A stretch of DNA of 64,000 bases from Branchiostoma floridae. Taxonomy: Eukaryota; Chordata; Leptocardii; Amphioxiformes; Branchiostomatidae. The number at the start of each line of letters is the position of its first letter. Within the stretch, counting starts at the first letter, position 1. The DNA lies in contig NC_049979.1 of the NCBI RefSeq assembly GCF_000003815.2, positions 17,404,437 through 17,468,436 on the forward strand, written 5' to 3'. Of this stretch, positions 1 to 64,000 are shown one piece after another. Below the pieces are notes generated by a model. The model ran no database searches, was not told the DNA's origin, and was given only the letters and a program-made list of their open reading frames with translations. The position numbers and the translations under genes are program-made.

Positions 1-1730
1 AAGAAAAGTAACAACTGACAATGAATGGGAGATTAATTAAATGTTTGATTATCTAATAATGACTTTTTTAACAGGTTTTTGAAGATGGATGGTGAATGAC
101 TAAGATGTAAGGTTTCATTTAAACTATTCCAGATTTGCGGACACCTGAACAGCATGGAAAACTTTCTTTGTTGTGTTTTTACTTGTATCTGTTTTAAATG
201 GTTAGACTGTCTGGTATGGTACTGATGGTGGTCTGAATTGTGATGGAAAAGGTTCTGGAATTGCTTTGGTATACAAGAACTATTAATGGTTTTGTGAACA
301 AAAAGGCAACTTTGCAGTTTGTTTATATCATATATAGTTAATACTTTTAAATTACGAAACAAAGATGCAGAAGGGAATGTATACGACACATTTGAGACTA
401 TTCGGACGAAGCGTTTCTGCAGAAGAAGTAGAGGTTTAAGTGATGTGGAGTATGTACTCGCCCATACGGTGTTACAATATGCAAGATAGGGATATAGTAA
501 ACTATAGTATAATATCATATATGTTTTAGAAGATAGTAGCGTTGCGATTTTTCTGACAATACCTATGTTTTTATAGATTTTTTTGCAAATAAGGTCAATA
601 TGTTTTTTCCAGGTAAGTTTGTCATCAATGGTGACACCTAAGAAACACGTGTGCGTAACTTGATTAATTGGTGTGTTATTAATAGCTATTTTAACATTTT
701 CCTTATTGTATTTTTTCTTCCCTGCAAAAATAATGAAATTTGTTTTCTTGACATTTAAGGATAATTTGTTAATTTGGAACCATTTGTTTACTTTGTCTAA
801 TTCTCTATTCATTTTACTGACTAATATACCAAGGTCAGAATGTGATGAAAACAAGTTAGTATCATCTGCAAATAGTAGTGCATATAGTTCATCAGATACA
901 TTAGCCAAATCGTTGATATATATGAGAAATAATAGAGGACCAATAATAGAACCTTGAGGGACGCCACAGGAAATTGATCTTGTATCTGAGGAGTAGGTAT
1001 TATTAGAAACATACTGTTTTCTGTTAGATAAATAGTCTTTTAGCCATGTTAAAACATATCCTTGAAAGCCATAGCAGTTAAGTTTTTCTAATAGAATTTT
1101 ATGGTTCACGGTGTCGAAAGCTTTCGACAAGTCCAGAAACACACCAATGGTGAATTCATTCTTTTCTAAGGCAGAGGTAATTTTATCTACTAATTTCAAA
1201 AGTGTCATATATGTTGAATGGTGTTTACGGAAGCCATATTGGTGTTCATGGAGAATGTTGTTATCTTCTAAGTGCTGTAGAATTCTCTTGTATACTAATT
1301 TCTCTAGGACTTTTGAAAATACCGGCAAAACTGATATGGGGCGGTAATTTGACAGTAAACAGGTGTTTCCCGATTTGAAAAGCGGTATGACTTTGGCTAT
1401 CTTTAAATCATTTGGGACCATACCAGTTTCCAAGGATAATTTTAATATATACGTGAGGGGCTCTAGTATTGAGCTGCTGACTTGTTTTATTAAGGAGGTG
1501 CTTAATTCATCATTACCAGGAGCAGAGTTCTTAAGATTACAAATAATATTTTGGACTTCGGATACAGTGGGTGTTTCAAAGAAGCTATAAGATGGGTAGA
1601 CATTGTTAATGAAAGATAGAGGAGAACAGTCAGTCTTGTCGATCTTTTTAGCTAATGAGGGTCCAATATTAACAAAAAAGTTAATTAACAAATGGTTGTA
1701 ACAACATTGTCCAGGCATTTGTCATAACAG
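1..1730 (-). mobile_element. 5'-truncated non-LTR (LINE) retrotransposon
   Basis: The stretch is filled by one reverse-transcriptase ORF on the minus strand plus a short 3' tail running off the left edge. No endonuclease domain precedes the RT, and an in-frame stop lies just upstream of the first Met, so the copy appears truncated at about 1720-1740, as is usual for LINEs. It lies downstream of CNRIP1 exon 2 in the same orientation, presumably inside the last intron. The 3' end and any target-site duplication are outside the window. Confidence 0.85.
33..1718 (-). CDS. Reverse transcriptase (partial ORF2 of a CR1/L2-like LINE)
   Basis: This 561-residue open frame has no internal stop. It encodes a non-LTR reverse transcriptase that would copy element RNA at a nicked chromosomal target. 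Visible motifs in order are NYRPISVLPVFSKVLEK, YGFRKHHST, the metal-binding FLDLSKAFDTVNH block, GVPQGSIIGPLLFLIYIND, the catalytic FADDT box (an FADD variant of YADD), and FLGVTIDDKLTW with a thumb/C-terminal region. The N-terminal endonuclease of a full ORF2 is missing, so the copy cannot be autonomous. The uninterrupted frame suggests a fairly recent insertion. The KAFDTVNH and GVPQGS wording fits the CR1/L2/Jockey group; the exact clade is not determined. Confidence 0.9.
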   Translation of the reverse strand: MPGQCCYNHLLINFFVNIGPSLAKKIDKTDCSPLSFINNVYPSYSFFETPTVSEVQNIICNLKNSAPGNDELSTSLIKQVSSSILEPLTYILKLSLETGMVPNDLKIAKVIPLFKSGNTCLLSNYRPISVLPVFSKVLEKLVYKRILQHLEDNNILHEHQYGFRKHHSTYMTLLKLVDKITSALEKNEFTIGVFLDLSKAFDTVNHKILLEKLNCYGFQGYVLTWLKDYLSNRKQYVSNNTYSSDTRSISCGVPQGSIIGPLLFLIYINDLANVSDELYALLFADDTNLFSSHSDLGILVSKMNRELDKVNKWFQINKLSLNVKKTNFIIFAGKKKYNKENVKIAINNTPINQVTHTCFLGVTIDDKLTWKKHIDLICKKIYKNIGIVRKIATLLSSKTYMILYYSLLYPYLAYCNTVWASTYSTSLKPLLLLQKRFVRIVSNVSYTFPSASLFRNLKVLTIYDINKLQSCLFVHKTINSSCIPKQFQNLFHHNSDHHQYHTRQSNHLKQIQVKTQQRKFSMLFRCPQIWNSLNETLHLSHSPSIFKNLLKKSLLDNQTFN

Positions 1731-1827
1731 ACATACAGGCTGCATTAGAAATGTATTGAATTATTTCATACAAGAAGGAAGGATAATTTTCACCTTATCA
1801 CGATCAAACCAAAAAGTCTGTCCATAC

Positions 1828-4516
1828 CTCCATGACAAAGGGCACATCTTGTCTGGAGCCCTTCTTGCTGACACTTGTCCCTGCTGTAGACCAGACAGTG
1901 GTGTACCTGACACTGTGGGGATCTCGACTCTGCTCCTTCAGCTGGAGGGAGGTGGTGCCTAGGGAGGTGGATCTGTGGGGAGACGTGTAACAATCAGGAA
2001 AGCTAAAGAAATACATCCTCAAGGTTTCTGTCCACTATCCTGGCCTGACTCACAAAATACCATACAGGTGCTTTATACATAGGCTATGATAGTATAACTT
2101 GTTATCTACTATGAGAACCAATAAAAGTTTTTTTTGTCAAATTCATCACTCATAGAATATTCTGGAAGTCCTCATCTTAAGTTTAATTCAGTAATTGAGT
2201 ATACTGTTGGTTCCTAGTTTATGTACTGCAAACTCGGTTGTCTGACTCTGAGGATGTAACTGGTATAAAAGAGGGACAGCCAGATTATAACATATTAAGC
2301 AGAATCTAATCAGGCTAGATAGTTCCTTGCTCTCACAGACTGAGCTGTGGTCTGTTCTTCTCATAGATATGTTGTTCTGTTGATTAAAGAATATTCCAGA
2401 AGCTCTGAGGAATCATGATTCATAATCATATGAATAAGTAAACTTATTTCTTAGGACAAATCATACGGACACCATAAGATAGCCATCATTGACTGAAACA
2501 TTTCCACGAAAGTAAAGAAGAGACTGATAAACATGCAGACCACCACCCAGCGACCACCCATCCCGATTCTCATTTTCCAACTGACGTCATAGGCAGCATG
2601 TTGCCATGGCAACTAACCTCATGAATCCATCAATCTGTCCTACATGCTTTATAGACAAGAATGGTTCCAACCATTAGTGTTTAGGCACAGGCTAATGATG
2701 CAGGGTCTATAAAGTCTCATTACTGCAGGGTCATTAGATCTAAGTCTTACAGGCTGACCTGGCTGTCTTGTGATGTCATTGCTTCATCTTTAATTTCTCA
2801 ACTGCTGCCTCCATCTTGGGATTATGCATAGTACACAGTTGTAACATGGAAGTGTTGGAAGAAGGGGCAAGAAATTTTTTCCAATGCCAAAATGGATGCG
2901 GAATTGTCCTAACTGTATTTTTCTTGACAAGGATTACAAGATTTTTTGACCCAAACATAGAATTCACACACCCATGGAAGTTCATTGAATACTGACAGTT
3001 TTAAATCTGCATACGTACAAAAAAATTAACAAGATGGCAATGTCATATCAAGGTCACCCTGTTGCTTACATCCCAGTTAATGAAAATGTTGCCTGTCTCA
3101 CTGATGTGTCCCAGAAGACTGCTACCAGCTGAGACCCAGCTGAAATGGGCGTGTCTGCTCTAGATTAGATTAAAAAGCCCACAACATGAATCTAGAGCAA
3201 AGGGGAGCCTGACTAAATGGTTAACGTTACATATTCCAAATCATTCTGACAGGTCAGATGACAACAAAGCATACCAACAAATGTCTTAAAATATTAAGCA
3301 TTGATATGATAAACATTATTCCACTGATACTTCCTGCACCCTGTGCTTTCAGTTTACCCCACCTGTGCCATCAGTGAACTGTCCCCAAGTGCATGGGCTG
3401 GTTAGGAACTGCTGCTTTTCAAAAGTTATCTTTTTGATAAATAGGGTTCTTCTTTTCTTGAAAATCAGGATACTACATATGAACATATTTCAACTAACCT
3501 TTACAAATGTGGACATAATAAACCAATATAAATGTAATGACATTTATGCAGCCGATATAATTCATTCATGTTTGCCATGATGGCAGGTTAAGGCATTGTG
3601 GGTGGGGCAATCATTAATACACAGGCCAGGCAGGGGGGACTGAACAATACTAATGGGTGCAACAAAGGGAGAAAAGGTCACAGTGAACATTTTGGGAACA
3701 ACAGATGCTGGAAATAATGAATGCTATCACATGGTCAATTGTCTAATCCTGGACAGACATGGTATCCGTATCTTCCATTGGTTTCAATGATTGCTTATAA
3801 AATGATTTTGATTTTTTTTTAAAGAACATGCTAAGCTTTGAATTGTGATAAAAACTGCACTTTGATAGGTTAATTCTAGGGGGAAAATCAGGAGACAAGA
3901 AGCGACGGCCAGCAAAAAGCAAAACGTTACTGAAATTAGGGTAAGTGGGACGCATGGTGGCAGAAGCTAGATGAAAAACAGGCACTGTACTTTGGTTCAT
4001 TCGATCTATAGTATTAGTAGTAGCCTCTGGCAAACAGCAAACAAAAAACATCATAACGGGTTTGGTGATCACGGGACTGAATTAAAGCCAATCTAGTGAT
4101 GAAAATGAGATTATTGCTCCGAGCAACGGTAGCTGGAGCCGACGAGGTCCCAGAGGAATAAGAGAAAAAAATATGAAAATGAAAATAGACCTCCTGTCAC
4201 TCAACGATATCTTCACAATAATCAAATACAACTCTAACGTTAATCATTAAAGGCAGAATCCTGCTGACACAATAGTTTTGAACCTTAGATCATTATGAGG
4301 AATATGACCATCTATAATGTGATTTGTGAGTCAAACGTACTTGGGGTATAACGATGGCTTGATGTCGATGTCCAGTCGATACTGGACATCTGCCTGTAGC
4401 TTGATGGTCCTCTCACTCGTCTTAAACCTGCCTCCGTCGATCTTGAAGAACACAGGCGACCCGTCGTCCTCTCGGCGGATAGAAACGGTCACCTTGAAAA
4501 TGAAATCAGAACCCAT
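1828..4516 (-). CDS. CNRIP1: CB1 cannabinoid receptor-interacting protein 1 homologue (exons 1-2, 3'-partial)
   Basis: Exon 1 is 4341-4516, from the ATG at 4516 to donor GTACGT, and ends in phase 2. Exon 2 is 1828-1972, from acceptor CCCCACAG to donor GTATGG, and ends in phase 0. Exon 1 reads MGSDFIFKVTVSIRREDDGS and continues with PVFFKIDGGRF, ERTIKL and DIDIKP, matching the vertebrate CNRIP1 pattern of PVFYKVDGQRF, RTIKL and IKP. Exon 2 (SLGTTSLQLKEQ to DVPFVME) aligns with the next CNRIP1 block. About 107 of roughly 160 residues are present. The conserved C-terminal block (the WQVKFYNY region) is not seen above the retrotransposon and should lie left of the window. In vertebrates this small cytosolic protein binds the CB1 receptor tail; lancelet function is inferred. 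Intron 1 is 2.4 kb. Confidence 0.82.
1973..4340 (-). other. CNRIP1 intron 1, no feature recognised
   Basis: I see no conserved exon, RNA gene or clear repeat in this 2.4-kb intron. The short open frames at 2776-2985 and 3743-4072 (minus) have no recognisable motif and no splice sites in phase with the CNRIP1 model. Confidence 0.5.
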
Positions 4517-6791
4517 GTCCTCGACTCGTACGTTACACCTCTGCGCCTCTGGAGGAATATTTCTCGGTCATCTGCCGCCCAACGTTGCGCTTGGAATGTT
4601 CAAACCAGCCGTTCCGCCTATCTCCATATCACATGCCTACAAACCCCACCATAATTCGGACCATACTGTGTTATAATGCGTTGTCCCGTGGAAACATGAA
4701 AAGCGAAAGTGACCCGCTAGTGATGTTCACTTCCGGATCATTGGGATGATGTCACGTTTTGCGGCATCCTGACGTCACAAATTTCTTGTAAAGCCTGGAG
4801 GAGGGATGTGGGGATAGATGGAACGAACTGTGGATGCGTTTCTGGAAGGTTTATAACGAAACAGGGAAATGCCCAGCTTGTTTGAATGTATTACCTGAAA
4901 CTAAAGAAAGGATCACCAGAAAGCAACGAAATCCTACCTTCGTTGTATGGAATAATAGTATATGGAATTTGGATAAAAGGAAAAGAAATATGAAATATTC
5001 ATAGCACATGAATAATTCTGCTTTCGTCATTGAGAAGCATATTGGTTTGCAGCAACCGTTCCATTCATGTAATTTAGTTTAGATGTACACATCGGAGCAG
5101 GAAGAGGGTAGAAACCAGCATGTAACGTTACAGACAGGGCGCGAGTAGAGCGCATCATGAAGAATCACATGATGCTGAGTTTTGCAGACCGTGGCGGAAC
5201 ACATGGGCTGGCACAATGCTGAATTTCTTGTTTGACATACGATGTTGTTGTTTTTTACTGCATTAGCTTTATCCCTATTCTGATATAGAAAATGTTACAT
5301 TTATAGAATGCAAAATTCAATGTTATAATGTCAGAGGAGTCCGGTCAATGCATACAGAATGGCGTGGTCACATTATTTTGTCGTGTTTCAGGCCATATTC
5401 TTTAGTGTGCATGACTATGTCCGTGAAAGGAACACTATGAGTCACCTGAATAGCATATGACTCACAGGTTTCTTTGTAGATCAGGGCAGGGTATTGATGG
5501 AGGTAAGACACTTTGTATGTCAGTTTTAGTTGTATTGATTTATTCAGGCTGGACGGCAAACATGCTTTCTTACATACTTTCGCATATTGCTAGTAGTTGA
5601 ACTGGCTAAGATGCACGTCGTTGGTGTGCACATATGGTATTGATTATCGATAGGTACAAAAGCCTGGGCTATGGTCTGGTGAATGAATGTAGTTTTGTAA
5701 GGTTGTGGCAGTTTATTATAAATATCAGCACAGCAGTTTTGGACAGCATTACAAAACACTTCATGATACACAGCAGTTACACAACAACTGGGTTATGTAA
5801 CGTAACACCAATAGACACCTGTTTCACCTTCCTTCTGTTACTATCAAATAGATGACAGTTCAACGGCACTTCTTGAAGAATAAGATGTCATTTTAAGGAA
5901 ATAGAATAACTAACAATCAGTGTGTTGACCCCGCAATGTAAAATAAAATCGTTGAAGGACACAGCATGCTAGAGTGCTCACAACTCCAACACTTCGATCG
6001 ACAACATCGCGATGAGAGTTCTGGAGGGCCCTTGACGCAAAACATAGGTAGGCACCCTTTTCATGTGCAGTCTTGGCGTTTTCACAACATATCCAACTCA
6101 ATCATACACTTGGTCACGCAATAGTGAAGCATAGGAGTGAGAAAATATTACATTTCGGGACCTTGATGCACTGAAATCATCCTGTGTGTTCCAATGTACG
6201 TCATTCTCATTATTCAAAGTCGAAACAATTCGTGACCACGGGTACTCCTTATAAATGGATCCGACCATGAAGTTCAGTAGATACACCGAAATTCCGGAGT
6301 CCATAAAAGCGAACTTGAACAGGTTTGCCAAATCGTACACACTTACTCTCTTCTTTCTAAGAAGAAACGGAGTAACGTTACGTTAAAGAAATTTTTGTTC
6401 CGAACCGATCATGCATGGAGCAGCTGACGGCAGTGACCTAGACGTACTGAGACAAATTAACCAAGCAATTATTTTCAACGTTGAAAGATGACAATTCAGT
6501 GAACCTATTAAAGCTGGTTACCTTCGCCGATGGGCTATTTTTACCAGCGTTTCTTTTTAAAAACAATGCTAGAAATTAGTGAATGGAATTTCATAATTTT
6601 GGTGGTGGGTGGCACTCTCTGCATGCCATGACAACTTTGTCTAACACAGTGTGTGTATCAAGTACTGTACGTAGCATGCTTTTCCTGACTATTATCAAGA
6701 AGCCAATGAAGTATGATACAGCATGCAGTCCTACAGGCTGTACCGGTTGTCCGTGCACTACCTGTGTTGTATGTATTGGTCCAAGTTGGAG
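4517..6791. other. Intergenic: CNRIP1 5' side and 3' side of the B-box/SPRY gene
   Basis: This 2.3-kb stretch should hold the CNRIP1 promoter (next to 4517) and the 3' UTR of the B-box/SPRY gene (next to 6791). I recognise no TATA box, no polyadenylation signal I would defend, and no coding exon. The minus-strand frames at 5544-5771 and 6098-6340 show no family motif. Confidence 0.45.
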
Positions 6792-9700
6792 TCATGAGGT
6801 AGGTAGGTCCTTGGGAACACTTAGACCCGTGTGAATGGTCAGCTTTCCCTGTCCGACATAGAACAGCGGGTATGTCGGCTTCTCGAACTGTGCGTGAAAC
6901 GCGTACAAGAACAACTTTCTCTCCCCGGAGTTCGCCGAAAAAAAGGCCAGGTAGCCCAAGTCATAGTCCTGGTGTACGCCGATTTTCCGGATCCCGTCGA
7001 TTCTACTCCTGTAGAAGGGTGAGAACACCAGCACGCGTTTGTGGTAGTGCATGGCGGTGAACCTGTTCGGGTAGCCCAGACACAGGACCCAGGAGTTCTT
7101 GTCCTCACCCGCGGCGGAAGGGGCTCCGTCTGCCGTCTTGTAACAGATGCCGATACGGTAGTCCAGGCTCCTGTTCACGGAGACCTCCCAGTAGTGCTTG
7201 CCGGTTGTGATGGGCAGGTTGCCCATGACAGTGTGCAGGCCGCGCCGTGACCCGACGGGCTCGGGGATGTGCTCCCGGTACTCCACCTGTTTGCCTCCGT
7301 TCAGAATACGCAGCTTCTTGCTGGCCGTCTTTGGGTCCAACTTGAAAGGCACCATCGGTTTTAGCCTGAAACCAAATACAATTGCAAGGTCCGTCATTGT
7401 GGATCAATCTAGGACAGTCGTGTCCTTCGTTATCAATCTGAAGAATAGACATGATGCTCATCTGCAGGTTCTCACCTGGTCATGTGCTGATCTAGGGACA
7501 GTCCTCCGTTAGAGCTGGAGAAGTTGATCCTGTCCGCCACTCTCTGCTGCTCGGACAGGTCCAGCTTCAGGTGGTCAAACGACGCCAGGTCGGACGGGTT
7601 CTGCCTCAGTCGGCTGCATGCAAAACGTAAGAATTGGTTATCGATAATCATTAGATATTAGGAGGGGGTGTAAGCACTGATTAATCACAGCGAAGTTAAT
7701 GTTCCACACCACTGAGTGAAGAATTAGAGAGTATTGGATACGTCTACAGGTGGGGGAATTTTGGGAAATAATCAGATAGGCTACTTGATTGGTTATTGTC
7801 ATAGATCTTTAGACAGCTTACCTTCTCAAGCCTGTTTCAATCGATCCGACTACCTGCAAAAGAGGACATAAAATCACGTGAGGTTAAGGGAGGTTATCAT
7901 CAACAGTGAGTTTGAACAGAAACCAAAAGAAATCCAGACAAACATTCAAGGTAAAATGAGCTACTATATGTTATATTATGTTTACTCGCTGCCATACGTT
8001 TAAACATTAGAATTGACGTAGCGCAGATGAAGCAGTGAAACCAGAGAATCCCACAAAATGCTTACTTCCAGAATCTCCACTGAATCCTCCTTGCAGAGAG
8101 CCCGGTCTATGAGACCGACTTCCTGACCACAGAGCGTCATCTGTTCCTGGATGTATTCCTCTTTGGCCTGTTTATCCTTGTCCAGCCGACGGAATAACAT
8201 CTGCTGCCGTCTGTCTATAGTCGACATCAGGCCCAGGATCTCGGATTCAATCCTAACCTTAGCCTCTCTGCATTTTTCCTAGGTAGAACATTGATGTAAA
8301 GGTCAGTGTTTTGAATGATATAGGGTGGGAGAGGAGACGACCTACTCGGAATAATCCGCCATTGTTTGTTTGCGGATCGATGGCCACCTGCCTAATCTGC
8401 ATCCTCTCCAGTCTTTCGGCTGATCATCAAAGACTATCAGACTGTTGAACTAAGAAGGGGTCAAACAGTTCAGAGTAGCTAAGGCGCGTTTAAGCTGTGA
8501 AACGGAGGATCACGGTGTTTCGAGGTACAGCCGTAATCTTTTTTGATTAATGTACAAAACAGAGCATACGCTTAAAAAGTATATTTTTCGGTGTAAAAGA
8601 CATCAATGCAGAAACCATTTACTCTCTGCAGATTTGATCCCCCTGCCCAATAATCACCGTTTACAATCCATGATAACAAATGTGGTTCACAAAAGAGCTT
8701 TTTGACCGAGGTTGTTAAAAACTCTTTGGGTTAACGTAATGATCCTGAGTAACCGAAAACCTCCACATATTTCGCAACTCACCACTTTTGTACTTTTGAC
8801 CCACTTTCAAAATGTCGTCTACCCTTTCTCCTGATGTCAGCCTCAAGTTAACGTCTCCTCTACTGTTTACTCAACTGCTTATGCTAGACAGGCTTCAGGC
8901 ATGTGTCAATGTCCTGCTCCTGACTTATGTAATGGGGAGGCACCAATTATTACACCATGCACCACTGCGTTTTCCATTAACGTACTAAAGGTCATCTCCT
9001 TCTCATTGTAATTCTGGCTTGCGAAATCACCCAGTGAGTTTACCAATGTGTCTCTGTTTATTACGTACAGATAAATTGCAAGAACATGTGGCTGTTTTAC
9101 ATACCTCCACCACCCCTAACTGCTGTGACGATTTCTCCACCATCTCACTCAGAGCGTTCCGCCTGGTTAAGAGCCTTTCCTGGGTGCAGAAATAGAGCAA
9201 GTGTAAATGTCTCCACTCTCTAGTACGTCCAGCTGCCTTCCTGTAGGATGTAACTCAACGCTTTCTGTTAACACTTCCAAGTGTGCGACTCCTGCATATG
9301 ACCCTCTTGAAAGATGGCGGCTGTTGTTACAAGAAGGCCAAAAAGACGAATTGCTACAATCGTGCTACACTTGCCATAATTGAAATCACTGTCGATAAAC
9401 TACAAAATTATGAGTCATCGTTTCACATCTTGTTTTTCTGTACATCAAACATTTTTACCTTTTTCTTCTTGGCTGCTGTGCTGACCGGCTCTACGTTGTG
9501 ATCCTTGTGCGCTGCCAGGGCGCACTTGTAACACATACACTCCTTACACGTCTCACAGTACAGTGCTAGCTCCAGGCTGTCCTCGCGGTGCCTGGCGCAT
9601 GTTTTCCGCACGGAGGGCAGCTTGACATGTATCCCGTTCATGGGACGGCCCTTGTCCTCACGGTACCGCCGAACCCGCTGCTTCAGGCTGTCCATGTTGA

Positions 9701-9950
9701 CGTCAATGGCGGGAAGGGTGGCGCTCTTCTCGAGAACATCCCGATGACCGGGCGTAAATTGTTCTCCACCACGTGAGCCATCTGATGGGTCTACTGTCTC
9801 CAAATCTTCCAGAAAACCCTGGGAAGTGGAGAGGGCGACATGCGTGTCAGGTGTGCGCAGTCTTTGCTCCTCTTCAGCGCGTTTCGAAGACTGCTTTCGC
9901 GACATCGACTTACTACGACTTCTTCTAGATTCTTTCGATTTTGACGACAT
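6792..9950 (-). CDS. B-box/coiled-coil/SPRY protein (RING-less TRIM-like)
   Basis: Six exons join in phase: 9459-9950, 9105-9179, 8066-8278, 7823-7854, 7476-7613 and 6792-7365, giving 507 residues. A Met at 9992 is in frame; I chose 9950 (MSSKSKES). Residues 1-110 are basic and Ser-rich. Residues 118-151 form a perfect B-box type 2 zinc site: C118, H121, C132, C135, C140, C143, H148, H151. A coiled coil follows (about 165-260, with stretches such as RRQQMLFRRLDKDKQAKEEY), then a linker and a PRY-SPRY domain (about 318-507: KLDPKTASKKLRI, GKHYWEV, SWVLCLGYP, LTIHTGLSVP). No RING is encoded. The SPRY reads most like the MID/FSD group, while the layout resembles BSPRY. Such proteins act as scaffolds or ligase partners; no substrate can be inferred. 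The 32-bp exon recalls the tiny exon typical of TRIM genes. Confidence 0.85.
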
Positions 9951-10842
9951 TTCTTCACAACGTTTAGATAGGTACAGGAGCTTGCAGTACACGGCCTCAA
10001 CATGGTAGCCACGCTGTCATGGCTTTCTCGACAGTTCCTTACTCGGAGTATGCTGACAAATATTTGATCCTTAGTATCGAATTTCAAGTAGGTGACGCGG
10101 CTCGACAACAAAATGACTGTGTAGTTACCATAGTAATAAGTGCCTGTCAAGTACCCTGCAGAGTGTGTTGTCCTTGTTCCCGAAGTTGCCTGAAATGCTC
10201 CCCTGCGCAGCGCAGCTCTGTTTTGGCGCTACCTGAACCGGTCCTGTCACGTAGCGATGTTTGGACCAAACAAACGGACAATCGTTAGTCATCGAACGGA
10301 CATCCGGCAGTAGGTCGGCGTCTAACAGGGGTCAAAAACCCGGGGAGACATTTTATGGATTATACCTTAGCGTCCCCGACGTAGCTACACGTCCACCCGT
10401 CGCTCTTATATATCTTGAATATTACTTCACACTAAATCTGAAAACTATGTTATAGTGAAAACACAGTGGCCGCCACACATTGTATCATAAACATGTCGTC
10501 CTCTGCTTGAAAATCTACGTATTAGCGAGAAGGCAGACGCTCACTTTATGCCATGAATATGAAATTCGAAAGCATTGCACCATGAATAAACGTCACGTTG
10601 ATTCAGTTTTGTTTTTCATCATTATTCAAACGATTCCTATCTTGTGCTTTTACCAAATCAATATATCATGGCTACTCATGCTCTATTAAGACGTAGAAAA
10701 ACGTATCACAGTTATGCACCCTTCACTGGTGTCATGCTTCCGCTTCGTTGAAAGTGCTGAGTTCTAGATCCATACTATTCCTATGCATTCCAATAAAGCG
10801 TTGAGTCTGTAGAACAACACATTTTGTTTGTGTTTTATTTTA

Positions 10843-10908
10843 CTTTCTGCAAGAGAAGCTGTAGGTACGATGGTGCTTTCTGCAAGAGAAGCTGTAGGTA
10901 CGATGGTG
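10843..10908. repeat. 33-bp exact tandem duplication
   Basis: Two identical adjacent 33-base units lie at 10843-10875 and 10876-10908, each beginning CTTTCTGCAAGAGAAGC. Perfect identity points to a recent slippage or duplication event, or to an assembly duplication. Confidence 0.9.
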
Positions 10909-13823
10909 TCAGTCAAAGTTTACACAGATTTCATAGTTCGTCGAGTTTATCGTTGAAGTCAAGAGCATTTCAGTTGGATGTAACCTAAACGGGATAGTAG
11001 CCAATAATTTCGTAGAATCATTTTTATCTTGCAGGAAAATATACAGTACGGTCCTAAGACCAACTGCTTTCCTATAGACTCTGTCTGTATTATATATCTT
11101 CACAGTGTGATTCTGCCGTGCATGCGCTATACCCCTTAGTGTTAGCTGAGAACCTAAATCTACATGTACATGAAATAATGCATCCCAGAATAGTTAGTGT
11201 AGGCACTAGTACAGGGTAAATCATCTTAAGATTAATCTAGGTGAGGAAGTAAATCCATGTTATTCGATGATTAGTATTTCCATATATGTACGCAAATCCT
11301 ACTGATATGAGTGTGAGTAAAAAGAATTGTCAGTGGTTTTATAATAGGCTTATAAATTTTCATTGAATTAGTTGAAATCATGCACAAAGGTCAAGGCATA
11401 TATGCTGTTGAGACGGAAATATCTCAATTTGTTGATTTCAAAATAACCACACCTTTTAGTTTGTTAGACGATCCTTTATATCTGACCCACTCACGATTAA
11501 TGTAGAAAGCTGAAATTACACCTGTATAATACTAAATGTCCCTATAGGTTTAATGCTAATTTTCATCTTTGAACTCCTAACATTTTCTTTTTTACAGCTG
11601 CTAGAATGGAGTGAGTTGTAATATAAGAGCCATTTGGATTTATAGCCGAACTCATAGTTTGTTGATTTAAGGTATTTACAGACTACTTTCATTACGCAAA
11701 AGAAACAAAACTCGACACAGTTGAAAGTACAAGAAGTGTGCTAAATTCGATTCCTCTTAGGTTGTGGAAAAGTAGGCTATAGAAACATTTAATCAGCACG
11801 GCGTATATCATGGCTCCTGACGACCGCTCAGAATTCAACTCATACCTCACTCTGCTCCAGCAAGGAAAAAAAAAGACAACCTGATCGGATTTCAGAGTTG
11901 AAAATGAGCATGCGGCTTATAGATAAATGCAGCGTGATACATGTATATTTTCAGTCTCCTCAATAGCTAAACGTGCGTCAGGGATATTCTTAATTGCGCG
12001 TTGATTGAACCTCCGAATCCCTTGTACTGCTTTTTTTCCAAAGGTGTGGTCATCTTGAAATGAAGTCATTAACTCATAGAAGCCTGGAACACACATTGAG
12101 GTATTTCAATCTCATAAAGTTATTTGCTTTACCGTTATGCCAAATGTCAGCTCATTCGACGAAAAAGTACGCCTGTTATAAAATCGATAGCATTATTTTT
12201 TTACTCACCCTCGTACACACATTTCCATGATGTAAGCGAATACACATATTGAACTTAACGGATGCATCCATTAATCAAACGTTTCCATATTGGGTATATT
12301 TTCTTAATCAACGCAATCATCATATCACGTTTGTGATCATGACCTTATTCCGGAGCCTATGAATGTATTTTTCCATACTTCATGCATATTTTCAATTCAA
12401 TCCAAGCACGAATATTTGGGCATGTTTTTCCCATCATGACTCTCTTTGATGAAAGTGACTGGAAGGCGCGGATCAGAGTTAGATTGATTCTGCGAGACGT
12501 AACTTCGATGAAAATACGCATGGATAAGAAAAGGTAAACATACGCTATGAATACATTAAAAGAAAACATACACAAAGGGAAAATATGATACAGAAATGTA
12601 AAAATGCATCAACTGAAAGTTCAAGTCTGCATGTATCAGTCATATTTGTGTACATCAATACGACCACAAACATTTACATGTTTTGCATACACACATGAAA
12701 GTTACTGCCTAGCTATAGTAATGAAAACATGTGTAGTCAGTGTAGTTTTCTTTTGTTCATCGGCAGATCTTGGTTGTAACGGATTGTATACGTAAGTTCC
12801 TTGGTTGATGTCTGTTTTGACGTGTCGTGTCGAGTAGTTGTGAAGAGGGATGAGCGGTCGGGAGTTCCTGGTTCAGCGCCTGGCGCAAGAGCTGCACCCA
12901 GAGACGGGGACTGATGGAAAGTTCTACAGCCTCTTCGACCTACAGTGTCATCTGTAGAGAGGTTATCAATATCTGAGCATCTTGTCATCTCATACAAACA
13001 ACCTGACATGTTTGAAAATGTAAAGGAGTCTGATAACTGTCCCTTTTGTCTAGAACACAAACTATTTTACACATATTCGTAGTTGGCAAAATGTCAAGTC
13101 TTTTTGGGACAAATTGTTACCTGGTGGAATGCTATCACAAACTCCCAAGTATGCTTTAATAAAAGAGATGTCATATGTCAAACTTTCAGTTGTGCTGTTA
13201 TACTTATTGCCAAGTATTATATCTTTCGATACACGTAATTTAACAAAAACTCAGGTTGAATGATATACGCTCAAGACTAGAAAAATATTTCATGATGCAA
13301 GGAGATAACCACCGCTGTACTGTACTTCATGTTTCTGTTACTTATGTACAATGCACTTTGTTGAATAAGTGAAGAAAAAATCTTTTGTCATGTCAAAGGT
13401 ATAGCTTACGTACCATACTCAGTCTAGATGAATACAATTTGGGTACGGGTGAACCTGCAAATTATAAGCCATTTGACTAACTTAAGGCGGTTTGCGGTGC
13501 CGAATATAAGCTGTGTCTGTATCTACATCACATGGAAACGTCCTGCCTGATGTGCCTGTAGGCACCAGGGGCATTCAATCATAAGGCGTGTGTTTACATG
13601 ACGGAACTCGTTAACAACTTTAATTTGGCTCAAGTATTTACCTGTAGGAAACGTAGAAATGACACAGCTCCGGTTTTGTGAAAACAAAGTATACTAGTTT
13701 ATACCCCCATCAAAGTCCTTTCACATGGAAGCTTTCAGGACAGTGACAACACGGTGTATGTGTGCCGGGGTGAGGTTTGGACATTTGGTCAAGAATGTCC
13801 ACCATAGGAATAAATACTGTACA

Positions 13824-14054
13824 GTATTGCCATGCAGGGTACTTCAGACACAATTTTCGTGTCGACAACGCTCGATACTGCAGCACCGAAAATGACTAAT
13901 GTTGAGCGGTAGGGTAACCTGGGTACCATCCGATTACCACCGGGCCTGCTCTGAATTTTCCGGGCAGGCATGGTAGTAATCGGATGGTACCCAGGCTAGT
14001 AACAATCACAGTTGGCACGGAAATCGTGCTAAAAAGTACCCTGCATGGCAATAC
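13824..14054. mobile_element. Nested fold-back (MITE-like) element
   Basis: A perfect 20-bp outer inverted repeat (GTATTGCCATGCAGGGTACT at 13824-13843 against 14035-14054) encloses a perfect 19-bp inner inverted repeat (CCTGGGTACCATCCGATTA at 13918-13936 against 13977-13995). The centre carries a further imperfect GC-rich pairing. No transposase is encoded and I found no convincing target-site duplication, so the class is unknown. Confidence 0.75.
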
Positions 14055-15578
14055 CACGCAGTTGCACATGACGAGTGCCCTGAGTACAAATTCATTGTAG
14101 CACCAAATTAACTGATGTTGCTCAAATCTCACCCAATGTTGAGAACACCTCGACACCGTACTGTGATTCCTGTGTCCGGAATTTTTTGAGAGAAGGGATA
14201 AGAGACGCAAGTCCAATAAACTATGGGTAAGTGACCAGTCTGTGCCGTTACCTTGCTGAATTGCTTGCCTGTGGCGTGCCAGTCCTACTAGCTGGCCCCG
14301 ATCATCATCACCACTATCACCATGAAAACGGAGCCAAGCATTCCGAGCAGAGCCACCTCAAGAGTCTTCCTTGTCCCTTGGCCTGCGCTTTCGAATTCCG
14401 ACGCCATGTTTCTATCCCACGAATTATCCACAAGCCTGTCGGATGTTTGTTAGTCGTCTACTACCAACTCTCGTCTGTCGGACAACAAATGAACTATTAA
14501 CGGATTGGGTGTGCCCAAACTGGCCCGGTGACATTTCCCAGGCGCGTGCCACATATTACTCGGAGTCCCGTCCTGCAACAAGCGGTCAGGTGTGTCCGAG
14601 CCGAGGCATATACTTGTATATATATATTCTTCAATTCGTATTTTGTGACAATTTTTCAGCATCGTTTTCCATATGATGAGTCCTATAATAATACCACCGC
14701 TGCCACCAAATGTAGCGAGTGGCCAAGCTAGCTAAGTAACTGAGAGAAGAGGTCCGTACGCATTGGCTTACACTCCATTACTGACTGACCTCAAGGGTCG
14801 GTCGTCTTTATTGTCATTCCAAGGAAGCTAACATAAACCAGATGGGCCGGGACCCCCCCCCCCCCATATGTCCTGACACTTGCACATAATGAACTCATCG
14901 AAGCTGACTTCAGTTTTTTTTTTTTAACGCGGTTTGCCCGTTTATCCCAACCCTACAAGGCCTAGTGCACTTTCCCACGCTCCCTAACAGAGTATGATTA
15001 AACCTGATACAAGGCCTTCATGATTAAGTTGTTGCTTTCCGGCTGAGCAGTCAGGATAGTAGTCTCTTACGTAATGTGCACTCAGCGGGCATGAACATGT
15101 GTAAATGTGCCACCTTAATGTGGATTCACACGTGCGTACATGTATATCTTCAAGTCCGTATGAGGTCCGTATGGAAGTCTTAGCCTCTTCCAGGTTCCTC
15201 GGGTCGTTGGAAAAATAGTAGAAATTGGACAAAGATAGACACATGTATACCATGCCAAACGACTTAACTGGCCGAGGAGTGTGGTTTGTGACACAGCTAA
15301 CTAGTTTGGCATGTTGTCTGTCGATACGGCCTCGTGGCGCGTTGGTCAATATTCGATCAGTTTGTCGAAGTTCCATATCGATCCCTACAAGCATGTACGT
15401 TTATCATGGCACGGGCACCAGCTGACTAATAGAGACTCAGAACTGTACATGTCCTGTTGAGACCACGTCATCGGTACTTTACTGACCCCATACAATTACT
15501 GCATTTCGTAGCTAGTAAATTACTAACGATATAGAAAAACGAGAAAACGACTATTTTTAACAGAAAATTTGAAACATG

Positions 15579-15584
15579 TTTATT
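15579..15584 (-). promoter_or_regulatory. Polyadenylation signal AATAAA, deacetylase-like gene
   Basis: The canonical hexamer lies on the minus strand about 270 bases downstream of the stop codon at 15852. It is a plausible 3' end for that transcript. Position is the only support. Confidence 0.4.
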
Positions 15585-15851
15585 CAGATTCAATGTTTTC
15601 AAACATATGCAATAAGCATCCAGACCTACGGACGAAGGTGTCGCAGTAATGGTGCAAAAATGCACAAACTTTCCGGGGAAAATTTAATGTAGCTACACAG
15701 AGAGAGAAAGCATAGAGCTAGTTAGCCGATTTTGTAAAGTTACAGGATTAACAACACGTAGGACGTACAATCTGAACGAGCTATATTTGGTTACTCTATC
15801 CGGTCCTTCCCAACATCATGTCTCCCCGGTCTGGTCTGTTCCGTGGCCCCC

Positions 15852-18457
15852 TTAGTTCCCGTCCGGGTTCCCGTAGCCTGGGTAGTTAGGCGGGCAGGGT
15901 GTGGTGCAGGTGATCAGGGTGTCGTCTCCGTACCGGCAGGTGTTCACCTATGATGTGAGACAAGATGTTACATGTTATCTAACGACATCAAGACAATCGA
16001 TCAAAGCCCTCTCAAGTTGTGCTGTTCATCCTCAAACATACAAACTCTACCAAAAACATAACCTTTTTTGCGAATCATGAGACTTGACCGCAAACGTCAA
16101 TGCACCGTAGCGTGGGCGCCGAGACCTCAGACCTTGGAATGGATATGTTGATTTTTAAAACTTGACAGGAACATTGACGCCACGGCTCACCGCAGACTGG
16201 TCGCACACTGCAGGCGGTTCCCCATCACACTTCCACGGCTCGAACTCGTTCAGCTCGTCATTCTGTGTAGGGTTCCGGACCCACTCTATGGCCTGGCTGA
16301 TGGTCACCAGCCACACGTGGTCCATGTCCATGATGTCATTAAAGAACCTGAGGGAAAAAATTACTGCACTCAACACATACCACACTAGACATGCTAGACC
16401 GTTCATAAAGCAAGAAAAGGAAAGACTTACGTAATTTCACAGAACGAAGAAGTCAACTTCAGGTCAAATAATTGTACAGTACCTGCGCGTGGCCTCAAAG
16501 TTGGTGTCTGGAGATGTCTCGAACCAGGCTGCAGTGAGGGGTACGTGGAAGGGCGCCCTGTTGCTGTTGTAGTGCTGATCAAAGTTGGACTTCAGTAGGA
16601 GGTAGGCGGCTTCTTCAGATTCGGGTTTGGCGCAGGCGGCAAGCTCATTGCACGGGTTCCCGTTCTCGTCCTGCAGGTCGATGATGGGGACCTCCCAGAA
16701 GCCTGGGTACGAGGCTGTGGGGCAGGGTGGAATGGCGCACTCTTGGATGGTGTCGTAGTCCAGAGTGTATGGCCACATGGGCGGGCGCATGAACATGCGG
16801 GTTGGACGGGTCGTGTCGTAGGTCAGCTTCAGCGTCGCCGCCAGAACTTCGAACTCCGTGTCACCTCCATTCTGTGGACAGAGTAAGGGGCGGTTGTACT
16901 GGTGAATGGGTACTTAGATACTTTATTCACTCCATAAGCTATCAGCGAGTAGACCAAGAATGCACGTGACTCAAAGGACGTCTTTGCATTCGAACTAGAC
17001 CGTGACTGCGATTTGTTCTAGATATCTTCATCCATATTCATGACGCAGTCATCTACATTTTTGTATATGTCCTCTGACTTACAGAGGAGGATACAGATCT
17101 TATGTAGAGTGTTCCATCTCTGTAGGAAGGAATGTTTCATTCAAACCAACTAACCTGTAAATAAGGAGCACGGAAGCCCTTGACGTTCTCTGCCGGGATC
17201 TGTGCCCACTTGGCCAGGATCTCGCGCATCCCGCCCACCTCGTTCTCCCACTCCGTGGAGTTAGCCTCCGCCCACCAGGAGGACGGGCCGCGGCGGGTGA
17301 TGGAGTTATCGGCGATCTCGTGCCGCAAGGAGTGCATCGTCTGAACCTGGTGAGGCGGTGAAGATTTCGGAGAAAATATTACAGGGAGTGTGACAACGAG
17401 GAAATCAAAATGAAGTTCCGCTTGTTGGCAAATATTAGGTACTTGTTTATCTAATGTAAGATAATGTTTATTCAATTATTACGTCAGTGTTGTCCTGCCA
17501 CCAACTAGGCATGTGATTATGAGCAAAGGTGAAAATCGATGTTTCACCACTTAGACCGTTGTTGAATGTTATCCAAAGGTACATTCTGGAGCTTAACTCA
17601 TTTGTAGCAAAATAACGGGCTCGTCCGGGAGTCGAACCCAGGTCTCGCACCCTAAGCGAGAATCATGCCACTAGACCAACGAGCCGCCGATGGTGACCAC
17701 AGATACCTAGTTTCTTTTATAGAATGGCAACATGTGTTAGCTATTTAACCTTCCAGGCTTCCAGGCGCAGAGTGGAAGGTGTCAGCTGGCGCAAGGTGGT
17801 TGCACTTTTCATATAATCCGCTAAAAGGCGCTCACAATCCGCTAGCGGACGCACAACCAAGTTTATTTTACAGTGACGGATGCCTACTTCTTGCAAATCT
17901 TGATTATGTTTTCACCAAGAGTAAGGTCGTGATATCGACATCTTTAAAAAATTCTAATATAAAACTTGTGAACGCATTATTCTCATATCATCAGTTAGAT
18001 CAACCCTTTTTTATCGATATTTTTTTGTTGCATCTCCTGGTAACGTCGCGATTTTTCGCACTTTCTGTAACATTCAAGGATACCAACAGTTTTGTCATCG
18101 GACATAAAATGGTCGAGAGGATCTGAACACAGCCATATCATAATGAAATGTGCGTACCTCATAGTAGTTAGTGTAGGGGTGGGACACGAAGACGGTGAAG
18201 GTGGGAGGACAGCCGTTCGGGTTCGTCTTGTTGGGGTTGAAGAGCTTGGAGTAGTAGTCAAAGTCCAGGTCCTGTCGGATGGCGTCTGTGAGCGTGACCA
18301 GCACGATTTGCGGGACGTTAGCAGGATTCAGGTTACCTGGCACGATCGTCCCGCTACAGTGACAGTCGGGCAGCTGACACTCTGTCACCGTGCAGGGCGC
18401 GCACAGCCCGCCCGCCGCCAGAAGGAGCACGCAAGTAGCCGCACGCCAGACCTCCAT
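15852..18457 (-). CDS. Secreted chitin-deacetylase-like protein (polysaccharide deacetylase family)
   Basis: Five exons join in phase: 18158-18457, 17155-17346, 16483-16871, 16191-16347 and 15852-15947, giving 377 residues. Residues 1-20 form a signal peptide (MEVWRAATCVLLLAAGGLCA), so the product is secreted. It follows the animal CDA layout: a beta strand with TLTDA (55-59), H105-x3-H109 in MHSLRHE, the GFRAPYL motif (R159), the MWPYTLDY block, then AWF, WLVTISQAIEWVRNPT and a Cys-rich tail ending PCPPNYPGYGNPDG. CDAs remove acetyl groups from chitin. Here the usual DD of motif 1 reads TD, so the likely catalytic base is replaced while the metal-binding Asp58 and both motif-2 His remain. 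The late LHFH-type motif reads VPLT, losing the usual His. It may be a weak enzyme or a chitin-binding pseudoenzyme. Intron 1 holds a tRNA-like sequence. Confidence 0.85.
17617..17685 (-). tRNA. tRNA-Pro(AGG)-like gene, probably a pseudogene
   Basis: On the minus strand the acceptor stem GGCTCGT pairs with ACGAGCC. An A-box (TGGTCTAGTGGC), an anticodon stem CTCGC/GCGAG with loop TTAGGGT (anticodon AGG, proline) and a B-box (GGGTTCGACTCCC) follow, then a TTTT run after ATTATTTT-like flank. The variable loop has only about two bases instead of four or five, making the sequence 69 nt with its discriminator, and the T stem has one T-G pair. That defect argues for a tRNA pseudogene or a SINE head. 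It lies within intron 1 of the deacetylase-like gene, in the same orientation. Confidence 0.7.
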
Positions 18458-21168
18458 GCTTACTGTCAGGTAGTAATACTGACCTTACGGCCCTTGGTAT
18501 TACGAGACACGAGCGCGTGATTATTTGATCGTCCTCTGATGTTTATCCGACCAATGTCCGCTATATCATCGGTCAGATTACAGGCATGTCGATCGATTGG
18601 AACTTTCTAGTATTGTCATATGGAAATCTGACAAGTCCAAAATATTTCTGACGTTACGTGTTGATAGATTTTATTCTGTATTGTCTTGAATCTCTATGCC
18701 CATTGTCTTGTACTCTGATATCTAAGTTTTAGCAAAACGTTTTTACTTTTATTTGGGTGCGATTTCGTCATTCAGAAAAGCTATACCACATGACTATCAT
18801 ACTCCATTACAAAACAAGTTCTTATCTAAATATTGAATTAATATCCGATACCCCTGTCTGTGAACAAGATATGGTACTTACACCTAGATGAATGACATAA
18901 GGTTCACACGCCACACACGGACTAAACATGCCTGTGACTGCGTCTGAAGTCCACTCAGACAAACACTGACATCGACGCCTCACGTTGTGCATACTGAATC
19001 TATACACAGGTCACGATATCGTTACGACCCTAGAGTCATCCGCCCTGTTTATCGTAAGACAGTGTATCACATCATCCATGATTATTTTCGTTGGATGAAG
19101 AAAACAAAATTGCGAAAGTGGTCAAGCCTGTTAAAAATCCATGTATATATATATATATAGCTGTAGAGAAATACGAGACGACTAAGGTAGTTCTTGGGCA
19201 TCTTTATTCGGTCAGTCTTTGATAAGATGGCTGTTCATTGACACGTTTGTTTATTGACACGTTTGTTTCTTATGGCTGTCAAGTTCCGACATACAACGCA
19301 CAACAGAATTCCACGGGTTACACTGATAGTACAAATGGACAGAATGATCTCTGTGGCTGGTGCTGAAGAATAAAGGCTAGCTTTGAAATCTGTTATCGTT
19401 ATTCCGCGCAGAGCATAGACATATCACCGCAACAAACCCTCAAACGATCGTACGTACAATTTCAAGTAGTAGTACAATCATCAATATTTGTCAATATTCT
19501 AGTTTAGTATATTTGATACCAACAAAAATCTTGATCCATTCATCTCTTCGTCTGCTCTATATTGGTAGATTGCTTCGAAATCTGATTCGTCTTTCTGAGA
19601 CTTTCCAAGGTCATCAGTACTCACAGCACCGGACAAGACATATTACATTAGTTACTATTCGTTCTTTTCAGCATTTGGTTTAACGCTACATTGAACGTTG
19701 TCTTGTTTGCACCATAAATCATTTGATTCTCAAGCATGATCATCAATCATGCTACTTTCAATATTTTTGTATATCTTTAACAACAATTACCATTCCCATG
19801 TTACATTTACAACAAACAGAATCTAAAGTTGGCTATAAAGTGTACCCCTACAAATCCATAAAAACGTTACATTTGTTCCTTACTGAAAAGTTGATGACAC
19901 CAACCTTAGCTTAGATATGCAATGTACATGCGATTCATACACTGCCATATGCTACTTAAATATAAGAACATCAGCATAACGTTATACTGATAAAGAAACT
20001 ATTCCTGAATATCATGACCATGCCACTAATGTTTCCTGTGTAATCCAGACGAACTACTAATACAGATAACGGCACGAAATAGCTTCAAATCACCGACCAA
20101 CAACACACTACTGGATATTTACTCCCATGGTCTGTTTGATAATGACGCAGCCTGTGGACAAGATAGTTTGTATGCTTGTGCTACCGTGGAAAGGATGGCG
20201 CTTCTGTTTGCTTCAATTCTATTCACATTCGCTAGGGAGTGGGGCAAAGCGTGCGCGGAACACAGCAACAATCTAGCCAATGCGGTTCGTACAGTATTTC
20301 AGAATAAATTCATACCATACAAGCTATAGTAAGTACGAAAATATAACAATTATAAAAACATCCTCAGTAAAACAGTAATCATAACTATAACTTCGTTTTA
20401 AGAAACAAAATGAAATAAATGCCTCTAACAAACGGCAGTGACTAGTGACGTGACGGTGATGAAGTCGAACGTTGGTCGCGGATTTGTTTTACTGAAGCTC
20501 GAGGTCGTTTCGGTTGTCGTGAGGTCATTACCTGTGTTGGGGAAATAAACAAACTGTAAACATGCATGTGCAGAGAGAGTTACAACGCGATATATGACGT
20601 TACCTGAGATCCGTCCAGATGTCGTTAATCTGCCGAAATTTTCTTTCAATCTACCCTGGGGGCCAGTCGGACCGGGCAGCTAGGACAGTTTATTTGGTGG
20701 CCAAGACAGTCAGGCCCGCCCGATTTGGATCCTATAAGGACCGGGGAGTTTAAGCCCTATGAGGTCCACCTGCCCTTATCCCAAGGGTAGCGATAACTCC
20801 TTCAGGCTTAAAATCCCCGGAGCGCTTATGTGATCGGATCAGCGAACTGACTGCCTTGGCTCCCCGAACAAAACTCGCTAGCTACCCGGTCCTGGCTGGC
20901 TCCCAGGGCACTTTCAATCATTCATTCATCTATCCATCAGACAGCCTACCATTCGGACAACAATTTGCAAGTGAAATATGAATATTTCTATAGAACTTAT
21001 TCATTTTCATATTCATATTCACTTAAAAGTGAATAAAATAGGGAAATAGGCTTTGTATACGTACAACCTTATACAGTTCATTTCTCTCTTCGCTATACAA
21101 TCTATATTACATTACATTACAAAATGACATTAGAATGATACATGATAACCTAGTCTATTTTTCACCTT
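18458..21168. other. Intergenic: deacetylase-like gene to CRIP gene A
   Basis: I see no coding exon in this 2.7-kb stretch. It holds a short TA-dinucleotide run near 19142-19160, the 9-bp-TSD MITE at 20652-20910, and presumably the promoter of the deacetylase-like gene and the 3' UTR of CRIP gene A. I looked here for a fourth CRIP exon (GVNxGGxGSY type) on the minus strand and did not find one. Confidence 0.5.
20652..20910. mobile_element. MITE with 9-bp target-site duplication
   Basis: The element is flanked by the exact 9-bp direct repeat CTTTCAATC (20643-20651 and 20911-20919). It starts TACCCTGGGGGCCAG and its other end, reverse-complemented, starts TGCCCTGGGAGCCAG. Imperfect inverted pairing continues for about 60 bp. 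No ORF is present. A 9-bp duplication is typical of Mutator-like (MULE) elements. Confidence 0.85.
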
Positions 21169-24100
21169 CTAAATCTTCCCTTGAGGCCCAAACAGATCTC
21201 GGTAGCATGGCTTCTCACAGTATGGCTTTCCGTCATGCTTAAGGGACAGAAGAAAGGGATAGATTAAAAGGATGTATTGTCTGCAAAGAGAGTTTATGGC
21301 GTACATATAATATCATACTGGAATTTGACATAATTGATAACGCTTTCAAAAATTTCTACGTGGAATCCACTCCAAATCATCTAATGACGGCGTGCGAGGA
21401 GAATTAGGAACTTTTCCTATTATGATATCTGCTAAAATTCAGCTCATTAAATACTGGTACCGTTTGGTAAACTTACCTGAGGACTCTCTGCTTCGCGATG
21501 CATACAATACTGTATTTACTGGTGATCATGACTGGATTAATCATGTTAAAGACATTCTCAATTACCATGGCTTTGGACATATATGGGTGAAACCTGAGTC
21601 GTATAAACTAGATTACATTGCCGACCAACTTCGCTACCGTCTACAAGATACATTTATACAGGAGTGGTTTAGTCGCATAAAAAGCAATTCAAAACTGTCT
21701 TTTCTTAACAAATCGAAAAAGTGTTATGAACAAGAGACATACCTTTATGATATATATAACTTTGAAATTCGTAAAGCGATAACCCAGTTAAGAATCAGCA
21801 GTCATAAATTGAACATAGAAACAGGCAGGTATCATAATGTAGCGCCTGACCAAAGGTTTTGCCCATTCTGTCCAAAGCAAATTGAAGATGAATTTCACTT
21901 TGTCATGATGTGCAGTAGGTACAATGTTTCACGTAATGAGTTATTCACATTCCTCGAATCAAATACAACAGATTTTAAGAGACTCAATGATACAGACAGA
22001 TTTAATTATATATTCAGATGTAATAACTCCCACAATGCTAAAATAGGCAAATATATTAAAGACTGCTTTGTCATAAGAAAAAATGCCGAAACTCATAATT
22101 AGCCCCACTCGATTGTAATACAATATCAATGACTTAGGCTAGCTCTCATTGTTCTAGAAATTAGGATGCCAATTATTTCATTCTATATTCGAATATTCAT
22201 AATCTGCATATGTACTGCATAAGTTTGATACTTGTTTTAGTAATAAGGATGATAAGTTTGTTTCTTCTTTTTTTGCCATACATTGCACCGTGTACGATCG
22301 TTGCGCAATAAAGTTCTTCTATAATGTTGCATTGAATCATGATTCTATAAAACTGTAAGGCTCTCAAATCTGACTTTAATACACAGTGATTTGTGTGACT
22401 TCAGGACTTCATGCAATGATAATATTTATGGAAATCGTGGTAAAAGAAATTTTGAACATCTTATTCTATGTCTATGTATCGCGCATTACAGATTGACAAG
22501 AACAAATCTGAGAGTGGCTACTGTGCTAGGAGGCGTGATGAAGGTACAGACTGGACAGAGCCTAGAGGCGCCATGATAATTCCATGTCTAAAGCAATTCA
22601 TTAGTCTTCAATCTCCATGTAGTGCGAGGTACTCTCCCAATCTTTTTCGCTAAATCCCCTATACGCTTCATTTTCTGGCGAGCCCTTGTTACCTCCCTAC
22701 CTTGTTACTAATTATTGTAACAGATTTCAGACGTAGTCCCGTCAAAGTAACATGTAACCGTTACGTACTGTGCTCACGCAGTGTGGATAACATGGAAGAT
22801 AAAATAGGCTGGTTAATGTTCAATGCAAAGGCGCCCTTGCTCTTACAATGCAGGTCAGCAACACTATACCTCCCAATGTGCAGACGCGCGCTCTGGCGAT
22901 ATGACTAAAAAGTACACATCACCACGATAAACCAGTGATGTCTGCTTGATGTTGATTTGATTTTATGGATGGCATCCACGCGAGCATTAATTTTAGGCCG
23001 TTTAAAAAAGTTTTCAGTCATGCTGAAAAGCATACAAAGCAGCTGCTGCAAAATGAACAAATATATATGTCGTAGGCTAAAAAATATATATATTGGAAAC
23101 ATTTACTAATGCCATATAAAAAAAACGTCAATTCCTAGGTCGAAGAAGATATGAAAAAAATATGATCTCTATTGGTCGGTGACCCATGCTTTGTGTGTTT
23201 GTTCATTTATGAAAAAGTCCTAAACGCTAAGATTTGATAATTAAGAGATTTTTGGCCAAACTTTTTATTCGCACGCTCGCATCATCGATATAATCAAATT
23301 AAAGTGGCCTACTGTCAACTGAGTGTGAAACATATCATAAGTAATGTCACAACTGATTGAATGGGTCTTATCAACTGTAGCTGATCTATGACTGGTATAT
23401 CTAATTTTTCGAGTCTTGTATACCTAGATGATCAGTGCAGATATATCCAAAAACAGTTTGATATTGTTGTATTTCAGGCTGTGTATTTCAAGTATTATCT
23501 TCCTATTGCAGCCATACTCACCTCCGCATGTCTGCCCTGCTGTAGTACTTTATTACAATTCTCACACCGCAGGCAGGCCCGGTGCCAGTCCTTCCCCAGG
23601 GAATGGAACCGCTCCGCTGAAAATACATGTATGGGACAACTTCAACGGGGAGGATTGGCAGTCAATACGGCATATGAACGAGATGGCGTGCCAGTGTGTG
23701 GAGAAATGCATCAGATTCCTAATGAATTCCTATCGCCTTACATCATCGATTTTCATCCTTGGAATCCATGAAATAATAAAGTTTGGTTCCGTTTAACCTA
23801 GCCCCACCCTCGTGTTTGGAGGACTGTGAACATGGTAGCTTCCAATATCAGCTGCAGCCTCCTTCATTGCCTCCTGTCCTTGCCTTTTATGTGTTTATGT
23901 AGCCCCCATTGTAAAGCTTCTGTTATGACGTAGTTTTGCGGTACCTTTGAAATATGACAACATCAAAACGCTTTTAATTCCACTGACAATAGTCCTCGAT
24001 CCTCCCTGGTGATCATTTCAGTTCCCCGTCCACAATTTGCCTTGAATCTTTGACATCAATCAAACGGAATTTGATTCTGATGGCCAAAATCACATCTTTA

Positions 24101-27100
24101 TGGACCCACTACAAATTTGAATCTGTAGTCATGAATATGCCCACCACTTCCTGGATGTGATTGCTTTTGCAAGTGGCAATTAGGGTTTCTATTCAGCCGT
24201 TAATAGGTCTGGTCGATAAACAGCAGACGTTTGATCACCACAGTGAAACTACTGAACGGTTTTACATGTTGATGGAGCTGTCAATCACTGCACGGATCAT
24301 GACGTAACGACTCCGAGCACAAAGACTGCACGGGGACTCAGATATCAAACGGGTTGTAGAAAAGGGCTTTGATATGCTTTTGTGGTTCCTTGTAATTTAA
24401 TCATATTGCCGCCACAGCAGCCTACCGCAGCACCGTAAAACTCGCCTTGGGACAGTGACTCATCTATTTACACATCCATCCTAGCAGCTAACGTTACACC
24501 AGCTGCATTTCAGCTGTGTCAGCATTATTTCATTACCACCTTCTGTGCTGTCTCTTCGGCTCATCAAATAAGTAGTCCAATTACACGTGAATAATAGTTT
24601 ATGAAAATCATTTGGTTATAGATGAGAGCGAAAACTATAGCTAGGAAGTGCGTAAGGGAATCTTCTACCGACCTCTGTAGTCTGTCTTTTATCAGTTACT
24701 TTTTATAATACGATTTTCAGCACGACAATGACATAAAGCAAGCGCCCCCGTAGGGTCTGGTGATGGCGACGTGAATACAAATGTATTTTCTCTGATTATG
24801 ATGATTAATAACTGGTTCAAGTCTGACCTTGAAGTCGTGCTCCGCAACAGGAGACGTAATTTTTGCAAGTGAAGCAGAACAAAATCTTCATAAACCCATT
24901 ATGCCTATTATGACGCTGCCCAATGTCACCTGTATCCTTCCCTGAAGGTTAGACTTTGTTCAATGGATACCCTCACCCTACATTGTCATATGCGTAATCT
25001 AACGGGGAAAGTAATGCACACCTAACATGAAAGTGTCCCGTATTCACTCGACAATACTTGATCTCGGGATCGCTCCGGCAGGATTTGTGAGAGATTCCAA
25101 TCACAAAGGTGCACGCCATCTGCCACCTCGCGTACTCACGGCACCTTCCACTGTACGGGCTCGAACTGTCATGAATGAAAGGTCAGAATGGCGCATATTT
25201 CATATCTGATCACTTATATTTTAAAGGGTAATCTGTGTCAGCTGGCTCCGTGTATTCATCATGATATGTATGTTATCTTTCCCAACAACAATACAACAGA
25301 TTCGCAAGTCTTTGGGCTTTTGTAGTCTACTGTCCCCTCATCCCATCAGTTGTAGTTATAACGCTTGGGAAATTTAGTTTTGTATGCTTCGTCGATCTGA
25401 GGCCCGACGGTAAGCCCACGTACAGAAGATTTGGACCAAACACTGCGATGATTACGTGGGACTCAGCTGTGGCCTTGCAGTGCCCTATGCTGGGGGCATG
25501 CTTTTGAGCCGTGGGCTCACTGAAACAAAATTGCTGGGTAGCGCTTCTAGTTGTTTGGAAACAAGATTTCATGGCTTTTTTGCTACAGCAGCAGAGATGT
25601 TACCCAGATCATGGACCATTAAAAAGATAATTATCAGCTGTCAATACCCACTAAGTGATGGCTACCTGCCAAGGCCAAGGTCCAAATGTTATGATGTTAC
25701 TTTTGCTCTTGCTTTCGTTCTAGTTCTGTAAATCAGTATAGTCAGGTATACATGCTGCTTTCCCACACAATAATTACATTTCAGCAGCAAGGGCATCCGT
25801 TTTCAATAAAGATATAGTGCACAGAGCATTGCAACCGTCCTGAACAAATGCACGTCATTTTATGGAAAGTATTGTACGATTGTGTACGCACTGTGTACGA
25901 AGGCTCTCTTGCTACTTGATGGAGACCATATTGTGCCATATTGTAAGGACTCTTAGATCCCTCTTCAAATTGCGCTCTTAGCTTGCTCTCCGGTCCCATC
26001 TGCACATTTGCTCACTCAGTCTGGCCGGCTCAACCGTATCAACTCTGGACATGACGTCATGGAGTGGGCGATGGTCAAAATGGCTCAGTCCTCAATATAT
26101 CACAGCATCTTTACCATTTAGGTAAGGGAATAAACGGGCCGGAATAACCACCTATTGGAGGTGTGTAAATTGCTGTTCATTAACCAGTGTGGAGAAACGG
26201 GTTTCCCTCACACCCACACAAAAACACACAAAAATGAAAATGGCTAAAACGAGACAATTAGGGAAATGTATGATAATTGGCTGCGTATGATTACTACCCT
26301 ATGTATATGATCTTTTTGTCCTGTGAAGCAGAACAAATAAATCCCCGGGGACTTGTTGTAGAGGACATTAAGCGGAGCAGCACAAAAGAAAACAATTCTA
26401 TGAAACAATAAAGAATTGTTGTCCATCTTGGACACAGCATATCGGGATTTGTATAGCACTGAGAGAAATAAATTTCCATACTCTTATGGGGTTTTTCATA
26501 CTGCATACATACAATGACAACAGATACACAAAGATATCTAAACGTCCTCTGTGAAGCTGGCATCCTAACGTATGGTGATAATCATCGATCCTTTCTGAAG
26601 AATAATTGATGAGACGTTCCCAATGCTATCAATCACGAGTGACCTAAGGATCACAGATACAGGTTTGACCGCAGGAACACGTGATGTAGCTCGTCCTTCG
26701 TGTGTTCCTCGATCCCATCACACTGAGCATCCTCTGGGAACGGAAACTTACTGAAGGGCATCATTAAAGAGCTTAAAATATGGTGCAAACATTGTCTCTT
26801 TGTTGGACCAGCTGTAACTTTACCCTTATCTCAGATAAATAGTCAGCATCCATACATTTACTGGCATTTCCGAACTAGTCGGTTGGTTCGTTGGTCGTTA
26901 GACATGCGAAGGTAACATATTTCTTGCTGATACACATCCCATGTCCACGGTCGATACATACAGGAGATGGCTCTTTCTCCCATCACCGCCCCCATGTCCG
27001 TACACACACCAGAGACTGACTGGGGTATATACCTGTGTTACCTGTAAGACCACATAGTGGGACATGTAGGCGTCACGTGTTGATGTTGTTGTCCTTGCGT

Positions 27101-28090
27101 TCAGGAGTGGCCTTGAGTCGCATAATATCAGCTACATTCCTGAGTTAGGTTTAACTACTACTACACAAGCTCCGTATGGTCAAACCAGGGCTCGCTTTTC
27201 GTGTAAATCAATTTGCGGAATGAGAGATAGATTTTATGGCTTTTATTGTTGTAAATGTAGGTCATCCATAGCTATTCACTGGAGCAATTATATCCAAACT
27301 GCTCTTTTGAGAGGTAAATATCAAGATTCCAAGCTCAAAATCAACGGAAATAGTAGCTACTACATCAACATCATATTATATAAATACAAAACCCGTCCTG
27401 AGGAATGTTCCATTCACACCATTCTCAAGAAATCAATTAGGGGGTCAGTCTGAATAGTTCGGCCCGTAGAGGCCGGTAAGGTGTGACTGACCAGCAGAAG
27501 TGGCAGTTATCGTATGCGTAATGGCGTCTCTTAACATGATTATAAGCCAACTAAACTCTCAGAGGAATACCGTGAAACCATACAGCCAGTTATCTCCTGA
27601 TGTACACAGCTATATAGCATGTTATGTTGGGACACCTCGAAATCGCTTGGAGGCATCATTAAGTGATCAGGCAAATATGTTCTGACGCCCTTAATAAGGC
27701 GTGGCTATTGTCCGGGCTGACACTGAATTTTTGTGTTTACACTTGGGTATGAGAATCTCTGATTTCTTTTCACTAAATACAAACCAATGTACCAAAGACT
27801 ACATGGTCACGAGAACGTCAACGTTAACGTAGATCACATGATGGCCTTGGTGTGATGGGTGGGGAACAGAATGATCATGGCAGCGGGAAAATCACTGTTT
27901 GTCTAACGACTGCCGGAATGCTGTACATAGTTAAAGACATGAATGGTTTTTACATGAAGTCTGCGATCTGAGTTAGATGGAGCACACAAATTGGAACCCG
28001 CAATTTGCGAACCTATGCTTATTACAGAGACTGCACGTTAATGTACTTACCAAAATACACCGGCTTCTCGCATTTCGGACAGTTTGGCAT
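21169..28090 (-). CDS. CRIP-type single-LIM protein, paralogue A (short C-terminus)
   Basis: Three exons join in phase: 28051-28090, 23522-23616 and 21169-21237, giving 67 residues. Exon 1 encodes [13 protein letters not shown], exon 2 the [18 protein letters not shown] block, and exon 3 [20 protein letters not shown] followed by KI and a stop. Zinc ligands C4, C7, H25, C28, C31, C34, C52 and C56 are all present, so the LIM domain is complete. CRIP proteins are small LIM proteins thought to act as adaptors; vertebrate CRIP1 has 77 residues. In paralogues B and C, exon 3 ends in a donor GT right after the codon following LFGP. Here that position (21178-21179) reads GG, so the frame runs on to a stop and the usual Gly-rich tail is absent. 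Intron 2 carries a LINE tail. Confidence 0.8.
21341..22320 (+). mobile_element. 3' fragment of a non-LTR retrotransposon (ORF2 C-terminus)
   Basis: An open frame at 21341-22102 (about 250 residues; GTG at 21392) reads like the region after the RT domain of a LINE ORF2: [20 protein letters not shown], then [15 protein letters not shown] and [18 protein letters not shown], a Cys-Cys-His-Cys zinc-like motif. No RT catalytic box is present, so it is a 5'-truncated copy. An AATAAA lies near 22308, after which the element seems to end. It lies in intron 2 of CRIP gene A in the opposite orientation. Confidence 0.75.
22960..22991. repeat. Arm-like fragment related to the 35115-35431 fold-back element
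   Basis: The sequence ATTTTATGGATGGCATCC followed by ACGCGAGCATTAAT matches, with a few differences, the arm and inner flank of the fold-back element at 35115-35431. It appears to be another, partial or diverged, copy of the same family inside an intron of CRIP gene A. Confidence 0.5.
23617..28050 (-). other. Intron 1 of CRIP gene A, nothing recognised
   Basis: I see no exon of a known family, RNA gene or clear transposon in this 4.4-kb intron. The scattered short frames have no motif and no phase-compatible splice sites. Confidence 0.45.
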
Positions 28091-28670
28091 CTTGGAGAGG
28101 AAGGAAAATTACGGCACGCCTTCTAACTGGTGGTAGATGCTCTTTTTCCAGCGTTGTTTTGAAGCCCGCCTTTTTATAGGTGTGTATTGTTACATATGAT
28201 CGCCTGGACCGGGCCTCAATCCCCCAAGTAATCACCAGTTTTGCACACGGCCCTACAATAACATACATTTTGAACCACACCGAGGTGGGCATGACAGGAG
28301 AAGCGCCATCTGTCGTGTTCTCTTTAAAGTGAAGAAAAAAGAAAAGGTTGCAAAATGGTCCTTAAATCTATAGGCCGAATCGTCACAAACAGTACCCTTA
28401 AATACTAAGATTAGGGGAAGTTAACTTTGCACCTCCAGCTGAAACCCAACGGACAGCCTCTGAAGTTTTATCCGTTACCACCGACCGCTTTAACAAAACG
28501 GTTCCCTCTGCATGCTTTATTGCACGGGTTACAGAAGAGGTCATCCAGCAGGAAAGATCGTTGTCTGTGGCTGCGGTTTAGATTCCTTACACGGTCACTG
28601 CGTTACCTCTTATTAGTTTTTCCGCCTAGATACGTGCATAATTGAGACGTAAGTAATTCTGCAAGTAATG

Positions 28671-28676
28671 TTTATT
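28671..28676 (-). promoter_or_regulatory. Polyadenylation signal AATAAA, CRIP gene B
   Basis: This is a canonical hexamer on the minus strand about 840 bases downstream of the CRIP B stop and upstream of CRIP A exon 1. It is a reasonable transcript end, supported only by position. Confidence 0.35.
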
Positions 28677-29510
28677 GACATAAGTGGAAGGGCGAGGTAG
28701 AGAGTAGCACATTAAAGCAAATGTAGCTTGGTTGATTTTATTTGCAAATTGTGTTGCCACAAGATTTCGCAAAATTGTTTTGGAAGTGCCTTCATGTATC
28801 CCATCTGTTTTGGCTTAGATTATAACAAAAAAAAGTCTGCCAAAGAAGAAGTCGACCTGGTTGCAATTGTATAGCGTCATATAGTGAGACAAGCCTTCAA
28901 CACAACATGACATACAAGAGTAGTATAAATAAATGCAGATGACATAACAGTAATAGGACATTATCTAGATAAATCACATGCCCTACCGCAAAAGATATTC
29001 GCTTTGTTTACACCAAGTCATTTCTATAGTTGCGGTTTTGGCAACAAGCTAACCGTTTGAAAATTCATACTTTTGTTTTCAATGACAAACTGTTCACCAA
29101 TTTAACAGCAAATGTTCTTAACTGCATGTATGGAGAAAAACTGTATGTATGGAGCATGTGTGCCGAATGATATAGTTACTCAAGAAACTGGATAATGAGC
29201 ATGTGGCAATAATAATAATAATCATCTGGTGTATTTTGCCAGCCAGTAGGTACCCAATGAGAAATGAGGCTGTTTAACGTGGTCGAGGCACACATATCAT
29301 AAGAAGCTATACAGATGACTGGAGAAGTCAAGATCTATCTATAAGGTTAACTACGTGTACATCACAGTTCTCATTGGCTCAATATACAAAAATGCTTTGC
29401 TCCAAATGCAGAGAAAGAGCAAGGAAAACAAAACTCTGCTTTGTCATCAGCAACATCATGACAGAATGACATAGACAGTTCGCCATTCGTATATCCCCGC
29501 TTGTACACAC

Positions 29511-31673
29511 TCAGGTTGCCGGGGCGTGACTCGGAGGTATCTCCTCGCCTTCATACGCGTACGATCCTACTCCGCCGATATTCACACCTGAAAGAGAAAT
29601 TGACGATAGAATAAGTGTTGAAAACTATCGATTGTCATATGAATTGCTATGACAATAATGGCTATCGATCATACAACTAAATTTCAGATCGGGTTCCGGA
29701 TTTGTATTTCATTTCTGATTTTACTTCGCCTGTCTGATAAGTGATAACCATCCTCAAGACCAAAAGGCATGAAAACGGTTACCTCGCGGCCCGAACAGGA
29801 CTCCGTGACACTTCGTGCAGTACGGCTTACTCTCGTGCTGAAATATAAAACGTTTCGGGACATGTTATTTTGTCATACTCAAACAGCAACATGTAGCATC
29901 AACTCTTCCTGTATCCCATCCTCACCCTTACATTAATTTCGTCATGAATATTTCTAGCCGTGAAATTTTCATTTTCTAGCAGCGCCATCTGTTGAAGTTG
30001 CTATGATTTACATGACACCTGTTTGTTCTTCGTGACTGTCCTCACTCACCAAATGCGATCATTTTTGTGCCTAACATGATAAAAGAAGGGTGATGCTAGT
30101 ATGAGTCGTTTTTTCTGTTCATAAATTATTACGGACCATTTACCTTTGGACCTGTACTCGGAGCTAGCCTGAATTGCGGCCCTCTCACTACTTGCCCCCC
30201 TCCCTCTCGTGTGAGTGTTGTGGCACCACAACTATAAAAACTGACCTCGGCGTGACCTCCCGGGCTTAGAACTTTGTTGCATTTCTCACAGCGGAGACAG
30301 GCTCGGTGCCAGTCCTTCCCCAGTGAGCGGCGCCGTTCAGCTGAAAAGAAATGTGTACTGTGTTGGTACTTTATATAAATTTCCCTAGTTATTACAACAA
30401 CAAAAAACTATTCAAAAGCTGCATCCACTACACATTAGTATACATTGCTGTGTATTGTGTTGTTATTGATAAAGCCAGGTCAGTACACCCTGAGTCATAA
30501 CACTGTGGTATTCATGTATGTACTAAACATTCCTCATAATGACCTGCGTAAAATGTAGTCATCGCTAGATAATTGTAGTCTCTAACAGACTCCCGCCTGG
30601 CCGAATTGTAATAGGGGGCTGTGGGCCTTGGCCAAGTTGTGAATAAAAGCCTAGTAGGAGTTTATTAGCATATGATCATGAGCGATCTTGGCTGGATAGA
30701 CTGCAAAAGACTGACTGAAATCCCAGCAACGTATTTGTCCCTATTTGGCCAAATTCTTCTCTTTTGTCATCCAGCTGACACGTTTGGAGCCTAGGACATA
30801 GCTGCTGGGTGTAGACTCTGTCAATGGCCCGAGGGGGATTCTTTTTAACGGTAAATCACTACGTAGTGAGTTAAGGCGGGATAACAGTTTAAACGCCCAG
30901 GTCATTCCCAATAACAACGGTTAACCGTTCGTTTTGACTACGTGTAACTTCTGATGACATGAGAACTTCATGGGAAAAGAGGGATTAGTCGTTCTGACGT
31001 ATGTAGGTAAACCAGTAACAATACATTTAAGGCGTGCTCTATTTCCACTATAGATGCATCATAAGCCTGACATTTAAGTAGGTTAAACTATTGACTAACC
31101 ACTGTGTCGGTTCAAACCCTGTAATTTTCGACAGTTACACGCAGTTAGATTTAGTTTCCCTGTATATGTCCTGGTCATATCGTTCTGTTGTGGTCCCCAA
31201 GGTTTGTTTAAATGTTCCTGGTCCAATCAAATCCTTGTTATATCGTACTCCGTACTAGTGGTAATGTATTAAAACTAAAGGTAATCAATATGAAACCACA
31301 GGAGGCCCAGCAAAACATGTTAGTGTAGGTTTTATGATTATCGTAACTTATGATTGTTATGACCTATGGTATCGACTATGCAGCGATTGACAAACGATAA
31401 ATACACCAAGTAAATTAGTTATGTTACGGCAACTCCCTGATAACTGTCATGACATAATCTCACAAATATGTCATATCATCGTCTATCATACCAGCGACGT
31501 CTGGCTTTGGATCGACGTTTATATTATTTTCCACCGCGTGTTCAATATATTCTCACGTAGAAGTAATGAAATATTGACAGTTAAGAGTTGTACCCATTTA
31601 AACAAACCGTACATATTTGAACAAATTACTCACCAAAATATACAGGTTTATTGCACTTCGGACAATTCGGCAT
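29511..31673 (-). CDS. CRIP-type single-LIM protein, paralogue B
   Basis: Four exons join in phase: 31634-31673 ([13 protein letters not shown]), 30246-30340 ([20 protein letters not shown] and onward to HAE), 29783-29837 ([18 protein letters not shown]) and 29511-29587 ([16 protein letters not shown], ending HAPAT), giving 88 residues. All donors and acceptors are canonical and phases are 1, 0, 1. LIM ligands C4, C7, H25, C28, C31, C34, C52 and C55 are visible. The last zinc knuckle is one codon shorter than in A and C (CTKCH instead of a CxxxC form), so the eighth ligand is C55 or H56. The C-terminal tail is about ten residues longer than in vertebrate CRIP1. It is the most compact of the three tandem copies and resembles CRIP1/CRIP2 LIM domains. 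Partners cannot be inferred. Confidence 0.88.
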
Positions 31674-32120
31674 CTCAGGATATGGCAATGTCTCTTCTTG
31701 CGCCTGAGGAATGGTCAGTGGTTGTTGCCTTGTCTTACTTTACTTCAGATGTGGCTGAGGTACGTTTAATCACCTAAGTGTATTCCACAATGACGGGTGA
31801 GAACTGTATTTAACGTGAGATGGCGTCACAATGACTCCCACGATGTGCGCAGGGCGGGTTGAAGTGACGGATTATGTCGCACGTAAACAGCTCCCCAAAG
31901 GTTAGCTCTCTCAGCTCAGTGGAAGTACCGGTTTGTTTGGGGTGACAGGGGCAGTTGATAAGACTTGAGAGCCTGGAATGGCGCCCCCTATCAACACCAG
32001 TAAAAAGTGGCAAGTCATTTGGGATGAAACGTTTATGAAGGTTAGACGACATCCAGGTAGAAAGTATTCAAATACAATTCAATCTCTACAAGTAGATAAA
32101 AAAACGGAGATTTACTTCGG

Positions 32121-32156
32121 GACGTGTTTCCAGTGACATCCGTCACTCTTCTTCAG
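32121..32156 (-). repeat. Hammerhead-like motif of a dispersed retroelement
   Basis: On the minus strand the sequence reads CTGAAGA, a short hairpin (AGTGAC, GGAT, GTCACT), then GGAAAC and ACGTC. This matches the core order of a minimal hammerhead ribozyme (CUGANGA, stem II, GAAA, cleavage triplet), as reported in Penelope-like retroelements. Stem I pairing is not convincing here, so it may be an inactive remnant. Confidence 0.4.
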
Positions 32157-33340
32157 CGTCACTGGAATGAACTCATTTGGATGAACACTTTGTCAACTCC
32201 ACGAAAATGGAGGTACAGTTTTCAGCAACATGTGCGTGTGTGTTTGGTGCGTTTTCGGCACAACCTCCAGAACACAACGTGCGATTGCGATGGTATTTGG
32301 TACATGGGTTGGTGGTGTTGTCCTGACGATCAGGTTTGATTTCGGGCCTCCTGGTGGTTGAACTTGATACTGTAGCTTTTTGCTTTTCTGTTTTTCTATC
32401 TGGACATTATGTGCCCTTGATTTCTCGGCAACGTATGCCCTTTGATGTAAGTCAATAAACCCTTGGACAGACTGTGATTATCAAGTATGAGGAAAGGTTT
32501 GGGGAAGGTGAAGGTCGATGTCAATTTTGGCCCCGAGGATCTTGCTTGCACTGGAAAGGCGTTTTTGGTAAAGGAACCACGGGTGTTCATAATATTCAAC
32601 ATGTAGGTATGTTAGACAGAGGTGTAAACAATCAAATATGAATTATGCTAGGAATGAATGTATATAATTGATGAGGAAAATCTATAGTTTCAATGTTATT
32701 CATAATATTGGACTTTTATCAACATGTCACATCTGTACTTTATGGGGAAATACTTACAGGTGCCAACTATGCAAATTAGGGCGTAATTTGCATAGTTGAT
32801 GTGAACAAGCGATAATTCCTTGGCAAATCATGTATTTTTTCATACTTGTGACACTTGCAAGTTAGGGGTATACATCACCATGCAAACATTATGTAAATGT
32901 GATAGCCATTTGTATACTGAGTAATTCATTATAAAATGGAATTCTGCTAGAGGAACATACTCTACATTTTCGCACGTACAACGTATTCTATTTTGGTAGA
33001 CCATCATTCAAAATATATTGCGCTAATTATAGCCTTATGTGTAGTTAATGAGACAAGATAAACCAAGAAATTTACAAAATTTTCAATATTTCACGGAGGT
33101 CTCTGAACTCTTGTTATATCAGTTTACTTTACAAATGAATGCGAATCTTTCGTCCGTCAGCATGCATATTGCATTGAAGATAAGGAGCGCAAGTGGACTA
33201 ACGTTACCTTTCCCATCACTATAAACAGTGTCTAAAATAATAGTTGGCTGAAATGACCATGATATCAGAAACCCTTGATAAAATCATACGTAAGAATTTC
33301 AGGAAGAGCTCATGACACGTAGAGTCATTTAAAGCATTAG

Positions 33341-33346
33341 TTTATT
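33341..33346 (-). promoter_or_regulatory. Polyadenylation signal AATAAA, CRIP gene C
   Basis: A canonical hexamer on the minus strand about 600 bases beyond the distal terminal exon of CRIP C. It could end transcripts using that exon; supported only by position. Confidence 0.35.
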
Positions 33347-33944
33347 TCTACATATCCGTTTGTCATGTACAAAATTTAAACCAACAGTTTGAGTGAGTTA
33401 AGCATGTAGATAAATCGAAGATAAGTCTAAGTCGGGTAGGCCCCTGGCCCTCTCTATGTTAAATCAAACATAGGCTGGCGTACTATCAAAATACCGTACC
33501 CGATAATGCAGTAGCATATACATCTCTGTCCTCCGTTATAGAGACTACTTAAGGCGTTATGTTTCTCACTATACATTGATATTCAATTGCCAAAAACACA
33601 CCCATAAAGTCAATCGACCGTTATCAGAACGCTATCAAGACGAATGGATCTGTTACGGCGCTTTGTTCATAAAGTAAACATAGATGGTACCGAGGCGTGG
33701 TCATAACTGAGATTAAGTAGACATATTAATAAAACGTGACGCTATCACATCGTAAATTTCCATAAACAAGATTATAATCAAGCACAACGATAAGAACTAG
33801 CGCAGCAACCAAAGACTAATGAAGGTAATATACGTACAAACGTTTGTGTGAGCAGAAAAAATATTACGAAATATTCATTGCCGTCAAAAAGCGATACTAA
33901 ACACAACAGCACGTGTACAGCAGACGTGTTCTGCCCTCTCTACT

Positions 33945-33985
33945 CTACTTGTAGGAGTAGGAGCCAGCGCCTCCGGTGTTCACAC
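33945..33985 (-). CDS. Alternative distal terminal exon of CRIP gene C
   Basis: After a pyrimidine-rich acceptor (CTTTCCCTGTTCCCTATGCAG-like, ending 33986) the frame reads VNTGGAGSYSYK and a stop, in the same phase 1 as the proximal terminal exon 34677-34732. Spliced to exon 3 it would give a 77-residue protein, exactly the length of vertebrate CRIP1. It is either an alternative last exon of CRIP C or the relic of a lost neighbouring paralogue. Confidence 0.7.
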
Positions 33986-34676
33986 CTGCATAGGGAACAG
34001 GGAAAGGCGTGCAGTGTCAGGTTAACGGTAAGAATGACGTCATATCTGCGGATTTCAAAATATCTCAATTCTTACAAGCACTGTCGCACATCGAATGTAT
34101 TAGTGCTATAAGTACTAGAAAAACGCTGGGCTAACCAGTCAAGTATACATAAACATTATGGACCAAAACACAACACACACATTCGCCATCACATTACCAA
34201 AGAAAGGACCTGTTGATAAAGACCAGTTATGTGCATGGCATGACACTTCTTCAGTGTAAGAGACGTGTAGTTGGACAGAAAGGTTGAAGACGATGACACA
34301 GACGTGCACGCATTAAGTAATCGGACAAAAGTTCACTACGAAAGCATGCTGATCGCATCTCTTAGAAACAATACAATGTGCCTTTTACAAAGATAAGTTC
34401 TTCTATAAACATGTACACATAGGCCTCTTTAGCATGGGTTTTCCAAATCTTGGGTGCCATCTATTGGTTTTCAAATTCAGTATCCTCGCTAAGACTCAGG
34501 AAGTAAACTATACGGACGGCATCAAGGTCAGATTGTCGTTGTAACTCATGGAGTAGAGTGTAGAAATATGTACGAGACATGCTATCTCAAAACACCGTCA
34601 ACATGCCGTGCAACTACAGTGTTGGCCGCAATGCGGCGCTCCATGCTGCCTGGCACGGCATACCTCACGCTCGGCC

Positions 34677-37600
34677 CTACTTCTTGTTGTCGTGATCGTA
34701 CACAAAGGAACCTGCCCCGCCAATGTTCACGCCTGATGAGGAGAGAAGGTAGATGGAAAAGCAGAGCCATGTTTAACATTACAAGAATGACTTGGAAGAA
34801 GTACAGTTGGCATCGGCGACAGATTGAGGAAAGGGTCAGAGATAGCGGCTGAATAAGACACGTTTAAATCACTTCGCATCAGAAATCCCCATCTATATAC
34901 GCACCCTTTGGTCCGAACAGGACGCCGTAGCACGGATGGTTACAGTATGGCTTCATGTCATGCTGAAACAAAATAGCAACGGTAACTATAACAACGCATA
35001 ACATGATCAAGATGCTGACACATACGCTAAATAGAGTTTAACACACTTATTGAAATGACAAGGTTAAACAATAATGGTTTGCAGCTGCTTTCTCAAACTT
35101 AAGTACATTATCCACAGCAAGTAAATTTTATGGATGACATCCTCTGCAGACTGCAAAAATAGTGCGATAGGGCGAAAAAAAACAAGATGGGTAAAAAAAA
35201 CAAGATGGCTAAATTCTAAAAGATATTCACATAAAGTTGTGATGACTGTTGTAAAAAGAATTAAAAGGACAAAACATGGTATCAGAGCCAACACGGCATT
35301 CATTCCTGTATTTAAGACGTGTACTGGTATGGTAAAAGTGACACTAGTGTGGTAGACTGGCATCACCAACAAAGTTGGTAAGCACACTCATTAATGCGCG
35401 CGCGGATGTCATCCATAAAATTTACTTGCTGCGGCCTAAAGTGAAAAAACATCGTAATTCTAATATACCATTTCTACCGTTAGTTCTCATGAAACTTCAA
35501 GTTCACACATTACAAAGCCAACGTTGTAACGTCTCGAACAGATTCAACGGATGGGCAGTTACGACAAAGTGGTGAATGCTGCTGAAAAGGCAGACTTACT
35601 AATGGCTTTGAAGTAACCATCTAATCAATACCACTTCACTGCAGGCTTTATTACTGCAATTATCTCCCAAACCGCCGACTCCAATCGACATAAGCCTTTA
35701 ACGCGAAGCAGAACCGTTCTCTCTACGCTCTGGCAGGCGCAAAGTTTCAGCTTCGTGTGAACTTGGATTCCTGAGTCAATTTGGCGTTACGGTTACCATT
35801 AAGGTGATGGTCTGGATTTCCTCTGTCTAATTGAGTTCAGGTTTATGTTGACTGAAATGTCTGACTGAAGCCGGTGTCCGCTCACTGGTAGATCATGTCG
35901 TTCCCGTGTAGATGGATTGGGAATGCCGTGAAAGGGCACGAGTCAAGCGTTTGTCGCTCTCGTTCACGATCACATAGCTCTTAACTTCATTGTTTACTCC
36001 CAACAGAGGTAGAATTGATCTTCCAACATATGACATGGTTAGAACAGACGTCAGAGCCCGGCTCGATGTCACTACTGACGCCCTAGGCCCTGACCTCTGT
36101 GCATTATTTCCTCTTCGCCTCATCTCTTCCGACTGTTGGCGATCTGCATCTGATTTGTAGTGTTATATAAGCCTTGCATAACAGGAGACATTTAGGCAAC
36201 AGCTTGCTGTAAAATACCATCAGCTCACTTGATGGCCCTTGATCTGTTTGCCCTTTTGACAGGCCTTACCTCACCAAAATGACATTTCCAAGAAACCTGT
36301 TCATTCGAAGACTAAGTAACGTGTTTGTCTGGAGGAATATGTGATACGAAATTTGAGTACACAGTGTCGGTAGATTGAAAGGTATGTATTACCGAATCAC
36401 TGATTTGTTACATGTGAACTCACCAGGTGATTACCACCAGGAAATATGACTGTAACGTTATAACATTGGCGGTGTGACATCAGGCCAGTCATGCTAACAT
36501 CACTAGTATTACTCATCATTGTACCTATCTTTGTGGAACCCAAGAGGCAAATACTTTGATCCAAAGTTAGAATGAAAGATAATGCCCCGGATGACACGTT
36601 CAGATACCGCATACTTTGGGTAAGCCACTGGGCAATTAGAACCACTTTTCCCCGTCACACTGGCTGTGTTGTACGGAGAGATAACTGTGTTGTACGGAGG
36701 GTTGTGGCCCTGCCGCTGGCAAGACCACACATTCCGGGCGGCGCCGTTGTGTAACAAGCTGCCTACGGCTACACCTGCCTCCTTTGGTTACAATATTATT
36801 CAGTCTCCACACCTCTCTTCGGTTAACCTTGCGACCTCATTATATCCGTGAATATATACTGTCTGAAATGATAGAAAAATTCGCCTGGTATGTGCCTCCG
36901 GCTAGTGAAGATATCACTTGAAGATAAGGCCACGTATTATCATGTAAAAAAAGGTCACATAACGAAACAATATCACCTGGTGTTTGAGCCTTGGTGTTTT
37001 GTTGAGTTGAGATGTACTGTACTTTTGTACGGCACATGAAACCTCGGGTAGATTCAACCAAAATGATGAATAACGTTTTTCAAGACAAGGTCAAATGTCT
37101 TAATCAAACGACGTTTGTATTTGTTGTTTGTGTGTTTTAAATAACGATGCATGTGTACATTGTAATGGTATTGATAATAGTTTCGGATGATATCTGATGC
37201 TAACAAAAATGTAACTGTAAAACTCTAAAAGGAACCATGGTCTGCCTTGATTTGTGCACTTGCCTCTGGCGGCTCTCACATACCATCGATCGAACGCGAC
37301 GTTTAGGTGGTGCACTTGCTGTATAATTGATGGTGTTCGGAGGATAGCTGCAGGACATGCGGCCTGGTTTAGATCCGGACAAAGCAGACGTTCATGAGAG
37401 CTTAACATTCCTGGGTCTAACATTAATTGTTACCGATTCCCATTCGCATCGAGGTGGACAGCCGAAGATGCAGGGCTGATGTCAAGATCCTATGTTTTCC
37501 TCAGTGTCAGTTGGAATATTAAGACTGGCTTGGCTGTATCAATTCGCCACACCACGGCGCCAGCCAGTACTAAACAACTAGTGCTTAGCAACACAAGATA

Positions 37601-40600
37601 TTTTAGATGACATCGATTTGAAACCCTTTGCAGGGTGAAGTGTATCGCGCGGCCTGTTTATTTTCCTTTGTACAGACGTCAAGGTTTGGTGTAAAAGCAC
37701 CTCGGGGACATGAAATGGAAGCCCTGGAACAGACGGTTTAGAGAGCACGTAGTCAACCAATTTCACGCTCAAAATCCCCTTTCGATTGTTGAACAGGTGG
37801 CTCCAGTTAAACACGTGCTATGATGAAAAGTTGGAGGGTACGGTGGTGAAGCAGACTACCATGACAACTCTGTGACTCTATCCCTCTCTTCCAAAATCAG
37901 TTAGTGACCTGATATCTTGCAAAACAAGTATATTGCAACTGTTATCTAATCCTGATCAATTTCAGATTACTAATGGAACGTGAAGACGATAGTTGGCAGG
38001 CCCGCTCAAAGATACACCTCCCCCCTCCCACATATACATCCTCCACACAGAATGAATGACAGTGAGACGACCCGGTATGATCCCAAACATCATTCATGGA
38101 GTTCTCTACAAGGCCTTGACAGTAAAAGTGACCTTTGACACGTCACCTGATTATTCAGGTGAAAACAGTGTCAGTGGCTGATACTTAGCTGGCAGCCCTC
38201 CGCATTGACCTGTCGGATTTCCGTACCATGTATCACCCATGGCCTCCCACACGTCACGTCACTAGACACGTTACAGGACCTGTCTAACAAACCTCTCACC
38301 AGCCATGAAGGTTAGACGGCTCAAAATGGTATTTGTCCGTTTGGTAATGCTCTCCTGGCGTGTGAAACTGGGATAATCGGATTTGGGGAGCCAGTGTTTT
38401 GCTCTCCTTCTCATACAGAAGTAATGGTGTCATGTAGACCTATATAATGCTGTGTACATCCTGAGCTGCGGGTACACAATGCACTTGCCTCAGGTATTAG
38501 ATCATGGGTGACTTGCCAAGGGCTGGTCTATAGCTACGAGGGGCGTGCAATAAGTAATGGTCCTGACCCACTTCCAGTTGTCTGATCTAAATGAAATTTT
38601 GTATGTGTAATAATTCATATCTCTATGGGTTATGTTGCAAAAGACAGCTCTGAACTAATTGTGGTTTCTGATTTACTGGTGTTTGAACTTAGTCAGGTGC
38701 GAAATGGACCAGGTGTGAAATGGAACCAGTTGAGTGTCGCGCAGTGATCCGGTTTTTGTATTTGAAAGGACGCACACCAAAGAAGACTTTTGATGAAATA
38801 AATGAAACTTATGGTGATGATGCCCCATCATATGACCTTGTAAAACGCTGGCATCCTGAATTCAAACGTGGCTGGAAGTCTGTGGAAACAGCTCCCAGAC
38901 CTGGTCGTCCCTCTTGTGCCATTGATGAGGCATCAGTTGGAGGACCAACCTGGGGTGTCCTACAAAATCGGTGTCCAGAGCTGCATCAAACGATGGGAGA
39001 AACGCATAACTCTGGGTGATTCCTATGAAGAGAAAGACTAATAACTGTGCCAAGTTTCATTAATCTCCTGCTATGGGAAATGGGTCAGGACCATTACTAA
39101 TTGCACGCCCCTCGTAGTCCAAAAGCGGACGGAACGGACCCACTGAAGAATTTCTGGGTCATCTTTCTGTTGCCTCTTTTTACTACAAAATTTGATGTGT
39201 GTACTTTTACAGACACTAAAAACAAATCTAAGCAAGTGAATCAGGGATAATAATAATGTTCTTTTTGCTTTTTCACGAGCATGAATTTCTATCAACAATA
39301 TAATTAAGCAATACTTCACCTAGAAGACGTTCAAGTAAAGGCTTGCAAGTATCATCACTCAAAGAGAAACACGGTTAATGATAGATTAGCATTTCAAGAC
39401 ACAGTTTCAGCCGATTAGGCTTGAATCAGTTAATGATAGTTGATGATAATTAAGTGATACAACGTTTAGTGATATTTTTACACGTTGTTTTCAGACCGCT
39501 GATCCAACTTGCTGTTTGTTTTATTGTGAAAGTGATTTTAGGTTCATTTAGTGATTGCCACTCTCAACGAACTATAACGTTTGTTGTGACAAGATAAGAA
39601 AGTGAGCACACAGTCCCGCCCTGTTTAAGCGATAGTACAGGCAGTCACTAGCCCAGGCAGCTTATCTCGGCTCTTATAAGATAACAGGACAGCTGAGCTG
39701 CAGTTTTAAAGGTCAGTGGAGCTTCCAAATCGCTTTTGCTTCTGGGTGACGGAGCTGTCCAGTTATTTCCCACACGTGCATGTACATATACATAAAATAG
39801 AGTTATGCGCTGAGTGTCTGTGATAAAAGCCTTGCCAAGGCCATACCACCAATATGTCAAACTTGAAAAACAAATTTCGTGTCTCTATAGATGCCTAAAC
39901 CATGAACCACCCCATGTAATTTTGACACTGGTGACTTAGCCGTCTTTTTTGCGATATTTTGTTCCGCCCTGTAGGACCGGAGATGTGCTGTCAGTATCTC
40001 GGCGCGTCCGACCGAGACCTGCCGAAACTGAGCCGGTCCGGAGCCGACTCGGGTCAGCTGTCCGTCCGAGAGGAACAACAGAGACAAGCTTCATCTGCTC
40101 CACTCGCCCAAATCACGCCTCCGGTTACTAAAATAGGCGGAGGATGACTGAATTGCGTCCTCTTGGACACTGCATGGCGTAACCGAATGTGAGGTATGTC
40201 TACGCGGCTCTGTCCCATCTTAATATGGATGTCTAAGGCGTAAACTTAAGATGACTTCAAAAACGGAACCCTCTGGAGAGAAAGTCTCTACTGGGGGTCG
40301 TAACTTTAAAGAAAACGCACAGTGCACCTTTCAACGCGAATCCCGGGAGAGGATGCTAGTCTTATCGGAAAACTCCAGCAATGTTGGCAGTAAAGTCTCT
40401 TCACCTGTCACTACCCTGACAGCAGTCTACACATACAAACACATGTCAGTTGAACTGAGTATTAACACCGATCTGGTAGACCTATGATGTATTTTGGAGC
40501 TCTGCTGTTGAAAAATGTAAATCAATGTAAACGATTTCAGTATCGAACGCCAATGAGTATTTTAAATCATGCACTTTTCATTTTGATTGGGAAGGAAAGT

Positions 40601-43600
40601 TTGCAAAAAGACAGGCAAGAGTTCCGGGTACTCCGTCGTGAGGATTCCCTATTGTTGGGTTGGTAAATCCTCAAGGAATGTTACAGTGTCTTTGAAGATG
40701 TGCATTCGTGATTGTGAAAGGGTCTTTGTTTGATTCAAATTCCCGCGATTTTTTCAATTCCTCAACCCTCTAAATTCTTCTACATTCCATGACTAGTTTC
40801 GTCAGTTCGTGTCGACTTGAGTTACGCGTTTGATTCCGTTCTCTCTCACTTGTGTCCACTCAGAGAACAAGTCATTAGCATTCTTTAAAACTTAGATCAC
40901 CAATACACTGATGTCATTATGATGGAAAGGACAACATGTCATTTTCTCTGAGGAATAATAGTAACAATCAAAGTGTGCCAACATGGGCAATTTGGCAAAT
41001 TACTTTATCAGATGTCAGTCATAAGGGCAAAGTTCGAAGTTTTGTTCCGGCAAAGTGATTATTTGTGACATTTTTGGAGTACATTTCAAATAAGTCAGCA
41101 GGTAAACAAAACAGAAGCTGCTAACCCGTGCAGTGCGCGCCCCACCTGTCCATGTTGTCACAACACCTGCCGGAAAACACACTACAAAGTAACCGAACAG
41201 GCACTCCTGTGTGTGATCTGTGACGACAGGTCAGGGATATGTATTTTCCAAACAGAGTACCGACCTTGTCTGTTTACATAGATCACACCAGTTGATATAC
41301 ACACGTTTACCCACTTCGCACCAATTCCTGAAGATGGCTTGTTCGTAAGTGACACTCGCTAAAATGCTTCGGTTCATTTCATGGATTTCTCCCCTGCAGG
41401 GAGATTCATAGCTGTCTAAAAACTGAAACTAAAGAACCCCATTGTAAAAACTAAGTCACTCTAGTATATCATAAGACGTCCACGAAAAGGAGTCTTCATA
41501 TTTAGCCTTTTCAAGATAATATGTCGAAGGAGCCAACATATTGTGTTCCATTGACTTATGTCAGAATGCCCCACTCACCTCAGCATGACTGCCGGGAGTT
41601 AGCGTCTTGTTACATTTCTGGCACTTCAGACATGCGCGGTGCCAGTCCTTCCCGAGGGACGTCACCTTCTCCGCTGTCAGAAAAAAAATTAGTCATTATT
41701 AATGGAGCTTTAATGTAACAAATTATAGTACGTCCATACACCTGTGTACTATGTGTACGCTTGATATGCCAGAAACATGTAAGCTCGTAGTTGAGCTTTT
41801 ATCTTAAGACAGGTGTGACAGAGAAAGTATTGTTATCAATGACTCGTACTTGATCAGCGAGGTTAACAACGATTACATTGTACCCAACATGTACGTTTAT
41901 TTTAGAAAAATGTATCACATAAATAAACGATGGCCTTTTCACCTCTGCCGGCCAAATGTTGGCTACTATATAGCTGTGGCAGATTTTTCGGTGCTTTGAC
42001 AGAAAGCAAACCTAAATCCCAGCTTTTAGAGGATCTTCTTCTCGCTTCAGTCCAAAGGCCATGCTTATCTAACAACGACCCAATTATCTAGACCTCCGGC
42101 CTCACTGCAACTCTTCCAACAAAGCTAACTGTCAACATATCACACACACATGACCTGGCTTAGACAACTGCGTGCCAGAACACCGACATCATCGCAAAGG
42201 TACCAAGCCACAGACAAAGCCTTTGTTTAGAAAATCCACGGCTGAACATGCCTTTCTTTATCTTGTGACTTGGGTCACCCCTTGTGGATCAAGCGGGGCC
42301 TTTTCTTGGACGCCGCTGTATCGTCTGGCTAAGTCCCATGTTACCTTCTTCTGTGTAACTGTGAGGATCGCTTTACGAGTATGGTATTCTACGTTATTCA
42401 ATTAAACAGGCTCCACGAATAGAACAGAGAAGGTGGTAATGGTGGAGAAGGTGACTTGTCTGAGGTACAACAGAGGAAGGGAAAGGACAAACAAAGGGAA
42501 GCTGACTAAATAAAATAAGCTGCCGCTGACATGTTCCCTAACAGCGCGCACTCTCGGAAGTTGTTGACATTGTTTGAAGGCCCATTGAACTTGACACTAC
42601 TCCTGGATCTGTGAGCAACCTTTGATCAATGCTGTATTACGACAATATAAGTCATGTGTTACTAGCGATTGATTTCAATAAAAACCCGTAAGTTATTTCA
42701 AAGAAATGTAATTGAAAATGCACAAAGCTGGAAGGTCTTAATTAACGATTTTCTTTATGAAAAGTTAACGAGCAAGTAATAGCGTAATGCGATAGGCAGC
42801 ATGACACATCCAATTAGTATCGTTTTATCGTCTTTGCCTTTTGTGTTCAGAGGTTGACATTGCGGTGGTACCACAGACAGCGTGCCTGCAATAATTCACT
42901 CGGTCATGGGAGCCTGGATTAGTGCAGACGATACTATCACAAAACACAAGTGTAACTTTGTTATATACATGGTGCGTGTTAAATTTTTATGTAGTAGCAG
43001 GATATGTTCCCATGAAAATGAGCGTCACTTTTCACCGACGTTACACTCCATTTGGCTATTTAACAAAATAGTGTATTATCTAATTAGTCTGCCAGTCCAA
43101 ACAGACCCAGAAAGCTAAACGGCCATCTGGTAATTCTGTATGACGTTACATTGACGCAAGGTCACATCTTGTCACTTCACATGGTGAATACTAAGCTTTG
43201 ATTTGCCAACCGCCCTGAAAGGAAACGTGTATGTTCGATAATCCATCTATAAGGTTGAGACATGTATCAGATTGTAGCCGTCCCAAGATTTGGGCAGAGA
43301 TCGTCCTGCTCCAGCATCTTGATCAGAGTTTGCGTCAAATGAGGCATTTCCTCTTCCATTCAATTCATGTACGGAAAGTGCACGATAACTGATATCGCTA
43401 ATCCTGATAGGAAGAAGAACTTATTCATTGGGGGCTTGTTGAAAGGGAAAGCCCCAAGATGGAGTGTCGGTAGTGAGCGAGCTACATGTATGGCTGTCAC
43501 ATACATCTTGCACAGAAACGCAAGGCTAAAAGAAGTTTCTACTGAAATGACCGGGAGGTGATGTTGGTAGAGGTTTGTTTATGACAAGAGTAGCGGCTTG

Positions 43601-46468
43601 CTATGTTCGGGGTGTGGTTGCCAGACCGGTTGGTGCCTAAAAGTCGGACTCCACAATTTTCTCTACTTACTGAGCTTATGGAAGAAATGCTGTAAACGTA
43701 AACATCGCACATCCTGGACTGTGAAAATACGCCAGCCAAGGAGCGTTACTTACGAGTTTCAACAATTTGAACTATCCTTTGTGCCAAACTGTGGCAAACA
43801 CCACGACACAGCGAACTCCATAGCAACAATGAATAAAGGAAAATTAGTACTAATGGAACCTTTGAATTCAAAATCCCTTCTTACGTCATGTACAATGGGT
43901 GAGGAAATATGACATCATGTGGAAATGATGTGGCATTGCGCGACGCTTCAGGCAGACATTAAGTGTTGCTAATACGTCGCGTGACATATAGATGGACATA
44001 GAGAAATCCTTATACTGTATCACATTCCAATGTACAAGAAGAAAAATAATGAAATTGATAACACCATTTTGTTCCAATACCATTTTGTTCCAAATTCGCA
44101 CTTCGATGAGAAAGGTCCGAGCCGCTTTGAAAACCTATTAAGAACATTTATAGCTCAGGCGATGACGTACTCGCGTAGTTGCGTGATAAAAACGGGCGTG
44201 GCACAATTTTGTTTGTTAGATTAGAGATCCAGGTCATTACCAGCAAACACCAAGTAGTGTGTGGTGCTGGGCCGGGCTATCAACAGTTTTCACCAGCGCG
44301 GTAAGGCATGGCGACAGGAGCTTGACCTTGAGAGTGAGTGCTTGCCCTTGCCCCCCACCCACTCTTCAAAAGCACGATCTGACCGAAGGCATAGCGGCGT
44401 TCCTCTGTCTGCAGTCGCAAACAAAGTTTACAATCTGTGTCATGGCTGCCTTTGGCAATTACAGATAAAGGTTTGAACCATTGTGTATGGCGAACACCAT
44501 ACAAACACAGCTAACATGCCAGGCGCAGCACCAAAGAAACATGCTCCAGTCAGACCGACATTTAACGTTACTCTGTCACCTTTTCCAATCGGTTGACTAC
44601 TCAAAGCGGAGTGCGACATTTTTTCTGCACACCTAGGTTTGACTACTGATATGGGTAACAGAGATTCGGTATCACGGTTGTAAGGTTCCCTTAGATATGT
44701 TTAGTTTTGGCAGATTACACAAACACTAAACATGGCACCATTCGTTGGTGCCGAGAAAAAAAAGAAGTAAATAAAAATGGATCTGGGATACCTTTTCAGA
44801 GCTGCATCCTTTCCTCATATAAAGGAAGGAGAAATTGGTTCTTTACTTCTTGTTTCTTTTGAAACAGTAGGTTCACATTGTTTGCGACAGGTCAGAGGAC
44901 AAAACGTTGATTGGTCGTAGAAAAGAAGGGAATTTTCATTTTACATCTCAAATGTGAATTGAAAAAGTCTGGAAGGGCTTAAGATCCCCACCCAAGAGTC
45001 TCTGGTAACTAAAGAAACTTCGGCTAATATCAGGCATTAGGCATACCACACCTAACCACGCAATAACTTGATGACGTCATGTACCACATATCAAAAACGG
45101 CTAACAGCGGTGCACATCGACGACGGTATGCAGTCTTGACCGAAGATCGAAGATCCATTAACGCCATGCACTGTGTCCACTTTGAATTAGAACTGCTACT
45201 TCACCAGACAAAATACTACGGGTTCACAGAACAACGTTTCTACAGGAAGAGAAATAAACGCAGTTTTGTTGCAGCATCACTGCTGCATGATGTCACTGAT
45301 GCGGTGTCCTAACAACGGTGACGCCTCTCTGACATGGATGGAAAGGCGTTCCCGACGTGGGAGGCGACACCTGGATATCCGACTACTTTGAAGGTTTGAA
45401 TACTGGACAATTACCGAGACAAAATTACAAAAGGTCTGGTCAAAAGTATGCGACTGCATCCAGAAAGAATGTTGCTATTCATGTCACGGGCTTGGAAATC
45501 AGCTTCCGCTATAATCTGTGTGGAAGATTGTATTGTATGATGCCTATCCGAGACAGAGTTCCGTTCTGTTGTACATGTACAATGTATTTCTGTCCCGGAC
45601 ATCGACATTGATGCTTATAATCCACCGCATGTTTTTCAACACGGACTTGTCACAGTTGGCGATAAATCCCTGGCCCTAATCGATGGACCAGTGCGGGAAT
45701 AGAATATAAGCGACATGCTTTAATTGTGCGGCGCGCTTGTCATGCTGAAACCCTGATAACATCGGTTTCCAGGTTTGGTAAGGCAGCCAGCCGCTCTGCT
45801 TCCCGTGATATGCCTTGATTGTATAAATAAGTCACATCATATCGGCGGTCTCTCAGGATAACAAGTGTTTTGGATGCCTCGGAGGCGGTCGGAGTGATTG
45901 TAAGAGAATGACACAGACAAATTAGCGAAACCTTGTAATGTTTACGCGATATTTACCGGAACAGACTGAATAATAATATGTTGCGACGTTGTAACGTGTT
46001 TTGGCTCTCAAGCGCTGGTGGTTATAAATTATTCCGTAGAGGAGTGCAATAGCTGTTGGTGGCAAAACAGCGGCCCCGCCTCCATGACAAATATTGGTCC
46101 CGTAGTTGGGCGTTGTAAACTCAGCAGCGGGACTTTGTATCCCGCTGAACATTGTGTCGTAGACAACCTATTTACGTACTATTCGAGTCGACGCCCATTC
46201 ATGATAGTGGGGAACACGGACTACATTGTTGTACGTTTCATGGCTGGCAAAGACATGAACTCAGTCAAAACGTCATTTATGCAAATGTACGATATAACGT
46301 TACTAAACCTAGCCGAATGACCCAGGTACCAAACGGTCTCGCTGCGGCAATAAATTGTTTACAGCCCGATATGTGTAGCCCCACCTGTCGGTCGCAATAT
46401 CATAATAAGTAAAAAATTTATGCCTTACCAAAGTACACTTCCTTGGTGCAAGTTGGGCACTTGGGCAT
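34677..46468 (-). CDS. CRIP-type single-LIM protein, paralogue C
   Basis: Exons are 46429-46468 ([13 protein letters not shown]), 41579-41673 ([20 protein letters not shown] and onward to HAE), 34905-34962 ([19 protein letters not shown]) and proximal terminal exon 34677-34732 ([18 protein letters not shown]), giving 82 residues. Phases are 1, 0, 1, as in B, and all splice sites are canonical. LIM ligands C4, C7, H25, C28, C31, C34, C52 and C56 are present. Of the three copies this is closest to vertebrate CRIP1/CRIP2 ([22 protein letters not shown]). Introns are long: 4.8 kb, 6.6 kb and 172 bp. A second terminal exon lies 0.7 kb further on at 33945. Intron 2 contains a fold-back MITE and a deleted mariner. 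CRIP proteins are intracellular LIM adaptors; the exact role here is unknown. Confidence 0.88.
35115..35431. mobile_element. Fold-back MITE with 28-bp perfect inverted repeats
   Basis: The arm beginning CAGCAAGTAAATTTTATGG (35115-35142) is exactly inverted at 35404-35431, and the match extends outwards with one mismatch (CCA/CCG). The interior has no transposase. A related arm occurs at 22960-22991. It sits in intron 2 of CRIP gene C. Confidence 0.85.
35432..38536. other. CRIP gene C intron 2, left part
   Basis: I recognise nothing in this 3.1 kb apart from short open frames without motifs, such as 36397-36645 and 37100-37423 on the minus strand. Confidence 0.4.
38537..39114 (+). mobile_element. 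Internally deleted mariner-type transposon
   Basis: Inverted terminal repeats of 34 bp begin CGAGGGGCGTGCAATAAGTA at 38537 and recur inverted at the right end (39081-39114) with one mismatch. TA dinucleotides at 38535-38536 and 39115-39116 form the expected TA duplication. The 578-bp body retains the start and the end of a mariner transposase but lacks the middle. It lies in intron 2 of CRIP gene C, opposite in strand. Confidence 0.9.
38720..39025 (+). pseudogene. Truncated mariner transposase
   Basis: The frame from 38720 encodes the N-terminal helix-turn-helix region of a mariner transposase: [20 protein letters not shown], then [15 protein letters not shown] and [17 protein letters not shown]. 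After about residue 75 the frame breaks. A different frame then carries the typical C-terminus [20 protein letters not shown]. The catalytic DD34D core is missing between the two, so the protein cannot transpose. The deletion and frame change explain why this is a non-autonomous copy. Confidence 0.88.
39117..41578. other. CRIP gene C intron 2, right part
   Basis: Nothing is recognised in this 2.5-kb stretch. The overlapping frames at 39857-40147 and 40251-40487 have no family motif. Confidence 0.4.
41674..46428 (-). other. CRIP gene C intron 1
   Basis: This is a 4.8-kb intron. I see no conserved exon or clear transposon. Frames such as 43598-43912, 45079-45312 and 46018-46320 (plus) lack recognisable domains. 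Confidence 0.4.
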
Positions 46469-49400
46469 GTTGACACACTACAGACGCTTATCAGCCTGGA
46501 TACGTGAAGAAAAACAGCGGTTGTGGGACTGACTTCTCTGTACGACCTGTAGCTGCAGAGGGGCGGTGACTGCACTGTGGCTGCTTCCTTGCTTGTGGGT
46601 TTGTTTTATTCCGGTTTTGCGCACTTCCCTTCAACAGCTACTTTGCACACGGCACGGAACTTCGTGGCGCTTGCTTGCGAAATGGGACGACGGTACCTCA
46701 GACGCAAGTGATGTTGATAATCGACTTCCAAATATATCAGGTTTAGTGCCTCAGTGTCACGACCAGATTATAAAGCTTAGCTCTCCTAACACCGTGGGGA
46801 GAGGGGGGTATGCCACCGCCCAGGGCGCCTTCACTGAAACATATGTCTCAAGAGACAACGCTCTTCATCTTTCCCTCACGGTCAAGCCCAGCTCTAAATT
46901 CAGAGCGCACTGACGTACATCACAATTCCTATTCGTTCCTTTTTTTACTGTATCACGGTGCTTTTTATACCATAGGATCAGTGCCAGTGCACGCTTGTAT
47001 TATAAGAAACTTTGAAAAATCATAAAAGACTTCATGGTTCAGTCTACTCCAGCTACAACGTGCTCCGCCCAACTACAACTACGACGTACTCACAAGTGTG
47101 GTGTAGATCCCCACCGGACAGAAGACGGCTTCCTTGAAGATCTCGAATTTGAAGGAAATTGTATGGCAAATACATTCCAACCTGTCCGACCGAGAACAGA
47201 CGGTAGTGTTAGATAGTGTTTCTCCCGGCTAGTTGTAAATGTCAGCATAAACGTATTCACCACTTATCATGGAGAACCTTAAATACACATGATTTCTCAA
47301 GCTTGCCTCCACTTTTGGAGCATAACTTGGCGATGTAAGGCAACGATTTGACTAGTACAAAATATTACCCAACATGGAGTCTACAAGACTGTGCTGTACG
47401 CGCTTTATGATAAGTTGCTATTACATTACCTTCAAATTTAGTTTTGTGCCATATTCTCTCTAAACATACAATTGCCAGTTAATCAATGTGAAATGGCAGG
47501 GCCATGGCATAGAAATAATTGTAGTAACACCAAACATTGCGACCTCATGGAGACACACATGTACCGGCACTAAAAAAAGGTGAAGCTTGTGTCAAACTTG
47601 GATCACTAAAAATGGTGTTGAAAGAACGCTATTAACGTTCAAAGCTTATCTTCGATCAACAATTCTTAAGATCTTAAATCCTGCCTTTCACACAAATATT
47701 CCAGTTAGACCAAGGAGCTTTTATCCTATTGGGAACCACGCCTAAAGCGATACATTCCTATATACGATTGATTTGTCTTTATCTATTGAGCGGCGTTGTC
47801 TCTATAATGGTTACAGTAAAAGTACATGAAAATCTAGGATCCGTCAAGTTGAAGAACCTTCGAGCTACCGAACGTATTGTCGTAAAGGTACCAGGGTACA
47901 TAAGTACGCAATAAATGCTCCACCGTGTAACTAAATCAACAAACTGGAGTGGATACATGTATATGTTACTTACATCCAACCTATTGTGGTTACAGTTTAA
48001 CAACGCCACGCCTTCTCAAATATATCCAAGGTGTACATACACCTGTCACACTCCAGTACACCACACCCTTGCCACCTATAAATACATGCTACAGGAAAGT
48101 GGATCACGCCCTGTAGAACGGTCAAGGTCTTTGGGCAAACAAACAAAACTGTTGTGAGATAGAGACAAAAGCGTGATTGTTCATAAAACAGGATGGCGCA
48201 GAAGGTCTGAATGTGTTTGAGATGAAACCACTATCCAAAGTGTTGTAAGAAGATAATAACCTATCTTTAGGATACAAATTATACGTATTACACCTTAGCT
48301 TTCTTTTGTAAGCCATATGCTTCGAATCTTAACCTGCAAGCTCTACAAATAGGATGTGTCAGTTTCCTTAGTTTCTTTGTCCTTACTTACTTTCGAATGA
48401 TCTACTTTCTTCACACCAGTTAAAACAAATTTTGCTCTGTTCATATCACCTACACTGTATACATAGCTGCAAGATGACGCCATCCTCTCAGAATGCATGA
48501 CACCAGGCTGTTCCCGAACTGTCCACCCATGGATAATTGGCGGTGTGGCATTTGCGTCAGTTCCTTCAGCACAAACGTCACGCCAACTGTCACGGGCCCA
48601 TATACGGCACAGAGCATTTCACTCCCGCTACAAGCGCTGACATACCCGGCTACTGAGCTCCCCAATGGGCCACGCTATTTGCTAATCTAATTAGACTTTC
48701 ACCACTTGTGGATCATAACATGTAACAGATATTCGTATGTGTTTATGATGGTTGACGTGTATTTGTCTCAACAATATTCCCCAGCTACCACCCTCCACAA
48801 ATCGAAGCCACAACTGCGGCATTCGCCGTAACCTCTGCTTGGAGAAGATAAGCAACGATACAACAGAACGGGAAAATTCTATACAGACTATAGTGAGGAT
48901 AGTACTTTTTAGAGACGAGAATAGCGGGTATTTAAGTAATTCATTGAAAAAGCGCACACATATGAACAGTATTTTGAAGTAACATCTTTACTTGGATATG
49001 TGCCGCACTGAACATGAACGTTGATATCAATACTGAAAAAAAATTGAAATGCCATTTGAATTCATTTTTCCCGATTGGTTACTATCTCACATGTTCCCCC
49101 CATCATCCTGATAAGGTAAAGTCTATTTGACTTGGTCGAGCTAATCGTATCAAACTGTCTATCTAGACCGCCTGTAAGATATGTGATATAACACGGATTC
49201 AATTTGTATCGACGCGAGAAAAGCGGCTCGGTTTCTGTTACAGAGCAAAGATATCAGCAGTGGATGCAGTAAGCAATGTAAATCCCCGGCCCCGAGGTAA
49301 ACACGTGGATACAAGTGTCTAAGGGAGGCCTCATAGACAAGGGCGACATAGACCAGTGTCACTACTTGTGATGGGTGGGTACATTTTTACTGGAGTTCAT

Positions 49401-50320
49401 AATTATTATGATATCTATCTCCATGAAAACGAAGGTTTTGCTTTCTGGCTGCCTGTTTGTTTGTTTGTCTTGGTGTGTGTCCAAGTTTGTGCCCGGGCTG
49501 AGTTTTGACCAAAGAAAGAGAGGACGAACTTTGTTTTCGCAGTTCTATTTTCCGTATGATAGTCGCGTTCGCCACTGAGTGACAGGAAGTGATCAATGGA
49601 CACATATGACATCCTTACTTGCATAATTGATGAACTACAATCATATGAGAAGCTCTAGATATTTCACGGTTTCGTAAGACCTTTTTGTGAAGATTGTGCA
49701 ATGACAGAGGACGATGTGTTCTGTAGGTGAAAGTGACCCAAATCCCACGCCCGCACCCCCCTGCGCAGCCCGCCCGGAGGCCACCCGCTACCGGTACCCA
49801 AGCCCCGCTGTGAATGGAGGTATTGTACGGATGATAGACGAGAGTAATCGTCCTTGTCATGTCATTTATCCCCAATCCTGATGGATGGGTGAGGAGAATA
49901 TGAGAATCCATGTTAAGCACCTTAATGCTACTGACTGATGTCTGACCATTCCTTCCTACAGTCCAAGCATTCCCCAGACCTTTACACGGCATCTGTAAAC
50001 ACGCACACTAGGACAGCAGCTTATCTGGCGTGTCTCAGAACACAGGTTATCTATATTTGGGAACACGCTGCTCGGGGGTAATAAACAAATGACATTAATG
50101 TAACGATTTTATATTCATTTATTGACGTCTACAGACGATCGAGAGGCCTAGTAATAGTATATCAGTATTTTCCAATTGCGTGTCGTTACTGCTGTTCACA
50201 GTATTATTCTAACTATTGTGTACTTAAGTCGTTGAAGACATTCTTCCTGAAACACATTTTAAGATATACCTGAATGTGTTGGCGAATCAAATAGATTACA
50301 ACAGTTCACAAACTGAGCTG
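46469..50320. other. Non-coding stretch upstream of CRIP gene C
   Basis: The left end should hold the CRIP C promoter. The frames at 46566-46913 (plus, 115 residues), 48450-48665 (minus) and 49615-49992 (minus, 125 residues) show no domain and no splice context I could support. No repeat was recognised. Confidence 0.4.
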
Positions 50321-50576
50321 GCGTCGGGCGTGACGTAACTGGTAGAGCGTTCAGTTCGGAATCTATAAGTTCTGAGTTCGATCCCCGCCGTGCCCTTTGC
50401 ACGACTTTCCTCACTCCACCCAGGTGTAAAAATGGGTACCTGAATTCCATCGGGGAGGTAAAAGACTACCTTTATCTTCTGTCTGTATCGTGTATGTGAC
50501 ACTGTTAATATAAGTTACAGTGTCGAGTGCAGTGCCACATATTGTCCTCGTCTGTCCGAAAAGCAAATAGAAAAAA
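50321..50576 (+). mobile_element. tRNA-derived SINE with 11-bp target-site duplication
   Basis: The element is bounded by the exact direct repeat AAACTGAGCTG (50310-50320 and 50577-50587). It begins with a 70-nt tRNA-like head (50326-50395): acceptor stem GGGCGTG/CGTGCCC, A-box-like ACTGGTAGAGC and B-box-like GAGTTCGATCC. A body containing CTCACTCCACCCAGGTGTAA follows, ending in an A-rich tail before the second duplication. The head resembles a tRNA-Arg(TCG), but its T stem is degraded. Only SINE-type priming explains all parts. Confidence 0.85.
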
Positions 50577-51042
50577 AAACTGAGCTGTACTAGTGAATAC
50601 CTAGTACGTCTATATTGAAACTGTAACTTAAAGCCCTGGCCTGAAGTAACCACGTGCTTTTTATGTCAACGTGTTTGGTGACGCACTTATGAATGAATAT
50701 CCTTCCATATGACCTGGTGTGAAGAGTACAAAACAGGTGTTTACACGACAGTGGGCTCATGTTTGTTTCTGTTGGTTGTCAAAGTTCTGCGACTGACGAG
50801 CGAGGTTTCACCACTTCATCGGGATGCGTGGTCTCCTCATTTACTGTTATGGCTGAAACGTACAGGGCCACAGAAAGTAATTTTATTTATTTATTTGTTC
50901 AGCTGTTTACAAACAGCCAGGGCTGCCCAACTAGCCGTAGGCTATTGTCAAGGGCTAACCCTGTACGGGTTCGCACATGTTCGCACACAACGGGTTATAC
51001 CGCCCCTTACGGGGTGACACACCCGTAAGGGTGAATGATGTA

Positions 51043-51345
51043 GATCACCATGTGGCTGATACGAGACAGAGGTTCCGGGTGATTTGAAGTGAATCACCAA
51101 CTCCCGACAGAAGGATTTGCACCAACGCACACCGCACCATCGCACGTGTGGGGGTTCTTTAACGTGCATGGGGTATGGCTCTCCCCATACACGGGACCTC
51201 CATTTAACGTCCTATCCGAGGGACGACTCATTTTTCACTTGAGTAAAGTGAGGAAAGTCATGTAAAGTGCCTTTCCCAAGGGCACAAGACCAGCAACACG
51301 GCAGGCGGATTCGAACCGGCGACCTCTCGGTCAAGGGCCGAAAGT
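51043..51345. repeat. Dispersed-repeat-like sequence
   Basis: The stretch contains GTTCTTTAACGTGCATGGGG, a CTCCCCATACACGGGACCTC segment and a terminal GGATTCGAACCGGCGACCTC, which on the minus strand resembles a Pol III B-box. This wording recurs in dispersed repeats of several marine invertebrate genomes, as I remember them. Boundaries are uncertain and no duplication was found. Confidence 0.45.
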
Positions 51346-52529
51346 AATTTAAAAACATTTTTTCCACTCCAGAGATAGTGAACATGTCGAGAAAGTACCT
51401 GAATGGGAAAATATATCGCGTGGTAGCCTTGATCATACTTGCAAAAGCACGCAGAGTGGAATCTTATGTAAGCTTGATTGGAGGCGGGTTAGAAGTTCAG
51501 AGCTCATACATGATGTCAAGCGACTCCTAGCGGTTTCAATAAAATACTTCAGACTGTTGCAAATTCTATACAGTATATCTCTACTTTATTAGGCCACAGC
51601 AAATAAACACTAAAGAGGATCTAGGACATCAGCGCGCACGCTGTGGCTTTCGCCTGATTTGGGGGGGAAATTGTCTGAGCTTATAATTAGCTATAGGAAA
51701 TTAGGGGGGGGGGGTACTGCCACAGTTAACGTATGATTTTATACCCATATTTGAATTGAAATCAGGGAAATATCCCACCAATAAATTGCAAAGGCACGTT
51801 GAAGAATGTGGAATGTGTTCAGCACCAAGGACAGATACTATTGTGTATTTGGAATATCAGATATGTAGACAGTAAATGAATGCAAGAATCATATCATACA
51901 CCTAGCCGTGACGACTGTAAGCAAGAAAAGCATACGACATTCAACAAGGCCGCCTTGTTGACTTAGGCTAACGCGGGTATCTAACATGGCAAAATTGATG
52001 TTGCCTTTCCAACTAGCGAAACCCTGATATGGAGGACTTTTAGCTCGGAATTCAACAAAAGCGACAAGGGAAGTAAATCAGGACTAGAATGGAATGGATA
52101 TCACGTTATCAGCCAACTTAAATATCAACTTTTAACTTCAGTGGTGTGAAAGAAGCCATTTTCACTACATGGGCTCAGTTGAATTGCTCACGGTCTCACA
52201 GTGACCCCTAGCGATCAGAGGCAAAATGCAGGTCTTCCGTTGACAGGGAAGAACTTGTACTTGAAATGATAATTTTGTCCGCAAGACGACGCTTCTGACA
52301 GCACACGACAAGTCAACATTAAAACGCAAAGAATTCACAAATGGCAAAGGTAATATGGGAAAATGGAATGGCCGAGACGTTTAGTGGATACGATGTGAAT
52401 TCTCTGTAGATCTTAAGGGGGGGGGGGTGTTATTTTGAGAATGTCTACTGACTATTTGATCTTCTAAGCATTTCATCCGTGGCGTTTTGCTTCGGTGTCA
52501 CCTGAGGTGGTCAAAGGTGGGTGACAAAC
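51346..52529. other. 5' flank of the cysteine-synthase-like gene
   Basis: This should contain the promoter and 5' UTR of the gene starting at 52530. There are G runs near 51661, 51706 and 52419 but no TATA box or other element I would defend. Confidence 0.4.
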
Positions 52530-55500
52530 ATGGCATCCGCGGCTAAAACAGTTTGGTTTCTCCGGCATTCTCAACCAGTTTTCTCCCGACAGTTCAAACG
52601 TTTTCAGTCGTCGGTACGTACATAATGTTGTTATCCTATTACCTATGAAAATAACGAAAATAGCGACTGTTTGAGATCTCCATTCGCCCTAACCATGTGT
52701 TTTTTTCACCCAGAGCGCGTTCGGTTTGGTTGCCGTGCTTCTTTGTTTACAAATGCCTATCAGCTGTGCATGCATGCATGAGTGAACTGTTGAACAAACA
52801 TGATATTGCATCATATCAGCAGATCGTATAATACTTCAGTGCCATACACTTTATATAATTTTTATTTCAAATGACTGTGTATCAATCGCTGACAAACGTT
52901 ACAACGGGAACTGTATCATGTATCAATGTTAGCCGTAGAGGGGCGTGGTCAATGTTGCATCACTTTTTTGCAAGTCATTGTGAGGTGCCGTTAATGACAC
53001 CTGTTAATTGTGTACGCATGAAACTGCTTATGAATGTGAATTAATTATGGAGAAATAAATGTTGAACTTCGACATACCAATTCCTATTATTGGGATTATG
53101 AAAATTAGCAATTTATCAAGTGTAGTGGGTTTATTATTTGACTTACTCTTTGCAAGCTCTTTCCGGCCTCTTGTTTATCTTTATTAATTATGCATATTAT
53201 TTCATATTTTATAGTAAGGAAGGCTACAATAAAGTTATTGTGTTTTTTTCATTTCAACATTGTCTTGTTGCAGGAAGTGAGGCAAGGATTTCTAGGGACA
53301 GTTGGCAAGTGAGTTAAAAGTCTTAATGTTATGGAAGTAGTCTTGATATCAGCAAAATGATGATCACTGGCACTACAAATGTGTATATCCACAAGCTAAC
53401 CTGGCTCTATTGTTTATCTATTAAAGGATTACCAACTATTGCATTGATTTATTGATCATGATGATCAACATGTGTATATTCACTGTAAAATCTTAGTTAC
53501 CAATCTGCATATGAAAAGAGACATCACTGTATACTGTAAGGAGTACTTGTACATGCAAAATGCAAACTAACATTCTTTACTTCAATTCAAGCACTCCTCT
53601 TATCCACTTGAAGAAAATAAGTGAAAATACAGGTATGTGGAAGCCAATGTTTCTTATACTTTATTGTGATATCTCACATTTCCCATTTTTCAATTCATTT
53701 TGATAGCATGAAGTCATTTTGTAATGACATCTTTTAATTTTGCATCAACCTATCTTCTTTCCTCCAGGCTGTACTATCCTGGCCAAGGCTGAGTTCCTGA
53801 ACTCAGGAGGCTCAGTCAAGGATAGAGCAGCACTTTTTCTCATCAAGGATGCCCAAGAAAAAGGTTCGCGCCTTTGGTTATTTTGAAATATGGATATTGT
53901 GCAGTTGCCTGATTTCATGTAGGTCTATCAATACCAGAGAGTCGTCATTGCAGACAAGCATTACTGCAAAGTGAAGTGGAGGTAGCATTCTCATCATTAA
54001 GGCTTTTCAGGACTTTAAAAACCTAAAAAAGACATGACACACAATCTTAAAATTCTCAAAGTCATATTTCATGTGCCACATCAGTTACAACAAGATCTAC
54101 TTCCAATAACCCTGCTCCTACCACTTCAGAAATAGCTATTTTGCTCCTGTTTGTTCCCCAGGTTTGATCGGACCAGGTGGTACTGTTGTGGAGGGAACAG
54201 CAGGGAACACTGGGATAGGTCTGGCTCACATGTGCCTGGCCCTGGGCTACAAGTGTGTCATCTACATGCCTAACAACCAGTCTCAGGTCAGGGCAGGGTC
54301 CAACTAAGTCATCAATACATACTGAAGATGTCCATGCTGTTTTTTTGGTTACATCAATTTTCACATCAATACTGAGAACTGAGAAATAGTAACATTTAGA
54401 AATGTTGTCAGGTAAATCCATATTTTTTAGCTTCAAATGTACTTGTAAATGCTTGATTTATGATATATTGCATCACAATTGCCCTTCTGGATGTTTGTGT
54501 TCATCGTATAACTGGGATGTCCAACCATAATGCTTTTTATAAAATTTTCTGATATTTCGCACTGCAGGAAAAAATTGATGCCTTAACCACTCTTGGTGCT
54601 GATGTCAGACCTGTACCTGTGGCCCCATTCACAGATCCAAACAACTATAACCACCAGGTATCTATGGGCCATTTCTTTCAAGAACCACATTGCATGATTT
54701 TATCTATTCCTTGTCATCAAAACTGACTTGTAGGACTTGTGGTTTCAGAGGTAAAGCTGCAGTAATTCTGCATGAATCTATAACTTAATGTCTGTGTTGC
54801 TTCAGAAGATATTGGTAACAATGTAACTCTTGATTCTAATCAGTGATTGAATGTGCAATTATTTGCACGAATCTGCAAACCTTCCATCTGAACATTCCAT
54901 ACCCATGTTCACCACTGTTTTTTCATGGAACAGGCTCGGAGGTTTGCTGAAAGTATTAACAATGCTGTCTGGACCAACCAATTCGACAACACAGCAAACA
55001 GAAGAGCCCACATTGAGACCACTGGACCTGAAATATGGAGGCAAACAGGCAAGCTGACACCATAGATGAATTTTCTTGACTGAGCAAATGCTTACCACGT
55101 CTTGTTGATAACTAGAACATTGTATATCAGCACCAATAGAGTGTATAACAAAAGGACAAATTCACCACAAAATCCTTAATTACCTTCTAGTCATTCTTAA
55201 AGTGACAGAAGAAAGAACTAGCCATTAATAGATGCGTCAAGTCATAGGATGTCAGCATTATGTTGACATTTTGTGTGACATTATGAATAATGTCCCACAA
55301 CTTACAATGTGAATCAGTCAGAATTGCCATGAAGGAGGTGACAGACGGTCACCAAAACGTCGGTGAAAGTAAAGCATTAGTTGTGCAAAAAGAGTCTCTT
55401 TACTCAGTGACGTACCAACCTGATGAAACTATTCACAGATGTGTGACATGTTGTTCTTGCTGTCACACCAGGCATATCATTAAACATGAACTTTTCTATG

Positions 55501-58500
55501 CAGATGGACAGGTTGATTATTAAACATACACTTTTCTATGCAGATGGAAAGGTTGATGCTGTAACATTTGGAACAGGAACTGGTGGAACTCTAGCAGGTA
55601 TTCTAGTTTTCTTTATCTCAAAGACGTATACTATTATTCTTACATTTGTCTTTTTATTGAAGAGTTATATCGAGATTTTTTAAATCCTTTTGAGCAGCTT
55701 TATTATATATAATAGCTATGTCATCACTTGTATGAAATGTAACAGTCTCTGTAAATATGCTCCTTCATTTCCAGGTGTCAGTATGTACCTGAAGGATAGA
55801 AATCCTAAAATCAAGGCAATACTGGCTGACCCTGAGGTAATGCAATTATTTTTATACTTTATTTGGACTTAAATTTAGAGCTACTTCATCTGCTGTGTAA
55901 TTCTGAATATAAAATTCCATTGCATTTGCCATCTCTCTGTTGGAGGCCTTATTTATTGGATGTGGAGATTGTACAGTAAATGTTTATCATTGATTGTGTA
56001 TGTGAACCTAGTGATTGGAAGGTAGACCCTACTTTGTGTCAGGATAGGATATGTCTTGCTATGCAAGGACTGAAAGAATTTATGTTGGATACTTACTTGA
56101 GTCATTGTTGTAACATTGCATCAAATGTTCCACTCCAGGGCAGTGTCCTGTACAACTGGATCAAACATGGCAAGCTGGAGAGAGAGGGGACTGGGTCCAT
56201 CACAGAGGGCATAGGTCAAGGTCGGGTCACAGACAACCTGAAGGGGGCAGACATTGATGATGCTGTACATGTTACTGACAAACTTGCTGTGGAAATGGTA
56301 AATAATTCAACTCAAGGCATCACAGTCGCATCTACTATTGTTTTCAAATTAACTGTATCAGCTCAGACTTTCAGATATGAAAAGGAAAACTGTTCAGTTG
56401 GAAATTATAAAGTGTTTTAGCCACATCAGATTTCTTTCACACAAAGTTGTTATAATGGTGCCTCATTATTTTTCATTGCTATAACTCCTTAGTCAATACC
56501 ACTAGTGGTGTATTTCCAGACATTCCGTTTGCTGCACGAAGAAGGCTTCTTTGTTGGAGCATCCTCTGGACTTAATGTGTCAGCAGCTGTGCAGGTGAGC
56601 ATGTCTGCATCTCCATGCATTAATAAGCTGTAAAACAGTATTGATATTAACTCATAGTAGCAGACATTAGATAATTTTGACGTAAATGTGTATGTATCAA
56701 GGTGCACACATTTCTGTTAACTTAGTGTGCCCCAGTACTTTTAGAAGACGTTCATCCTTGTTATAATGTTTCAGAATGGAAAGTTTTGTGACTTACTAAT
56801 GGTATGAGGAAAGAAGGAAATACTATATTTTATTTATTATCAAAATAACGTTTTCTTTTGCAGGTTGCCCAGATGCTTGGCCCAGGTCACACCATTGTTA
56901 CCTGCCTATGTGACACAGGCCAGGTGAGCAAATTACCTGAGATATCTGCATATGAAAGTGTGTGTCATGTGCAGTACAAAAGTTACTTTAGAGGAACTGG
57001 ATAGGCATTCAACTTTACACTTTATTACCTGGATGTCTAACCTTTATGGACATAAGATCCATCTTACTTTGTTTCTGCATTGCAATAAAGGTTCCTTTGG
57101 TAGCCATCCTCCTAACGCCCGGTCCCCAACGGCATTAGCCTATGGGGCCCTGCTATCTAGATGCCTACCAGCGGTTATTATGATTGTCGCCACAAACCAG
57201 CTGTCAACCAATCAGAGAATAGGCTTTTCTTGGGCTTTTTGTTGTCGAAAGTTGTCTCACAAAGGCCGCTGGGAAGCTATCAGCCAATCATGTTTCGTCT
57301 TACATAGCACCATCCTCCTACACCCGATCCCCAACGGCTGACTGCCCATATAAGGGTAAGCTCATTAATATTTATAAGCAGGGCGACGAGGAACTGAAAG
57401 TAACTGCGGGTAGGCCATGAGATAGCAGGGCCCCATAGGCACCCCCACCTAACTCCTTCTGCTTTTCCCCCTACCCGTTCACCCTTTCCCCCGGACTTCC
57501 TCTTAACCCCCGCCGTACTTCATCTGTGCCCCCGTCATTCCTCTTTACCCCCGGTGTAAATCCGCTTTTCCCCCGCCCTTTTCCTTTTCCCCCAATGGCC
57601 GCCGTCAACCCGAATTGCACGTAGTCGACACGAATATCGTTCGGAAAGTAACAATAACGGTTGCGCCACGGAACATGAAATAGCCTATGCTCTAGTACAC
57701 ATTCTGGGCCACCTTTCTGCCAAGTGGCGTTTCACAACTCCTTCCCAGTCTGAACTGAAAAGCCATGTGCCGTCAGCAGCGCGTAGTTTGTGGCGCTCCA
57801 CTACTACTTCCTGGAGGCTGGGTGGTGGATCGCCTGAGGACGGCGCGCTGTGTGTGCTATGACGATCGGGCGACTCGCTAAGTTCGGCATTGATAAGGTT
57901 ACCCCGGGAGTCTACAGGTCGTTCTGTTAAAAGAGGGACACACCGACCCAGGTTGGAAACAACGCAGGTAAAAGTCCCCGTGTCGATCCGAGGAGCAGGA
58001 TCGCGCCCGGGAATAGGCGTCTCAGCCCGACCAGCATAGTGGGACCCAACTATTTTTTTTATCTCACTGTGACTTGAATGCTAAGTAACGACAGAGTGCA
58101 TTTCATAATATACCCTTTTTTTTTCACAAACTCGCCATGTGTCCATTTACAGTACTTCATACATTTCTTGCTACTCGCATGTATTGTACGCCCTGCTGCA
58201 TTTCGACTGTGTTCGTACACGTTCTGCATGCCATATATCAAAGATCCAGCCACCCTTCCTTGAGTTACACTGTTTACAAACACAAATACAAACACACGGT
58301 ACTGAAACCAAAGCATACGTGACGTGACGTATTAAAGACGCCACAGCCGACATTTTATGAAGATTTACATCAAGTGAAAACTTGAAATGCTATATATATA
58401 GCGACATGTATGCACAGGCAGAGAATGNNNNNNNNNNNNNNNNNNNNNNNNNNNNNNNNNNNNNNNNNNNNNNNNNNNNNNNNNNNNNNNNNNNNNNNNN

Positions 58501-59834
58501 NNNNNNNNNNNNNNNNNNNNNNNNNNNCGTGTACGAACACAGTCGAATTGCAGCAGGGGGTTCAATACATGCGAGTAGCAAGAAATGTATGAAGTACTGT
58601 AAATGGACACATGGCGAGTTTGTGAAAAAAAAAGGGTATATTATGAAATGCACTCTGTCGTTACTTAGCATTCAAGTCACAGTGAGATAAAAAAAATAGT
58701 TGGGTCCCACTATGCTGGTCGGGCTGAGACGCCTATTCCCGGGCGCGATCCTGCTCCTCGGATCGACACGGGGACTTTTACCTGCGTTGTTTCCAACGCA
58801 TTCTCTGCCTGTCTTTTGAATTGATTCTGTACTCGTTTTGTACCTCATTCCCATACTATATTGATACCATCACTTCACCATTGCATTTATAAGCAATTAT
58901 AAGATTCTGATCTTGTAGCCAAGCCTAATGATTTTCTGAAGCGCTGCAAAACCCAGACACCACTAGTTGCATTTATTTACGTGGAGCACCACAAACTACG
59001 CGCTGCTGATGGGACATGCTTTTTCAGTTCAGACTGGGAAGGAGTTGTGAAACGCCTCTTGGCAGAAAGGTGGCCCAGAATGTGTACTAGAGCATAGGCT
59101 ATTTCATGTTCCGATTTTCGTGTCGACTACGTGCAATTCGGGTTGACGGCGGCCATTGGGGGAAAAGGAAAAGGGCGGGGGAAAAGCGGAATTACTCCGG
59201 GGGTAAAGAGGAATGACGGGGGCACAGATGAAGTACAGCGGGGGTTAAGAGGAAGTCCGGGGGAAAAGGTGAACGGGTAGGGGGAAAAGCAGAAGGAGTT
59301 AGGTGGGGGTGATAGGCTGAGTCAGCTAGCTGTTGGAGACCGTGCGTAGGAGGATGAAGATCCAAAACAGAATGTTGTAGGTTTAAAACAATGATCATTT
59401 TGTATTTCTTGTTTCAGAGATACTATGCAAAATTGTTCAGCAGATCAGTGTTGGAAAGCAGAGGTAAGGTTCTACCTCATCCCCTAGGTTAGAGACCTGG
59501 AGGTTTAGATTTTATCAGAAATGTTGAAAATAACCAGTGCTTCATGGTTTGTAGCTAATTGTACTATCCAACTACATGTATGTTCAAATCCCCTTTGAAT
59601 CTTCTAATAGTTGGTGAACAGGAGCTTCCTGCTCATGACTGATAAGCCAGTATTAGCAGTGCTTGTTTTGCTTTTCTTCAGCCATAGACTTAAGAATAGA
59701 CTAGTATTATTGTATTGATTGCTTGGTCACTGTTGCCATACATTGTACATAAGTTCATAACACTTTTTTATCACTTTGTCCCAGGTGTCTTGGAGAGCAT
59801 TCCTGAACAGTACAGATCCTCTCTACATGACTAG
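52530..59834 (+). CDS. Cysteine-synthase-like PLP-dependent enzyme (CBS/CysK family)
   Basis: Fourteen exons join in phase to 363 residues: 52530-52613, 53274-53308, 53592-53632, 53768-53863, 54162-54286, 54568-54657, 54934-55048, 55544-55597, 55775-55836, 56139-56297, 56520-56594, 56864-56923, 59418-59463 and 59785-59834. Residues 1-28 ([20 protein letters not shown]) are basic with no acidic residue, suggesting a mitochondrial presequence. Family motifs: VGNTPLIHL, the Schiff-base lysine K71 in GGSVKDRAA, the substrate loop TAGNTG (98-103), the phosphate-binding loop GTGTGG (205-210) and GASSGLN (300-306). No heme-binding N-terminus or CBS domains are present, so it is cysteine-synthase-like rather than a true cystathionine beta-synthase. 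The segment [15 protein letters not shown] recalls the yeast mitochondrial Mcy1/Cys12 type. It likely acts on O-activated serine; the actual substrate is unproven. Intron 7 uses a GC donor. Confidence 0.9.
55327..55361 (+). repeat. Hammerhead-like retroelement remnant in intron 7
   Basis: The sequence CATGAAGGA, a hairpin GGTGAC/GTCACC, then AAAACGTC resembles the motif at 32121-32156 but has a degenerate first core. Downstream wording (AACCTGATGAAACTATTCAC near 55420) is typical of dispersed retroelement tails. It is likely an inactive remnant. Confidence 0.35.
55479..55558 (+). repeat. 40-bp tandem duplication covering an intron acceptor
   Basis: Two 40-bp units (55479-55518, 55519-55558; 36 of 40 bases identical) each contain CTTTTCTATGCAG plus the first bases of exon 8. 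Only the second acceptor keeps the frame. Use of the first would read DGQVDY and a stop. Confidence 0.85.
57138..57440. mobile_element. MITE nested in the fold-back element
   Basis: A perfect 21-bp inverted repeat beginning GCCTATGGGGCCCTGCTATC at 57138-57158 recurs inverted at 57420-57440. The right arm of the host element reads straight from the equivalent of AGCCTAT into CACCCCCACC, showing that about 280 bases were inserted only on the left. Confidence 0.75.
58428..58527. other. Assembly gap (100 N)
   Basis: Exactly 100 N, a conventional placeholder for a gap of unknown size. It falls at the centre of the inverted repeat. Confidence 0.98.
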
Positions 59835-59920
59835 TCAACTATCATTCTATGTTCTATTCCTCTATATACATGTACTGGTCAGTAAATATGAATTATGTTT
59901 AAGTTCAGAAATACATGTAT

Positions 59921-60996
59921 AACGGGAGGTGCCTCAACACGGTACGCTTTTTCTTGCGCTCAAACTCATGGCGCTCCATCGCTAGTTGCCTGAGAGTGGT
60001 CAAATTTTGATGACTGAATTTTTTACACATAGATTTGAACAACATACTTGAATAAGAAATGCATTCATGTGGTTCATGAACCTTACGCGCTGCGTGTTAC
60101 AAGCAGCAAATACTGTAAGACAATTTCGTGTATGTAACCTTCCAATTTTGTGCTACGCTGGACAGTGTGCCTAACTTGGTACGCTTTTTTTACATTTTGC
60201 TCTCTTCAGAAGTAAGTGGTAAATTTAAGTACACAGAAAAAAATTAATAGCATGATATGTTAGCTTTCTTTTGACACTAAAATCGTGACTGTATGTACTT
60301 CTTGTCTCACATGAGGAAGGCTGTACCTAGAACAATTCAGCTGATGTGTTTACGGGCAATGGGCTGAATGCACTGATTGTGAATGCCCGACTAAAAAACA
60401 GTGCGAAAAAACGACACCGCCAACATCAACAAAACTCTGTCTGATTATATGAAAATATCATCTACATCTCTCTATCAAGTCTTATTTTCATAGACAGCAC
60501 GAATCATTTGTTACAGTCAAATAAATCTTTGGAGCGTTCTCTAGTCTGCCACCTTCACGGCCACACTCCCTTGGGAGTACAATGGCGGCAATGTTTATGT
60601 CGCTTCCTTTTGCTTGCTTTTCTACTCAACAAACATTTAAAGACCCATATTCATAGTGTTTTATGGAGCTTTATTTATATGTATCATGGCAGTTGTGTGA
60701 CTGCTTGAAAGAGTTCGTATAGTTAGCGACACGAGCTGCCAATACGCAGAGGCCGGTGACCGCAGTGATTCAGCACTGTCAACATTACTCTTAGAATTCT
60801 GTTTTTTAAAAAACATGAAGTAAATATGTTAAAGTATACTTGGAATGCAAATTAAAGCTGTGTGCATGGACTTGGTTTATTTACCTTTGTAATCAGCATA
60901 GTCAGTGGTAACAAACACGGTGTACTTATGGATAATAAGATCAGCAAAAAATCCGTACCGTCTTAGGACGGGAACCGTCTTAGGGCGGCCCCCGTT
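59921..60996. mobile_element. Candidate TIR element
   Basis: The left end AACGGGAGGTGCCTCAACAC (then GGTAC) resembles the reverse complement of the right end, AACGGGGGCCGCCCTAAGAC (then GGTAC). Similar pieces recur inside (GTGCCTAACTTGGTACGC near 60169). No transposase or clear duplication was found, so it may be a degenerate non-autonomous element. Confidence 0.4.
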
Positions 60997-61750
60997 ACGT
61001 ATACAAATGTAGTAGAAAAGCTATTATACAACGAAGTCATACAAAAGAGAGACTATATTTTTCCATGTCTCACTTTTATACACATAGTACAGCAAAACAT
61101 TACTACCTGGTTAGGTGATTGATTCTGACCTGAACTTGCTGGTTATAAGCAATAGGAGATACAACATACCTAATAGGACTTTGATAGCAATATAGCATTG
61201 GTATGCTGAAAGCATTGTGATAAAATGTCTACATATTGAATTGCTGAATGTACCTTATTCCAATTAAGCAAGTAATGAAATGACACATCTACTAGTAAAG
61301 CTACAATTTGTGAAAATTATGACACTTGCTGGAATGATAGGTGTAATACTTTACATGCACTGAAAATTGATAATCATGATGTATGTGGCAGATGTAGGGA
61401 TCTTAACATGCTTTGTTATGCAAATAAACTACTAACTTTTGTAGTAATATGGAAAGCTGTACTTCGTGTTAAATGATTAGTTCATATATCCACTACAAAT
61501 GATTTTTATATAAACCAAAGAAACATTCCTACATATCTCGTTCCTTGTGAAGTCTAGTATCATAAATGCTATGCTTGATATTAACCTCAAGCACGTAGGA
61601 ATATTGGCTGTGTGTGGACATTGGTTATATAATTATAGGCTTTACAGGTGCCTTTTTGAAAGACTGCCAACAAAACATCATTTTTTCATTCAATAACTTT
61701 CTGCCATCTAAAGCCTGAAGATTTTAATAGCAAAAATGTATTTTTTGATC

Positions 61751-61756
61751 AATAAA
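61751..61756 (+). promoter_or_regulatory. Polyadenylation signal AATAAA, cysteine-synthase-like gene
   Basis: A canonical hexamer on the plus strand 1.9 kb beyond the stop codon. It lies only 28 bases from a minus-strand signal for DCTN3, as expected for tail-to-tail genes. Closer signals may be used instead. Confidence 0.35.
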
Positions 61757-61783
61757 GGACTCAACAAATGATATTACATGTAC

Positions 61784-61789
61784 TTTATT
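61784..61789 (-). promoter_or_regulatory. Polyadenylation signal AATAAA, DCTN3
   Basis: A canonical hexamer on the minus strand about 610 bases beyond the DCTN3 stop codon. Supported by position and by the adjacent opposite-strand signal. Confidence 0.4.
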
Positions 61790-62395
61790 CCTTATTTCAC
61801 TTCCACACCAGGCTTGTACACATGTAACATAATAACGCTATGGTTCATTTGCAATCCAATACATTAATCCTGTTCCTCCTGAATCAATCATCAGTATGTA
61901 CCACTTCAGTATACATTGGTCTCATATCTGTTAAGGCAACATGTACGCTCTTCAGATTTCAGTTAATTTTACTCAGCAAAACATACATTCAACTTGTACT
62001 TCATAGTCATAGCTATCATTCATAGACTCAAAGCAAGAAAAGAAAGATTCAATGATGCAAGGTTTCATCATACTACTAAGTAATTTGAATGTGGTCCCCA
62101 GATACATGCACAATGTATCTAGCAATTAGTGCAAAGTCCATACACAAGCACTGGATTTCTAGTATGTGTAACAATTGCACCCTCTCAATCATAAGGCAGA
62201 TAATGTATATGAAACAGACATATAACCAGCATACACTCTATATGACCTTTACGTCAACAGTCCAGTATGTCCAATTGATGATCCTGGTTGTATTACTAGT
62301 ACAGTTAAATTGTATGATACCTTGTCACATGTGCTTCCACGTCAAAACTATCGGTTGCAACACGAATACATGTAACTAAATCTAGATTAGTAATA

Positions 62396-63722
62396 TTAGT
62401 ATGCTCCTGATTTCTTGGGTAAATTGGCTGTTTCATATTTGGTGAGGGTTTCATCCCAGAGCACAAACTGCTTGGACATGAGGTCCACCAGTCGGTTGTA
62501 TTCACTCAGCAGTCTTCTTACATCATCAGTCAGGACCTCTGCCTGTTCCTGCTGCTCAAGGTGGACCTACAACAATACAGAGGGAGAGAATTACTTATAG
62601 TAAAATAAAATAGACAATCCATGACAATCCATGTTTAGTTCTCAGTCATAATATTGCATAATTTGCATGGCCTTCAAAGAAATTGATCTTTATATGCCCA
62701 TAGAAAACATGACAGGAAGCGTAAGTGTGCAGCGAAATACCCTGGATATCAGAGTACAACTTAGCCGGCTAAGGGACTTTACGCCTTCAGAGTACAACTT
62801 AGCCGGCTAAGGGACTTTACGCCTTCACTGCGTGAGGCGTATCTCCCCGGGCCGGCTAAAGTCGGTTTACGGGGCTATGTTGCTAGCGGCCCGGGAAAGA
62901 ACCGTAGCCGCGAGCGCTGTTCTCTGGATACCAGGGTAGCAGCGAAAGGACTTGTGAGTAATTTGTCAAAGGTGAAGGCTCCTGAGACGAAGAATGTGGA
63001 GACAAATGATGGTCAAGATGAGAACTGTTTACAAAATTAGGGTCTTTCACCTTTGACATATTACACAAATAATTATTCAAGTCACTGCAAATGCATACAT
63101 GGAACCGTGAACACATTTACTGACCATAAAAAGCTCTTGGTCCAGTTGACAAACTCCTATCCAAATATCAACTTACTATGCAACACTAGGAGTCACACCA
63201 TTTCATCACACATAAAATATGAAGATACTTTGAGTCTTTGACACTTCAATTCAGTTTCTTCTTCTTCTTCTAGTTTGACAGATCCAAATACTAGTATACT
63301 AGTTTGACAGATCCAAATATATCACAAACCTGTGCCAAACTGTGGAGTTGGGATGTGTAGTTTGCCGTCGCTCTGATGTGCTCGCTATCAAAGACATCCT
63401 TCATCTTCTGTACCTCCTCCAGCTGAGCTGCTAGAGCCTTCATATCCTTCTCTGCAGACAGAACGATCTCTGCTTTCGCGGTGTCTGGCAGGGTCAGGCG
63501 GTCAACGAAGGCGGGGTCCAGATATTTCTCGATATCTTCCAGCTTTCTCCACGCTTGTTTGATGCGATCATACCCCTCCAAAGAGCTATTGACATGACCC
63601 TGAAAATTGGCAAGACTCTCTACTGCAGGTTCAGACCGCTGTTCGCCTTCTTCGCCGTAGACGGCCTCTTCAAGACGTTGAAGCCGGGCTTCCAAGACAG
63701 AAATTTCACTTCCGTCCGCCAT
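62396..63722 (-). CDS. DCTN3: Dynactin subunit 3 (p24)
   Basis: Two exons join in phase 0: 63330-63722 and 62396-62566, giving 187 residues, against 186 in human DCTN3. The start at 63722 (MADGSEISVLEARLQRLEEA) was chosen over an upstream in-frame Met because it matches the family start, LxxRLQxLE. Key matches are EDIEKYLDPAFVDRLTLPD (human: IKYLDPEYIDRIAIPD), a heptad-rich central region, HSLAQVHLEQQEQ across the splice junction, and EYNRLVDLMSKQFVLWDE near the end. DCTN3 is an alpha-helical shoulder subunit of dynactin, which helps dynein carry cargo along microtubules. The gene is convergent with the cysteine-synthase-like gene, and its single intron (62567-63329) carries a MITE. Confidence 0.93.
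62738..62938. mobile_element. MITE with 9-bp target-site duplication in the DCTN3 intron
   Basis: The exact 9-bp repeat GCAGCGAAA flanks the element (62729-62737 and 62939-62947). Its ends are TACCCTGGATATCAGA and the inverse of TACCCTGGTATCCAGAGA. The TACCCTGG start matches the MITE at 20652, which also has a 9-bp duplication. Confidence 0.88.
62751..62826. repeat. 38-bp exact tandem duplication inside the MITE
   Basis: Two identical 38-bp units, starting AGAGTACAACTTAGCCGGC, lie at 62751-62788 and 62789-62826, partly overlapping the left terminal repeat of the MITE. Confidence 0.9.
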
Positions 63723-64000
63723 GTCTGATGCTACCCAGAATTCTCCACGCGGGACAAAGTTTAAACAAAGCCCCAAACGTACCAATATAATTATCCTGTT
63801 TACCATAGAATGCGCAATGTTTTATATACAGATGATAGAATGTTATCTATCATCTAAGAGAAAATGCTATATATTTTTCGTTTTAGTGCTATATTCTAGC
63901 ATTTTTAACTGATGTTACAACGCAGAAACTGTTATTTGAAAAATCTGATCATACACTAGTTTGTCGGGTATGTGGTCTTTAGTTTACACCTGAGCCAACA
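63723..64000. other. 5' flank of DCTN3
   Basis: This stretch should hold the DCTN3 5' UTR and promoter. Nothing specific is recognised. Confidence 0.4.

Follow-up and report, generated by a model that had tools for sequence, protein, structure and literature searches.

A LIM domain of the kind considered here is a zinc-stabilised docking module, and human CRIP2 and CRIP3 carry tails of the GVN-[IT]-GG type. In human CRP1, according to PMC3305314, both cytoskeletal localisation and actin bundling require the glycine-rich stretch that follows the LIM domain. An HxxH motif near the second zinc site is given as specific to CRIP proteins in PMC11671023. Section 7 of that 2024 paper reports that a two-LIM CRIP is predicted in B. 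floridae, and two adjoining single-LIM genes in B. lanceolatum. The paper leaves open which of these gene models is wrong, the one or the other, and treats the time at which two-LIM CRIPs originated in deuterostomes as uncertain.

We analysed a window of 64,000 nucleotides from Branchiostoma floridae (contig NC_049979.1, positions 17,404,437 to 17,468,436), numbered from its first letter. The minus strand carries three complete predicted single-LIM genes, here called A, B and C, which lie head to tail and span positions 21169-46468. On sequence grounds, we read the locus as an old tandem array in which three single-LIM CRIP genes code for protein and are transcribed separately, with a probability of about 0.82. 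It would then be an ordinary old gene cluster of a known kind; neighbouring lancelet CRIP genes are already in print (PMC11671023). Like the B. lanceolatum genes described there, the units are neighbouring single-LIM CRIPs in a lancelet, and they may represent the same locus or an orthologue. For B. lanceolatum the paper mentions two genes and doubts the models, whereas the array has three units, one of them without a tail and another with its tail exon in duplicate. The value of the locus is that a concrete three-unit gene model argues for one side of the published ambiguity between a two-LIM CRIP and neighbouring single-LIM genes. It also bears on the published doubt over the origin of the two-domain vertebrate CRIP2.

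Gene models, duplication and constraint

The features of the array are as follows.

46468-33945, minus: gene C, predicted from reading frames and splice signals
46429-46468, minus: gene C exon 1; 40 bp, 13 residues, ATG, phase-1 end; donor gtaaggcat (99.0 percentile of GTs)
41579-41673, minus: gene C exon 2; 95 bp; from reading frame, splice signals and tblastn
34905-34962, minus: gene C exon 3; 58 bp; ends FGPK-G, phase 1
34677-34732, minus: candidate terminal exon C4a of gene C; 56 bp, 17-residue tail, tail score 63
33945-33985, minus: candidate terminal exon C4b of gene C; 41 bp, tail VNTGGAGSYSYK and then the stop, tail score 65
31673-29511, minus: gene B, predicted from reading frames and splice signals
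31634-31673, minus: gene B exon 1; 40 bp, 13 residues
30246-30340, minus: gene B exon 2; 95 bp
29783-29837, minus: gene B exon 3; 55 bp, against 58 bp in C, a difference of one codon; knuckle CTKC
29511-29587, minus: gene B terminal exon 4 (B4); 77 bp, 24-residue tail, tail score 64
28169-28178, minus: TATA box TATAAAAAGG, starting 88 nt upstream of the gene A ATG
28090-21169, minus: gene A, predicted from reading frames and splice signals
28051-28090, minus: gene A exon 1; 40 bp, 13 residues; acceptor-like cttcctctccaag directly before it (97.8 percentile)
23522-23616, minus: gene A exon 2; 95 bp
21169-21237, minus: gene A terminal exon 3; 69 bp; ends FGPQGKI and then the stop

The predicted proteins are 67 (A), 88 (B), 82 (C with 4a) and 77 (C with 4b) amino acids long. 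Exons 1, 2 and 3 of B and C end in phases 1, 0 and 1; in A, phases 1 and 0 are followed by a stop. Across the annotated exons of the three genes, AG is found at nine of nine acceptors and GT at eight of eight donors. Splice percentiles are ranks among the AGs or GTs of the strand under a general consensus matrix, whose scores are meant for ranking alone. The acceptor of B exon 3 ranks at only the 84.2 percentile. Those of the two candidate terminal exons of C rank at 99.8 (C4a) and 99.9 (C4b). The models bear out the first-pass annotation in its head-to-tail trio on the minus strand, its shared lengths of exons 1 and 2 (40 and 95 bp) and its phases. They also agree with the early end that it gave A, where exon 3 runs into a stop, with its extended tail for B, and with two terminal exons for C, here as candidates.

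Local duplication had also been proposed, and it is supported; the reading frames are intact and under constraint. When A was compared with the window by tblastn, exon 2 of B was matched at 2e-15 and exon 2 of C at 7e-14, a homology far above chance. Residue identity over 64 codons is 78% for A and B, 72% for B and C and 69% for A and C. Over the same codons, base identity is 0.78-0.89 at positions 1 and 2 and 0.34-0.48 at position 3. Values of dN between units are 0.14-0.25, and synonymous sites are near or past saturation. For A and B, dN is 0.14 and dS is about 1.5 (YN00) or 2.2 (NG86); the dS range of 1.5-2.2 covers the computable pairs, and dS for B and C was not computable. Ungapped direct repeats of at least 40 nt between 20000 and 47500 comprised exon 2 (A, B and C) and exon 3 (A and C), and nothing else. 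The saturated synonymous sites, together with the lack of intron similarity in this search, argue that the duplication is old. Judged by these codon patterns, the copies are old and have been retained as coding genes.

Further units were sought in the window. A six-frame regular-expression search for more LIM-like exons, which is blind to LIM domains interrupted by introns, returned five matches; none was a CRIP exon and one lay in a B-box open frame. A tblastn search with the four predicted products (E up to 1) yielded 49 rows, of which three fell outside the 12 annotated exons (E 0.26-0.56).

CRIP identity and ancestry

The LIM domain PF00412 is matched by all four predicted products, at 51.8-54.6 bits (cut-off 22.9). 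Among solved structures the best match is rat CRIP1 (1IML), at 131.3 bits for C in its C4a form, 107.4 bits for B and 105.1 bits for A. Human CRIP2 LIM-A comes next and then both CRP1 domains jointly, or these follow in reverse order. Each of A, B and C has the full set of eight zinc ligands. The HxxH motif reads HAEH in the three units, as it does in 1IML and 2CU8, and is absent from both CRP1 LIM domains. The domain match, the HxxH motif and the best structural match uphold the CRIP type assigned by the first-pass annotation. Its description of a shortened last knuckle in B stands for the spacing, which is C-x2-C in B and C-x3-C in A and C, but not as a defect. Both CRP1 LIM domains have the spacing found in B, which is thus a normal variant and no damaged site.

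Rat CRIP1 has one LIM domain and the HAEH motif, like the units; its CX2C-X17-HX2C-X2-CX2C-X17-CX3C spacing is identical in A and C, and C also has CNHPC. Its tail is different: GFGRGGAESHT in the rat, of the GVN-[IT]-GG type in B and C, and missing from A. Vertebrate CRIP2 and CRIP3 share a GVN-type tail after the LIM domain with B and C, but have two LIM domains where each unit of the array is modelled with one. CRP/CSRP proteins (1B8T, 1CXX) also have a LIM domain followed by a glycine-rich motif, and B has their C-x2-C last knuckle. Conversely, both CRP1 domains are without HxxH, and the three CRP domains used here fall outside the CRIP group (99/98). CRIP2 is also set apart at the second zinc site, by the residue that immediately follows the third cysteine. 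It is histidine (CH) in human CRIP2 LIM-A (2CU8), whereas A, B and C have CE, CT and CN. Non-vertebrate relatives without that histidine are reported in section 7 of PMC11671023, in agreement with the three units.

In a tree of eight LIM domains, taken from the window and the PDB, the CRIP and CRP groups were split at 99/98 and A paired with B at 91/91. A tree of 11 LIM domains, four of them human sequences that included CRIP2 and CRIP3 domains, gave the same split (99/98). It paired A with B weakly (87/85) and contained no other pairing within the CRIPs; the CRP1 LIM1 branch is long in these trees, and the bootstrap of the 11-row tree was unsettled. By path length in this larger tree, C is nearest to human CRIP2 LIM-A and rat CRIP1, rather than to A or B. 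A clade of A, B and C is not in the best tree, and forcing it was not rejected (p-AU 0.35). The original interpretation keeps its CRIP type, phases, local duplication and C-terminal divergence. The trees favour neither its independent expansion in lancelets nor an ancestral chordate array, and they pair no single unit with vertebrate CRIP1.

PMC6559655 lists human CRIP1, CRIP2, MTA1 and C14orf80 together at 14q32.33. That listing makes an ancestral neighbourhood worth considering. In a tentative scenario, which we hold to be unlikely, the chordate ancestor would have had adjoining single-LIM CRIPs with GVN tails. Two of these would have fused to give vertebrate CRIP2/CRIP3, with CRIP1 left beside CRIP2 at 14q32.33. 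The lancelet array would have kept the pre-fusion state and instead altered its tails, that of A being lost, that of B lengthened and that of C made selectable by splicing.

Separate genes or a two-LIM fusion

Every unit has its own ATG and its own stop. The sequence TATAAAAAGG or TATAAAAGG has one match on the minus strand of the window, the site upstream of A, and the looser TATAAA[AT][AG]G has four. The 400 bp upstream of B and the 400 bp upstream of C contained no TATA[AT]A. AATAAA or ATTAAA occurs between the units, and there are 22 such signals in 19500-47000. At about one per 1.25 kb they are common, and hence of little weight as evidence. The sequence before the start of exon 1 is acceptor-like in A (97.8 percentile), ranks at 34.9 in B and ranks at 7.8 in C, where there is no AG. 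B4 has a single in-phase donor that keeps part of the tail, and this donor is weak (78.3 percentile).

The annotated exons were also chained according to phase, under a design that admitted no entry into an exon 1. This gave 23 in-frame paths: 12 with one whole LIM domain, four that skip the LIM exons and seven that reach a second exon 2. In these seven the second domain is missing its first CxxC, since that CxxC sits in exon 1. Two complete LIM domains would therefore require splicing into an exon 1.

The published two-LIM prediction for B. floridae (PMC11671023, section 7) raises the alternative that the locus is one gene for such a protein, with B and A as the halves of a fusion. The acceptor-like sequence directly before the A ATG would suit this arrangement, but could equally serve a 5′ untranslated exon. 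Moreover, B4 reads to its own stop and lacks a strong in-phase donor ahead of that stop. A has a TATA box to itself, and no in-frame path holds two complete LIM domains as long as splicing into an exon 1 is excluded. We consider a fused gene very improbable. The exon phases are interchangeable, and eight of the 12 one-LIM paths mix units, while four stay within a unit. Since the units agree in phase, joining exons of different units into one whole hybrid LIM domain would keep the frame as well. This would be compatible with one locus having alternative first exons and shared downstream exons, from which hybrid single-LIM proteins would be made. Shared downstream exons would not, however, need an exon 2 and an exon 3 under constraint in each unit, as is found here, and we regard such a locus as very unlikely. 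The weak signals for splicing into an exon 1, taken with the TATA box of A, favour separate genes. Separate single-LIM genes thus appear to be a better reading than fusion. A linker exon between B4 and A1, or hybrid transcripts, are possible.

Tails of the units and other features of the window

Segments of the form GVN-[IT]-GG-x-GS are encoded by C4a, C4b and B4. The minus strand was scanned for AGs after which a phase-1 open start runs for 10 residues or more; this gave 2360 candidates. C4a, B4 and C4b scored 63-65 and the best of all others scored 28. The latter, at 7008, overlaps a SPRY open frame in a different frame. Divergence at the C-terminus, a further claim of the annotation, is confirmed: A is tail-less, B has a long tail and C has two candidate tails.

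C4a and C4b have the same base at 20 of 32 positions, and either agrees with B4 at 22 of 32. Between C4a and C4b, 16 of 20 first and second codon positions agree and 3 of 10 third positions, although these numbers are small. The pattern is as would be expected of two old exons both kept for protein. A donor-like GAG/GTATGC (98.1 percentile) lies 13 nt past the C4a stop. Downstream of C4a, the first AATAAA or ATTAAA is reached only past C4b, at 33346. These two features suggest that the tail may simply be chosen by inclusion or skipping of 4a.

At the position of the exon 3 donor of B and C, gene A reads CAAG/GGAAGA. Here GG replaces GT, and the rest fits the donor consensus well. Past the old donor position, the frame reaches a stop after two further codons. 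No tail exon for A was found in about 21 kb downstream of exon 3; below 21169, the top score after the candidate at 7008 was 17. The scan thus indicates that exon 4 of A is absent or unrecognisable within the window. The GG may be a single allele or an assembly error; the missing tail exon favours a settled change in A over either.

The same losses raise the question of whether A is a decaying copy, a pseudogene in the making. Both donor and tail are gone, and A has the longest branch among the window units in the tree (0.26-0.29). In addition, intron 2 of A contains a retroelement-looking open frame of 253 amino acids (21341-22102, plus strand), which 103 bp separate from exon 3; an 18-residue stretch within it resembles the end of a retroelement protein by eye, and the frame has no Pfam match. 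On the other hand, A retains an intact frame, eight ligands, GT/AG at its remaining junctions and a TATA box, and its low dN from B contrasts with the much higher dS by either method. Decay of A is improbable in our estimate. A comparable doubt attaches to C4b, which could be the last relic of a lost fourth CRIP unit between C and B. It lies about 690 bp past the C4a stop, and it has diverged from C4a about as far as either exon has from B4. However, none of the 49 tblastn rows obtained with the four products lies wholly inside 31674-33944, and C4b is an intact exon with the strongest acceptor of the array. We find the relic doubtful.

If the locus is a cluster of three separate genes, each unit would be a small docking adaptor with one LIM domain and eight ligands for two zinc ions. 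The chief difference between the units is the short glycine-rich segment behind the LIM domain. A would have lost its tail once the donor after exon 3 ceased to be GT and the frame ran into the nearby stop. It would keep LIM-mediated partner binding and probably lose the segment that CRP1 needs for cytoskeletal localisation. B would act as a LIM adaptor whose acidic tail is longer. C may switch between two tails through use or skipping of exon 4a; with 4a included, its stop would make 4b 3′ untranslated sequence. Gene structure, ligands, tail differences and constraint are read from the DNA itself, and the roles of the tails would carry over from CRP1 by analogy. The array offers a natural comparison of tails on one LIM module, which is tail-less in A, long-tailed in B and would bear either of two tails in C.

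Several other features were observed in the window. Intron 2 of C holds a Mariner-type element (38534-39117) with 66-nt inverted repeats (82% complementary). Its open frame has a Mos1 HTH_48 domain and, at about 580 bp, the element is probably an internally shortened copy. A 562-aa open frame with a reverse transcriptase match (PF00078) at 33-1721 is probably a LINE-like fragment. Open frames with B-box and SPRY domains at 6792-10016, on the minus strand, belong to a TRIM-like gene. Further minus-strand open frames, at about 16155-18484, resemble a chitin deacetylase-like protein on visual inspection; four single frames from this region had no Pfam match. ARAGORN, run with bacterial settings, placed a tRNA-Leu at 17617-17685 on the minus strand, which is absent from the Rfam matches at gathering score and hence may be spurious. 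The only N run in the window, 100 bases at 58428-58527, is an assembly gap. A match to the full Metazoa_SRP RNA model at 57769-58055 scored 89.6 bits (gathering score 70) and represents a gene or a pseudogene; it is in keeping with an animal source of the DNA. On the plus strand, three exons joined by eye at about 53770-54660 match PF00291 and mark a PALP-family (cysteine-synthase-like) gene. An open frame at 63291-63821, on the minus strand, matches dynactin subunit p22 (PF07426).
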